Shown here in pieces: positions 1 to 64,000 of a stretch of DNA of 64,000 nucleotides (its first letter is position 1; each line of letters begins with the position of its first letter). The stretch spans positions 12,578,409-12,642,408 of the forward strand of contig OY987250.1 in the NCBI GenBank assembly GCA_963920765.1, given 5' to 3'. Under the pieces are notes generated by a model, which searched no databases, was not told the origin of the DNA, and was given only the letters and a program-made list of their open reading frames with translations. Source of the stretch: Ulota crispa. Its lineage: Eukaryota; Streptophyta; Bryopsida; Orthotrichales; Orthotrichaceae. The position numbers were made by a program, and so were the translations under genes.

Positions 1-76
1 TTTGACATTGACTTGATGGTTCCGGATGTTTGAACATTAAAAAAAAACGGTATCACTAAATTATGCTTGTTTGCAG

Positions 77-1305
77 GATGATGCGATTCCACGTCCAACA
101 ACTGGCACTGTGTCTGTGCGCCCCGAACAGCAGAGTAATCCTCCAAAGAACAAGCCTGGGAATGTGAGAATTAGTGCTTGGAGACTTGCAAAGCTCAATA
201 AAGCGGAGGCTACACGAGCAGCAGCAAGCGCCAGGAACGCTTCATCTATATTACGACCATTACCACCTCCTGATTTGGGAGTTTTAAACGAGTCCGATGA
301 AAGCTACACCGGCAGTAGCAGTCGACATACTATTGGGAGTACGGAATTCGCTACACCAGCTGAGTTATCCCAGAAAAATGGTGACGATGTCAGCAGTTCG
401 ATGTCCTTGTCTCCTTACAAGTCAGAGCTTCCACGGATACGCACGGGCAGGGAGCCAGAAATAATTGGTGTATGGTCGAAGAACTTGGGAATGGATTTGA
501 AGAGTTCAGGCAGCCAGACGTCGTCATCGAGAGTGTCTTTTATTGGCCGACCCCTCTTCGATGCTGCTTCAAAGTTTTCGGCAACGGCATCTGCATCGTC
601 AGCCTCTTCTGCACCAAAGCAGCCCGAGGCAGGTTTTACGTCTCACGCGGTCGACCCTGTCGGTAGCAGGGTTAAGACATTAGCACACCCCAAAACTGCT
701 AGAGCAATAGGAGGTACCCTCAGTGATGGTTATGAGGCCTCTGCTGGAGAGACTACCGATGACATGAGACGTTCAGGAAGGGGAAGAATAATGTTTATCC
801 GAGACAGTAAGCCCTCTACTGCAGGTTCTACGAGTGGACCTAGTTTTGACACAACAGTGCCGAGTCAATTCAGAGGAGCAACCACTGCCAGGACCATCCA
901 GTTCAGGGGTCGAGGAATAAGCACTTCTGTTCTATCTGCATATCAAAGCAGATCAAGGAGAAGGCCTCCATCCTCGTCATTCTCATCAGAGTCAGATGCT
1001 GATCTTGAGCACCCTGACGCAGGGCCATATTCCACATCAACAGGTTTAGGAGCAAGTTCTGCTCAAAGATTTCCAAGTAGACACTCAGGGAATTTGCAGG
1101 TAAACGAGCCCTCCATCTTTTTCAGTAGCCCGCTTATGCCTGTTGGGGAGACAAGTAGGAGACCGCCGATGGTAAGCAACCAACCTCCCAGACCCCCCTT
1201 ACCCCTCAGCTCTGGAGGTCCAGCAAACCCGGGGCCATCAAGGGGTTCCAGAACACATTCTCGAGTGACGATGTTGCCTTCTTATAGTCTGGATCCCAGT
1301 GACAG
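77..1305 (+). CDS. 3' exon of an unrecognised Ser/Pro/Arg-rich protein (5' part outside window)
   Basis: A 409-codon open stretch begins right after a good acceptor (pyrimidine-rich tract then TTTGCAG at 70-76), so it is an internal or last exon whose upstream exons lie off the window. The protein is low-complexity: rich in Ser, Pro, Arg and Gly, with short basic patches (ISAWRLAKLNKAEATR near the start, FRGRG and SRSRRRPPSSS later) and a proline-rich tail. No folded domain is recognisable; it looks like a disordered regulatory tail. The frame meets TGA at 1307, but the same place reads AG|GTGATA, a fair donor. Splicing to an acceptor at 1426-1427 would add about eleven codons and stop at 1459-1461. 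I cannot choose between the two ends. I do not recognise the family. Confidence 0.6.
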
Positions 1306-1461
1306 GTGATAACGCGGCAAATTCTTTTTCATTTCATTGTAGTTCTCAAGCTTACAGTCCTCATTGATGTATTTTTAAACCAATTTCTAATATGATAGTG
1401 GATTTCTTGTTTTCACATAAACAATAGAACTTCCAGTACGGAAAGAAATGAACACTGGTGA

Positions 1462-2191
1462 GGAGCATGCTCAAGTGAGTTCCACACTTTACATTTTTGT
1501 TTCCGGTCAAGTTTGTTTGAAATCGAATTTAACCCACTTTCATTCATGTGCTTTGAACACTTCCTGAAGTATTTGCGATTTTTTGAAGTTCAAGTTCAGA
1601 GGTTCCTCTGAAACTGTCACTTATAATTTCAATGTTCTCATCTGGTACATTGAATTCTCCGAAACGTATCCCTCTTTGAGTAGGGGGTAGCTCTTGAACA
1701 CTCCATCTTCATTTTGCAATGATATACATATTGTATATATATACTCAATGGGAGGCACTTGGGCAAAGCTACATGTTTGCAAACTATTAATTCTTGCACT
1801 GTCATAACTAATTGAATGCTAACTGGATGGTTGTTACTTTGGGCAAAATTTGGCCAATAGGCATGACAAATGGATAAGCAATGTAGATTGCACGTGCAAT
1901 TGTGTACATTCAATGTCACATTTTAGGGTTTTTGACCTGAAAAAAGGAAGAATCAAATTACTAATTCTTAATATAATTTAAATCCACGTTTTGACTTCAT
2001 GATGGCAACAATGTGCAAAATCAACATGTACAAGGTAAGCTTTTTTCATCATTTGTTAAAGTCAACTATGGATTGCTTAAATTCAATAGACAAGAGTTCA
2101 ATTGAACATTTTGGGCAAACGGGCAATTTTGCAATTTACAACCATGTCTACAATTTTACATATGAACAATCAAGTATAAGTATCTACCCAA
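1462..2191. other. intergenic, no gene seen
   Basis: Downstream flank of the first gene. AT-rich sequence with no coding signal, no clear repeat structure and no RNA gene that I can see. Confidence 0.5.
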
Positions 2192-2338
2192 AACATGATA
2201 TTAAAAAGGGAAAAAGTGACATTTTGGAACTTCTGGATTTTATGTTTTCTAAAGAGTATTCATTGAATACTCTTTAGAAAACATAAAGTCCAAAAGTCCC
2301 AAAATGTCACTTTTTCCTGTTTTAATGAATATCGCGTT
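2192..2338. mobile_element. hairpin MITE
   Basis: Almost the whole stretch is one inverted repeat. The outer arms (AACATGATATTAAAA on the left, the complement of AACGCGATATTCATTAAAA on the right) lead into a nearly perfect inner stem around 2216-2310 with a loop of a few bases at about 2266. The outer ends resemble the AACGCCATATTCGTTAA termini of the elements at 4046, 14896 and 16137, so it may be a member of that family reduced to a hairpin. Confidence 0.6.
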
Positions 2339-2384
2339 CCAAGTACTAACAATTAATTTATTTGATGCAATTGTGAACTAAACA

Positions 2385-2822
2385 TAAGGTAGGAACACCT
2401 CTACCCGTGGGTGTCCCCATCTCCAAGACCTACGCTTGACATTGCTTGTGTCAATGATGTCAATGAGTGACCATTACAAAAAAATTGGTTATGGGTGACA
2501 AAGTGATGGTTTGGGTGATAAAGTGATGGTTTTGGGTGACTATCATGACATTTTTGAGTGCCCCATCTTATTATTTAAGAAATCAAGTTAGTATTACAAG
2601 CACATGAGCACACTAAAGACATCTCCTACACACACCTTTACAATTTTAGTGATTTTGGACATTGAAAAATCTTTGTGAGCATATGCTTGTAATTGGGACT
2701 TTCAAATTGATACCAATATATTTTATTTCCTCTTCCTAACTTACAATATTATTATCAAAGTTCATCAACTAGTTTTCCTACTCCAAAATCCTTAGTTCCA
2801 TGCTTATGGGTGTTCCTACTTT
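2385..2822. mobile_element. MITE with TAAGGTAGGAACACC-type ends, copy 1
   Basis: Bounded by TAAGGTAGGAACACC on the left and its near complement (GGTGTTCCTACTTT) on the right. An inverted paralogue lies at 23704-24270 and matches across most of the length. It carries short tandem units related to GGGTGACAAAGTGATGGTTT at about 2485-2545. No open frame. Target duplication not clear. Confidence 0.6.
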
Positions 2823-2888
2823 TTGGAAAGCTAGGAGTTTATAGAAAATATAATGACACACAAGTGCTTTACTTTGGCTGTTGCTAAA

Positions 2889-3211
2889 GTAGGAGGCTCA
2901 AATTTGGAGCAGGCTCAAAATCATAGCACCTCCTCAAATGTATTCTTTCTGTACATCTTGTTTTTCATAACCCTTCAACAATGTACAGCTCATGTACATT
3001 TGAGGAGGTGCTCCATTATAGAGCCCTATGGCCTTTCCACTTCAAATATTCATAACTAATTCCACAAAGTTCCAAAAAATATGAAACAACTTGAATTAGA
3101 TGCAGATTCTTCTTATCTTTCAAGGAAAATTTACTGAAAATCATTTGAAGGAGTTTTACCTACCCAAAATTCAGTTTCAGCCCTTAGATGCTCCATTTAT
3201 GAGCCTCCTAC
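2889..3211. mobile_element. MITE with GTAGGAGGCTC ends, copy 1
   Basis: Terminal inverted repeat of about 22 bp: GTAGGAGGCTCAAATTTGG at the left and its complement ending GAGCCTCCTAC at the right. A second copy in the same orientation is at 55440-55761 with matching interior (for example CCTTTCCACTTCAAA, then TTCATAACTAATTCCAC). Non-coding. The outermost bases (TAAGGTAGG) are shared with the element at 2385, so the two may be one superfamily. Confidence 0.65.
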
Positions 3212-4045
3212 CTTACAGTAAATCCTTTGCAGGTCGGCTTTGTTCAACTGCAACTTTACTATGCTTATGTTAAAATCTCAAAATTCACCTTTTAGATATG
3301 CATTTTTTCGATTTTCTTGTGTAAAATTGCAAAACCACCAAATTTTCTAGCAGTTAACCAAACAGTACAGGGTGGTGATACGCAATGATCAATTCTACAT
3401 TGCTAAAATTCTAAATCCCACATTGTAAAGAGAGAAGATTCCCAACATCTCGCTCCCAATAATCTTCTCTCTTCCTTGCAAAATCAAGATGGCTATGTAT
3501 TTGAAATATATAAAAGTGATTTCCATCTCAAGAGAAACGAAACTAAACGGGGGAACTGAGAGCAATTTTTTTTTTAAGTTGCTAAGAATCTAAACAACAC
3601 GAATTTATCACATTTATATTCAGAAATCGACAAACGTCTCAGAAGAAAAACTCTCTAGATTTTTTTATAGAAATATGCTACTTACTTCAAAGTGGCCAAG
3701 CTTTGTGCAAAATCCTCTATATACACTACCTTCCACTCACTCCAACAAGCAGAGAATGAGGATCCTTCTCTACTACCACAAACTCCATATTAGGTAAATT
3801 GGGAAAAACGGGAGGACTATTTTGTACTCCACCTTAATCTTACATCAGTAAGTGTAGGCATAATTATTGCTCGATTATCAAAGTTTTTGAAGGCAATCAC
3901 TGAGACTTCACTTTTGTATAAGAAAATGCATGCTTATTTTTTTGGGTGATATGCCAATATATACGTAATAGTAAAAATAGTGAAAGTCCTAGAATGTATT
4001 GTTTTTCTCATTTCACCTAATATACTATGACAATATTTTGTGATA
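3212..4045. other. intergenic with a MITE fragment
   Basis: No gene seen. About 3784-3840 is an isolated left end of the CATATTCGTTAAATTGGG family (CCATATTAGGTAAATTGGG followed by TTTTGTACTCCACCTTA, also found at 15441 and 16137). No matching right end was found nearby. Confidence 0.45.
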
Positions 4046-4304
4046 ACGCCATATTTGTTAATTTGGGAAGAAATGTCCGTTTTGGGAATAAACTACCTTA
4101 AATCAAGCTCTAGGTTTCAACAACGTTATTTTTTGGTACACGTGCCCTCACATGAGAGGAGAAATTTGCGAGGGACAAAATCTCAGTGGCTCATACCAAA
4201 TTTGATAGTTTCAAATCTGGTGTTTAAACGGTTTAAGGAGAAATGTTGTGTTCAGGTGAAGTACAACTTGGAAATCTGGTATTCCTAGTTTAATGAATAT
4301 GGCG
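4046..4304. mobile_element. MITE, AACGCCATATTCGTTAA family
   Basis: Left end AACGCCATATTTGTTAATTT and right end TTTAATGAATATGGCGT form a terminal inverted repeat of roughly 24 bp around a non-coding interior of about 210 bp. The interior includes TTTTTTGGTACACGTGCCCT, shared as a complement-related block with the elements at 14896 and 15441. Superfamily unassigned because I cannot read a clean target duplication. Confidence 0.65.
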
Positions 4305-4597
4305 TACAATACAAATTGTACTTCTGCCAGTAAAACTCCATAGCAACAAAAATTACAGAGGTAGTCACTAGAAAATAACATGTCACCAACGCCAAAATCC
4401 CTTCTAGTTCCATCTTCTTCACAACGTAGATAGTTGCGAAGCATCTAGGCATACAAAAGCTCTTTTTATTATGTCTCCTCAAAAGTTTTGCACACTAAAA
4501 CTTTGAAAGGTTGCACACAATTGGCATAGCTAGAATCAAACACAAACACTCTGCCACATTGAAAATTAAACTTTTGGATTCTCCACACAGACATATA

Positions 4598-5019
4598 CTA
4601 CTACAAAAGGCATCCATTGCAACAGAAGAGAAACACTTTTGCAATGGTTTTGCAATGCATTGATGTGGAATAAAACTTGGTTTGGACCTCACTATATTAC
4701 TAATGCATTGCAAAAGTGTTGTTAATCAAATGCAAAAGTGTTGACAACTAAATCCCTGCCATTGTGTTTCAAAACTGTTGCAAATCTGTAGATTTACAAT
4801 TGCATATTAAATTCAAAATCATTATTGTTTTAGTGCAAATATAATGCAACATAGTAACAAAACTATTGCAAATGCTAGTCTAGCTTTATAATTGTAAGTA
4901 CCAATGCTATCATAGTGCAAAACTATATCCAAACCATTGCAAAACTGTTGAAATTTATTTTGTGGATATTGCAAAACTATTGCAAAAATTGTTAGCAAAC
5001 GTTGCATTGTGTTGTAGTG
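4598..5019. mobile_element. CACTA-like non-autonomous element
   Basis: The right end reads CGTTGCATTGTGTTGTAGTG, the complement of a CACTACAACACAATGC start; the left end CTACTACAAAAGGCATCC is a one-base variant of CACTACAA. The interior is many diverged copies of TTGCAAAACTATTGCAAA. No ORF. The 3-bp duplication expected for CACTA elements is not clear here. Confidence 0.45.
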
Positions 5020-5296
5020 TATTTGGTGACTGACTGTTTACGAACAAATAGTACACCCGTGACACCTTTGGACTAGTCCTTCACTACGCAAGTTCATAGT
5101 GATTACTAAAAAAAGAACATCCACAATCACATATATTGTTTTGATCAACTCTTCTCCTCTGTCGCCCAAGCTCTAAGCTCCATTACGGTTAGGGTTTGAG
5201 CGTGTGAGAGTAGTTTCAGACATTGGTATGCGCAGGGATCCGTAGCTCTCACACATTTAGTGCAGGAATATCGTACTGCTTGCTGGAGTCATTGAC

Positions 5297-6834
5297 CATG
5301 ACAAGAGAGAACAGTGGTAGGCCTAAAAACGTGGGAATAGTTACTGTTCTACAGGGCTTCAGAGAGGAGCAGATAGAGGCATTGACACAGGCCTTACATG
5401 CTCTTAGAAGCCAAGAGAAAGGGAAAGTCCATATGGGAAGGTCGCAGCTAGTAGCAAAAGGCACCTGCTAAGGCCCTTTGATACAGCCGCCAAGAAAATC
5501 GGACTTGTGTTGCAGCTGATTCGCGTGACACAACCAATAGAGGACCTCGATTACCTTGCCAACGACAGTGAAAGAATGGAAGAGTTAACTCCCACGCCAA
5601 GGGAGGAAGGAAGCGTACAACTATCGACCTTGCAGGAGATTGAATGGGGCGCCAAATTGCCGAACAGGACGCCGCCAACAGCAAACAATCAACAGGAAGA
5701 GCAAACACCAGCCGGAACAATAAAGGAACCCTTCATTGATTCCAATTGGAAGCCGCTCTTGGAGATTGCCATCAAACAACTTGAGGAGCTTTGAGAGGAA
5801 CGACAAAAGAAATCCAAGCGCCTGGTCTCAAGCATCGTTTCAACACTCCACCAGGTTATCCTAACCTACACAAGTATTTGCAAGCACACATTAAGGATTC
5901 ATTCACGTCCCTGCATATGCTAGCCAGAGGTCAATTCAGATTAGAGTTTTCTAACAATGTTGGCGCAGCAAGATGCATCGACCTAGCCAATTTAGACTAG
6001 GGAGGCCGAATAATGACATTCACACAATGGCGAGACATATTCTCCACCCTTCCCCAAAAACCATCAAAACCAATGGTCAAACTTCAATTTCTGGACCTAG
6101 ACAACACCCTACTCACATAACCATGGCTCAGAAAATTGGGGGAAATGGTCGGAAAGGTAGTCTCGGTGGAAGGAATGCACATAGGAACTAGAAGGCGTGC
6201 CAGGCCCATAGTGAATGTAGTCATTCCAAAAACCTCTAAACTCCCAAGAACCCTTAGGATACCAACTCTACTACATGGGGCAAACAAGAGAATCATCTAT
6301 GAGCAAAGGGTGTGGTACTCGGGATTGCCAGGGCAATGCAACCAATGCAGGAAGAAAGGGCACAACACAATGGACTGCCCACTCGGAAGAAAGGGACCAA
6401 GCATAGAAATACAAAATGCAAGACCACCCACCATCGACAAAGATGGATTCACACTGGTTAAGAGGGGTCAAAGGCCAAGGCAGATCATGGAGAGCAATAA
6501 GATCAAGGATCTACCTTATAAGGCAGCAAGCACAACAATTCACCCAAATCCAGGCACCGTGAACCCAAAGACAGGTAGTACTATCCCTAACCAAGAACCG
6601 GCTGCCTCCGCCATGGCAGTTGATAAAGGCCCCAACAGGGAAACTGTGAAGGAAACTATGAAGGAGAAGGAATTCTCAAACCTTAGAGGCTTGTTCACCT
6701 CCAAAAGGGACAATACACCATCCAAAAAGGGTCTACGCGTAGTAAAGGTAGAATCTTCACAGAGAAGTAAAGACATAAGGATCAAGGACACACCCACAAT
6801 CACGTCCTCAGCGCCTCTCGCAGGAAAATTCTAG
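5297..6834 (+). pseudogene. LINE ORF1 remnant (nucleic-acid-binding, CCHC zinc knuckle)
   Basis: Broken into several frames. Readable pieces include a charged N-terminal part (about 5297-5790), a DUF4283-like stretch (5791-6200), and a long open piece 6136-6834. The last carries CNQCRKKGHNTMDC, a C-x2-C-x4-H-x4-C knuckle, at about 6340-6381, followed by a lysine-rich tail. In plant LINEs this protein binds the element RNA. Frame changes near 5790, 6000 and 6190 disable it. Confidence 0.65.
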
Positions 6835-7611
6835 GAAGGATCCCAAAAAAAAGGGTGTGAATCAACCCACCCTCCAAGAGACTGCTGGTCCTCAATTACC
6901 ACGATAGAGCTCAAAGAGACCTTCAACATTGTGAACAAGCTAATAGATATATGTGGCCCTAGCTTCTTAACCATATGTCTGTTAGTCCACAAAACATCAA
7001 ACAAAAAGAAGGATCTCTTGCTCGACGTGAGGGGCGGAGTTCTAGGGCTGCAAGCGCCGGTTCCCACATTCTTCACGGAGTAAGTTCAAGGCACAGACGC
7101 AATCAAAGAGCTGATACTCAAAAGCCTGAGAGGAAACATGGGCGAGAATCTTAGAAAACCACCAAAGTTGGTCCAATGGAACTCAGTCTCATGGTTATTA
7201 CGATGGGACAGCAATGGCGAAGCTCAAGAGCTTACGGTGCTAGCAATCATTAACGTTGCTGCCAAGGCTCAAGAGAAAAGGGAACCAATCGCATCCTGGA
7301 CGGACTGCTCGACAGTAACAAAACTCACAACTTGGAAAAGGAGAGCAAAAGCCAACTCCTTGCTCAAGTTGTGGGCTCACCTCACTAGGGATGTTGAAAA
7401 CTTAGCCAACTAGCAACTAAGGCTGAATGCGTTGCCAACTCAACCCACCAAAAAACCACACATAGACTTGGGCACACTGCAAACACCAACAATTGCCACC
7501 TTGGGGGTCAGAGGAGACAGCCATGCCACCAACACTGGCGCGGACAAGGCAACACGTCTTGAAAGGGAACTCTACCACCCAAGAAACACTCAAAATGCAA
7601 GCTGGACTCAC

Positions 7612-10137
7612 TGTAGCAACTATGAACATCAGAGGCTCTAGAAGCAGGGCCAATGGTGCAAAGAAGCAAGTCCACATACGGAGGTTGTTTGAGAGGATGG
7701 AAGCCCCTCCAAACATAATTTTGATCTAAGAACACTAGATGCACGAAGCGCATTGTAAAAATAATAGCAAAAGTCTACCCTTTGCTGGAGGACACAAAGC
7801 ATGGAATTTGGTCACCATGGAAGGCAATTGTATACGCTGGAGGACAAGGACGACAATTCTTGTAGCATCGTCATTGGCCAGCGTCATCACAGAGGAAGGA
7901 ACCATCTCGCCGGGCAGAGCACAATTCGTGCGCTTGGTAGAAGAAAAAATGGCTTCTCTAGTCATATTAAATGTATATGCTCCATGCAACGCATACGAGA
8001 GAAAGGAGCTTTGGGAGCAACTCATCAAAGCTGACATACAGGGCAACACCTTTTTGCTTGTTGGAGACTTTAACATGATAGAGGATCCAAAAGACAGAAT
8101 GGGAGCCTCATGTACCTGCTCCACGATGTTATAACGTGAGCTGGTAGCTTGGTCAAGATTACTTAACTACTATGGCGTCGTGGACACATTCAGTTCAGAC
8201 CACATACATAAAACCACAAATAAGCTATACACATGGCATAACAATCAAACAACGGCGTTCCAAAGAGCAGCGAGAATTGATAGGATATATGATTCACAAA
8301 AGCTGTGCGATCAAGGTGGCAATCACTACACGGGGCCGCATAACCCAATATCCGATCATGCCCTAGTCACCCTCAAGGTCCTTTTAGCAAGGAAAATGGA
8401 CATAAGGCGTAGCATGAAGGCGGAGGTCCTATCAGGTCTCAAGGTGCACAAGATCGGTGTGGCCTGGGACGAGGAACCCAAATCTAAAGAAGGCGAGTCT
8501 TGGGTTGACTGGGTGGTGAGAGCTCAAGAAAAAGCAGTAAGAGCATCTGGCCAAGTTTTAAATGAACACATGACCATGAAATACAAGGAGGAACGCAAGG
8601 CACTGAGTAAGATCCAGAGCACAGAATCATACCTACAAGACTTCCCAGGGGACCCACTCGCCACAAAATTACTCAATGAGGCTAAGACAAAGGCGCACAA
8701 AATCACAGAGGATGCCCTTGATAGCTGTTACTACGCAATGGCATCACGATGGTCATGGAAGGGCAACAGATGTACAAAGGAATTCTTCCAAGTACACATG
8801 GACTACCATAAAAGAACTAACATATCCCAATTGCTAGAGAACAATATGTTGATCTTGGCTCAAGGAGAGAAGCTGATAGCAGTGACGGGTTTCTATTAGC
8901 AGCTCCACACCATAGATGGGGAAACTACAGAGATCCTAGAAGCCAAGGCAGAGGTCCTTGAAAGCATTCCATGCGTGGTGACCAAGACTCACAACAAATC
9001 CTTAACTAAGGCAATTACCATATAAGAAGTCCACGAGGCTATCAAATTCCTTCCCAGCGGAAAGGCAGCAGGCCACGACAGCGTCCTCACCGACTTCTAC
9101 AAATCAGATACAAAAACTAGAGACAAAGAACAAGCCGTAGTACTAGCCATACAAGAGGTGTTTGACTCGGGTCAAATGAGCAGGGAACACAACCAAGGAG
9201 TGATATCCCTAATATACAAGGGAGGAGACGCGTGCTTGATTTCCAACTACAGGCCTATTACTTTGCAAGGAGCATTTTACAAAATTATAGTGAAGGTCTT
9301 GGCTTGACGTCTTCAAGCAATCCTGCTGGAAATCATTTGGCCAAACCAAATATGTTTTGTGTATGGGAGAAGCATCTTTGGCAACGTCTTCCTGGCATAA
9401 GAGACAATACACTACGCAGAAAATTTTGACCAAATTTGGCGCTCATACTATTGGACTTTGAAAAGGCATACGACAAAATCAAATGGTACTTCATGGAGGA
9501 CATTCTGGCCGCCCAAGGATTTAACGAGGAATTCAAAAAAGTGGTCATATCCCTTTATAAAAACGTCAGCTCTAGCGTCGTTTTGAACGACAAGACATGC
9601 GACACTTTTGAACTAGGGAGAATGGTGAGGCAGGGATGTCTCTTGGCACCATTTCTATTCATTGTTGTTTTAGATTCACTCGGATATATGCTTAACAACC
9701 TAAGATACCAAGTGAAGGGCTTTATGCTGCCAAACGGGAAAACACTTACAAACGCGTCGTACGTAGACAACAAGGCGTTGTACTTGAAGGGGACAGAAGA
9801 AAACCTCGGGAATGCGTAGAAGGTTCTCAACACTTATTGTATTGCATTAGACTCTCAGGTCAACTGGTCTAAAACATGCGTCATATGGGTTTCAGTCAAG
9901 CCGCAAGATTTTGCTTGGGGGGACGACCTAGGCCTCAAATGGGCGACAAACGGCCAAGGCATACAGTATCTCGGTCTTGTAATAGATATTTGCCTCCACA
10001 AGGACATCAACAATGTGCCCTTATGCAAACACTCAGGACTAAACTGAGATGCCATACGGCCAAGACGATACTGGTAGCTGACCAAATACTCATGTGTAAC
10101 CAAGTCATCCTATTGATTTGCTGGTATGTTGCAGCGT
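7612..10137 (+). pseudogene. LINE ORF2 remnant: endonuclease and reverse transcriptase
   Basis: The endonuclease part shows TMNIRGSRS at about 7620, then NVYAPCNAYE, VGDFNMIED (about 8060) and NPISDHALV (about 8346), the standard APE-type motifs. The reverse transcriptase follows: LPSGKAAGHDSV at about 9050, ISNYRPITL at 9240, LILLDFEKAYDKIKW at 9440, RQGCLLAPFLF at 9630. The catalytic box is altered: where F/YADD is expected the sequence reads YVDNK (about 9760). Stops occur near 7727, 8132, 8897, 9023, 9305 and 9817. The solo LTR at 10138 interrupts what follows. Confidence 0.75.
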
Positions 10138-12039
10138 TGTCGGATAGAGAGGAGCGCGCTTTGGAAATACGCAGCGTATTTGGTTGCAACTTAGTGTAGT
10201 TGGGCTTTTCAATTACGAATTCCAAATAAAAGTTTAAAGAACATTTGCTCTTTAGAATAGTTTCCAACTATTGCAAATTATCTATAAAATTTCTAGAGAC
10301 AATCTTTTCTCTAGAATAAGCACGGTCGTCTACTGCAAATTCTAATTGACAATCTAGAGATAATTTTTTTTTCTAGAATGAGCACAATTGTCTACTTTAA
10401 CCAAAACCTCTAAATCTCACTTCAAATTATACTACAATCAAAATTTGAAAGTAAACAAAATGGAGTTTCTTCTCCCTCTTAAGCAAACCAACTACTGTCC
10501 CTTTGAAGCTCTATAACTTTTATACTATAGTTTCAAAACACAAGCGTGATAGAAATTTGGAAAGATAACACTATCAAGCACAACAAATAAAAAATTCACT
10601 AAAAATTAAGACTCTATTAAAAAGTTATAGCTAATCAAAGTTTGGATATCTAAATTGAAAAAGACACCCAATTTCTCAACTTTTACAGATCATAACTCTC
10701 TCAAAAATCTTCCAAATGACTTGAGTAATAACAATCTGAAAAGCTAATTCAACAAGCTATCATTTGTAAAATTTTCAAAAGAAAACCTTAGACAAACCAA
10801 TAGTTATGGCTCATTAAAGTTGCAGCCTCCTTCTTGCAAAAAGACAGCATTTCTCTCAACTTCAACTCAATACAACTCATTCAAAAATTCTTCAAATTAG
10901 ATAAGTAATATCATTTTGAAGAGGTAATTTGACAAGCTATCACTTCCAAAAATTTCATAAGAAAATATCAATCTAATTAGAAGATATGACTCTTCAAAGT
11001 TACTGTCTCCATTTTCATCAAAGACATACAACCTCCAAGCCTTTGCACCTCCATATCTTCCTCCTCAAAACTCTAAATCTCAAGTGTGATAATTTTCTAA
11101 AAAAATTATATAATGATTTTCACTCTCTTAAAATTTTGTAGCGAACTAACAAGCTCTCTAGTTTCTATGGTTGATCAAAATCTCCACCCTTTTACATGAG
11201 AGGCAGCAGACCTTCCCCACTCAAACAAGCACAACTTTTGAATGCTAACTCCAAATCATGCAAGCATAAATTTTTTGAAAATCTCATACAAAGATATACA
11301 AGCTCAACAAATCTCACATCAAAATTCAACATATACAATGAATTATGGCTCCTGCTACATTTGGGTCTCTTCCCCTCTCTCTCTATTACACTCCAAAAGA
11401 TTTGAAAACTTCCCAAGATGCTTTGGGCACATGAGTCAGCCCATACTCCTCTCACATGGGTAGGCCTACTTCCATTGGATCCCATAATTTACCTTTATCA
11501 TTATTTTGAGGATATTCCACCTCAAATTTTAAATTAAAGGCAAACTACTTTAGGATTTCTCCCAAACTACTTCCATCAAAGATATCTACCTCATTTCTTT
11601 TCATATTTCATAATAAAAGAACAAAAATAAAACAAATACCACCGTAAGGTGACCATGTATCCTCATGGATATATAAAAGAGTTAAAGACTTATCTTCAAT
11701 CGCTAAGTTGTGAATTTGGTTGGCTGGAAAAACGGTTGTCTTTGGTCGCTCGCCAGTTCGGGTTTGAACTTCACTAGACTTGTTGAGCAGTGATGGCGGC
11801 TCACAACTTGGCACGCTAGTGAGGCAGGAAATTGGCCCAGCCAACCCTCTACCTACCTCCTTGAGTTGTGCATGTGACAAAACAACGTATCACTTTGAAA
11901 TCTATGATCGTTGCGCTATCACCAAACCGTGGTTTTCACCACGATCACCTCTTTTGCCTCAACTATTGATTTATTGAAATCAACGCAAATATAGATAGAT
12001 AATGTGTATTTACATAATGGATAAATCTTCATCAGGACA
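10138..12039 (-). mobile_element. old solo LTR of the same family as the 27509-38079 retrotransposon
   Basis: Begins TGTCGGATAGAGAGGAGCGC and ends CATCAGGACA, matching the ends of the 2160-bp LTRs downstream (TGTCGGGTTGAGAGGAGCGC and CATCAGGACA), with matching blocks throughout, including the tRNA-like segment at about 11700-11870. It is 1902 bp, diverged by many substitutions and deletions. There is no gag-pol, so it is a recombined solo LTR. Flanking 4-mers (GCGT left, GTAT right) no longer match. It sits inside the LINE, so it arrived after it. Confidence 0.8.
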
Positions 12040-12805
12040 GTATACTACGGCATCAACCAATCTGTATGCAATTAGATACGAGTACTAATACGCATTTACG
12101 TTTGGTCAGGCTGTGGCGAGGACAGATGCTCAGCCAATGTGAGATGGTCGTCATGCATCCTTCCGCTCATGAAAGGTGGTATAAAATTCATTAACCCATA
12201 TATCTAAATGTAGGCACTTTTGGCCAAGTTGGTTGTGCGTGGGTTAACGCCAAGGGAGGAGCCGTGGAAAGCACTAATACTCCACAGACTAAATCAATGT
12301 TGTCCTATTGACGACGTATAGTAGCAGCCATCCATTAACTGGTTATTTCAATATAAAAGCATTCATAAGGAAAAAGACATGGCGCTCATGAAGGCAAGCC
12401 TCTGCGCATTCTCTTAAATAGGACACCAACTAACATAGGCAGAACTAGTGACCGAAGTACAGATTCTAAGGAAGCCCTTTTTTTGGCAATTCAAAGATTG
12501 TAGAGGAAATTGATGTGTCCTTGGGATTTGGACGCAACATAGGATTGCATCTATGGACCAAAATTGGCGTGAACAGAGTAACAGACTTATGGTCAAGCGA
12601 AAGAAAGAATTGGCTGTTGGTTGCTGAGATCAATAGGAATTTTCTTCTTTGAAGCGCGGCCTCTAAACGCCGTATAGAGAGACGCGTAAAAGCCATAAGT
12701 CATGTGCCTTGGGACCCTCGCAGCGGAACCACACACTAGTCCAAGGGAGATTGGGCATATTACTCGAGGAGAAACTGCTTCTTTCACTTTAACGACCCCC
12801 ACTCC
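12040..12805 (+). other. decayed LINE interior, no readable frame
   Basis: Lies between the solo LTR and the LINE C-terminal domain, so it should be reverse-transcriptase thumb/linker sequence. Frames are short and scrambled. Confidence 0.4.
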
Positions 12806-13816
12806 TTGGAGACGGCAGCCACAAGATTGAGCAGACAAGACGGCTCAAACAGATTGTTGAAGGACGGCCATAATCAACCACTCTCACAATACCCACTCAA
12901 AATAGCTCGGGTGATCTTTTGGGAAGCCAAACATTGCTCATTTACAAGTTGCAACTTCAAGCAAAGCTCAAATCACTGTGACAAAATTTGGGCCTTCCCG
13001 AGAAACAGCCAAGACAACCTCACATGGGACCCAGGGGAGTGGAAATGGAAGAGACTTGGAAAACTACATATGGCACCATTCTTTAGCTACACCTCAAAGA
13101 GAGGCTACAAGATCAAGCTAAAGAAAGAAAGAGAGACACCTACGAGCATCTTCCAATTGCAGGGCTGGGGCTTCTCTAAAATCCAAATAAAGCGCTTTCA
13201 TAGCTTCTTATGGCACTCTGCTAGACCTAGGAGAGTGGCGACATTCATATGGCTGGCCATGAATAAAGATATTGGAACCGGTGAGAAACTTAGATGGGCA
13301 TCAAAACAAATTGATGTAGGATGTTTGCTATGCCTTGCCTCCTTGGAAACCCTACAACACCTACTATGGAGCTATTCATTTGCTCAAGAGGTATGGAAAA
13401 GGTTCAATTGCATGGCCATATGGAGCCGAGTTCCAGAGATTACCAACTACAAACTTGCTGTGCTAGGACACTTTGACATTAGTACAATAGACAAAGAATC
13501 AAAGTATGTGTATTTGTACTAGCCATGGGACCTCCTTAGGACATTTCTATTGTGGCAAATGTACCCAAAGAGATGCGCTAGCAGATTCCAAAAAGAGGCA
13601 GCGAGAGGCAAGCTAGTACTAGCAACCGCTTGGACCGCGACACTACATGCAGGCTTCGCCATGTGGCAAACATTCCACGAATCAATTAAAGATCTAGATG
13701 CACTAGGTGAACTAGAGAATTTGTTTCACAGGAAGTGGTTGCCCTATTTTTGCAACTCGGAATCCGGTGCCTACCACTATAGTATCCCAAATGTACTCAC
13801 CAATTTCCACTTCTAA
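12806..13816 (+). pseudogene. LINE ORF2 C-terminal zinc-binding domain (zf-RVT)
   Basis: Two open pieces in sequence (12806-13522 and 13550-13816). The first has the hallmark of the zinc-binding domain at the end of plant LINE ORF2: a W/F-x-LWH stretch (SFLWHSARPRRVATFIWLA at about 13203), then KLRWASKQIDVGCLLCLAS and LETLQHLLWSYSFAQEVWK. That gives the C-x2-C plus H pattern; the second Cys-rich element is partly lost (HLLWS where HLFxxC is typical). A stop at 13520 breaks the frame. ORF2 would end near 13814. Confidence 0.7.
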
Positions 13817-13870
13817 TTTTAACCATTGCAAGATGGAGTCCGGGGACGTGGCCCCCAAGCCTCTAAAAAG

Positions 13871-14187
13871 GCATTCACAATCACATACATTTAGCTAAAT
13901 CCCGACCACAGTTCTCCAACGCATAGTTCAGAGAACTAACGTAACAGAGAGCAGTACTCGATTTCTGGCAATTGGGGATCACTGGCTTCCATGCCCACAA
14001 AAACCACTCCCAGGAAACTCTCCGTTGAGTTCTTGGGAGTCTTCTGCACCGTAATGCTTAATTTTGCGGGTCTTCTTGCGTAATCGGGCATTACAGAATT
14101 TTCATCTAACCTCAATTCTCATCCTCAAATTTTCATCCTTTCCTGCTCATTATTTACATCAGGCAACGCGTTTGTTGTTGGGCATTC
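13871..14187. other. intergenic, no gene seen
   Basis: Right flank of the LINE, starting with the second copy of the possible 21-bp target duplication. No coding signal. Confidence 0.5.
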
Positions 14188-14566
14188 ATTAGAGAAAATA
14201 TGGACTCCCGAGAGGGCTGCCAGAGATTGACATCTGCAGCTTTTAACAAAGAGACCTACATGAGCTAGCTGGAGTACATTTTACCTGATACAAACTTGTC
14301 GCTACCTTCTCTGACTTCCGAGTAGGACAAGTAATATTAGTCAATATATCTGTTTGTATTGTCAGGGACATGGCAATACTTTTAAAATATAACAGTAAAC
14401 TACATGACCTGGGCTATTTGAATATGGATTTTCTTGTACCAGCACCTCTGGCACATCGAATGTACCCGTGAAATAGTAATAGGGGTAAAGGACAAAATAA
14501 ATGCAATGTTGGAGTCCTCTAAACCATTTCCTGGCAGCCCTCTCGTGAGTCCACATTTTCTCTAAT
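14188..14566. mobile_element. MITE with about 35-40 bp terminal inverted repeats
   Basis: Left end ATTAGAGAAAATATGGACTC continuing to the AGAGGGCTGCC block; right end is the complement (GGCAGCCCTCTCGTGAGTCC followed by ACATTTTCTCTAAT) with two or three differences. The interior of about 300 bp is non-coding. No clear target duplication. Confidence 0.65.
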
Positions 14567-14895
14567 GGCGGGAAAAAAGTGCCTCCTCGTCGAGCTCTGC
14601 CCTCCTCGTTGGCACTTTTTTTCCCACAATACCCTCCTCCTTAGACATTGCCCTATACATAAACACCACAGTCCAGATCCACATACGCCGTCTCACAGCA
14701 TTGATTTTCTGCATATATCTGCACGTACACAAAGGGTTTTCCACAGGTTAGAACAGAAAAACGTGGCCGTTGGTGCCGGTTTGGTACAACAGCTGTGTGC
14801 TTACAATGTGCCACCGTTACTCAGTTAAGATAGCTGTGAGTCTCTATGAGTGCAAGTCTCTCTCTAGTCTCTAGTCTCTCTGTGTGAGAGCTTGT

Positions 14896-15245
14896 AACGC
14901 CATATTCGTTACATTGGGAAAACGCAGTTCCCAAATTGAACTTCACCTTAAACTCAAAAAGTTACTCTAAACCAGATTTGAAGGTATATTTAGTTTGAGT
15001 TAGTAAAGATTTTTTCCTCGCAAATTCCTCCTCTCAGGTAAGGGCACGTGTACCAAAAAAAAATGTTGCTTAAACCTATAGCTGGGTATAAGGTAATCAC
15101 CTTAACCCCTAAAGGACCATGGGGACAAAAATTGTCCCTGCTCCTACATGGCCCCGTGTATACGCTGTGACTGCCCCCTGCGTTTAAGGGTTAAACCTTC
15201 AAAAGTCCCAAATTTGAACATAGTTCCCAATTCAATGAATATGGC
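14896..15245. mobile_element. MITE, AACGCCATATTCGTTAA family, carrying a nested TTAA element
   Basis: Left end AACGCCATATTCGTTACATT and right end CCAATTCAATGAATATGGC form the terminal repeat. Interior blocks match the element at 15441 (TTTTTTCCTCGCAAATTCCT; ACCTTCAAAAGTCCCAAA). The block at 15102-15194 is absent from the 15441 copy and is bounded by TTAA, so it is a later insertion. Confidence 0.65.
15102..15194. mobile_element. TTAA-bounded mini-element (93 bp with both TTAA)
   Basis: TTAACCCCTAAAGGACCATG at the left; GGGTTAA at 15188-15194. Its left terminus is the same as that of the 925-bp element at 56757, so it looks like an internal-deletion derivative of that subfamily. Nested in the 14896 MITE. 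Confidence 0.6.
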
Positions 15246-15440
15246 AATTTGTTCACAAACCCAGTGCTTTGTCTGTCTCACCCAAAGCAATGTATTACCT
15301 GCGTTGAGAGATCAAGAGGACTCCTAGCCTAGTGCATGCTTGGGTCCATAATGCTCAACTTTTGGGGCAGCCTCGAGGCCCCTATGTCAGTAGTCACTGC
15401 CTTGTCCAGGCAAATCATGTTTTGCGCGCAATGATAACAT

Positions 15441-15697
15441 ACGCGCTATTCGTTAAATTGGGACAAACAGAGGTACCATTTTGTACTCCACCTTAAACCC
15501 AAAAAGTCACCTTAAACTAAATTCAAAGGTATCAGATTTAGTTTGAGCCACTAAGATTTTTTTCCTCATAAATTTCTCCTCTCAAGTGAGGACATGTATA
15601 CCAAAAAAAAATATTGAGCTCAATTTCAGGAGGCCTCCTAGAACCTTCAAAAGTCCCAAAATGTAAGCTTTGTCCCAATTTAACGAATAACTCGTTA
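15441..15697. mobile_element. MITE, CATATTCGTTAAATTGGG family, abutting the cysteine-rich peptide gene
   Basis: Left end ACGCGCTATTCGTTAAATT, right end AATTTAACGAATAACTCGTT, with the family interior between (TTTTGTACTCCACCTTAAAC; TTTTTTCCTCATAAATTTCT). Its right end lies exactly at the stop codon of the minus-strand peptide gene. Confidence 0.65.
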
Positions 15698-15931
15698 ACA
15701 GCTTTTGTCGGCTATTATGCAACGTCCATCATTAAAGAAGAAATCCTTGTGACATTTATACTTGCGGCGAAACCAGAAGTCGCACTCACAGCAGGGCACC
15801 TCATCGTCGCAGTATGACTCTATCTGTCCGCACCGTGACATGACAGCAGGGGTCATCACCATTACTAGAAGGAGCAGGAGCACCAGGCTTGATGACAGCA
15901 GTAACGACCGGGGAATCATGGCTGCAGCCAT
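15695..15931 (-). CDS. secreted cysteine-rich peptide, 78 aa
   Basis: Single-exon ORF from ATG at 15931. The in-frame TTG at 15940 is not a likely start, and a second ATG lies four codons inside. Residues 1 to about 32 form a classic signal peptide: basic IPRS, then a leucine/valine-rich core (LLLSSSLVLLLLLVMVM), then a small-residue cleavage region (TPAVMS). The mature part of about 46 residues has eight cysteines spaced C-x6-C-x5-CC-x-C-x9-C-x10-C-x6-C, so it should be exported and disulfide-bonded. A TATA box lies about 100 bp upstream. The last residue before the stop is the eighth cysteine. The family is not recognised; defence peptide, inhibitor or signalling peptide are all possible. 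Confidence 0.65.
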   Translation of the reverse strand: MAAAMIPRSLLLSSSLVLLLLLVMVMTPAVMSRCGQIESYCDDEVPCCECDFWFRRKYKCHKDFFFNDGRCIIADKSC

Positions 15932-16028
15932 GGACGACAAGAGCCACGTACTAAAAGGGTAAGAGAGACGCTCCCACTCTCAGCTCTCGTGCACACAACA
16001 CTGTATGAAGGTGGTGATCCCGTGCAGG

Positions 16029-16038
16029 AATATATACT
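16029..16038 (-). promoter_or_regulatory. probable TATA box of the cysteine-rich peptide gene
   Basis: Minus strand reads AGTATATATTCC, 98-107 bp upstream of the ATG at 15931. That allows a start site about 30 bp downstream and a leader of roughly 70 nt. Confidence 0.45.
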
Positions 16039-16136
16039 GGAGGAGTACAAGCTGTTTCCACGCTGGATGGATCTCCGAGTGAGTACACGCTACTCAGCTC
16101 TTACCCCATCAGTGGACATGATCAGCAAAAGCTCTC

Positions 16137-16802
16137 TAACTTGTTATTCACTAATTTGGGAAAACGATGGGTACCATTTTGTACCTCACCTTGATCTAAA
16201 ATTGCCACTTTAACCCTTAAAAGATTAATCCTGAACCCGTGGCACAGATTTAGGAGAGTGTGCACTGTTCATGTACAGCAAACAATTTGTGGCATGTGTC
16301 CAAGAGAGATAATATTCTTCTCAAAAGAAGGAAAAAGTCAATAGTGTATCTGCCCTCACAAAAAGGGCAGCAAGGACCTTGTACATCTTTTTACAAATTG
16401 GTGTTTTAAAAAATATGGAGGCATTGAAAGTAGCTACTTTTGGCATTTAGTGATGTGGCACATTTCTCTGACCACTTTCAAGAAAATAAATCTTTTTCCA
16501 CCCTTGGGGTGTGTTTTCGGCACTAAAAGGATGATTTTTGTCCTCTTGGATGGTTAGGGGTTAATTCATATTAAGGATGTCACTTGAAACCTAATTAATG
16601 AACTTCTATCCAAAATTTCAAAAATTAATGAACTTTCTGTCCAAAAAGAATGTATTTTTGGATGATATATATCTCATTTCATTGAAAAATAGTCAACGAA
16701 TTCTCAATTCAATGAATATGGAATTCTCTAGAAAAAAAAAAAAAAAAAAAACCTGAAATCCCTCTTTGTAAGCTTTTTCCCAAATTAACGAATAACGCGT
16801 TC
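16137..16802. mobile_element. MITE, AACGCGTTATTCGTTAA family, with nested TTAA element
   Basis: Left end AACTTGTTATTCACTAATTT, right end AAATTAACGAATAACGCGTT. The left interior (GGTACCATTTTGTACCTCAC) matches the family. The TTAA element at 16210-16564 is nested in it, followed by a poly-A run at about 16732-16750. Confidence 0.6.
16210..16564. mobile_element. TTAA-bounded MITE, subfamily A, copy 1
   Basis: 355 bp from TTAACCCTTAAAAGATTAAT to GGTTAGGGGTTAA. The interior matches, in opposite orientation, the element at 55800-56164: shared blocks include GAGGGCAGATACACT-type sequence, TTTACAAATTGGTGTTTTAA and GTGATGTGGCACATTTCTCT. No ORF. Confidence 0.7.
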
Positions 16803-16892
16803 TGTGGGAAGAGTTAGAAAACACCGCACATTCTTTTGGGCGATCGTACCAAACGAGAGTTTTGTGATGAGCTGAAATTGCATAAACTAATG

Positions 16893-17099
16893 CTAATCGT
16901 GCTGAACAACCATGTTCAACTGCAGTGTATTCACTGTTCGTTTTGGATTCAATAAGAAAAAAATGATAACATTTTTGCTAATTTTTGCCACATTCGAGAA
17001 TGGTGCACGTGAGTGCTGACTGAGGGAGATGCCAACCCCTGGATGTGGGTGAAGCGTGCAGAACATGTCCGAGGCTCGGCGACACTTACCCGCAGCCAT
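16893..17099 (-). CDS. doubtful small ORF (68 codons) behind a TATA box
   Basis: ATG at 17099 within AGCATGGCTGCGGGT opens a 68-residue frame (MAAGKCRRASDMFCT...). On the same strand a TATA-like TTATATATAG lies at 17221-17230, about 120 bp upstream. The leader and first codons are duplicated at about 17250-17318 (ACCATGGCTGCGGGT). A GTAAGT donor directly after the fifth codon could mean the real transcript is spliced. No domain recognised. It may be a decayed gene copy rather than a live gene. Confidence 0.2.
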   Translation of the reverse strand: MAAGKCRRASDMFCTLHPHPGVGISLSQHSRAPFSNVAKISKNVIIFFLLNPKRTVNTLQLNMVVQHD

Positions 17100-17318
17100 G
17101 CTGGAGATTTTTGTGTGACAAGTGTAGGCAGGCTGAACATCGAAGTATGGGCTGGAATTTCGGAGCACTCGTCGTCACTCTGCATTCGAAGATTTCATCA
17201 GATTAGTTGTTGCAGAGGTCCTATATATAAACAGACTGTTTTCCTTGAAGGCGTGCAACTCTGTCCGGGGCTCGGCGACAACGACCCGCAGCCATGGTGG
17301 AGATTTCTGTCTGAAAAC
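17057..17318. repeat. diverged direct duplication of a leader-plus-start segment
   Basis: About 17057-17125 and 17250-17318 share GCGTGCA, CCGAGGCTCGGCGACA-like and ACCCGCAGCCATG blocks. On the minus strand each copy reads as a short leader (AGAAATCTCCACC or AAAAATCTCCAGC) followed by ATGGCTGCGGGT. Confidence 0.5.
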
Positions 17319-17419
17319 GTAAGCGTGCTGAACAGGGAACAAAATGTGAGCATGCTGATGAACAGGGAAGCATGGGCTAAGGTAGAAATACTGCCCAATA
17401 ATGGTAGAGTAGATTGTTC

Positions 17420-17775
17420 TTAACCCTTAAAGGACAGATGGATCACCGTGGCTTGCCCTGCCTGTAGATTTCTACAATGTTTTGCACATGGGCACCAGTA
17501 GTATTGCTTCAAAAAGTTGGAAAAGTCAACAATGCATGATGCCCTCATGAAAATTGCAAGAAGGGTAGCTTGGGAGCTAACACCATGTTTCTAAATCTTA
17601 TCATAATTTGGGTTACAAAAAAATGAATGCATCTCAAGAGGTAATTTTTTTGTCTTCCATGATTTATGATCACTTCTAAAAAAAATCAGATGAAAAATGA
17701 CTTTTTTTTGAATCATATAATCTTTTTTTAGAGCCTGAGGACTTTTTTTTGTCCTCCTTGATGTTTAGGGGTTAA
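17420..17775. mobile_element. TTAA-bounded MITE, subfamily B, copy 1
   Basis: 356 bp from TTAACCCTTAAAGGACAGAT to TGTTTAGGGGTTAA. Shares interior blocks with 42676-43013 (ACCATGTTTCTAAATCTT, AATTTGGGTTAC) and, inverted, with 59385-59739. Non-coding. Confidence 0.7.
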
Positions 17776-18051
17776 ACCAACAAGAGGTGGCTTTGAAAAA
17801 GATTTCAAAAAGATGCTCTTTCCTCACATTTGATTGGTTCAAATTTGTTTCGAAACAAGGTTCTAGAGGTAGCCGTTTAAGGTGCACCTACAAAACCAAA
17901 ATCGGTCCAAACCCTAAATCCACATTTATATTGCATAAAATATTCATTCTTGAGTAATTTTTTTGCACTCTTCCTTATCCTTGTTTCTCCACATATTAAG
18001 CTTAATTTCTCAAGAAATTCCCCATATCTTACATGCTAAAGTGCCTTATTT

Positions 18052-18181
18052 CACTACAAGGAAACCATGGTTGAATCTACAAAAAGTTGACAAAGATTGT
18101 GACCTAATCTACAATATATAGTAGATTAGGTCACAATCTTTGTCAACTCTTTGTAGATTCAACCACAATTTCCTTATAGTG
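18052..18181. mobile_element. CACTA-type hairpin MITE, 130 bp
   Basis: Starts CACTACAAGGAAACCATGG and ends TTTCCTTATAGTG; flanked by TTT on both sides, the 3-bp duplication expected of CACTA elements. The two arms pair almost perfectly around a short AATATATA centre. Confidence 0.75.
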
Positions 18182-18243
18182 TTTTAACCATTTATGGTAT
18201 TTCTACCTTAGATTTGGGTGCACGCCTCTTTAGGGCTTCTTTA

Positions 18244-18556
18244 CACTAAGGGCATTTCCACCGGTGGCTCAAACACACTCAAAGTGGATGAAAATGTTGA
18301 GGTCCCTTTCAAAACCTTCTCAAGACACTTTGTCCTATTGTGTCTAGCAAGGGCCCTTCAAGACACTTCATCTTAAGTTTAGTGAACTTATTCCTCTACT
18401 TTCTTTGATAAGTGGTTAACAAATTATTTATGGAGTGTGTTGGAGTGCAAGGCCATCTTTTTGAAGAGCTTGGGTGGAAATCAAAGTGCTTGAGGCCCCG
18501 CCAAAACAAACTGTGGAAAACTTTGAAAGAGCTCGGACAGGTAGAGATGCTCTAAG
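18244..18556. mobile_element. MITE with GGGCATTTCCACC / GAGCATCTCTACC ends
   Basis: Left CACTAAGGGCATTTCCACC; right end complement CCTTAGAGCATCTCTACCTG. Similar ends bound 57837-58203. Ends of the GAGCATCTCCA type are widespread in plant MITEs (established knowledge). No ORF. Confidence 0.5.
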
Positions 18557-19196
18557 GTAGTATGCTCTAAAATTGTCACTTTAACCCTTGAGCGCTCAGC
18601 ACAAGTTCACTCAAATCCAGACCCTTTGGAACTCATTCCAATCAAACTTTCACCTAAAAGGAATTCCCAAAAATTGACCGTACCAATTGGTAGTGAACAT
18701 AGGCCCGGAGCTCCAAAAAAAAGGACATATCCTTTCACTGTACCATTGAAAGATTATAATGGTTAAATAAGGAAATTTTTCAAAACCAAGAGGCCATAAT
18801 ATGGCCCCTTGGGCGCTCAAGGGTTAAGGATTGGTCTGATTTTTCATGGGCTCTTCAAGACATGAAGATTTTTTGTTTAATTTTTAAACAAAGGGAAATG
18901 GATGCCAAATGTAACACAATTTTTTTCATACTTTTTGAAGCACTATTGAATTGTTGATGAATTTTCAAAGTTTTCTGTAGTAGACACTTATTTGTGACTC
19001 CAAGTCTCCCATTAACCATTCCCCTACAACTTTGTGAAGAGATGGGTGAAACCCAAGAGTATGATTGGCTCTTGCAATAGAAAACACTTTTTTTTTTGTG
19101 ACTTGAAGGGGTCCATTCAATGAATACTTCATATCCTTTCTTGAGCTACCTATGTGGCGCATAATTTGAGAGAGTCGCAATTAGAGCATACTACCT
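18555..19196. mobile_element. element with AAGGTAGTATGCTCTAA ends, hosting a TTAA element
   Basis: Left AAGGTAGTATGCTCTAAAAT and right TTAGAGCATACTACCTT are inverted copies. The TTAA element at 18581-18827 is nested near the left end. The remainder is AT-rich and non-coding. Confidence 0.45.
18581..18827. mobile_element. TTAA-bounded MITE, subfamily C, copy 1
   Basis: 247 bp from TTAACCCTTGAGCGCTCAGC to GGGCGCTCAAGGGTTAA. Terminal repeat is about 17 bp with TTAA. Its closest relative by ends is 45176-45413. Confidence 0.7.
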
Positions 19197-19530
19197 TATA
19201 CTAAATACTGCATTTAGGTTGCACTAACAATTAGGTTGCCTTATTTTGGAGAATTATCTTGAAAAAGAATCTCATGTCAAGACTCATTGCTTGGTCACTT
19301 GGAGGTGCATGCAACTTTTTGGATACTAGTATTTCACATGGTTTACTACTTGGACTCTATTTGTTTGTTTTTGTGCAGCTTTGTTATTGTTGTTAGGCCA
19401 TTTAAAATTTTCTTATTGCAATAATTATTGAATTATAAAAATCATTATTTTAACAATAAGTATTTTGTAGTGTGAATTGTAAAATGTCAAGGAATTAATG
19501 TTAGGCAACCTAAATGCAGTATTCAGTATA
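19197..19530. mobile_element. MITE with TATACTAAATACTGCATTT ends
   Basis: Left TATACTAAATACTGCATTTA then GGTTGC; right GCAACCTAAATGCAGTATTC then AGTATA. A 26-bp terminal repeat with one mismatch, 334 bp overall, non-coding. Confidence 0.65.
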
Positions 19531-19663
19531 GTGATGTCAGAGTCACACAAGCCAAAACAATTTATTTGAAACAAATAACAACTTAAATTGTATTTTTGGG
19601 AAAACGGAGGACAATCACTTTCTTAAGGTTTCATTTGTTGTTTTCTTAAAGATAACCTAAAAT

Positions 19664-19914
19664 ACCATATTTGTTATAATGAGAGAATGGGGACCTCTCA
19701 AAATAAACATTCAAATGAGAGTTTTTAGCTCAAATCTAGCTGAATTAACATAAACCTTTCAATTTCAGTTCAAATCTGAAAAGATTTATGTCAATTTAGC
19801 TCAATTGACCTAAAACCTTTTGTTGAATTGCCCTATTTTTTTAAAATTTCAGGTTGTATTTCCTTGAAATTACTCTCATTTCATTGGAAAACTCTCATTA
19901 TAACGAATATGGTG
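19664..19914. mobile_element. MITE with ACCATATTTGTTATAATGAG ends
   Basis: Left ACCATATTTGTTATAATGAG, right CTCATTATAACGAATATGGT. The ends are related to, but distinct from, the AACGCCATATTCGTTAAATT family. About 250 bp, AT-rich, no ORF. Confidence 0.6.
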
Positions 19915-22500
19915 TTCTTTCTAGTTTTTACCATTCAAGAGCACAAGGTTGAAGATGCCGATTTGTGAACATTCAAAATTGCTAGTTTAGAATAGACTAG
20001 AAAAACGGGCGTAAAAAACAAAAAAATGTAATTTTACACAAAAAAGTATTTGTTACCACATAATTTTTCCAAAATGCTTGTTTATTGTGGTGTGGCTTTG
20101 CCTTGATCAAGGGCTATGACCAAAACATTTAGATTATTTTGATGGAGTAGGACTAAAGGGGATAGTCCAAGTTCACTTTACACTAGCTCCAAACTTGAAG
20201 AGTGATAAAGACTCAAAATGGATGATAAAATGACATGGAATCCTACATGTCATAAATTGGATAAGGTTTAACCTCAAAACAACCCTGGAATTTCATGAGC
20301 TTCTAGGACTTTTCACTAATTTGAACAAAAAGCCAACAATTTTATAAGTTGTATCAAATTTTTTTTTAATAGTAATTGTATAAAATCAAACTAAACATGT
20401 TAGAGATCACATCAGAATAGAAAACACAACAATATCTCTTATGGATTAAAAATTATAAGGTTTGATCATGAGGGTGACTACTAAAGTTGTGAAAGTGATT
20501 TGAAGTCTTTCAAAATTCTCTTCACATGTCAAATTTAAAAACATGGTCACCAAAAAAATATGAGGTTAAAGGGCCCAACATACATAACCCCAATCAATCT
20601 ATGACTTCTCAAAATCTAATTTACAATTTTTTAAAATGAATTTCTACTGTGATATTCTCTCAAAGATCTAGTGTACTTGAGGTTCATTTGCAAGAGCCCT
20701 CAACACTACATAAAGTCAAGATTGCAATGGACACCCGTGCACAAAATCTTGAATAGAAAAATCATAATCAATCATTTGCAAAATTAGATTGGTGAAGCTA
20801 AAACTAAACTTCAAAAAGATATTTTCAAAAAATAAACTACTAAGAATAATAATTTGGTAAGGTTTTATTTAACCTCAAAACTTGGTTGAGGACACATTTT
20901 GTCCTTAGGATTGTTTTGGGGTTAATGGTCACCCAGATTTTGTGTTGAGACATTTTCAAGAGGTTTTCTAGCTAAATATTTAGGGTGATCAAATCATCCC
21001 CAAAATTTTGATTGGTCTACTTTTATCAAGCTTTAATAAATTTTTCTATTGAAAATGTTGTTTTGTTATTGTTTTACTACTATGAACACAATTTTTACTG
21101 TTAAAATTTATTTAATTATAAGAATTTCATTTAGATAGCATTAATTTCAAAATTATTGCAAAAGTAAAAATTTATTGAAGTTTTTATTGTAACATATGTA
21201 TTTTGATTAATATGATGTTTTCTTACAATTGATTTTGTTGTAAAAAGACATCTAAATAACAGCATGGTCATTTATTTTGTATTATTCACTTTGTATTATT
21301 GATTAAGATTTTAATAGTGAAGTTTTACACTCTTCTTAATTACAAGTCTCCTTTGTTTTTTGGCATTTAGAACTTTGAAATTGTACTAAGAGATGAAAAG
21401 AAAAAAGAGGAGAAAGTAAAAACAAGAAAACAAGGAAAATAGTAAAATAAATGATTGAATCTTTAAGGAACTGGTCTAAGTTCACTTTGCATTATTAAAG
21501 GTGATCAATACATGAAAAATCTTGTTCTTGATCACTAGTCTTGACCAAGAGTTGTGACCAATAGATAAACATGGACTAGCTTTTGGTCATTAGTGTAAAG
21601 AGGTCTTTATCTCAGGTGGATCACTCTTTGTATGTTGGGTACCCCATGTGCGGCGAGGGGGGAATTTATAGGGGGCTATTTAGTTCCCTGAGCCAAATAA
21701 AAGGGTCTCTATAATTATATAATTGGGTCAAATGGCCAATTTTAGGGCACTCTTTAATTTCTTATAAGGGCTAAGCAATTCTTTTTTTCTTAGGCTATCT
21801 TCTTTATATTTGAAAATTTTGAATTATTAAGTAATTTGACAATTTAGGATTTTGGGATTAGGGTATGAATGCACTATGCTTTCATAAGTAATTTCAAGAC
21901 AAAGATCAAATCCTTCATGGAAATATACTATGCAAATAGAAATGCATCTTCACTCCAACAATTCAAGAGTAAATCAACTAAAAGTCAAAGCATCTGAATG
22001 AACTCCGTTTGCATGTATTTTTAAAAAAATTCCTATTGCGCACAAGCCAAACCCTAACCCTAAAACCTAAAAGGCTGGAATGTGCACCCTAACACCAAGC
22101 AACAAAATCCTAACCCAAAAGTGAAGTAACACCTAACCATTCATTCACATTCGTTGCCCTCATTTTTCATCACCCAACACCTGGCACCCTCATTGGAACA
22201 TTGGATACCCTGTACCCACCAACACAATAGAACCACTAGATACCCCATGATACTGGCCCTTTAGTTACTTGTAAAAAAAGTAATGAGGCATGTTTAAAAC
22301 CTACCCATATTACTTATGCTCAATTCTGCCATTTGATTGAATCCTTTCTTAGTTGTAAGTTTTTTATAATTATTATCTCAAAAGAATAAATCCCTCTCTA
22401 CATTATGTTGCACGCCAAATCTAAAATGTATTAAGTTATCCACCTAAGGTCCTTATTATGTGTGCAATCCTTGTATTGACCTTCTAGAAAAAAATGCAGC
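19915..22500. other. AT-rich intergenic DNA, no gene seen
   Basis: Long AT-rich stretch with no ORF of note. CCTTGATCAAGGGCTATGAC (about 20101) and the GGTCATTAGTGTAAAG area near 21580 hint at decayed repeats, but I could not define element ends. Confidence 0.4.
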
Positions 22501-23703
22501 CCATTGTACAATGCCCTACCAAAAGATTGTTGCCTCTTTGATTTTCCACCTTTTTCTAAATCAACTTTGGCAACAAAAACAACTAGCACATTACTTTTAG
22601 ATTTTGACAAGTTGCTTATTGGGAAGTATCATGGCCGTAGTGGTGGTTTGGTGTATATTTTTGACCTAAAAGCTACACAATGCTATAAAATGAAGGTGAT
22701 AAAAAAGAAAAATGCGGCAATTTTTTTGGAAGGCTATTGTACAAGTGGCTAACTAGCTTTGGAGTTGCTAAGGACCACTTGGAAGTTGAGTGTAAAAGGG
22801 ATGGAAAAATTGCAGAAAGATCTATCAAAGAATTAATTGCACTTATCAAATTGATAGCAACCAACTCTTTGAGCTTTGCAGATTCCTCTAAGTGCTGGCT
22901 AAGACCACTCATGTGCCAAGGCCATGAGTTTCTTGTTGGCTATGCAAACAAATTGGGGACTATCTTCTCTTATTATACTAGAGCCCACCTCCAATGTATA
23001 ACTATTATGCCTTTATCCTCTGGCTGAACTAAGGATGTCCGGCTTACATCTCTTATAATAACATGAATAGTTGAATTGGATTGCTTGAGCTAAACTTGTT
23101 CTTTGCAAAGTCATGTACACCTTTTCTTTCCATGAATTCAATAAACTTGTTTTCTCTTTGAAGTCATCTACACCCCCTTTGAAGCCTATTATCTCTTGTA
23201 CAAAGTCTAGTAGCCCTTTGGAATCCTTGGCAATAGTAAATACTACCACATATTGTCTTGTAGAACATTCAAAGATAGTACTTGTATACTTTATCTTTTA
23301 AGTCCATAGCATATATGAAAACAATAGTGAGTATATGAACCTAGTCAACCTACCAATGGTTGAAGGATTGTTCTCCTGTAAAAACTACTCAATTGGAATG
23401 ACTTTGTTCTATTTGGTGCACATAGTATGTTGTCTACTCACAAGCAAAAAATTATGATGACAATACTCTAGATATTGCATAGAGCAACAAAAAGAGTATA
23501 CCATGTAGGCATGCAAGGGCAAGATCTCAATGGTATTGAGTTGGAAAATATTTTGTTTTTGATAATATTAGCACCTTTGCTAATCTCTATTTCTTGCATT
23601 TATTTATTTTAATTGCACAATGTCTAGCAAAGTCATTGTGGCAAACTCCATGTGCAAAGGGAAGTTGGTAAAGGTACAAAACACTTATTAAAATTTGAGA
23701 ATG
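22501..23703. other. possible decayed coding sequence, unidentified
   Basis: Two adjoining plus-strand open pieces (22504-22752 and 22737-23027) have fair amino-acid composition and are offset by a frameshift, which can mean a decayed gene. I recognise no motif. The rest (23028-23703) is AT-rich with no signal. Confidence 0.2.
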
Positions 23704-23966
23704 TAAGGTAGGCGCATCCATAATCAAGGAAATAAGGAATTTGGAGTAGGTAAAACAATTAACTAATTTTGAAAAAAAATACTGTAAGTTAGGAAGTGGA
23801 AACCAAAAATATTGGCATCAATTTCAAGGTTCCAACTGCAAGCATTTGTTCACAAAGATTTTTCAAAGTCCAAAATCACTAAAATTGTAGGAACCATGTA
23901 GAAGAGATGCTAAAATCAAGGCTTGTTGGTTCTTAAATAGTGAGATGGGTATTCAAAACCTCATAA

Positions 23967-24080
23967 CCCCATATTCAATCAATATGGAGTTGTCAGTTAT
24001 ATGTGGAGTGTATTTGGACCAACACAAAGTCCAAATACACTCCATATATAGCTGACAACTCCATTTGATCAAATATGGGG
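23967..24080. mobile_element. nested hairpin MITE, about 114 bp
   Basis: Arms of about 50 bp (CCCCATATTCAATCAATATG then GAGTTGTCAG, mirrored by CTGACAACTCCAT and AAATATGGGG) around a spacer of about ten bases. Flanked by CTCAT/TTCAT, a possible short target duplication. Absent at the equivalent point of the 2385 paralogue. Confidence 0.6.
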
Positions 24081-24090
24081 TTTCATGCTA

Positions 24091-24190
24091 GTCACCCACA
24101 ACCATCACTTCATCACCTATAACCATTACTCACTCACCTATAACCATCACTCACTCACCCATAACCATCTCTCACTCACCTATAACCATT
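24091..24190. repeat. short tandem repeats, unit about 20 bp
   Basis: Diverged units of the type CTCACCTATAACCATCACT. Present in shorter inverted form at 2485-2545 in the paralogous element, so it belongs to that element family. Confidence 0.6.
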
Positions 24191-24270
24191 TGTTTTTTAA
24201 TTATATAGCCCCTGCCACTGTTAGGTGACAGCCATGGGGACACAACGCTCATGGATGCTGCTACCTTATA

Positions 24271-25639
24271 CCAAGCTCAATACATCTCTCATAAGCCAAT
24301 ACTATATTTAAATAATCAACTTCATTCTCTTTGGAAACATTTAACTTAAATAAAACTATTATCAAATATTTATGATGACATTGTACACTACATGCCTTCT
24401 AAATTAGACATGTGCACATCTAATTATATTGATTTCCACATATCAAGTTGTGACCATATAAACATGCATTTGTCTATAAAAGACATTGTCACTAAACAAA
24501 AATGTTGAGTTGATGCCCATATCCTTTCATCTATGACTGATTTGTGGATACTCAACCTTATCTCTTTTCAAGTGATTAATTTGTGAACACCCATATCATA
24601 TTTTATAAGAATGATTAAACCCTTGAACTTACTAGGTATTGCTTTTGTACTAAAGCTGCATTCTCACCGGGCTTTTGCAAAAATTGGTTTTAGAGCCTAA
24701 TCATTTGCACTATTCAAGAAAAGAAGCTTTGGAAAAGTGGTGACATGAAAAGGCAATATTAAAAAACTTGTTATCTATGTAAGTGACAGTGTGTTCCTAC
24801 AAGGGGCGATACATAAAATCAACTTGTGACGTGGCCATGCCAGCAAGGCATATGTAATGATTAATAAAATGGGGTTCACATCTGATGTTGCTCTTTGCAA
24901 ATACTCAGTATGTCACAATCTGCGGTGACTTGTCTGTTGCAGTCTGTACTTTGTCGCGTTTGTCTCTATTGTGGCTCCGCGCCTTGTCTTCAGACGCGCT
25001 GGCGTTGCTGTAAGTGCTTGTTGTTTCTTATTTTTGTTGTCATTGTCGTTGTGCACATTGCTTCCTTCTCGACGGATTTTGCGTGAATTTTGTCACTGCA
25101 AACAGATTGTTCTTGGAGGCAATGTCCGCAGTTGTTTATGTTGAAATTTGTAAGTGTCACCGCCGCGAGGGAGCGTCAATTGTTGCTGTGAATTGTCGGC
25201 ACGCTCTGTGAGGATTGTGCGCCAATTGCCACTGCAGTTTACTGGTCAAAGTTCCCCTTCTTTACAAAATTTCTTGAGGCGAATGGTCTCATTACATTCA
25301 CAGCAGTTCAGTGCCATAACTATTGCGAATTTGGTGTCTTCAGGCTCTTTGCTGTGGAAGGTATGTTCTCCATATCTCACACCATTGTGATTTGGAATTT
25401 CCCAAGGTTTTCATAGCATAGGCATTACAAAAGCTTCATTCTCCTGCCAATGCGTTCATTATGAGGGTCTGAAGGAGTTGTTCCTGTTTTTCCTTCTGTA
25501 TGCAGTTGAATGAAATCTCTGTTCTTTAGAATTGAGCAAATTAGGATTTTAGAGGTGAAACAATAATAGGGTGATTTTTGCCTTTGCGCTCATACTTATT
25601 CCCTTTGCAACCATGTTGCAGGTTACACACTCACTGCAA
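24271..25639. other. no certain gene; possible 5' part of the Harbinger transposase gene
   Basis: From about 24895 the composition becomes less AT-rich. Short plus-strand open pieces are followed by donor-like GTAAGTG at about 25011, which could be a leader exon of the transposase gene at 25718. The element's left terminal repeat was not found. Confidence 0.3.
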
Positions 25640-25717
25640 CTATTACCGCTATGGACAGCACTTCAAAATCACACTTGTCATTGACGTTGGCTCTCTAGAT
25701 AGTACTCCAACTTATCA

Positions 25718-27020
25718 ATGTCAGGTACACAGATGATCTGTCTTCTACAGAAGTCAAAGTGGAGGAGGACAAGGCCGTTCCTCTTCATGCTATTACAAAA
25801 TGCCTTGTACAACCCGAGCATGATTAGCTTGCTCAAAATGAGGTCTTGCTTGAATTGTTTCCGGTTGTGCACTCCATCATTTTTGCTTCCTGATGACCTT
25901 GGCTTTTGGGTTAAACCCCAATCTACCACGTGGTTCTCACATTTCTTTATGAACAAGTATGATGATGCCAGATGGGTTGAACTTTTCCGTATGAGGAAAA
26001 GTACAGTTTTTCATTTGGCTAAATTGTTGGCCTCTCAAATTTAGAGGCAAGACACAAATTATCAGGTAGCAATCTTTGGTGTTGTTAGGGTTGCTTGCGC
26101 TTTGTACAAGCTCACAAAAGGTGTGTCGTTCTTGACGTGTTTAGAGATGTTTGCCATTGGCAAGCACAATCTGTGCAGTGCTAAGGGACGTTGTTCATGC
26201 TATCAACAACACGCTCAAACACCAAATTAGTTGGCCTACATGTGATCAGCTACGTTTGACACAACAGAGGTTCCATGACCTCTGTGGATTACTTGGTGTG
26301 GTTGGTGCCATTGACGGCACTCACATCGCGATCGCAAAACCACGCTACGTCCCAACGGATTATTATTACTTCAAGTTAGGAGGTTACACCCTTAACTACC
26401 AAGCAATAGTGGACAGCGAAAAGCGGTTCCTTAATGTATTCTTTGGGATGCCAGGTTCTACAAACGATTCTTGAGTGCTGCGCAAGTTGACGTTGTATGG
26501 CTTGGCTACTCATAGCAATTTCTTTACCAACCAAGTGGGATCCGAGGGGTTCAGCCCTTACCTCATAAGTGATTTTGGATACCCATTGCTGCTGTGGCTT
26601 ATAGTGCCTCATTGGAGCAATGTTCAGATGTCCATGGCAGAGGCGGTCTTCAACAATAAACTTTGCAGAGGACGTTGTGTGGTGGAGAATGCGTTCGGCA
26701 CCCTTAAGCAAAGTTTCAGGGAGTTGATTTCTAAATCCAAGTTGCATGTTGCCTTCCTTCCAGATGTGATATTCTATTGTGTCCTTCTCCACAACGTATT
26801 GTTGGGGCAGTCACAGGAGGATGTGCAAACTCTTTTTGGTGTGTTACGAGCTGAGGGTTTGCAAGGGGAGAATGTCAGTGATGCTGCAGGCTCCTTTGAT
26901 GTTGCAATTGGAAATGAGGGTGGTGATGCAATTCCAGATACAGTTGGAACTGTATTGGCTATTCAAAAAAGGCAGATGCTTGGTGTTCATTTGGGTAACC
27001 AGAGGCTGCATATGCCGTAG
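25718..27020 (+). pseudogene. PIF/Harbinger (HARBI1-like) transposase, decayed
   Basis: Three consecutive open pieces (to 26044, 26151-26474, 26475-27020). Order matches HARBI1-like DDE transposases: an N-terminal region with WVELFRMRKSTVFHLAKLL, then the catalytic start GVVGAIDGTHIAI (first Asp, about 26306), YYYFKLGGYTLNYQAIVDSE with the second Asp, GMPGSTNDS, and a C-terminal ENAFGTLKQSFREL (catalytic Glu, about 26686) followed by VIFYCVLLHNVLL. Damage: TAG at about 26041, a one-base shift near 26163 and TGA at about 26472. In live elements this protein cuts and pastes the element, generally using TTA-type targets. It faces the minus-strand ORF1 across the retrotransposon. Confidence 0.75.
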
Positions 27021-27462
27021 GGGCTGAGGTAAACCCTCTCCAAAATTATATTTTAATTTTTGTATTTCCATATGCATGTATTGCTGCGTATACAAAGTAG
27101 TACATGGTTTATGATATCTCGTCATTTGTAGATGTCTCATTATTAAACATACATAGATAGAGGAAAACATAAGAAGGAACATGCTGTAATGAAAATAGAT
27201 TCAGAAAATCATGAGCAATGAAATTGTGATTTCTATTCTCACTCCAACTTCTGAGTGTGGTACAACAAAAACCATGTAGTACTTTGAGTCCCACACATCC
27301 TTCAGAACTGCATGTTTGTCACAATAAAACATGGAGAACGGCTACACAGTATTCTCTACCACAGAGCTATCACCATTCACGATTAAATCACTACTCTCTA
27401 ACCCACAATCACTATGTCTTGCAGGCACATGGCCTCAGCAAAACTGGCAAGATCAACAGCGC

Positions 27463-27508
27463 TCACTGCCGTCGTGGTGTCACGACAAACGTCGGGTTAG
27501 TGTTGCGG
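27463..27508 (-). pseudogene. separated last codons of Harbinger ORF1
   Basis: If the retrotransposon and one GCGG target copy are ignored, the minus-strand ORF1 frame ending at 38080 continues here for about a dozen codons (NTNPTFVVTPRRQ) and stops at TGA, complement of 27463-27465. So the retrotransposon landed just before the 3' end of this frame. Confidence 0.45.
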
Positions 27509-28010
27509 TGTCGGGTTGAGAGGAGCGCGCCTTGGGAACACGCAGGGTGTCTTGCTGCGATCGTGCGTTGCCGACTGAAAACGTTGTCAATCTTGATCTT
27601 CTCTTCAAATCTTTAGTCTTCAGTCTTCCGTTGGCCTATCCTGTGGCTGGCTCTAAGGGTATAAGGGTCAAGGTAGGGATAAGAGCCCACTGGATACGGG
27701 ACGGGTAGATCGGGACAGCAGACACGAGCTGCCGTCCGTATGACGGGATCCTAAAATCAAATTCACGATCTGCTGGCCAAAACTCCAGATCGTGAGAACA
27801 GAGCAAGTCTCGACCATGTGGGTGATCAATCCCACTTCGTCACCACGACAATAAATGGGGTTAAGTTTGGTTTAACCCAAACTGCCCGCAACAAGGTTTA
27901 CAAAACAGAATGGAAATGAATTGACAAACGAGCCTCCAAAACCGGCTAGGAATAACAAAGCCACATCCCACACATACATAAAAAATAAACCCAAAACATT
28001 CCTCTTGAAA

Positions 28011-28066
28011 TCTTCATATCTTCAGATCTTCAAATCTTCATGTCTTCAAGTCTTCAAGTCTTCATG
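28011..28066. repeat. 9-bp tandem repeats in the LTR
   Basis: About six units of the form ATCTTCAAG / GTCTTCAAG in a row. The same tract is at about 36422-36477 in the other LTR. Confidence 0.6.
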
Positions 28067-29324
28067 TTTTAATAAAAACAATGGGGAAAATCACAAATAA
28101 CAAGTCCTAGAAAAGGCAGCAACCTTCTATCTAATGCCACAGATGGCTCAAAGATTCAAATGCTAAGTGTAATAGCAATTTGAAAAGCTCTCCTAACCTT
28201 CTAACATCCCTCTAAATTTCAACTCAATCTAAGATACTGTCCAAAAGTTATGCAAGTTCAAAGTAGAGGCTCTTCTTCCTCTTTACAAACTAAACACTGC
28301 CTCTAAAAACCTCTATAACTTTTGTTCTATACATCACCCATAGAAACGTGATATCAATTTAGAAAGATGATATCACTGGCTTCAATCCATAAAATTTGCA
28401 CTTCAAAACAAAACTTTGTCCGAAAGCTCTAGTCAATCAAAGTGTGGGTCTCAATTTTTTAGAGAGCACCCAAACCCGCAACTTCTACCCACTATAACTT
28501 CTTCAATAAAACTCCAAATGAAATGATTAAAGACAATTTGAAAAGCTATGACAACAAACTATCACTCCTAAAATTTTGAGAAGAAAATCTCATACTGTCC
28601 AAAAGTTGTAGCTCTTCAAAATCTCGGCTTTCTCCTAACAAAAGGGCAGCCACCTCCAAACCTTCACACTTCCATAACTTTCTCGTCCAAGCTTCAAACT
28701 TCAAGTTTAAAGACTTTCTAGAAAGCCAATAACAAGATAAACACTCTCTCCAAATCTTGTTGCAAAATGATATACAGATCATAAGTTATGGCTTGTCGAA
28801 GTCTCAGCCTTTCTTCATAGTTTGGCTTTTTGACTCCAAAATTCAAACACTCATAACTTTTGCATCACAACTCCAAATCAAACTTGCAAACTCATTTTGG
28901 AAAGGTAATCACACAAGGAACAACCTCCTCAAATTTCAATTCAAAATCATGTATACACAGAAAAAAATCTCCTCTCAAAGTTTCGGGATTTTTCCCTTTC
29001 TTCCCACCAACACTCATACACTAACTTCCAACAACTAAGGGATCTTTCCTCCACAATTTCGACCCTATCTAAGGTAGGGAGGTGGGGCACATCAGCCCAT
29101 GCTCCTCCTTATCCTAACCCCACCATAGATGCCAAAACCCTTTTCCTTTCACACCTTTCCCATTGACTTCTAAATCCTTAGTATTTTTATTCAAACAAAG
29201 GCAAAATATATGAGCCTTCCAAAATCTCTAGATAAACATATGAAAATGATTAAATTACAAAATAAACACCATCGTAAAATGGCCACGTGCTCTTGCGAGC
29301 ATATAATAGCGTCAAACGCTTGTC

Positions 29325-29500
29325 TTCAGTTGCCAAGTCGTGGACTTGGTTGGCTGGAAAAGCGGTCGTCTCTGGCCGCCCGCCGGTCCGGGTTCGAATC
29401 CCATCGAACTCGTCGAGCGGTGATGGCGGCTCACGGCTTGGCAGCTAGTGAGGCAGGAAATTGGCCCAGCCAACCCGCTACCTACCCCCCTGAGCTGTGC
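29325..29500 (+). promoter_or_regulatory. tRNA-like pol III promoter segment inside the LTR (antisense to the element)
   Basis: TGGCTGGAAAAGCGG (about 29350) resembles box A and GGTTCGAATCC (about 29391) is a textbook box B, about 40 bp apart as in tRNA genes and tRNA-derived SINEs. The flanks (CTTGGTTGGCTGG and CCCAGCCAACC at about 29466) are partly complementary. It lies on the plus strand, opposite to the retrotransposon. The same segment is at 37736-37911 and, decayed, at about 11700-11870. Confidence 0.5.
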
Positions 29501-29672
29501 ATGTGACAAGACGGCGCAGCGCATTGGAATCTATGGCCGCTGCGTTGTCACCAAACCGTGGTCCTCACCACGACCACCCCTTTTGCCTCAACTGTTGATT
29601 TATTGAAATCAACACAAATATAAAGAAATAACAAGTATTTACATGATGGAGGGAAGTCCATCAGGACATGCA

Positions 29673-29680
29673 CCCTCTCT
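29673..29680 (-). promoter_or_regulatory. polypurine tract
   Basis: Minus strand reads AGAGAGGG four bases before the 3' LTR start, the expected place for the plus-strand primer. It overlaps the pol stop codon. Confidence 0.45.
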
Positions 29681-32600
29681 AAACCTGCACATCCTCCGGT
29701 ATGTGCCAAGTTTGCTCGTCATGAATATCTTGGTTGTCTTCTGCATCTTCTGAATCTTCATCTTTATCTTGAGCTCTTTCGTGGCTTTCCATCTCTTGAG
29801 GGTTAAAAATCTCCTCAAGGTCTTCATGATGAAATTTTCCACTCCTTCGAAAAGCTTTGATTCGTTTACCAGCAACAGGCACGCGCAGAGAAGTCCCATC
29901 CAATTCCCTAAGTGAATAAGTGCCGTTGGTGTGCACTTTCATCACAATATAGGGTCCAAACCATCTCTTAGCAAATTTGCGCACTGTACTATGCTGATGC
30001 TCCAATGTACTGTCAAATACAAGGACCCAATCACCCTCTCTGATCTGCTTGGTTCTTAATCTGTGTGTTTTGTCAAATCGCTCTTTATTGCTGAGCCTCG
30101 CTGTCTTCATCTTCTCCAATGCGATATCAAAGTCACTTGACAACCTTCCAAGCTGCTGAATCCGAAGTTCCAACAATCTTTCTCTGCTTATACCGTCCTC
30201 CCATGAAAGAAACACCCATGTGGGAATATCCTCTTCCGCCGGCATAATAGGTTTCTGCCCATACACAAGTTCGACAGGCATGTAACCAGTAACTGTACTG
30301 TGCGTAGTTCTGTCGGCCCACAAAGCAAATGGTAATAGCTTTGGCCACATATTTGGTTTGCCTTTACAAGCTTTAACCAAAGCATGAATGATCGGAGGAT
30401 GCCCTCTCTCAATTTTGCCATTAGCCTCAGGGTTGTAAGCTGTCGTCAGCTTCAACTGCACACCATAACGTTTGAAGAACTCTTTGGCCTCAGTGGCATT
30501 TAGTTCTCCTCTGTCAGCTCTCATTCGGCCAATGCTGCCATAACGACTGAAGATGTCTTCGAGTATAAATCGGCATATATTTTCGGTAGCCTTAGTCCTC
30601 AAGGCTCTGCCCTCAACGAAGTTTGAGAGCTCCTCTCGTGCCAAAACAAGGTACTTCATTCCCCACATAGCATTTGGCATAGCTACCAAATCTATCATCC
30701 ACTGAAAATGGATCGCTAGAGGGTAAGTAGGATGTAATTCATCTCTGTGGCGCACCTTGGATTGCAATTGGCATACCACACAAGAAACTACAAACTCTTC
30801 AACGTCTTTGTAAAGTCCTTTCCACCAGTACCTCTCCTTGATTTTTGTATAAGTGGCCCATATACCTCTGTGACCTGCCCAAAGAGTATCATGGAACTCC
30901 TTGAGAACTTCAGCTTTGGTCTTAGAGTCCCCCACCACTCTCAATGGTACTTCATCAGCTCTTTTTGCCCTCTTCCATAGAAATCCTTCTCTCAAAAGAT
31001 ATCTATAGGATTGATGCCTGATGTCTTTGAATGTTTTGTCTGTCCATCCTTCTTGCAGCTTCATTGTGCTTAAATATAGCCCAATGTCTCTCAATTTTTC
31101 TTCATAAAGCTCAGCTTTGAATGGCAAAGTATCGATCGATGAGCTCTCAGCATCTATCGTCACCACATAGCCTCCATGCAATAAATCTTCGACATCTTCG
31201 TGGCCCATCATCTCATCTTCATTAGAATACCTTGCTCTAGACAACATATCGGCAATAGAATTCTTTTTGCCTTCAATGTGTACTAGAACCGGATTCATGG
31301 ATTTGATGTAGGCGATCCATCGAAGCATTGCAATGTCTGGTGAAGAACAATTTGCTATCATCCCCAGCAAAGGTAAGCAATCAGTCTCCAGTACCACCTC
31401 TGCTCCAATAAGGTAATTTCTGTCCGCCTTCAGAGCTGTAAGAGCACCCCATAGTTCTCTTTTCACTTGTGGATATGCTCTCTGACGCTCTGTCAAAATC
31501 CTTGCTCCAAATCGAATAGCAAATCTTTTGCCTTCCTCATCATCTTGTCCAATAGCCCAACCTATGGCAATTGGACTTGTGTCAACAGTCACGATCACCG
31601 GCCTCTTGCAATCATAGTTCACTTGCTTGAGAACTAGTGGCGACTCCAAAATCCTCTTCAACTCTTCCATAGCCAAGTTTTGCTCATTTTCCCAAATGAA
31701 TTTGGTCCTCTTACGCAATAATTTGTAGAGAGGCTCTGATATATGAGCAAAATGGGGAATCCATATGTGGTAGAAGACACAAGCTCCAAGAAACCTCCTT
31801 ACTTCGGTGATATTGCTACAGGCTTTCATTCTTCCAATAGCATCAATCTTTTCAGGATTAGGTTTTCTTCCATAAGAGCCACATAAGTGCCCAACCACCA
31901 GAATTTCATTCACCCCAAACTTTGACTTATCAATGGATAGAGTCAAATTCACCTCCTCAAGTCTGCCCAAGATTTGAGCCACGTCATGGATATGGTTGCT
32001 TACAAAGGCTCGGCAACCATCACTCTGAACTGTCAAGTCTCTTTGATTTTCCTCGCATCCTTTTATTGGGATATCATCCACAAAAGGTATGGTTTTCTCT
32101 GGCACAAAGTCTCTTAGAATTTGATTCATAGCGCTTTGCATATGTGCCACTGAATTAGTAGCGCCTTGAGGCAATGTGCACATACGCACCAATCCAAGAG
32201 GAGTCTTCATGGTCGTCAAATCCCTGCTTTGAGCAGCAAGTTGGAATTGATCATAACCAGAGTATAGATCTCCAATGGAATAGATTGCATGTCCAGCAAA
32301 TGCCTCCGCCACTTCGTCAACAACAGGGCCTGATCCTTTGTTTCTGATTGTAACTTTGTTTGCAGGCTGCATATCTTGGATGAACCTCAATGCTCCTGAC
32401 TTCTTTGGCACAGTAAACCAACGGTTTGAATATGGAGCCATTGAAGGCTCTAGTATGCCCATGCGCGTCTTTTCTTTGAGCAACTCCACTAATTTTGGCA
32501 GTAGAGCTCTAGGCACTGGAATAGGCTTCAAATCCCATGGTATATGTGGTACTGTGAATATGACCATTGGTGCTACAACACTTGGCTGCACACACCCAAT

Positions 32601-33266
32601 CTCATCTGAAGAAGAAGCAAAAGCCTTTCCATGCATCAAAAGCATGTCTTGAAATTTCTTTTTCTCTGGCTTAGTCAGGAAACCATCTCCTCCAATCTTG
32701 AGGTTAGCTAGAGTCTCTTCGGTGAATTTGTGTCCAATTCTCTTTGACTCTCTCAAACTTGGCTCTTTTTCAGCTTGTTTGATGTGATCATCAGTGTCAA
32801 ATGGTAGCTGAGTAGCCACTGGCTTCACCTTCTTGTTCACAGTCTTGTACTTGGTATGTACTGCAGCTTCAGGTCTATATTCATCGATATTAGAAGAACA
32901 CAGCTTTGCCATTGCTGTGTAAATCTCATGATGCATTGCAGCTGTATGGACATCAATAAGACAATGAGTAGTCGGCTCTGCATCCTCATTTGTCTTCAAA
33001 TCTTGCAGAGTATGCAAGATATCATCTGGCATGCCACTTTCTTCATACACACCAGTAATGCTCTCATCTTCTTCAAGAACCTTCATTTTTTTTAGGTTTT
33101 TCTCCTTCTTTTTGATAAATCTTCTATGTACATGGTCCAAATCTTTGGCATCCATGAAACTCGCAAATCCACACTTTGTCACGCTCAAAAATCCACACTT
33201 GATAGCAGTATGTATATTGGGGAATTCTCTAGTATTGATATCCTTGGCACCCGTGGATCCCCACAT
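29679..33266 (-). CDS. retrotransposon pol: reverse transcriptase, RNase H, integrase (1195 aa)
   Basis: Intact. Reverse transcriptase about residues 270-450, with LPQGATNS and the catalytic FVDD at 395-398. RNase H about 555-680, with VTVDTSP (D562), RELWGALTALK (E604), LETD (D629) and IADMLSR (D673). Integrase zinc domain H-H-C-C at about 792-832 (HDTLWAGHRG ... CVVCQ); DDE residues D859 (WMIDLVAMP), D918 (RADRGELN) and E953 (NGKIERG). A GPY/F-type motif (KRWFGPYIV) follows near the C-terminus; no chromodomain is visible. It copies the RNA into DNA and inserts it. The frame is open upstream of this ATG and is -1 relative to gag, so it could be made by frameshifting as well as from this ATG. 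Confidence 0.92.
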   Translation of the reverse strand: MWGSTGAKDINTREFPNIHTAIKCGFLSVTKCGFASFMDAKDLDHVHRRFIKKKEKNLKKMKVLEEDESITGVYEESGMPDDILHTLQDLKTNEDAEPTTHCLIDVHTAAMHHEIYTAMAKLCSSNIDEYRPEAAVHTKYKTVNKKVKPVATQLPFDTDDHIKQAEKEPSLRESKRIGHKFTEETLANLKIGGDGFLTKPEKKKFQDMLLMHGKAFASSSDEIGCVQPSVVAPMVIFTVPHIPWDLKPIPVPRALLPKLVELLKEKTRMGILEPSMAPYSNRWFTVPKKSGALRFIQDMQPANKVTIRNKGSGPVVDEVAEAFAGHAIYSIGDLYSGYDQFQLAAQSRDLTTMKTPLGLVRMCTLPQGATNSVAHMQSAMNQILRDFVPEKTIPFVDDIPIKGCEENQRDLTVQSDGCRAFVSNHIHDVAQILGRLEEVNLTLSIDKSKFGVNEILVVGHLCGSYGRKPNPEKIDAIGRMKACSNITEVRRFLGACVFYHIWIPHFAHISEPLYKLLRKRTKFIWENEQNLAMEELKRILESPLVLKQVNYDCKRPVIVTVDTSPIAIGWAIGQDDEEGKRFAIRFGARILTERQRAYPQVKRELWGALTALKADRNYLIGAEVVLETDCLPLLGMIANCSSPDIAMLRWIAYIKSMNPVLVHIEGKKNSIADMLSRARYSNEDEMMGHEDVEDLLHGGYVVTIDAESSSIDTLPFKAELYEEKLRDIGLYLSTMKLQEGWTDKTFKDIRHQSYRYLLREGFLWKRAKRADEVPLRVVGDSKTKAEVLKEFHDTLWAGHRGIWATYTKIKERYWWKGLYKDVEEFVVSCVVCQLQSKVRHRDELHPTYPLAIHFQWMIDLVAMPNAMWGMKYLVLAREELSNFVEGRALRTKATENICRFILEDIFSRYGSIGRMRADRGELNATEAKEFFKRYGVQLKLTTAYNPEANGKIERGHPPIIHALVKACKGKPNMWPKLLPFALWADRTTHSTVTGYMPVELVYGQKPIMPAEEDIPTWVFLSWEDGISRERLLELRIQQLGRLSSDFDIALEKMKTARLSNKERFDKTHRLRTKQIREGDWVLVFDSTLEHQHSTVRKFAKRWFGPYIVMKVHTNGTYSLRELDGTSLRVPVAGKRIKAFRRSGKFHHEDLEEIFNPQEMESHERAQDKDEDSEDAEDNQDIHDEQTWHIPEDVQV

Positions 33267-33280
33267 CCCACGTGTGCCCT

Positions 33281-35869
33281 CTAGAAATCCGGAAAGTTCA
33301 GAGAAGTCGGCAAAGATACTTCTCTGAGTTGCATTCGATGCCTTTCATTGTCAGCTCTCACAGTTAAGAACTGCACTGACTTCTTCCCATCTATACTTCG
33401 AATTCGAGCATAGTGAGATCCATCATCCAACACTTTGGTTTCCATGCGTGAAGCAGTGATGAAAGGTTGGCCCAGAAGCACTGGATATGCCCCAGTATTT
33501 TGAACAAAGAAATTCTGCTCAACCTCCACATCTCCAATCTTTGCTGGCACTGAAGGGCAAGCTCCATACAATGAACTGCGCCCATTGTTAGCTGCTCTCA
33601 TCACCCAGCCATGTTCTGTGTCAATTGGCCATTTGCCCTTCTCATAGGTCTTGCGAGATATGATGTTGATCTCTGAACCATGATCTACAAGGGCCAAAAC
33701 AGATTCATCCATTCCACCAAGCTTCACTCTTGTTTCAGTGGTGGCTCTAGCCCAATACGGTTGCTGAAACTCAGTCTCGACATCATGAGGTCTATCAGTA
33801 GAATGATCACAACTGAACTCAAAAATCTTAGCTTCAACTTTTGATACTTCATCATCAATTGTCTGAACTTTTGCCTCATTAGCCTTTCCATTTGAGCGCT
33901 GCACCCTCTCTGGCTCTTTTCTTGTTATCTCCGTGAGTGTAATTTCACTGCAGTGAGCCTCATGGTCTCCCATCATGGCAAAAACTTCGCCAATCTCAAT
34001 CTCTTCATCGATGGTCATGTGAGTGTCCAAAGCACTCACCATTACAGTCTCTGCTGTCATCTGTCTCTTTCGCTTGATGATGTCGATGATCAGCTCATGG
34101 AAGTCTTTCTTGGCTATGCCAAGTGCTTCCCTCAATGTGAACTCGATCTTGGCATCCAAGATCCTCTCTTCCAATATTCCCTTCATATCAATGGAGGTCT
34201 CAATGTCGGACTGGAGCTTATAAGCAGGGCTCTTCCCCTTTGGCTTGCTAGAGTCTTCTTTCTCATGGCCTCTTCCGCTGCCGCTAGACTGCCCCCAGTC
34301 TCTATCAGGAAGCAAATCATCCTCAGGGTGCACAAAGCTTGGACTTTGTGTCTTCGAGCGCGTTTGTACTCTGCGCCTCGACTCATTTGCAGAATCTTTC
34401 TGCGCTTGAGCCCTCTTCTTTGATGAAGGCTCTTCACCATCTTCGGCTTCAACTCTCCCACGCTTCTCTTCAACTGAAGCCTCATAGTGATCAACATTGG
34501 CTTGATCTCTCTCCAAAAATGCTTTGATGCTGCTTGCATCAACCGGGTCTTCCCATCCAGTTACATTTCTGATGGCTTGAGCTCCTCGTTTCATTAGTGT
34601 GGCTCTCTGAGTGGGTGAAGCTCCAATTGAGTGCTGCTCCACTTCAATGTGGTATGAATCAGCTTCACGTACATGTATGGAACTAGATCGTCCCATCTTT
34701 CCCTCCATAAGTTTCTTCATCCCTCCTCTGCCAAAGTTGGTCTTCAATGGTGTCTTTGTGGATGAATCATGAAGCTTGCCGTCAATAAATTCAACGATGC
34801 CATCTTTCAAGGCCTCGTCGCACTCTGTACAGTCTCGAAGGCGATGCTTGCCATCTTGTTCGCTCTTGTCACACCATATACATCTCCAAGGGAGTGTCCT
34901 CCCTCCATCAGATGGCTGCGACGATGAAGAAGAGCCTGATGCCTGAGACTTCCTCAACTCAATAAACTCCACCTTCAGCTCTTTAAAACTCTTGATGAGT
35001 TCTTCAAGAGCATTACCTTCGTTGGTTTTGGTGGTCTTCAAGATAGACCCTGGAGTTGTTGATGATGATGGTGCAAAAGATACTTTGGGACTTTTTGGAA
35101 CTAAAATTGGATTAGTGTCTACTCCTGCTCCAAATCCTCTTGACCTCACACGTTGTTGTTTGGCCAACAAGGTCACGGTCTCTTCCACCCTTCTCCAATC
35201 GGTGGTAAAACCACCTTCTGTGGTACGATCTCCAAGAAGTAGAAGAAGTCTATCCTCCAATGCAGCATCAGCTGCTTGAAGGAAAAGCTCTGCCTTCCTG
35301 GTGTTGAGGAGGCGTCTCTCAATCATGGGTAACTGAGAAAACTTCTTCTCAAAGGCCTTCAGCAGCTCATGAGCACCCATGTTGTCTCCTGGCCGCTGCT
35401 CCACCCATTCTAGAAAAGATCTTCTGGTCATCCTTTCCGTGTCCTCGTCAAAGTACTCGTCACGTAGACGCTCAGCAAAGGCAATCCAAGTGTGAACTCC
35501 TTCGCGGATCTCTCGCACACGGTCACGAATGTCAGGCACAACTGCCATGTCGAAGGTAGCCATCATTCGATTTTCATCAACTTGATGCACCTCCATCTCG
35601 CAAACATAGGCTCGCAAAAACTTCGTTATGTTCTTGCCGTCAAATCTACCAGTCTTCACAACAACAGCTTTCAATGCCTCGGTGGCTACTTGACCACCCT
35701 GGTTGGCTCGATGTTGCTCCATGAATATGGCCAATGCTCCTAGGAGATCCTCCATTGGCATCTGAGGTCCACCAACACCTCTGGTAGTGGCGCTTGGAAC
35801 CTCTCGAGGCAAATCAGCTCCACTGGCACCACCGGTATTGGCGCCGAAAGCCTCGTTACTGTCTCCCAT
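33281..35869 (-). CDS. retrotransposon gag with C-terminal aspartic protease (862 aa)
   Basis: ATG at 35869, the first after the 5' LTR and primer site. Residues about 70-240 form the capsid-like region (GRFDGKNITKFLRAYV start, helical, retrotransposon-gag-like). Residues 330-347 hold a variant zinc knuckle C-x2-C-x8-H-x4-C (CIWCDKSEQDGKHRLRDC). A charged middle (430-600) is followed by the protease, with catalytic site LALVDHGSEINII (D729). The usual D-T/S-G triplet is D-H-G here. The frame ends 14 nt before the pol ATG. Confidence 0.88.
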   Translation of the reverse strand: MGDSNEAFGANTGGASGADLPREVPSATTRGVGGPQMPMEDLLGALAIFMEQHRANQGGQVATEALKAVVVKTGRFDGKNITKFLRAYVCEMEVHQVDENRMMATFDMAVVPDIRDRVREIREGVHTWIAFAERLRDEYFDEDTERMTRRSFLEWVEQRPGDNMGAHELLKAFEKKFSQLPMIERRLLNTRKAELFLQAADAALEDRLLLLLGDRTTEGGFTTDWRRVEETVTLLAKQQRVRSRGFGAGVDTNPILVPKSPKVSFAPSSSTTPGSILKTTKTNEGNALEELIKSFKELKVEFIELRKSQASGSSSSSQPSDGGRTLPWRCIWCDKSEQDGKHRLRDCTECDEALKDGIVEFIDGKLHDSSTKTPLKTNFGRGGMKKLMEGKMGRSSSIHVREADSYHIEVEQHSIGASPTQRATLMKRGAQAIRNVTGWEDPVDASSIKAFLERDQANVDHYEASVEEKRGRVEAEDGEEPSSKKRAQAQKDSANESRRRVQTRSKTQSPSFVHPEDDLLPDRDWGQSSGSGRGHEKEDSSKPKGKSPAYKLQSDIETSIDMKGILEERILDAKIEFTLREALGIAKKDFHELIIDIIKRKRQMTAETVMVSALDTHMTIDEEIEIGEVFAMMGDHEAHCSEITLTEITRKEPERVQRSNGKANEAKVQTIDDEVSKVEAKIFEFSCDHSTDRPHDVETEFQQPYWARATTETRVKLGGMDESVLALVDHGSEINIISRKTYEKGKWPIDTEHGWVMRAANNGRSSLYGACPSVPAKIGDVEVEQNFFVQNTGAYPVLLGQPFITASRMETKVLDDGSHYARIRSIDGKKSVQFLTVRADNERHRMQLREVSLPTSLNFPDF

Positions 35870-35899
35870 ATCAACAAACGCAATAATCGCCCCAAAGCT

Positions 35900-35919
35900 C
35901 TCTCAGTGGAAGCACCAAA
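35900..35919 (-). promoter_or_regulatory. putative primer-binding site
   Basis: Immediately inside the 5' LTR the minus strand reads TTTGGTGCTTCCACTGAGAG. TGG starts two or three bases in, as required to pair with a tRNA 3' CCA. I cannot name the tRNA from memory. Confidence 0.45.
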
Positions 35920-38079
35920 TGTCGGGTTGAGAGGAGCGCGCCTTGGGAACACGCAGGGTGTCTTGCTGCGATCGTGCGTTGCCGACTGAAAACGTTGTCA
36001 ATCTTGATCTTCTCTTCAAATCTTTAGTCTTCAGTCTTCCGTTGGCCTATCCTGTGGCTGGCTCTAAGGGTATAAGGGTCAAGGTAGGGATAAGAGCCCA
36101 CTGGATACGGGACGGGTAGATCGGGACAGCAGACACGAGCTGCCGTCCGTATGACGGGATCCTAAAATCAAATTCACGATCTGCTGGCCAAAACTCCAGA
36201 TCGTGAGAACAGAGCAAGTCTCGACCATGTGGGTGATCAATCCCACTTCGTCACCACGACAATAAATGGGGTTAAGTTTGGTTTAACCCAAACTGCCCGC
36301 AACAAGGTTTACAAAACAGAATGGAAATGAATTGACAAACGAGCCTCCAAAACCGGCTAGGAATAACAAAGCCACATCCCACACATACATAAAAAATAAA
36401 CCCAAAACATTCCTCTTGAAATCTTCATATCTTCAGATCTTCAAATCTTCATGTCTTCAAGTCTTCAAGTCTTCATGTTTTAATAAAAACAATGGGGAAA
36501 ATCACAAATAACAAGTCCTAGAAAAGGCAGCAACCTTCTATCTAATGCCACAGATGGCTCAAAGATTCAAATGCTAAGTGTAATAGCAATTTGAAAAGCT
36601 CTCCTAACCTTCTAACATCCCTCTAAATTTCAACTCAATCTAAGATACTGTCCAAAAGTTATGCAAGTTCAAAGTAGAGGCTCTTCTTCCTCTTTACAAA
36701 CTAAACACTGCCTCTAAAAACCTCTATAACTTTTGTTCTATACATCACCCATAGAAACGTGATATCAATTTAGAAAGATGATATCACTGGCTTCAATCCA
36801 TAAAATTTGCACTTCAAAACAAAACTTTGTCCGAAAGCTCTAGTCAATCAAAGTGTGGGTCTCAATTTTTTAGAGAGCACCCAAACCCGCAACTTCTACC
36901 CACTATAACTTCTTCAATAAAACTCCAAATGAAATGATTAAAGACAATTTGAAAAGCTATGACAACAAACTATCACTCCTAAAATTTTGAGAAGAAAATC
37001 TCATACTGTCCAAAAGTTGTAGCTCTTCAAAATCTCGGCTTTCTCCTAACAAAAGGGCAGCCACCTCCAAACCTTCACACTTCCATAACTTTCTCGTCCA
37101 AGCTTCAAACTTCAAGTTTAAAGACTTTCTAGAAAGCCAATAACAAGATAAACACTCTCTCCAAATCTTGTTGCAAAATGATATACAGATCATAAGTTAT
37201 GGCTTGTCGAAGTCTCAGCCTTTCTTCATAGTTTGGCTTTTTGACTCCAAAATTCAAACACTCATAACTTTTGCATCACAACTCCAAATCAAACTTGCAA
37301 ACTCATTTTGGAAAGGTAATCACACAAGGAACAACCTCCTCAAATTTCAATTCAAAATCATGTATACACAGAAAAAAATCTCCTCTCAAAGTTTCGGGAT
37401 TTTTCCCTTTCTTCCCACCAACACTCATACACTAACTTCCAACAACTAAGGGATCTTTCCTCCACAATTTCGACCCTATCTAAGGTAGGGAGGTGGGGCA
37501 CATCAGCCCATGCTCCTCCTTATCCTAACCCCACCATAGATGCCAAAACCCTTTTCCTTTCACACCTTTCCCATTGACTTCTAAATCCTTAGTATTTTTA
37601 TTCAAACAAAGGCAAAATATATGAGCCTTCCAAAATCTCTAGATAAACATATGAAAATGATTAAATTACAAAATAAACACCATCGTAAAATGGCCACGTG
37701 CTCTTGCGAGCATATAATAGCGTCAAACGCTTGTCTTCAGTTGCCAAGTCGTGGACTTGGTTGGCTGGAAAAGCGGTCGTCTCTGGCCGCCCGCCGGTCC
37801 GGGTTCGAATCCCATCGAACTCGTCGAGCGGTGATGGCGGCTCACGGCTTGGCAGCTAGTGAGGCAGGAAATTGGCCCAGCCAACCCGCTACCTACCCCC
37901 CTGAGCTGTGCATGTGACAAGACGGCGCAGCGCATTGGAATCTATGGCCGCTGCGTTGTCACCAAACCGTGGTCCTCACCACGACCACCCCTTTTGCCTC
38001 AACTGTTGATTTATTGAAATCAACACAAATATAAAGAAATAACAAGTATTTACATGATGGAGGGAAGTCCATCAGGACA
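35920..38079 (-). repeat. 5' LTR
   Basis: 2160 bp, apparently identical to the 3' LTR. In element sense it should carry the pol II promoter. It also contains the tRNA-like segment at 37736-37911 on the opposite strand. Confidence 0.9.
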
Positions 38080-39825
38080 GCGGTCAATGGGGTCATGGTT
38101 GACTAGTGCATGTTTTCCTCCCGCGATTGCACTCTCCGTAGCGGAGGACAATCCAATTGAACCCCGATCTCTGATAGGAGACCAATGAGCGATTCCGGCT
38201 TCACTACCTTGATGGTTGACGCTGCTGTCTTGACGACGGTCCTCCATGTTGTGTTGCTCTGGGGTAGCCAAAGTGAGGTTGTTGTGTCTTTCCTCTTGTG
38301 TTGTAGTATCGCTGTTGTGGTTTCTGATAGGACGTTGTAAGGATATCGTACATGTGTCCATGGGTACTTGTTGTAGGTAAACAACAGTGTGAGGGCTGTG
38401 CCGCTGCTCCTGCCCTATACGGTCGGAGCAATGGGTACACCTAGTCTGCTACATAGAGTGAGTTGGAAATCCTGTTGTGTGGTCTTTCACTCCAGAAAGA
38501 GGTGGACTATTGTTGTGAGGGGTAATGTTCCTCCTGAAACTCTCGCTCATCACATTTGAGAGATGTGACAAGCAATTCACAATATCTGTTTGTTTTGAAA
38601 TAGACATTCTTGTGTTTAAGTTAACTTCTAGGGCGTTTGCATACGCTCTCTGATCCCTGTCACGCATGAATGTCATGTTCTCCTCAAATAATTTCAATGT
38701 CAAGTCAATTTTAGACCGCTTCAATTCCTTGTTGGACTTCGCAATTTCATGCATGTTTCTAGCCATTGTCTCCTCAGCCGCCTTAGTGGCCTCTGCAATC
38801 ACAGCGTGTCTCGACAGTGTTTTCTTCTTTATTCCTGTGTTCCCAAGACATTTGTCTAGGGAATACAAAGACGTCCTAGAAGAGCTAATCACCTGAGGAG
38901 TAATGCTTGGAAGAACACTGTTGCCTCATCTTGCCCTGGAAGTACCCACAGAGGCAGAAGGAGCCATCAAGAGAGCCGGCGTTGAAGGAAAATTGTACGG
39001 AGGGGAGGTCATACTCCCTGGAGATTGTGGGGGACGGCCATCGTGGTCCCCGTCACCTCATACACCATGCGCGCCATCCTCGTGGTCTTGAGAGGCATGG
39101 GTGCCAATGTCCTCTAGACCCACCTCCTAAACGTATTTGGGGGCTCTGAGGTTCGTGTCCTCTGGAGAAAGAGGGTCGCGAGTGTGCATGGATCAACATT
39201 GGGGGCACATGCCAAACCATTTGTCAATGCGTGTATACATGTCTAGCGGGAACTGCTTGGGCAGCCCGACGTCCTTGCGCTCTGATGCACTCATATCCCA
39301 ATAATCAGGGATATTCACGCTTGATGGCTTCAAGTAGTCTGATATTTGCTTGTACTCGGACAAGATTAGATTCCACTTGGCCTTGCAGGCTGGCCCGTCA
39401 CGTAGGCAGGGGGAGTGATTTGAGCGCCTCACCTCCTGTGAAATTTTACACCATTTGCTGTTGTCTGAAGTCATCAAGTCTCGGCCGTTGACAGCGTCAA
39501 GCTCTTCAACAAAGAGGTCTCTCTTTGCTAATATGAGGGCCATGACCTCCATGTGCACCAAATTAGGGCCACGGTCTTTTCTGGCTCTTTTGTTGCTATT
39601 GTTGATACGTTGTGTTGTTGTTGCAGTCGCACAACTGGGGCTGCTGGAGTGCAGCATGTGTGCATGCGGAGGGCTATACGGTGGTCCCGTACGTGAAGGC
39701 CCAGCGTTGGTGAAAGGCGCTGTCTCTATGGGCTGAGGTACCATGTATGGAGGCCGCTGACTATGAAGTGGGACTCTTACAGGTACAGGAGGTCGGTATT
39801 GTAAACTTGCAAGAGGAATGCTTGC
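38080..39825 (-). pseudogene. PIF/Harbinger ORF1, Myb/SANT-like DNA-binding protein, decayed
   Basis: One minus-strand frame is readable from an acceptor (TTTGTTTCTCTTGCAG at about 39826-39841) to the retrotransposon edge, broken by about five stops (the first at 39193). First piece: a Pro/Ser-rich start, a basic stretch (NKRARKDRG), then a Myb/SANT or trihelix-like domain at about 39280-39560 with spaced tryptophans (NSKWCKISQEV, KAKWNLILSEYKQISDY). The middle at 38449-38892 is a helical region (KAAEETMARNMHEIAKSNKELKRSKIDLTLKLF), perhaps a coiled coil. The tail continues to 38080. Harbinger elements carry such a DNA-binding partner next to the transposase. Upstream exon not identified. Confidence 0.6.
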
Positions 39826-39841
39826 TGCAAGAGAAACAAAT

Positions 39842-40578
39842 GCCCATGTTAATAATGACCTTTAGAAAGGTCTGCAACCCATGGACATGAACATTAGCAG
39901 CAAATAAGCAGGGAAGAGAGGTAGAAGACCATGGATACAACTAACACCATGTCCAATACCCGTGAGTTCATGAAACCTTGCACTACATTAGGTCATACTG
40001 TGAAATAAAATAACACTCATTTTGGCATAGGAGGGGTTTTGTAGGTTGTGCAGGTGACAAGTTGAGGAGATGGAGACAGTATTTTAGAACATGTAGATTT
40101 TGCCTCTCATGACCTTCAATTTGTAACTAAACCATTCATCCACACCTCAGCCGTGAAGTGAAACAGCGTCACAGTACTACTACAACAAAATCTATTCAAA
40201 AAGCCAAATTCCAAGTAAAACTCTTCTTCTATATAGCATGATCTCTAGAAAGTATGTGAAATACATGACTTTCAGATAATGCACAATCTGTACAATGTTA
40301 AAGTGGTTAGAAGCATTGACCATTTCCTGCCATCCTTGCAGGACGGAGCAGCGTAGCACTTAGCCAAGTCGTTGTGTAGTAAGGAGCAGAGGGCACGTGA
40401 TTCTCCATTCTCTCTAAACCTCAGTTTGCATTCTTAGCCAACACAAACACAACACCCGCATCATGCATTGCACAAAAGAAATCTATGATATTCTCCATTC
40501 AAGAGTACAAGACCGTAACAAGCTGGGCAATGCAAGGCAACACTACAATCAACTTTGACCTACATTGCAACAACGTAC
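39842..40578. other. no certain gene
   Basis: Region upstream of the ORF1 remnant; should include the right part of the Harbinger element. I found neither its terminal repeat nor a convincing first exon. Confidence 0.35.
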
Positions 40579-40683
40579 ATGCTTGAAGAGCTCTCGCTGG
40601 GACTTGATGTTGAACTCGGCGTCGAGAAGAGGATAGTCATAGTGTACTTCAGTGTTTGTAGAAGCCGCCTCCTTTCGGTAGAG
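40579..40683 (-). CDS. isolated probable exon, 35 codons, gene unknown
   Basis: On the minus strand a pyrimidine-containing acceptor (GCTGCCTACAG) is followed by 105 nt open in phase 0 (LYRKEAASTNTEVHYDYPLL then DAEFNIKSQRELFKH) and a GTACGT donor. The composition is charged and non-repetitive, unlike nearby noise. I do not recognise it. It could be an exon of a decayed gene, a captured fragment, or an exon of the Harbinger ORF1 gene. Confidence 0.35.
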
Positions 40684-42096
40684 CTGTAGGCAGCATTGTA
40701 GGCACAGCAAAAGTTTTGGTTGACTTTGCTAAACCGCTTCTATGTATTCAACCTTCCATTCTTGCAATAGCAAAAACCACCTTTACAAAGCTAGCAATCT
40801 CTGAAATGTACCTTTGCGCTAAGATTTGCAATTACTAAAAGTTTCCCCTAATCCCATGACTTTTGGAGCTTTATCCTTGTATTTCCCTAACAATTGGTGC
40901 TTTAACATCTACAACCAATGCTGCCACATCAACTTGGGTTGTAAAACCCTGCCCAGTGGGAACGCCCACGAAAATGATCCCTCCAATATACGCTCTTTAC
41001 TAATTGCTAAGTCCTGGTGGGAATGCAGCTTAAGGGACCTAGTGGAGCCCAAGACTTAAATTGAAGGAGTAACCTCAATTTTATTTAATAGATATAAGTG
41101 CATGTAACAAACATGAAGGTATTACTTCAACAAATGTGATGATGGGACCAAGATTTGTAATCAATCTCTCTTGTCAACAAGAATATTTCAGAACTTTCAA
41201 AGTCAACATAATTCTAACATACTAGGTAGAATTAATAAATAGAAACCTTCATAAGGTAACCTCCACAACAATGTTCTAAATTACCCTATATAGTAGAACT
41301 CCTCTAAACCAATATCCTCTATAATCTAATATACAACACAAATCTCAATGTTAGATCATATGTCAGTCATAAACCAAAGCAATTAATTCAATAGTAGTAA
41401 TACTCCTTGATGCTATCTAGGCACTAACCTCAAGGTAACTAACTAATAACCTACTTAAACTAATCTAGTTCTTGGGGTCCCAACCATATCAATTTAGAGG
41501 AGTTCTACTATACCATCACTACAATTCCCCCATTCAAACTATGTATCTACAATCATTCTTCAAGCTTCAAAAACTCCAAGCAAATTAGGGCCAACTTCCT
41601 TGCTAAATCAAAATTGAAGAATTGTAAAAACAGCAAAGTAGTTATGGAGCTAACTATGGAAGTACACCAAAAAACAAAATATTCAAAAATAAAAATTAGC
41701 AAAAATTAAAAATAATGTTCCAATAAGTTTCTTGCAAAAAGCGCAAAAATTATTTCAAACATCTACATTCTCCAAAGTGAGAAAATGCTAATCATCATAG
41801 TTGCCAATTCCAATACAACATGAAAATTTGCTCTTGGTCAAAATAAAAAGGGTCAAAATTCAACGTGTGTGGAAGTAAACAAAGTTACAACATTGAAGTT
41901 GAGCAAGTGTGCACATGTGCATTACATTACAAAATCCCAGAGTATCATGAATCCCATCTCAATTGCTAAGTCCAGTGCTCTTCAAGAGCATACAACAACA
42001 CTTACAATTTGTACAGAAGCACACAACTTTCCTCAATAATAACATGCAAGGAGCTTGGCTATGAATTGGAAGGCTCTCCACAGAAAAGTACCATTT
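40684..42096. other. intergenic, no gene seen
   Basis: AT-rich sequence downstream of MSRB on its strand. It should contain the MSRB 3' UTR just below 42097. No repeats with clear ends. Confidence 0.45.
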
Positions 42097-44913
42097 CTAG
42101 GACTTATTTGCTGGAGTGAATTTCAAGGAGACGCTATTGACACAATGCCTGGCATCAGTAGGGGTAGCAAATCCCTCGCCCTTGAACACATGGCCCAAGT
42201 GCCCTCCACAAGATGCACACGTAATCTCTATGCGACGCCCATCTGAATCACGCTGCAACCAAAAAAAATCAAAAGATCAAAAAATCAACAAATCAACAAA
42301 TCAAGATATCAATATTTGGTACCAATAGTGGAAGTTAGAATATTAGGTATTGAACTAAAAAAGGGTGGACCAACTATACAGCAAGGGACCCATTTTCTCA
42401 ACGATAACATGAAAGTTGAGTTACTCTATACTTGATCAAATGTGGAGATGCTCTAAACATGTCAATCTACACAAAAATCCAATTTCTAGTTGAATAAAAA
42501 CACATGAACACAAAGTACATAACATGAGATGAAAACAAAATTCATAGCTTATGAGTTTGAAATTTACTTCATTAGTAGGCATCAAAACTAGAACTTCTAC
42601 TGGAAGATAAAACTCTTGCATAATGTGTCACAATCTAGAAAGAAAACCAAAAAAAGAACTTTGACATTTTTGTTGTTAACCCTTGAATGCCCAACTGGTC
42701 ACCACATCTTTCCCTCTACAATAGCTCTACACAATAGCTCTACAATGTGGCAAGTGCCCACCCATTATGATAGCATTTCAAAAAGTTGCAAAAGTCAACA
42801 CTGGTAACCTCATGAAAATTGCAAGAAGGGCAACATGTGACCTAACACCATGTTTCTAAATCTTCTCACAATTTGGGTTACCTAAAAATAAAAGTGCATT
42901 TGATGAGGTTGTTATTTGCCTTTCATGATGCACCATGTACTTATGATTGCTTCTAAAAAAATTAGATGAAAAAAGGCTTTTGTTTCCATCTCACATAGTT
43001 GTTTAGGGGTTAAGGTATGTGCAATTGTGTCCCTTCTTAATATTAGGGGTACCAAAAACCAAGACTCTCAAAATACAACCCCTCCCCCTAATTTTCCACC
43101 CCCTAATTTTCCAAATGACTAGTAAAAGGAGTCTATAGGTAGTTATCTTAATCTACAATGGTGCTTCGTTAACATCAGCCTTTGTAACACTATTGAATAA
43201 GATCACAACCTCACTCCCCTATTGCTCAAAGCATGTATTATGAACTTGGTTAAGGTCAAGTGCTTGCATATGGTCAACATTTGCTTTTCATCAATGCCCA
43301 TTTTGACTCATCAATTAAAAGCATTTGATTAATGTACCAAAAACATGGGTAGGAAAGCACCTCCAAAGTTGCAACCACCAAAACTAGTGAAAGTAGTGCA
43401 AATGGAGTGTTTGTTTATGATCACTGCTTGGATAAGGTCAAAACTTTTTTCTAGCCCAAAGTGTTGACCTTATCCAAGCACCACTGTACTGGTTGTGTTA
43501 AAATTCAGCTTGGACCTCATGTTACGAATTTGAAATGGCGATTCTCAGATTGCCTAGAAAGACCCTAGGAGCAAAAGCTGAACCCTGACGAACTCCAATC
43601 CAACTTCAAAGACCTTCGTCGCATACACAGGAAGAAACGCAATGCAACTTTACGCTTTGACATGCACCACAGAACGTGCTTTATCAATATAGAAATTTCT
43701 ACCAAAAAGATTTCAAATCAAATCTTCAGCTAATTTGAACTGATTTTTCTTTGAATTTTGATTGTTTTTCTTGTATTTTTCTGTAAATTTGTGTTTTGGT
43801 CTTGGTGGTGAAAGGATGAAACTTGTTGAGAGGTATTCGACTATGGAGGGGCTGAGGAGCACTTACAGTCTCGTCAATGGCGCCGGGGATGCCCTCAAAG
43901 AAGGCGGGCCATCCACAGCCAGAGTCAAACTTGGTGGTGGACTTGTAGAGCGGCGATTTGCAGCCTGCGCACTCGTACACGCCATCCTCTTTGGATTTAT
44001 TGTACTCACCGGTACCAGGAAATCTGCTCATCGCCAAAATTCCCACCACAAACTGTCACAACTCACTCCCTTCTCCAAGAACCCTACAAACCCCACAAAC
44101 CCTATAAACCCTATAGGGAAAATTTCATGGATACCCCTGAAGTTTACCATATTTCACAGATACCCATCGCTGCTTTTTCAGAAATTTCACAAATACCCTT
44201 GGTCCAACATTTTTAGGCATTTGTTATGTTGTGCATGTCACTTCCTTCTCCCTCTTTGTGCGCACACACTATTTCTCTTTTGTTATGTGTGCACAAAGGA
44301 AAGTGGCATGCACAACAACAACAAAAAAACGTCTATTATTTTGGGTCCAAGGGTAACTATTAGTGAAAGTTCTGAAAAAGCAGTAAGGGGTATCTATGAA
44401 AATATGGCAAACTTCAGGGGTACCCATGAAATCTTCCGAACCCTATAAACCCTACAAACTCTACAAACCCTCTCCAGCAAAGCTTTGCATTCCATTGAGG
44501 TTTGGTATGACCATTGACAGACAGGTACAGATACCATGAAATCTTCCCAACCCTATAAACCCTAGAAACCCTCTGCCAGCAAGCTTTACATTCCATTGAG
44601 AATTGGGTATGACAATTGACAGAGAGAGGTGCAGAGATGGCGCTTACTCGGTGCCCTTCTGGCGCAGGATGCGGAACTGCTCGGGGCTGAGGATGGCGCG
44701 CCACTCCTCATCAGACTTGGTAACACTGGTGTTGGGACCTCCTCCGGTGGAAGCCATGGCGAGAGCGCGGCGGGAGAGCGGGGGGCGGAGGGAGAGGCGA
44801 GCGGGGCGGAAGGAGGCGAGGGAGAGGGAGAGGGCTTTGGGGGAGGCGAGGGAGAGGGCGAGGGAGGAGGAGGAGACGGCGGTGGTGGTGAGGGTGCAGA
44901 GCAAGGCTGCCAT
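42097..44913 (-). CDS. MSRB: plastid-type peptide-methionine (R)-S-oxide reductase (MsrB), 192 aa, three exons
   Basis: Exons 44648-44913, 43867-44023 and 42097-42252 (579 nt with stop), all GT-AG. It reduces the R form of methionine sulfoxide in damaged proteins. The N-terminus is a Ser/Ala/Leu/Arg-rich stretch with few acidic residues (about 1-50), typical of a chloroplast transit peptide. The SelR domain follows: [42 protein letters not shown] (first zinc Cys pair CAGC), [14 protein letters not shown], then in exon 3 [15 protein letters not shown] (second zinc pair CASC) and [11 protein letters not shown], with the catalytic cysteine in RHC. All core motifs are present. Intron 2 (1614 nt) holds a TTAA element and a hairpin; intron 1 (624 nt) holds another MITE and a tandem duplication. 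Oxidation-defence role in plastids is inferred from the family. Confidence 0.92.
42676..43013. mobile_element. TTAA-bounded MITE, subfamily B, copy 2 (MSRB intron 2)
   Basis: 338 bp from TTAACCCTTGAATGCCC to GTTTAGGGGTTAA, matching the interior of 17420-17775. Confidence 0.7.
43426..43479. repeat. short inverted repeat in MSRB intron 2
   Basis: GCTTGGATAAGGTCAAAAC and GTGTTGACCTTATCCAAGC, 19-bp arms with one mismatch and a 16-bp loop. Possibly a tiny MITE remnant; CACTG occurs just outside each arm. Confidence 0.5.
44117..44437. mobile_element. MITE in MSRB intron 1
   Basis: Left GGAAAATTTCATGGATACCC then CTGAAGTTTACCATATTTCA; right TGAAAATATGGCAAACTTCA then GGGGTACCCATGAAATCTTCC. Terminal repeats of about 50 bp with a few differences. 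It lies between AACCCTATAAACCCTA runs. Confidence 0.65.
44438..44636. repeat. tandem duplication of about 100 bp with telobox-like motifs (MSRB intron 1)
   Basis: Two diverged copies (about 44438-44536 and 44537-44636) share AACCCTATAAACCCTA, CAGCAA(A)GCTTT, CATTCCATTGAG and GACAATTGACAGA-type blocks. AAACCCTA matches the plant telobox. Confidence 0.5.
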
Positions 44914-45175
44914 TGCTTGCTTGCTGGCTGGCTGGGGGGGGTGTTATGTTATGAGTTGGAGGGAATGTGGGGATAACGAGTGAGGGCACGACTACGGGGG
45001 GCAATGGTGAAGACGGAGAAGGTGCCGTGGCAGAGAGAGGTCGAGGGAGGAATTGCGGTGCGCACTGCGGTGCAGGTGCAGGTGCAAGTGCCGGAGCACA
45101 GTGTTCACTTGTTTTGGGGTTCCTTTGCAGGAGTGGATTAGATTGGATTGGATCAGGGTTTTTTATTTTCATTTT

Positions 45176-45413
45176 TTAACCCTTGAGCGCCCCATTGACA
45201 ATATATTGTTGATGGGGCTCACAACTTCATCTCATTTAAAAAAAAGAACTGTACGGTGAAAACAGCCATGGTTGGTCCTCATCAATGGAGAATGTAATTC
45301 TTTTTCAAATCCTACAGTCACTTTTTCTGAATGTAATTTTCCAAGCTGTGGTGGCCATTAAACCCCCCATTTTCTCCTAAATCCAAAAAAAACTCTGGGC
45401 GCTTAGGGGTTAA
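45176..45413. mobile_element. TTAA-bounded MITE, subfamily C, copy 2
   Basis: 238 bp from TTAACCCTTGAGCGCCCC to GGGCGCTTAGGGGTTAA, 260 bp upstream of the MSRB start codon, so within its promoter region. Confidence 0.7.
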
Positions 45414-45526
45414 GAAGTGCCAAAGTGGCGATTTAAAATGTTACGGTGGTGCTCCAAACTTCAACAGTCATTCACATATTGGATAGAAAATATCATATTA
45501 GCACATAATACATGTCTATAATTAGG

Positions 45527-46422
45527 TTTTCATCCACAATTTGGCAATTTCATCCAAGGTTTTTTTTTAAAATTTGAAGCTTTTTGGCAATTTCATCCAA
45601 ATAATATTGTTTTTTTTTTCTATAGGCTTGGTGCCGGTCAAAAAAATTTGGTGCATTTTGCTCCAAATCGCCAAAAAAAATACTAGATTGGATCAATGTA
45701 TAAGGAGAGCCAAAAAACAATAGAAAGTCAGCCAAATGAAATGTGCAAAAAACTGATTGAAATCTATATAGAAAGGCTAAATAACCGACTACGTTTTTGG
45801 AAAATTTCCAATTATAGTATAAGTATATGGAGAATAGCCGGTGCATCCACTGAAAAAACTAGATGAAAATGAAAAACGTTGGCTTTTAGCTAAAAAAGCT
45901 CAAAATCTCCCCGCACACTAGATTGGATTGTGTGCATGCTCGCCACCAATGTACAGGGAGTATCAGCATTTTGTTACAAGCTAGACAGTTGATTTTGAGA
46001 ATTGCCGAATTGAATTCAAAAGTTTAGGAAAAAAACCGACCATTTGAGAGGAAAAAAAAGAGAATATTCTTTATTTTCTAAAGGCTAAGCCGAGAGTATA
46101 CTCTAGACAACCAATTGGCCCAAGAGATTGTCAGATATTGGCCGGTTAAGCTAAAAAAACTTCTTGGATGGCGAGTTGCCACTGCTGCTTCTTTGTTGTG
46201 GTTTTTCTTTGTGGTGGGTGTTCAAGGATTACTTACTTTCCAGCAAGTTTTGCCTTTTGCCACGGGGTGTCGCAAGGTGTGGCGAGGACTTGCAAGGTGT
46301 GGCGAGGTGTTGCCTATGGGCGGCTGGCCATTGATACACTAAGAAATTTCCATGAAAATCTGGATGAAATTCCTAGTTTCTTACCTAAGCAAAATCCTAG
46401 TTTGCCAAATTTTGGATGAAAA
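45527..46422. mobile_element. MITE-like element, about 900 bp, with CATCCACAATTTGGCAA ends
   Basis: Left TTTTCATCCACAATTTGGCA; right TTGCCAAATTTTGGATGAAA. Subterminal copies of TTTCATCCAA and GGATGAAATT occur on both sides. Contains GGTGTCGCAAGGTGTGGCGA-type repeats at about 46264-46316. No coding frame recognised. Confidence 0.5.
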
Positions 46423-46560
46423 TAGCTTATATTAGTAGTTTATTGGATAAACTTTTGCTTATCATTCTTTCCTTCCAATTTTAGTCAAATTTTTTGTACT
46501 TGAGTGCATTCTAGGGTGCAAGTTGCTCTACCCTAAAAAATACAAAAATTAAACCCTAGT

Positions 46561-46672
46561 TGTAGGGTGTTGCAGGGTGTTGCGTGGTGTCGCAAGGTGT
46601 TGCAAGTGTTGCTAGGTGTTGCAAGTAGTTGCAAGGAGTTGCGAGGATTTGCGAGGATTTGTGAGGCTTGCG
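46561..46672. repeat. minisatellite, unit about 10 bp (GGTGTTGCAA type)
   Basis: About eleven diverged units in a row: GGTGTTGCAG, GGTGTTGCGT, GGTGTCGCAA, GGTGTTGCAA and so on, ending with GAGGATTTGC units. A related short tract is at 46264-46316. Confidence 0.7.
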
Positions 46673-47507
46673 TTACCTCGTTTCCACTTTTCCTTTCTAG
46701 ATACTGAGATTTCTTTCTTGTTTCTTTTAGAAACCATTGGAACACTACGAGAGGGAACACCCCCTCAATAAACAGCAACTCACCATGAATATTTAACAAC
46801 AAAAAATATGTATATAGAAAGATAGATAGTCTCTAGCTGCTTTTAGGATCCTATGAGATGTAACTTTTCATTTTAATACAAAATATTCTAACGTATAATT
46901 TTACACAAAAGTGACATTGCATTACTACTTGTAGAAAGTCTAGCCCTATAGAATTTTTTCCTAGGTTTTTCAAGTCCCTTGATACCCTAACCCCTTAAAC
47001 AGTTGGATATGGGTAGGTTTACCTTGAGCATAAATACATTGGATCTTTATTAATGCTAACCTAGATATTGCTGCAAAATAAAAGTGTCAATAAATTAGTT
47101 TTCATTTATTGACCCTACAAAAAGTACTTTGTCAAATTGAACTCATGCAAATTGCATTCAAATAGAGGAAGTCTCAATAAAACACATGGTGAAAAATGGG
47201 GATACAACTACCTCCACTAAAAATGAACTTCCATGCTAATCCCATAATTATAAAAACCTAAAAAAGTCAAATAGTTTTACACTACAAAATTGTTTGATGT
47301 TTCTAAGTCTTAACATTTTGAACCAACATGGAACATTTTGAACCAACATGGAAGTTTGCCTGAAGTCTATAGAGTTCATTGAGCCTCAAGCTTCTAAGCA
47401 CTTAGCACTTCTAAACACTTCCTAGCTTCAAAATTGTATTTAGAATTTTGCCAAAAAACGTGATACGTGACACAAAATCTCATAAACCTTTAAATTAAAC
47501 TCTTGTT
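46673..47507. other. intergenic, no gene seen
   Basis: AT-rich. A 20-bp direct duplication (AACATTTTGAACCAACATGG, twice in a row) is at about 47315-47352. Nothing else defined. Confidence 0.45.
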
Positions 47508-47932
47508 TTAACCCTTTAAGGTCTATGGTTGATTTGGGAAGTGAGCATGCATACAACAAGCTACCTTTGCCACCGTATTTCTTAATGAGGAATTCTTTTT
47601 CGTTCTTAAAGGGCCAAATTTCTCATTTTTTACCATCAGCAACCATATGGAACTCCAACCTAACTTTCCCCAAACTTGTGTCATTCAGTATATGCCACTC
47701 TTTTGCATTTAGGGTTGCCTTTCTCCAATGATTTACATATTTCCAGCCTACATGCATGCAATTTTCAACCCTTACACCACATACTGGCACGGATTTTCAT
47801 GGAATTTGTCCCATTACATTCATTTTCAAATTCCCCACACCCATCCCCTTTCATCCATACCCAAATTCATTGTCAAACTTTAGCTACCAATGATAAATGT
47901 GTCTAATCGACCACCAAACCTTAAAGGGTTAA
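47508..47932. mobile_element. TTAA-bounded MITE, subfamily E
   Basis: 425 bp from TTAACCCTTTAAGGTCTATG to ACCTTAAAGGGTTAA. The interior is unlike the other copies; non-coding. Confidence 0.65.
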
Positions 47933-48406
47933 GGTTAAATTAGCAAACACAATTCAATGAGCACATACCAAATTACCAACACAACACTTGTCAGCTTTCA
48001 CTGACAAATCAGTACATTCTGTTAACATTTCTTCACACTTGATACAATCATTCAAGCATCAGGTTTCCGGGCAGTGATCTCCAAATGCTGCAAATCCCAT
48101 AATTAGCAGTGGCTACAAACGCTGCTACAATGTGCTAGAAATCACTCACTTCTTTTTTGAGCTGTAAACGAGTTATTTTGGTAAAACCTTTGCTAAAGTT
48201 AGCCACATTGGTTAATCATAAGTAATCCAGGAAGTATTCAGTATGTTACATTAAGAGACAGCACTTGGGATTGGTTATAAAAGCCTCCAACAATTATCTT
48301 TCTACCTGAGAATTAACTATGCATGACGTGTCCAAGCTTGAATCAAGGTCACCTGAGAAACTCATGAAACTGTCAATTTGTTTAAGGAAAAAAGCAAACA
48401 AATGTA
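47933..48406. other. PPR4 3' flank, probably with its 3' UTR
   Basis: AT-rich; no gene seen. The sequence just below 48407 should hold the PPR4 3' UTR. Confidence 0.4.
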
Positions 48407-51400
48407 CTATTCTTCGGATTCCCACTCTTCTTCGTACTCCTCAATAGTTTCAATGTCTTCCTTTGAGTCAGCCTTTTCAGCTTCCTCTCTTGCTCGAGCT
48501 TCTTCCACTGCAGCTTTCCAATCTATTCGCACAAAGTACACAAATTAAGTAACACAAACGAAAAGATCACGTGAAAAACCCATACACAAGTTCTTAACAA
48601 GGTTGTCACTAGAATTTTCTAAAACTCCTCTCAAACAGTCTAATTCTATTGAAGACCTTGTCGTATACTTGCTGAGCTGCAAGTTCAAAATTCTCTAGCA
48701 AGCAACTCAAAGCATGCGCAACGTTTACAACAAACTCTTCAGTAAAATTGTCTTAACTTTTCTGCGAAAGTCTATTTCTCCATGATAATGCGAGATAGCT
48801 TGGGATTGAAGTATAAGTTTGTTTTCTAAAAAGTTTATATTGAGCACTAACACGTGGTTCAACTAGGTGGTCCAATAGGCGATTAGGTCTCTCTATCTAC
48901 ATGTGTTGAAGTGCTTAGATTTTTTTACAATGTACTAAAAGATGCACTTTGTTAAGAGCTTTCCATTGACGTAAAAATCTTACAAACATGTTATTTTTAG
49001 ATATTACGCCTTTGAATTACCAAGGAGAATTCTACTGAAGACCTTGCTAAAAATTGCAAAGGAAGTACAGTAACAGAAAAGAGGTGGGGTATGAGAAATT
49101 ACTGGTACCTGGTGGGAATATTCTCTCCACAGCTTGAGTCAAATCACCGGGCTGTCTCTCAGCTTTGATCAAAAACCTTTGCCAGTGCTTGGCAGTGGCA
49201 AAATCCACACAAAGCCCTTGGTCCGCCATTTCGGAGGTGACTCGTAACACACCGTCAAACACCGTCTCTCGTGCAACGGCAGCTCTGGAGAGAAGGGATG
49301 TCATGATGCAGTGGTACAGTGGCATGTCAGGTTTCATTCCAGCGCCTTTCATTTCGTCGTAGCAAACCAAAGCTTTCTCTGGGTACGAGGCGGATGCCCA
49401 TCCGTGCACCAGCGTTGTGTAGGTTTGCAGGTTCGGTTGTACACCTTGTTGCTTCATTTGCTCAATTGTTTCTGTTGCTTTCTGCTCACAAACGCCCCAT
49501 CCACCACGTGTTATTGGATAACAATAATTCTTACATTGTAAAACAAAACAAAAAGCTCCAAAAGGTTGTACTTTTTAGCAAGTGGTGTAAGCACGATTTA
49601 AACTACTGCTGCGCTTTGAATAAAAAAAAAAGTAGTTGTCTACTGTGCCTTTCTAATGCTCTACAACCTCCCATATTGAAATTGCATAAGTCATCAAATT
49701 GTAAAAAAGGCTTGATCTCTCCCCAGCTCTACAGTGATCTCCAAAATCACTCAGTCCTGCATATGTGAAAAGCCTTAAAATAGTGCAAAATTTTATCCAC
49801 TACCTTTCAAGTTTCTGGCCTTCAACGTTATAGCATGTTCAAAGCCTTTGTATCTTAAGCAGTTTTTCGATATAAAAAATAATAATAAAAATTTAACAAA
49901 AAGGGATAAGGCAAAATGTTCTCAGAGGAAAAAAAACAATACCTGCATGTCCCCTGCCTTACAACACGCATTGGTAAAGGAGGTATACGAATGAACGTCT
50001 GGTGTCAAGCCTTCTTGACGCATTTTTTGCATCATGTCAGAGGCTTCCCACATGTCCCCTCTCTGAGCCCACCTGTAACCACCAGACTCCACGCTAAGTC
50101 TACTTTGAAAAGTAATAGAAACTTTCAAAAAACATATCTTTAATGGTGCAAAAAGTAGGGTACCATTGCTTCTTTCTATTAAGCATGTTCTATAACAGCT
50201 TCTCATTGATATACATCTTTTACGTTTAGATATGAAAAAGAAATGAGCATTCCCTTGATACACATGAAGAAAAAATAGCTGGAAAAATAGCTGGAAAAAC
50301 AGAAGGAAAATTTGTAAGACATACCCATCAAGGAGAATGTTGTAGATGTACTGATTCATGGGAACACCTGCAGAGGTCATCTCCGTGGTCACTGCAACAG
50401 CACTTTGCATGCGTCCGGCTTTGCAACAAGCCTTGAGAAGAGACGCATAGGAAATCACGTCTGGCTTCAGCCCTATTTCTTTGATGCGCTTGAAATACTT
50501 GAAAGCCAAGCCAATCTCTCCCTCGCAAGCATACCCCTCCATCAGAGTAGTGTAACTGCGTTCGTTTGGATGCACTCCAGCCAACGCCATTTCATCAATA
50601 ATAGATGCAGCCCTGTCCATCTATGCACATCTCTCACCGGTTTAGCGGTGATTCCAATGATAAGAATCCTACGCTCCACAATGCCCCGAAAGCAGCCATT
50701 TCCATATCTATGGAATTTAATGATAAATCATTTAAGAAGCCTCATAACAATAAGCACAAATAGGAAAAGAAAAAAATCATAACCTACCTATATTTTTGGA
50801 GTGTTTAAGTATATTTGAAAGTTACTATTGACAAAAGACAAAGATATAAGAGTGTAGATTGCTACCGCACCATACAAGTGAAGTAAGTTATTGAGCAATA
50901 TAATGACTCAACTGTATACCCTTCACCCGCCAAACTACATTATATACTACCTAGACGTATCTACATACTAGTGAACTCGTATGTAGGGACTATCAAATGA
51001 CCTTCCAGCTAACAATGTCCTATGGTGATTAGCTACCTCAAAGTCGTTAACCCCTGAACGTCCCAAACGCCCTTTGCGGCCGTACGTATGGCCGTATGTA
51101 CAGACGTATTTGAGCTATTCTGAGGGCTTTCCAAAAAAAATTATGCATCCACCATCATACAACCCTTCAATATGTATGGTTGTAACACTTGATTTCTAGC
51201 TGATTCAAACTTCTGTATATTGGTTGCAATCGTATTTGGTACCGTATCTCCAGAGCCCAAGGGATGTTTAAGGGTTAATTGAATTGACTTTAAGCAACCT
51301 AATGACAACAACTATTAACCTACTTTCTGTTATTTAACAATTTGAGGGTTAACCTTAGAGCATTACACTTCCCAATACAACTACTGCGAGCCGCCATAAT

Positions 51401-54400
51401 TCTAAAGCGATCATTGTTTACAAGCATCTTTGTTCAAGCATCTTTGAAGAACACATATATCATCAGCTTTTGGATGTATTTCATGCATACCGGTAGTATG
51501 AGTGGGTGTTACCTCTTCCACGGTAATTACCTAAAAAGGTGGAGTTTTCTTTTGTTCACCAATCTCGATTTAACATCCCATTTGCAAGCATCACTAAACC
51601 TCACTACAAAGCAGGTTACTAGAACAGCAAAATTATGCACATGTAGTTTATGAAAGCAGCTGAGAATGGACAAAAGGGCAAAAGTTGAACCTGGCGAGCT
51701 TGAACTAAGCCATGCATGATGACATTATAGGTAGTGGCACTAGGGCGGCACCCAGCCAGCTTCATATCCCGCACGGTTTCAAGCGCCATCCTGACATCGC
51801 CAACCTTCATGAAGCCGTCAATGATGGTGGTGTAGGTTTGCAGTGTAGGAGGGTAACCTCCTCTTTCCATGCGAGCCAGCAGCTGCACAGCTCGTGTCAT
51901 TTGTCGATTTTTGCAAAAAGCATTCACCAGAATGTTATACGTCACCCCATCCGGTTTAATCCCTGCTTTGGACATGTCTTCAAACACAGAAAATGCGTTT
52001 ATACAATCTCCCAACTGTACATATCCATCAATTATCATCGAAAACGTCTTGCGATTGTGCAAGATTCCTTGATTCTCCATTTCCTTGCAAATCTCCAATG
52101 CCTTGGTCATCTTCCCAAGCTGTGCAGTGTCCAAGGACGAACTGTCAAAATAGCTCACATTGCTAAGTCTGCTGAAACTTCAGTACAATTTTCACGGTTT
52201 CTGTGGCAGTCAAAATAAAAAAAACTCTCTTTGAAAGTACTGCTGAAGATATCCACATTGCACACATCTAGATAAAGATTTCAGCAGGGGGTGTGGATGT
52301 ACCTTAGAGTATAAATTTATGAGACAACCGTAGCTGACAACAGTTGGAAACATGCCCGTGTCCTGTGAACCGAAATGAAAAGCGCCCCATGAGTACCAAT
52401 TGCTTGGTTTTGCGCAAAACATTTAATAAGAATATACTGCGTTATAAAAGACGTGTTGATTTAGTCGTAATTCTGTTATGACATTAAATTTATATTAATA
52501 TTATTAAGTTAACATCGTAATGAATTATTTCAGCATCAATTCAACATGACGATTATAAGAAGCTAAAGCCTATGAAGCAAAAAAAATAAAAAAAAAGAGC
52601 ATCAACTTGTGAAGGGGGGGGGGGGTGGCAACTTGCCTTCAATTTGTTAAAAACACCCAAGCACTGGACCTCAGCACGAGCATGAGCATAGCCGTCCAAC
52701 ATCATGTTGTAAAGACCAAGTGTTGCTTCCAGCCCATGTTCCTCCATATCTGCCACTAAAGCTTCTGCCCGCTCCATGTTGCCTGCTTTGCTGCACTTCC
52801 CACATAATTAGTACAAAAACATTTGGAGATACGTGAAAATCCTTCCTTTCAAGCATAAGCAAATAGCCAGAGAGGCAAGAAACGACATCAAACAAGAGCC
52901 TTGATTCTAAAATTTTACCAGTGAGCGTTAATGATGTTGTTGTAAATAACACCATTATAATGACATTTCTCACTCAGTGCTCTCTGGAACCACATCTCTG
53001 CAGCACTTCAACATAAAACAAGCTTGTAAATACAAGGCAAGCAATATGCACAATAGAAAGAAGATATCAAAATTTTCAAGCAATAAAAACATGGTTACCA
53101 AAGTGGTAGTTTCTATCTGTTAACTAGTGTGTGAACTCAAGTAACCATGTATTGTAAGGCAGAGATACATACTTGACATCTCCTAATCTTCCATATCCCG
53201 AAATAACCACACTGAAAGTTGCTGCATTCGGAACGATACCATCGGCTTCCATCTCCTCAACACAAGCCACTGCTCCTCGCAAATCCCGAGCCACTGCATA
53301 CGCATGAACCAAGCTGGTTTTCCAACAACAAAAGTATATTTACTACGAAGCAAAAAAAGGCATAATTCCATAAAAAACAATCACATACCCAGAGAATTAC
53401 AACAAGGTACAGAACTGTAATGTTGAACTTACTTGGTGTAAGCGTGGACGTTTGGGTCAATGCCTGCAGCTCGCATGTTCTCAAACGCAGCTCGAGCGCT
53501 GTGCTTATCCCCACGTTTTCCATAGTAGTTTACTAGCAAGGTATAATCTCGACGCTTCGGCTGAAAAAAATACAAAAAATTCTTCAGTACAATGATATCG
53601 AGAAACCTGTGAATGCAAAGGTCAGGAAGCTTAAATAAAAGCTGCAGGAAACGAAGGAAATGGAAGGGTAAAGGATAGTTTTTCTAACCTTTTCAATCCT
53701 ATTGAAAGAACCAACAACCTTGCGAGCATCTTTAGGGTGATCTTCAACCAATTTTCGAAAGTCGTTCGAGGCTTTCTCTCGCTCTTCACGCCATTCTGAT
53801 TGAGGCTCTCTTTCCTGTCAAACGTGATTTCAAGTCTGTTTTAACCCATTAACGTCTGATCGACCATTTCCTAGTGGATTTCGACTCTTTTCAGTTCGTA
53901 GAGGGAGCATGTCAAGGAATTTGATGACGTGGCAAAGGAGTTCGTAGAGGGAGCATGTCAAGGAATTTGATGACGTGGCAAAGGGGACGGGTCTGGGGAA
54001 TTGGAAAGTGAAGAGTTTAGGACAATAACCATGCCAATCTGAGGTGGCATGTGGCTAGAGGGTTGAAAAAACTAAAAGAGTACGGACTGAAAATACACCA
54101 ATAAATGCAAAAAGATGGCCATAACACCTAAAGAGTGAGCAGAATTCATGATGCATAACACTAAACCCTGCAAGATACTTCCATCTGTACGGTCAGATCT
54201 GTGATAGACATCTGTATTCAATAGTTTTAAAATTTGCCCCAAATGGCCATACAAAACAAAGGATTGCCCACCCCAGAATCGACCAAAGACGTTAATGGGT
54301 TAAGAGGATGTGCTCAAACTCTTTGGATGATGAAACCCTAACCCTAACACCATCAAACTGCAGAAGGAATTTGCAGAAGGTTGAGTTACAGAGAAAGTAG

Positions 54401-55079
54401 AGATTTAGAAACATGCGGTTTGAAGAGTTTGAAAGGTTTTTGAGGGATGTGATAACCGAGGACGACGACGTACCGCGCCTGACTCGATCCAGCGCTCGCG
54501 CTGCTCACGACGATCGCGCTCCCAACGACCGTCATCAATTTTCACTCGCAAAAGCTTCCCACAGAAATCTGCACCATCGAGTTCCTCCGCAGCTCGCATG
54601 GCAGCAGCGTTAGGATCCCGGCCTCCGAAGAACAGAAAGCAGTAGCCCTTGTTCTTCTCGGGATCCTCGTGACTTCGTATGAAGATGATGTCGCGCACTG
54701 GCCCGCATTGCGTGAAAAACTCCTGCACTGCCGGCCTTTTCACGTGGTATGGCAAATTCCCTACGAACACCTTCCCGGGATCGCCAGCCAACGCTGGCTC
54801 CACTGTTGCTGATAATTCCGTCGCTTCTCTCAAAAGATAATTCCTGGTGGCCAACCCTTGCTTCGGTTTGCTCGGCAACGTGGCGGAATCGGACGTGAAC
54901 GCCACCGAGCAGCTCACATTCGGCCATTGTCGTGAGATTAGGGCAATTTGGGAAAACAAATTAGGTTTGAACTTACAAGCGTTTGAATGTTGTTGTTGTT
55001 GGCTCCAGCAGAACGGTTGCGGCATTTGCGAGCTGGACGCGCGCGTGTGACAGTCCGGCAGGTGGTGGTAATGCCCCAT
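48407..55079 (-). CDS. PPR4: RRM plus pentatricopeptide-repeat protein, PPR4 type, 881 aa, twelve exons
   Basis: Exons, 5' to 3': 54474-55079, 53689-53814, 53433-53560, 53173-53313, 52919-53005, 52637-52790, 52303-52362, 51691-52119, 50325-50620, 49943-50072, 49109-49481, 48407-48522. They sum to 2646 nt in one continuous frame. N-terminus (about 1-95) looks like a plastid transit region. An RRM spans about 103-181, with RNP2 KVFVGNLP and RNP1 NKGYCFLFF. Exons 3-11 encode many 35-residue PPR motifs (for example PNVHAYT, GLYNMMLDGYA, PTVVSYGCLINLYSK, VTYNILVNAFCK, HSYTSFTNACCK). The tail is acidic (EEYEEEWESEE). RRM plus PPR is the plan of maize PPR4 and its Arabidopsis orthologue, required for trans-splicing of plastid rps12 (established knowledge). 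The intron after exon 6 has a GC donor. Introns 1 and 8 carry TTAA elements. Confidence 0.9.
51047..51278. mobile_element. TTAA-bounded MITE, subfamily D (PPR4 intron 8)
   Basis: 232 bp from TTAACCCCTGAACGTCCC to GGGATGTTTAAGGGTTAA. The interior has GGCCGTACGTATGGCCGTAT, a small imperfect palindrome. Non-coding. Confidence 0.7.
53841..54303. mobile_element. TTAA-bounded MITE, subfamily F (PPR4 intron 1)
   Basis: 463 bp from TTAACCCATTAACGTCTGAT to GACGTTAATGGGTTAA. Contains a perfect 46-bp tandem duplication at 53895-53986 (unit starts TTCGTAGAGGGAGCATGTCA). Confidence 0.7.
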
Positions 55080-55439
55080 CCTGCCGACTAAATGTTATCC
55101 GAACTCCGCAATTCACAACCACATCGCTCCGCCACGACCATCTACCCTAATTCGCGTCAGTGCGCCTGTATCGTCGCAACACATTTCTGTTCTCGACACC
55201 GCAATAAAACCACCTCAATACACCAATTCGTGAACAGGATTTTGTACAGAAGTCATCAACATTTTTTCACAAATTTCGATACGTCGAGAGGAGCAATCTC
55301 TCAGAAATACTATGAAAAAAACGTACTGTAAGCTTTGTGAGAAAACCCCCTGAGACCTGGAAAGTAGACCAATTGGCAACTGGAGCTTATCCTCTTCTTC
55401 ATCGACGGTCTTAGACTCCTCATTCAACCCGGTGATAAG
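55080..55439. other. PPR4 5' flank
   Basis: Upstream region of PPR4. No convincing TATA box; no other gene. Confidence 0.4.
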
Positions 55440-55761
55440 GTAGTCTGCTCATATTCCGCCCATGCTCTAATCCCGCCCACCTTCTTAAATGTACCCTACT
55501 GGTACATGTCTTATTCATAGCCTTTCAACAATGTACATGAAACGAACATTTGAGAGGTGGGCGGTTTTAGAGCACTTATGACCTTTCCACTTCAAAATTT
55601 CATAACTAATTCCACAAAACTCCATGAAATATGAAAACACTTGGGATAGATGTCAATTCTTCTTGTCTTTCAAGAAAATTTTACTGAAAAACATTTCAAG
55701 AAGTTCTACCTCCCCAAAATTTGGTTTCAGTCCTTAGATGGTCAGTTTTCGAGCCTTCTAC
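55440..55761. mobile_element. MITE with GTAGGAGGCTC ends, copy 2
   Basis: Direct-orientation relative of 2889-3211 (shared CCTTTCAACAATGTACA, GACCTTTCCACTTCAAA, CATAACTAATTCCACAAA). Ends GTAGTCTGCTC and GAGCCTTCTAC are more diverged. Confidence 0.6.
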
Positions 55762-55799
55762 CTAGACTCTTTTTCTTCATTGACAGTCTTAGGTCATTC

Positions 55800-56164
55800 T
55801 TAACCCCTAACCATCCAAGAGGACAAAAATCATCCTTTCAATGCCAAAAACACACCTCGAGGGTGAAAAAAGATTTTTTTTTCAATTTTTTTTATTGAAA
55901 GTGGTTAGAGAGATGTGCCACATCACTGAATGCCAAAAATAGCTGCTTTCAGTGCCTCTATATTTTTTAAAACACCAATTTATAAAGAAATGTACAAGGT
56001 CCTTGTTGCCCTTTTTGTGAGGGCATGATACACTATTGACTTTTCCTTCTTTTGAGGAGAATATTATCTTGCTTGGACACATGCCACAGGCTATTCACTA
56101 CCCATGAACAGTGCACTCTCCTTGGTCTGAGCCACGGGTTCAGGGTCAGTCTTTTGAGGGTTTA
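55800..56164. mobile_element. TTAA-bounded MITE, subfamily A, copy 2 (inverted)
   Basis: Starts TTAACCCCTAACCATCCAAG; right end reads GGGTTTA instead of GGGTTAA, so slightly decayed. Interior is the reverse complement of 16210-16564. Confidence 0.65.
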
Positions 56165-56756
56165 CTCCTAAAGGACCAAAGAGCCCAATATGGCCAAATG
56201 GAGGTGTAAAAGTAGATAAAAAAAAGGCATTGCATGCTCAAGTTTTGGTCTGCCACTCAAGTCCAAATGGAGCTAAAAGTCCAACAAAACTTTTGGATCG
56301 GCTTGTTGTTTCTTGAAACCTCTAGATTTTGCACCCAAACATTTGAATCTACTATTTTTAATATTAAAACTATTATTGGGAGTGTATATAGGCATTGTAC
56401 ATTGCATTGTGGATGGAGGAATTTTGGATGGGATGGGTTGGAAGCTCACACACCCATGTATAGTTCTCTCAATTGGGCAAGGTTTTTGTAGCTCTAAAGT
56501 AGTGAGCCAGCTAGATCCACTTACTTTGAACGACCATAAATTTTGGATTTTTTTCCCATTTGAGGAGGTTTTTTTTTCCATCAAGTACAGCTAGACACGG
56601 TCTCATGGGATCATCCATTAGTTAATTTTTTTTTTGGGGAAAAAATCACATCAAAGTCTAGTATCCATATTGTGAACTGCTACCCAAATCAACAAATATG
56701 AGATTCTCAATGGTGGGGATTTTGCAAATTTACTTGGATTTGAAATCAAATTAGCC
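56165..56756. other. no gene seen
   Basis: AT-rich spacer between two TTAA elements; short opposing open frames only, no motif. Confidence 0.4.
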
Positions 56757-57681
56757 TTAACCCCTAAAGGACCATGGACTTTTTCTTGTGAAAAGACACT
56801 CAAAACTGCCACCTCTATGGCAAAGAGTAAAAAAGTTTGAAAATCGGGCATTTTGCATATTTGATTGTAGGATCTTGTGCTAGACTACTATAAGAATGTG
56901 TCATACAAAACTCAATAAATTTTGACCACACAAATTGGAAGATATTTGCATTTAAAAAGTAAAAAGCAACTTTTTTTGCACCTTGCTTGACTAGATTTTT
57001 TAACTTTGAACATTTTTAACTTAAAATTTTTGCACCATAGAGTTTGGAATTCTATTTTTGCATGGTGGGAAGTTAAATTGGGAATCTTGAGAAATTTTTT
57101 AAAAAAAGAATACTTAATTTTCATTCTTTAAAAAAATATTAGGTAGAAGAAGGTATGAGAATGAACAAAAACTTAAATTGCTAATAACCCTGCAATGGAA
57201 TTGAAACGCAATAATCCCAATGGTGAGATTGTTCTAGAAAGCAAACTTCACCCTCTCCAACAATTTTTTTGAAAAATGTTAAACTTGCATTCAAAAATGA
57301 AGTTTACAAGTTATTTTTCAAGAAGATGCTTGAGTTGCCCAAAAAACAAGATTGTCCATAACTTTCTCATAACTAGTCCAAATGGAATGATTCAAAGCTT
57401 CAGACGTACACAACAATATAATCTATAAGAAAAAAATTAATGCTTTTTTCAAGTTTTTATAAGAATCTTTTTTGCTGCCCCTAGTCCCCATATTTGTGCT
57501 TATTTGGGCATAACTTTTTCTCCCTGGCATCAATTAAAATAAAAATTATATTCCCTAGAAGCTAATTTGTTTTTCTATCTCCAAAAAAAGTTTCAAAAAA
57601 TTAGGACAAAAATTGAGGCCGTAGGTACCTGCCTGAAATCCCATTTGTCCCTTGTAGGGACAATGGTCCTTTAGGGGTTAA
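56757..57681. mobile_element. TTAA-bounded element, subfamily G, 925 bp
   Basis: Longest of the TTAA set: TTAACCCCTAAAGGACCATG at the left and CAATGGTCCTTTAGGGGTTAA at the right, a terminal repeat of about 20 bp with TTAA. The interior is AT-rich with no transposase frame. Parent type of the 93-bp derivative at 15102. Confidence 0.7.
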
Positions 57682-57836
57682 ACTTTTGATTTATAGTTGG
57701 GTATAGAATGACTGGACTAGATTATGTGAATACTTGTTCAACTTTCTAAAAAATGAGGGAATGTGCTGAAGGTTCCATATTGGAGGTATGCTAAATTTTC
57801 TTAGCAAGACGCTTAGGGATTAATGGGTTGACAATA

Positions 57837-58203
57837 CACTAAGAGCATAGCCAATGCACAAAAAATGTTAGACGCAACTTGCATTTTAGTGAGAGGGCTT
57901 GGAGTTGAGGCCTCCACTGCTTTGCCGCAACCAATTCTAGATAATGTAAAGAGACAATACAAGCTTCCATTCATGCTATTGTGAAGGTCTTTTTGGCCCA
58001 CGCTAGAATCCATAAAAGGAGAAGAAGAAATTGAAAAAGTGATACTAAAAGATGCAACACAAGAGGTAATGATGCAATGTGTTAGCGTTAGTGTGTGAGA
58101 AGAATGTTTCAACAAAGGCGTAAAAAATTGGCTTGTTTATTAGCCTTGCAATTCACTTTTCAGGTACTCTCTCCAGGGAAAGCAATGGAGATGCTCTAAG
58201 TGC
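57837..58203. mobile_element. MITE with GAGCATCTCCA-type ends
   Basis: Left CACTAAGAGCATAGCCAATGC; right GCAATGGAGATGCTCTAAGTG. Its minus strand has an unconvincing 100-codon frame. Ends resemble those of 18244-18556. Confidence 0.5.
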
Positions 58204-58699
58204 TGGTTCTCCCCCAAACATTGCATTGAAAGCATGTCATGGGAGTGGCTGGGCCATAACATAACATACATAGAGATGTGGACAAAAATATCCATTCCTC
58301 ACTCAAATCCCTTCCATGTAATTAATTTTTTACCAAATCTAAAACCAATTACATATTTTAAAAGCCTATTAAGGGGGAACACATGCATTAAATTTTGAAA
58401 AGTAGAGTATTCCAACTCTATGCCTTTAACCCATGCCAAGTGCAATTTTGCATTATCAAATACGCTACATTCATCAACTTTTAGTCTTCCACCAACAATT
58501 TTTTTTAGCTTTTAACCACCTTTTAAATCTTGAAATTGCCTCAACTTAAGCAAGCCTCTAGTAGATAGAAAGAGGGATACAATGCACTAAATTTTGACGT
58601 GAATCAAATTACTAAGGAGAAGTGTTAATAAAAAATCATTTAGAAAAATCATCAAATTATGATTCGAATGCTTTTAAAGTCAATACAATTCCATAGTTA
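58204..58699. other. intergenic, no gene seen
   Basis: AT-rich, no defined feature. Confidence 0.4.
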
Positions 58700-58842
58700 C
58701 ACTAGAAGAAATCCTACAATAAACGACTAGTTCACAATGACTACAAATGCCCTAAATGACTGTAATTGAGTCATTATATAGTTGTTTAAGACATTTGCAA
58801 TCGTCATACACCAATCATTTAGGATGATTTTTTCTTCTAGTG
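58700..58842. mobile_element. CACTA-type MITE, 143 bp
   Basis: CACTAGAAGAAATCCT at the left, TTTTTTCTTCTAGTG at the right; flanked by TTA on both sides as a 3-bp target duplication. Non-coding. Confidence 0.75.
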
Positions 58843-58912
58843 TTAGTTTAAAACCAACACATTTCCACTCCATTATTAGAACTTTCAACACATGTAATTC
58901 TAAATTTTAGAT

Positions 58913-59365
58913 TGGGGATTCATATGTCTACCACACCCTTTCAACTATTCTACCACACCCTTTCAACTATTCTACCACACCCTTGGGGTAAATTTTAGAT
59001 TTCTACCATCAAGTAGTCGAATTTGAGAATTTGGAATTCAGATTTGGACTTAGAGACCTTGATTTTGTCTAGAACCATAAAAAGAAGTTGTAATTGAACA
59101 ACACCCAATGAAAAAGCTTAGCTTGGGGGAAAAGTATAGTAATACTTTTCCCCCAACTAAAGCTTTTTCATTGGGTGTTGTTCAATTACAACTTCTTTTT
59201 ATGGTTCTAGACAAAATCAAGGTCTCTAAGTCCAAATCTGAATTCCAAATTCTCAAATTCGACTACTTGATGGTAGAAATCTAAAATTTACCCCAAGGGT
59301 GTGGTAGAATAGTTGAAAGGGTGTGGTAGAATAGTTGAAAGGGTGTGGTAGACACATCAATCCCC
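58913..59365. repeat. long near-perfect inverted repeat (arms about 220 bp)
   Basis: Left arm from GGGGATTCATATGTCTACC to GGGGGAAAAGTAT; right arm from ATACTTTTCCCCC back to GGTAGACACATCAATCCCC. The two arms match almost base for base with only a few bases between them at about 59139. Each arm carries three tandem copies of about 22 bp (CTACCACACCCTTTCAACTA). A transcript would fold into one long duplex. Confidence 0.8.
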
Positions 59366-59384
59366 TTTGAGATTTAGTGAAATA

Positions 59385-59739
59385 TTAACCCCTAAACGTT
59401 GGCCCAGACAAAAATCGTCCTTTGCCTCCAAAAAAAGCCATTGTGGCCCAAAAAAAATTGATTTTGGTCTGATTTCTTTTCAAAAGTGATCATAAATGCA
59501 TAGTGCACTATGGAAGGAAAAAATAAAATTCATCAAATACTCTCATGAATTCAGGTACCTCAAATTCAAAATCATTGAATTAGGTCTCAAGTTGCCTTTA
59601 TGGCAATTTTCATGGAATCAACATGTACTATTGACTTTTGCAATTTTCTGAGGCAATATTATTGGTGACTAGCTCCAAAATATTGTAGAAGGCAAAATCA
59701 GGGTAGGCCACGATGACCCAGCCAACTCTTAAGGGTTAA
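59385..59739. mobile_element. TTAA-bounded MITE, subfamily B, copy 3 (inverted)
   Basis: 355 bp from TTAACCCCTAAACGTTGGCC to CTCTTAAGGGTTAA. Interior is the reverse complement of the 17420 type (for example AAAAGTGATCATAAATG against CATGATTTATGATCACTT). It lies 20 bp from the long hairpin. Confidence 0.7.
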
Positions 59740-60745
59740 TGGTGTGGGAGGGGTGTGATTGGGGGATGGATCTTTGTGCCCCCATCTCTAACTTAATCCC
59801 TGAGTGCCCCATGCCCATGATCATGTCGCTACAAATTAGTGTTTTTTTTTAGGCAATAAAAAGCCTAAAAGCACCAAGCAAAAGAACCTTGCACCAGGCC
59901 CTATTAAAAAAAGTAGAGAAAATCATGGCAAAAAAGCCAGGCGTCAATTTCAAATCCCTTAAGGGCGGCCGGGGCATATCTGGGATGTAATAATTTTTTG
60001 TTGCAAAAGGCCAAAGTGGCGCATCACTTTTGCTAGGTGGCGCCTATCTCTTATCTCTCAAATTTCCAAAAAGCCTAAAATCCTCCGTAAGGCAGGTTTT
60101 TGAAGGCTCAGAGTCGCCAAATCTCCGCCTGTACATTTGTCTTGGTGCCCGACTTCACTTCCCGTTACTTCTCTTTGTTTTTGCTTGACGCCACTCTTGC
60201 TGCTTTCATTGCTCCTCCGTTGCCATATTCGCGATGGCGGTGTAAGTGTTGGCGCCAGATTGCAATCTTCCCTTCAAGGTGCAGTAGTTGAACTAGTAGG
60301 TTTAGTTTGTGTTTGTTGTTGCAATCTCAAATTTTGGATGCAATGTGCGTTTCCATGGATGGATCGTGGTTGTCGGGGACAGGTGGGCAACTTCAATGCT
60401 GCCGACAAGCGTTTCAAAATTCAAAATTGGCAGGTTTGTTCTTCATTGCAACACTAGCAGAGGATGTTTTTGCCTTCAATTTCTGTTTGTTGCTCTCTAG
60501 TTTGGTGACTTTGGTTACTTTCATCAACTCTATTGTGCCTATCTTGGGCCTCCAAAAATTGATGCTCAATGCTTTCATGGAGCTTGCTTGCCAAATCACA
60601 ATTTTTTGTCATTGTTGCACAAGATTAAGGGTCTTGCATTTAGGGTTTGCCCTTTGTCATTTCTCTTGCAAAGTCGGCTAGGTTGGGGTTTACGTGAATT
60701 TGCTTCCCTTTTGATTTTTTGAGTGTAGGTCACGATCTTCTAACA
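59740..60745. other. probable 5' region of the hAT-like element
   Basis: No certain gene. From about 60030 the sequence looks like a leader exon plus intron (GGCGGTGTAAGTGTTGG donor at about 60237; acceptor-like TTTTTTGAGTGTAG at about 60728) feeding the ATG at 60746. No terminal repeat identified. Confidence 0.35.
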
Positions 60746-63700
60746 ATGGATTCGGCTCAAGCTTCCGCTGGAGAAGGACAAGGTGTTTTTCCAGAGACGC
60801 AATTGGCTTTGTTGGCGTTGGTGCAAAAGCGTGGAGCTAAGTTGCTTGATCGGAAGCAGAAGAAGGAGGTTCAACAGAAGATGAGGGTTGAGGCCGCCGA
60901 GAGGAAGCATAAGCAGTAGCACCGCGTCTCGGAGGAGCAAGGCAAAAAGAGGGCCCGAGATCAAGTGACACTTTGAAAATTTTACACCACTTCATGGAAT
61001 TCTGAGAACCCGGGGCCGCTTGATCTCCAGGACCCAATGAAGTCCAAGGGTCCTTCATCAGTAGGAGAAAAGGTGGGCTATAGGGGTCGAAGCAACCTTG
61101 TCAAGTCTTGTTGACGCCTTTTGTATCTGAGGATACAAATTGTCCTATTTTTGCTTTTGTTTCAACCTCTATTTTTGCTTCTATTATTCGTGCAGGGTCC
61201 AATGGTTGTGTCATCTTGAGCTCAACACCTCCAATTCCAATCGTGTCTCTTTCTGACTCCCTTGCCAACCTGTGCAGTGAAGAAACTTCTGCTGTAGGAG
61301 CATTTGGGGATGTAGAGGAGGTGGCTGATTTGTCCGACAAGGACATGGAGGAGGAGGAAGAGATGGCCTTGGAGCCTCTCATTTGCTTTGGGAAGGCCAA
61401 TTACAACTTGACACACAAATTCCAATTGGAATGGTGTGCCAAGTGTCCGTGGGTGGAAATGGTGCTCACGCCGGAAGGGGAGGTGCACTTGGCAAGATGC
61501 TGAGTTTGCTCTGATGTGGGTAAGAAGCCTTGGCTGATGGCCGCAAAATGGGATACAATTAGTAAGCACAGTACGCGTAAAATTCACAAAAGTAACATGC
61601 TCCTGTTTGCTGCCAAACGACCAGCCTCGGTTTTGCAGCAGCTCAATGATTCAACCTCCATAGAGGCGCTGCGTAAGAGAGTTCAATTTGCTAGGTTGTT
61701 TCAATTCCTTTGTGCTGATAGGCCGATGTCTAAATTTGAGTCTCGGTTGAGTTTGTACTAGTTGCTGGAGACCCTGAACTGTCTTGGCATGCACTGGAGT
61801 GCAAGCGCTAGATGGTTGATGGCGAACACCATGTATTTGTTTGTCTAAGAACGCATGAAGGTCATGGTTAAAGCAGCAAATTACATAGCTATGACTTGTG
61901 ACGAGACTTCCGGTGTTGATAATTGCTCTTACATTGCCGTGCACATTTACGTCATGCAAGATTGAATTTGTGTGCCTTTGCTGATAACTTTGCAGAAACT
62001 TGAATCTGATGGGACATCAATAGACAACTTGACAGCCCTCTTGATGGGCGTTCTTGGAGTTTGTGGGTTGCTGGATCAGTCTAAAATCACAACCAAAATG
62101 GTTTGCTTTGGAGCTGATAGTGTGTCCACCTTCCAGGGATGTCGTACTGGAGTGACTATGCAATTGAAGGCTCGGTTTGCTCCACATGTCATTGGAGTTC
62201 ATTGCATGGGTCACCGAGTGAACTTGGCGGTTAAGACGCTAAGTAAACTTGACTTGTTTCATGTTGTGGAAGACTTGTGCAAATACTGCCACTCCTATTT
62301 TGCTCATTTCCCGCAAAGGCAGGTGGAGTTCAAGGCTTTGGCGCAGCTTGTGGAAACAAAGGGGCTGAAGCTACTTAGGAACGTCAGCACGTGGTGGATT
62401 TCCCTCATCTCTCCGCTCTGCCGCCTCTTAAGCAAGTACCACAGCATCACTTCCAAGCTCCGCTTGGATTCTCTCAACAAAGCAGAAACTGTAAGAAATC
62501 CCTCCCTTTGCTTTCTATTTTTTCCATTTGTATTTTTTGTTTTTGCACTTGTTCTTTTCTGGGTTTTTTGTTCATGGTTTACATTGGATGGAACTTGATT
62601 GATGCAGCAGAGCCTTTATGGAAAGGCGGCTGATTTGTTGGAGAAGAAGCTGGATCCTTACCACGTAGTGGGGATGATGTGTCTTTTGCCACTTCTTGAA
62701 GTTGTTGATGCTCTCATTCAATTTGCGCAGCAACGCAACGTTTATATTTGTGACTTTGTGGGAGCACTGCAAAAGTGCTTGGGGAAGCTCTTCGAGATGT
62801 ACAAGGGCCACGGCTCTGCTTTTGCAGATCCGGAATTTGAGCCTTTCAGTAACCTCCTTGACCTTTGCCATGACCAGATCTTACTCTCTTGGAGTAGTAT
62901 GGACCTAAATGACGTCTAGCATCTTCAATTTGTTCTGCACGGCAAGCAGGTTCCCGCAAAACATGAAGGAGCTGTTGTCACTAGAAAAGCTTGGAACTCT
63001 CTCATTGAAGGAGTGAAGAACGAATGTACTGGTAAGAATTTTTCCTAACTTTGTTTTTATATACTTTTTGGTTTCTTTTACATAGTCCATTCTTGTACTT
63101 TAAGAGGTGGAAGGTTGTGACACAATTGACAATGTCAAGACCAAGATTCAAGAGAAGGAATGTTGCCTAAAGCTCTATTGTATTTTGTAGGTTGTGGCTT
63201 CTTGAAAGGGATTATTTATTTTTATTTTTTGTAGCTTCCTTTAAGGCTGAAGCATTCCTGGATTTCATTTTGTGGCCTCTTGCAATGCTGAAGTAGCTTT
63301 GTTTTTCAGCTTTTTGTGCCTTCCTTGAAGGCTGAAGCACTTCCAATTTTTATTACTTCCATGGCTGCCCTAAAGATTGATGCATTTTTGGTTTTGTTGA
63401 TTTTAGGGCTTCTTGTAGGCTAAAGTATTTCTGGTTTTAAAGCTGTGTTGTATTTTGTAGGTTGTTGCTTCTTGAAAGGCTGAAGCATTTCTTTCTATTT
63501 GTTTTTTGTGGCTTCCTTTATGGTTAAAGCATTTTTGGATTTCTTCGTTTTGTGGTTTCTTTAAATGTTGAAGTAACTTTGTTTTTCTACTTTTTATGGC
63601 TTCTTTGAATGCTGCAGTACATTTGGTTTTTAGAATCTTGTGGCTTGAAGGAGGTTGAAGCACTTTTGATTTTCAATATTTTGTGCTGCCGTAAAGGCTG

Positions 63701-64000
63701 AAGCAATTCTGATTTTTTTAATTTTAGGGTTTCTTTGTAGGTTGAAGCATTTCTTGTTCTTTCTTGCAAGTACTGCCAATCAGTTGATCGAGGAGCTCAC
63801 TAGCCGATTCCCTGCGCATGATGTGCTTGACGCTTTAGGTGTTGTTTATCTTCAATATTGGAGGAAGAGTAATGCCAAGAAAACCTTTTGGAAGCATGTG
63901 GATGTCCTTATGAAATGCTATGTGGAGCCAAAGTGGATTGGAGAGGAGGATAATAGGCACCTTGTTCCAGCCTTGTTGAATTGTTTCCAGCTGGAATTGC
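60746..64000 (+). pseudogene. hAT-like transposase gene with N-terminal zinc-finger region, decayed and cut by the window end
   Basis: ATG at 60746 starts a charged N-terminus (KRGAKLLDRKQKKEVQQKMR) ending at TAG near 60917. Then 61190-62490 reads as a transposase: acidic stretch (MEEEEEMALEPL), zinc-finger-like WCAKCPWVEM with C-C-x-C and H-x4-H following, catalytic TCDETSGVDN (about 61900), FGADSVSTFQGCRTG with the second Asp, and HCMGHRVNLAVKTLSKL, the C-x2-H type hAT signature. An intron 62491-62607 and another from about 63030 (CTG|GTAAG) to about 63770 are clean. The last exon (63771-64000) is open to the edge. In-frame stops at 61501, 61759, about 61846, about 61963 and 62917 disable it. 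Confidence 0.65.
63190..63765. repeat. diverged tandem repeats, unit roughly 50-65 bp, in the hAT intron
   Basis: About ten variants of TTGTGGCTTCCTTGAAGG followed by CTGAAGCATTTCTGGTTTT. They end exactly before the acceptor CTTTCTTGCAAG of the last exon. Confidence 0.65.

Follow-up and report, generated by a model that had tools for sequence, protein, structure and literature searches.

The 64-kb stretch of DNA analysed here (the window) carries eleven short elements that begin with TTAACCC and end with GGGTTAA, each present at the start that an earlier sequence-only reading had assigned to it and each, when measured from its paired ends, within the 93-925 bp range given there (Table 1). A twelfth, described as having one degenerate end, lies at 55800, and its right end indeed reads GGGTTTA instead of GGGTTAA. 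The host is a plant, as had been supposed, and more precisely a moss, as indicated by a LEAFY exon piece identical at 100 of 102 positions to PDB 4bhk, which we take to be LEAFY of Physcomitrella. The elements would be MITEs: DNA transposons that are short and non-autonomous, here with terminal inverted repeats of the form CCC...GGG.

Table 1. Candidate piggyBac MITEs in the window (positions are those of the window)
Element	Coordinates	Strand	Remarks
93-bp MITE	15102..15194	.	ends TTAACCCCTAAAGGACC and TTAACCCTTAAACG
355-bp MITE	16210..16564	.	85% identity to 55800, shared family
356-bp MITE	17420..17775	.	wider family with 16210, 42676 and 59385
247-bp MITE	18581..18827	.	ends TTAACCCTTGAGCGC
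338-bp MITE	42676..43013	.	relative of 17420
238-bp MITE	45176..45413	.	ends TTAACCCTTGAGCGCCCC and TTAACCCCTAAGCGCCC, resembling ends flanking the transposase in L022
425-bp MITE	47508..47932	.	ends TTAACCCTTTAAGGTC and TTAACCCTTTAAGGTT
232-bp MITE	51047..51278	.	full-length relative in L033, 83%
463-bp MITE	53841..54303	.	ends TTAACCCATTAACGTCT; 46-bp tandem duplication inside
MITE	55800..56164	.	16210 family, reversed orientation, right end decayed (GGGTTTA)
925-bp MITE	56757..57681	.	perfect 15-bp inverted repeat
355-bp MITE	59385..59739	.	67% related to 17420

The eleven TTAACCC...GGGTTAA pairs compare with a mean of 0.235 expected when the window is simulated as a first-order Markov sequence, where none of 200 runs produced more than two pairs; likewise, when all 64 trinucleotides were tried after TTAA, CCC came out on top with 11 and the runner-up reached 4. 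The first seven bases of every end are fixed by the search motif and their conservation is by construction, so that the presence of CCC at 22/22 window ends reflects their selection for CCC; beyond the motif, position 9 is always T and position 11 always A, without exception at the 22 ends. Two further pairings were set aside: a 57-bp TTAACCC/GGGTTAA pair at 12191, whose inverted repeat measures just 4 bp and which was taken as chance, and a spurious pairing between the TTAACCC at 58426 and the right end at 59739, for which a flank-joining search gave no match. As to the interiors, the proposal of at least seven unrelated subfamilies holds in its number, the twelve elements falling into seven groups, but not in their being unrelated: 16210, 17420, 42676, 55800 and 59385 form one family with 59-85% identity across matched parts, and 47508 and 53841 have a 197-bp stretch in common at 63% identity.

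Unoccupied paralogous sites were recovered for four of the eleven elements (15102, 17420, 45176 and 56757), and for the latter three the expected collapse of the occupied site to a single TTAA was seen at the junction. The unoccupied paralog of 17420 (in L027) matches at 90% over 135 bp and that of 45176 (in L023) at 88% over 128 bp, each with one TTAA, while the joined flanks of 56757 ran continuously in 40 of 41 rows at 91-94%, with lengths at most 4 bases off that of the query, and all five of the unoccupied junctions fetched hold a single TTAA. The 56757 element is itself inserted within another high-copy repeat. The 15102 element differs, in that its three unoccupied paralogs hold 4 bp (TAGA, TAAA and TAAA), not TTAA, where the two TTAA would stand. 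Eight joined sites were searched in this way, and seven of them yielded no junction-spanning row, with 40 of 4,897 candidates scored. In agreement with the sequence-only reading, no consistent duplication extends beyond TTAA across the elements.

Termini that begin with CC(C/T) are a property of piggyBac, and the same reading had further argued that the additional conserved T and A exclude a TA-flanked mariner. This argument is weaker than claimed because TA sits within TTAA, and a TA-duplicating ACCC...GGGT element that prefers TTAA would look identical. Tc1/mariner (Stowaway-like) MITEs with a chance preference for TTAA would thus look the same, whether a site is occupied or empty, as TTAA duplication with CCC...GGG ends, and empty sites cannot separate the two; moreover, expressed Tc1/mariner elements are reported from a moss in passages of PMC7466625. 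Against them stand the bases that precede TAACCC in the window (T 17, C 7, A 5, G 0), together with the abundance of PF13843 matches and the piggyBac transposases bounded by like ends that are described below, and we regard this alternative as very unlikely. The superfamily is decided by the transposase that the ends enclose and not by the additional T and A.

Seven ORFs of the window were scanned, and a single match to a cut-and-paste transposase came to light in them, a PIF/Harbinger-type DDE_Tnp_4 fragment at 26475-27020. It would favour Tourist-like MITEs of PIF/Harbinger, the 3-bp duplication being TTA or TAA. PIF/Harbinger elements produce a 3-bp TWA duplication and have equal inverted ends, whereas reading the present elements in this manner leaves unequal termini (ACCC/CCC); nor do the ends show any tie to the fragment at 26475, TTAACCC being absent between 18581 and 27872. 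This explanation is accordingly the least likely of those weighed here.

Elsewhere in the genome, at least 120 matches to PF13843, the piggyBac transposase family, were found (best E 1.3e-73, all above the curated cut-off), these coming from 116 of 528 first-look candidates scored. Stops interrupt 110 of the 120 matches listed. None of the at least 120 matches listed falls in the window, as had been stated of piggyBac-type transposases in general, and the nearest of them on the same contig lies ~135 kb to its left. All six stop-free pieces scanned match PF13843. The first and second catalytic aspartates are present in seven of seven pieces and the third in four of the five that reach that position; L043 has Asn at the third catalytic position. 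A stop-free frame of 389 aa at L031 matches piggyBat of Myotis lucifugus (9c0f), the solved structure nearest to it by sequence, at E 2.6e-24, and also piggyBac of Trichoplusia ni (T. ni; 6x67), with all three catalytic aspartates aligned (D268, D346 and D447 in the T. ni protein). PiggyBac transposases have a cysteine-rich domain at the C-terminus, to which the tails of L021, L024 and some other copies, rich in Cys and His on visual inspection, may correspond.

The search for piggyBac transposases flanked by like ends, which had been suggested as a check, yielded both ends in one pair of loci and right ends in several more. The transposase-bearing loci L021 and L030, which are unrelated in locus and flanks, align over 5029 bp at 90.5%, and the alignment is bounded by TTAACCC/TTCACCC on one side and GGGTTAA on the other, with a one-base overrun; these ends, set by alignment, likewise carry CCC. 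Right ends were recognised for L024/L034, L035/L036 and L023/L037/L038, the last three being related transposase copies whose common right end terminates in TTAACCC, at a distance of 2.8-3.1 kb from where the domain begins. Some ends have decayed (TTCACCC in L030, GGGTTGA in L034, TTAAGCT in L036), and no left end was recognised for L035/L036. Owing to the density of MITE ends, a paired-end test gave no more than a moderate separation of transposase from control loci: with at least 9/13 bases matching, 7/20 transposase loci scored versus 6/109 overlapping control centres, and with at least 8/13, 13/20 versus 29/109, likewise overlapping. A good end pair was absent at seven of the 20 loci (L023, L027, L031, L032, L033, L036 and L038). 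Boundary-defining alignments were used in place of this test.

Three of the window elements also share terminal sequence with transposase-bearing ones. The terminal 39 bp of 18581 match the end of the 5.1-kb L026 element at 85%, the first 83 bp of 53841 match the left end of the L039 element at 70%, and 221-402 query bp at the end of 56757 match, at 60-62%, the right ends of L023, L037 and L038. Similarity to the elements in the 20 transposase loci examined is confined to these terminal 39, 83 and 221-402 bp, and a view of the window MITEs as plain internal deletions was therefore rejected. Kolobok and Sola3 are further superfamilies that duplicate TTAA, and MITEs derived from either would share this target; Kolobok/T2-MITE of Xenopus is the subject of PMC6004289. 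The match of the present ends to those bounding piggyBac transposases, however, renders such an origin still less probable than a Tc1/mariner one.

Taken together, the single-TTAA unoccupied paralogs and the like ends that bound piggyBac transposases elsewhere in the genome uphold the piggyBac reading, and it is highly probable, judging from sequence, that the window of this moss holds piggyBac MITEs, moved by piggyBac transposases of longer elements with like ends. Mobilisation in trans is the most likely route: transposases from the longer elements would bind the terminal repeats and excise the MITEs, which would then be inserted at new TTAA sites, each insertion duplicating TTAA. We infer that the transposases found here, rather than others, would be the agents. 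The existence of several interior groups with alike ends may be explained by proposing several transposase lineages with differing end sequences, and the MITEs themselves may have arisen by internal deletion or by capture of sequence between piggyBac ends.

A genome-wide count of copies, also proposed at the outset, gave 32,602 matches to the end pattern versus 14 for the reversed control. The 925-bp family of 56757 alone has 4,426 first-look candidates, and of 39 scored full-size copies, the one in the window excluded, 34 span 1-925 from TTAA to TTAA and the remaining five nearly so, all at 90-94%. A broader picture, which we advance tentatively and hold to be somewhat less probable than its opposite, is that piggyBac might have been a leading cut-and-paste system in the lineage of this moss. 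On this view ~20,000-47,000 MITEs (an extrapolated figure) would have been spread by numerous diverged transposase lineages, each with its own subtype of ends, as a swarm of a sort not described from land plants, possibly acquired via horizontal transfer and possibly not extinct. A search for transposase relatives in viral contigs, as possible vectors, returned 20 pattern-matching stretches, none of which was confirmed.

PiggyBac, which transposes by cut and paste, is most familiar from insects and bats; it has been studied chiefly in animals and is also employed as an engineering tool. Like T. ni piggyBac (6x67/6x68), the moss elements have a DDE_Tnp_1_7 transposase with three catalytic aspartates, a TTAA target and termini beginning CCC; they differ in their host, in the 389-aa frame matching at E 7.6e-20 only, and in that transposase-bearing elements with recognised ends measure ~5.0-6.3 kb and most copies are broken. 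PiggyBat is a bat element described as active in PMC11707139, whereas the moss copies are known here as sequence. The MITEs of two coral genomes (PMC2872659) are similarly short and non-autonomous and are mentioned along with piggyBac and TTAA, but the moss differs in host, in its several end subtypes and in an end pattern that occurs >32,000 times. Among non-flowering land plants, the fern Ceratopteris also has repeats labelled PiggyBac (1,230 elements, 122 kb), which occupy one table line in PMC6890710, with ends and transposase not given in the passages concerned. PiggyBac-like elements are stated to occur in plants in a 2021 paper (PMC8086355) that cites Bouallegue et al. 2017 among others, and in the plant literature, as sampled in part, piggyBac appears as an introduced tool, a list entry or a single repeat-table line. 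Searches of open-access papers gave no account of piggyBac in mosses, and earlier plant or moss reports are possible; in the single paper found to combine piggyBac, mosses and transposable elements (PMC10619864), both occurrences read 'piggybacking'.

PiggyBac MITEs as a kind are already known, but their scale here is unusual for a land plant. The natural host range of these transposons would be broadened by a moss genome in which transposase matches number at least 120 and piggyBac-type ends run to tens of thousands. Such a genome would supply plant-resident transposases and ends for studying seamless excision in plants, while raising the question of the route by which piggyBac entered this moss and of its success there.

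The eleven elements bounded by TTAACCC and GGGTTAA that the sequence-only reading had described were all found where it had placed them; together they occupy 4,027 bp (6.3% of the window), and eleven motif pairs compare with a mean of 0.235 (maximum 2 in 200) in composition-matched first-order Markov sequences, pairs being counted at 60-1000 bases between motifs. T at position 9 and A at position 11 recur in all 22 ends even though they lie outside the selection motif; T, C or A occupies position 8, and A at 12, C or G at 13, G at 14 and C at 16 predominate. A twelfth element, 55800 (elements are named by their window start), has the single degenerate end ascribed to it, its right end reading GGGTTTA. 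The claim of at least seven unrelated interior subfamilies stands as to the seven groups but not as to all interiors being unrelated, as interior comparison unites 16210, 17420, 42676, 55800 and 59385 in one family; the other elements are separate, apart from a weak 197-bp match between 47508 and 53841. As to the host, the genome searched was the window's own (274.8 Mb, 157 contigs) and holds two LEAFY exon matches, the second of which aligns with PDB 4bhk (100 of 102 residues in the alignment, E 1.5e-69) far ahead of 2vy1 (E 4.8e-49); since this piece lies nearer to 4bhk, a Physcomitrella structure, than to 2vy1, an Arabidopsis one, the plant host previously claimed is a moss.

Features of the window and, where a contig is named, of its genome
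Feature	Position	Strand
Cluster of related repeats	14902-16213	
Pair in that cluster with inverted TTTGTCCCAATTTAACGAATA-like arms	15441-15695	
PIF/Harbinger-type transposase fragment (PF13359)	26475-27020	
Gypsy-type LTR element	27509-38085	
RT/RNaseH/integrase frame of the Gypsy-type element	29679-33266	-
925-bp MITE inside another high-copy repeat family	56757-57681	
Foldback with repeated CTACCACACCCTTTCAACTATT units	58914-59365	
Two-piece piggyBac match, no internal stops, 563-aa open frame	G000 C1:1180709-1181995	
Two-piece piggyBac match, no internal stops, 472-aa open frame	G000 C8:19570986-19572215	
Two LEAFY exon matches	C4:16277526-16279258	

Insertion sites were approached by joining flanks, wherever these sufficed, for 27 motif pairs in 270,507 bases (the window plus the fetched genome regions L021-L042), 12 of the pairs, namely the eleven elements and one spurious pairing, lying in the window. 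Junction-spanning matches were obtained for 17420 (90% over 135 bp), 45176 (88% over 128 bp) and 15102, and searching the genome with eight such junctions added 56757, whose junction was spanned by 40 of 41 rows at 91-94%, with lengths at most 4 bases off the query's. The loss to a single TTAA anticipated for empty sites is thus seen, at paralogous sites, for 17420, 45176 and 56757 (in all five junctions fetched of its 40 rows), but not for 15102, whose three unoccupied paralogs (71-79%) read TAGA, TAAA and TAAA; in all, four of the eleven elements have unoccupied paralogs. The seven other joined sites had no junction-spanning row among 40 scored of 4,897 first-look candidates, a figure for the whole joined query that includes the host repeat of 56757. 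That repeat family is represented by 40 scored copies at 91-94%, and the repeat cluster listed in the table is the source of one unoccupied paralog of 15102. Some neighbouring matches of the 925-bp family of 56757 overlap by four or five bases in match coordinates, the pattern that insertion of one element into an edge TTAA of another would give.

A piggyBac-type transposase, sought across the genome, is represented by at least 120 matches to the family PF13843 (best E 1.3e-73 among the matches listed, all over the cut-off; scoring covered 116 of 528 first-look candidates), these being matches rather than copies, as some copies give two rows; no match appeared in any of 14 control genomes. Ten of the 120 rows listed lack internal stops, and all six stop-free pieces scanned, from L031, L024 (two), L026, L023 and L039, match PF13843. 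In L031, a stop-free frame of 389 aa matches both piggyBat (9c0f) and Trichoplusia ni piggyBac (6x67), and its TVDE, TDNFF and GVDIVDQ align with the T. ni segments holding D268, D346 and D447, the catalytic triad of that enzyme (PMC7351741). A seven-piece alignment shows the first two Asp in every piece, and four of the five pieces that extend to the third site have Asp there too. The two-piece matches with open frames may represent piggyBac-derived host genes.

Twenty 10-kb regions, each centred on one of the best PF13843 matches, reveal the same ends around the transposase, at both ends of L021/L030 and at the right ends of three further groups. L021 1863-6890 aligns with L030 1897-6923 at 90.5%; the element starts with TTAACCCCTCATCGCC (TTCACCC in L030) and finishes with GGCAATGAAGGGTTAA, beyond which the two loci differ. 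L024 and L034, both with TTAACCCCTAAATGCC on the left side, have a right end in common, their alignment halting two bases before GGGTTAA and GGGTTGA, respectively; the shared right end of L035 and L036 is TTAACCC, decayed to TTAAGCT in L036, and no left end was recognised for this pair. The related transposases of L023, L037 and L038 have 412-642 bp in common, halting together at TTAACCCCTAAARG ends, beyond which the bases are unrelated; the distance from these ends to the start of the domain is 2,848-3,095 bases. Matched ends also lie 5.1-6.3 kb apart in L025, L026, L029 and L039. Paired ends matching at no fewer than 8, 9 and 11 of 13 bases occur at 13, 7 and 3 of the 20 loci, as against 29, 6 and 0 of 109 control positions, which overlap and all lie within the window; seven of the 20 loci lack a good pair, and the controls warn that paired ends alone are insufficient ground for a transposase link.

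Sequence in common with such ends was found in three window elements: 18581 matches the end of L026 (39 bp at 85%), 53841 that of L039 (83 bp at 70%), and 56757 those of L037, L023 and L038 (60-62% over 402, 285 and 221 bp of the MITE, respectively; E 1e-18 to 4e-9). The matches of 56757 we read as a right end that a single transposase lineage has in common with the most abundant of the MITE types considered; they may instead reflect a MITE that inserted there in an ancestor. The ends around the transposase of L022 (TTAACTCCTAAGCGCCCC / TTAACCCCTAAGCACCCAG) are similar to those of 45176.

Genome-wide, TTAACCCYTAAAGGNCC occurs 12,288 times (6,157 + 6,131; reversed control 0) and the wider pattern TTAACCCNTNANNGNCC 32,602 times (16,298 + 16,304; control 14). 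Because the latter fits 8 of the 22 window ends, a crude extrapolation gives some 90,000 ends or 45,000 elements; window density extrapolates to about 47,000, and that of the remaining 206,507 bases, which are mostly centred on transposases and hold 15 unvetted pairs, to about 20,000, all of these being extrapolations rather than counts. The 925-bp family gave 4,426 first-look candidates and 47 scored matches, comprising the window copy, 39 full or nearly full at 90-94% and seven partial at 68-88%.

The window holds other repeats as well. The Gypsy-type element, with LTRs of ~2.16 kb lying 8,411 bp apart, is probably a recent insertion because its LTRs differ by only 5 mismatches in 2,166 positions, some of them within the edge overrun. 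The 224-bp foldback is near-perfect, pairing at 219 of 224 positions around a 4-nt loop, and stops 19 bp before element 59385.

The piggyBac transposase synapses two ends and cuts via a TTAA hairpin intermediate, its target for insertion being unpaired TTAA (PMC7351741). The moss transposases would likewise synapse, cut and insert the MITEs in trans, and each of several transposase lineages, differing in end subtype, would mobilise a MITE set of its own. Neither the superfamily nor the MITE strategy is new; one paper counts plants among the hosts of piggyBac (PMC8086355), and a fern repeat table holds 1,230 PiggyBac repeats (PMC6890710). The literature searched, which extended neither to repeat databases nor to the evolutionary survey by Bouallegue et al. 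(2017), contained no description of moss piggyBac. What is unusual about these moss piggyBac MITEs is their host and their scale.
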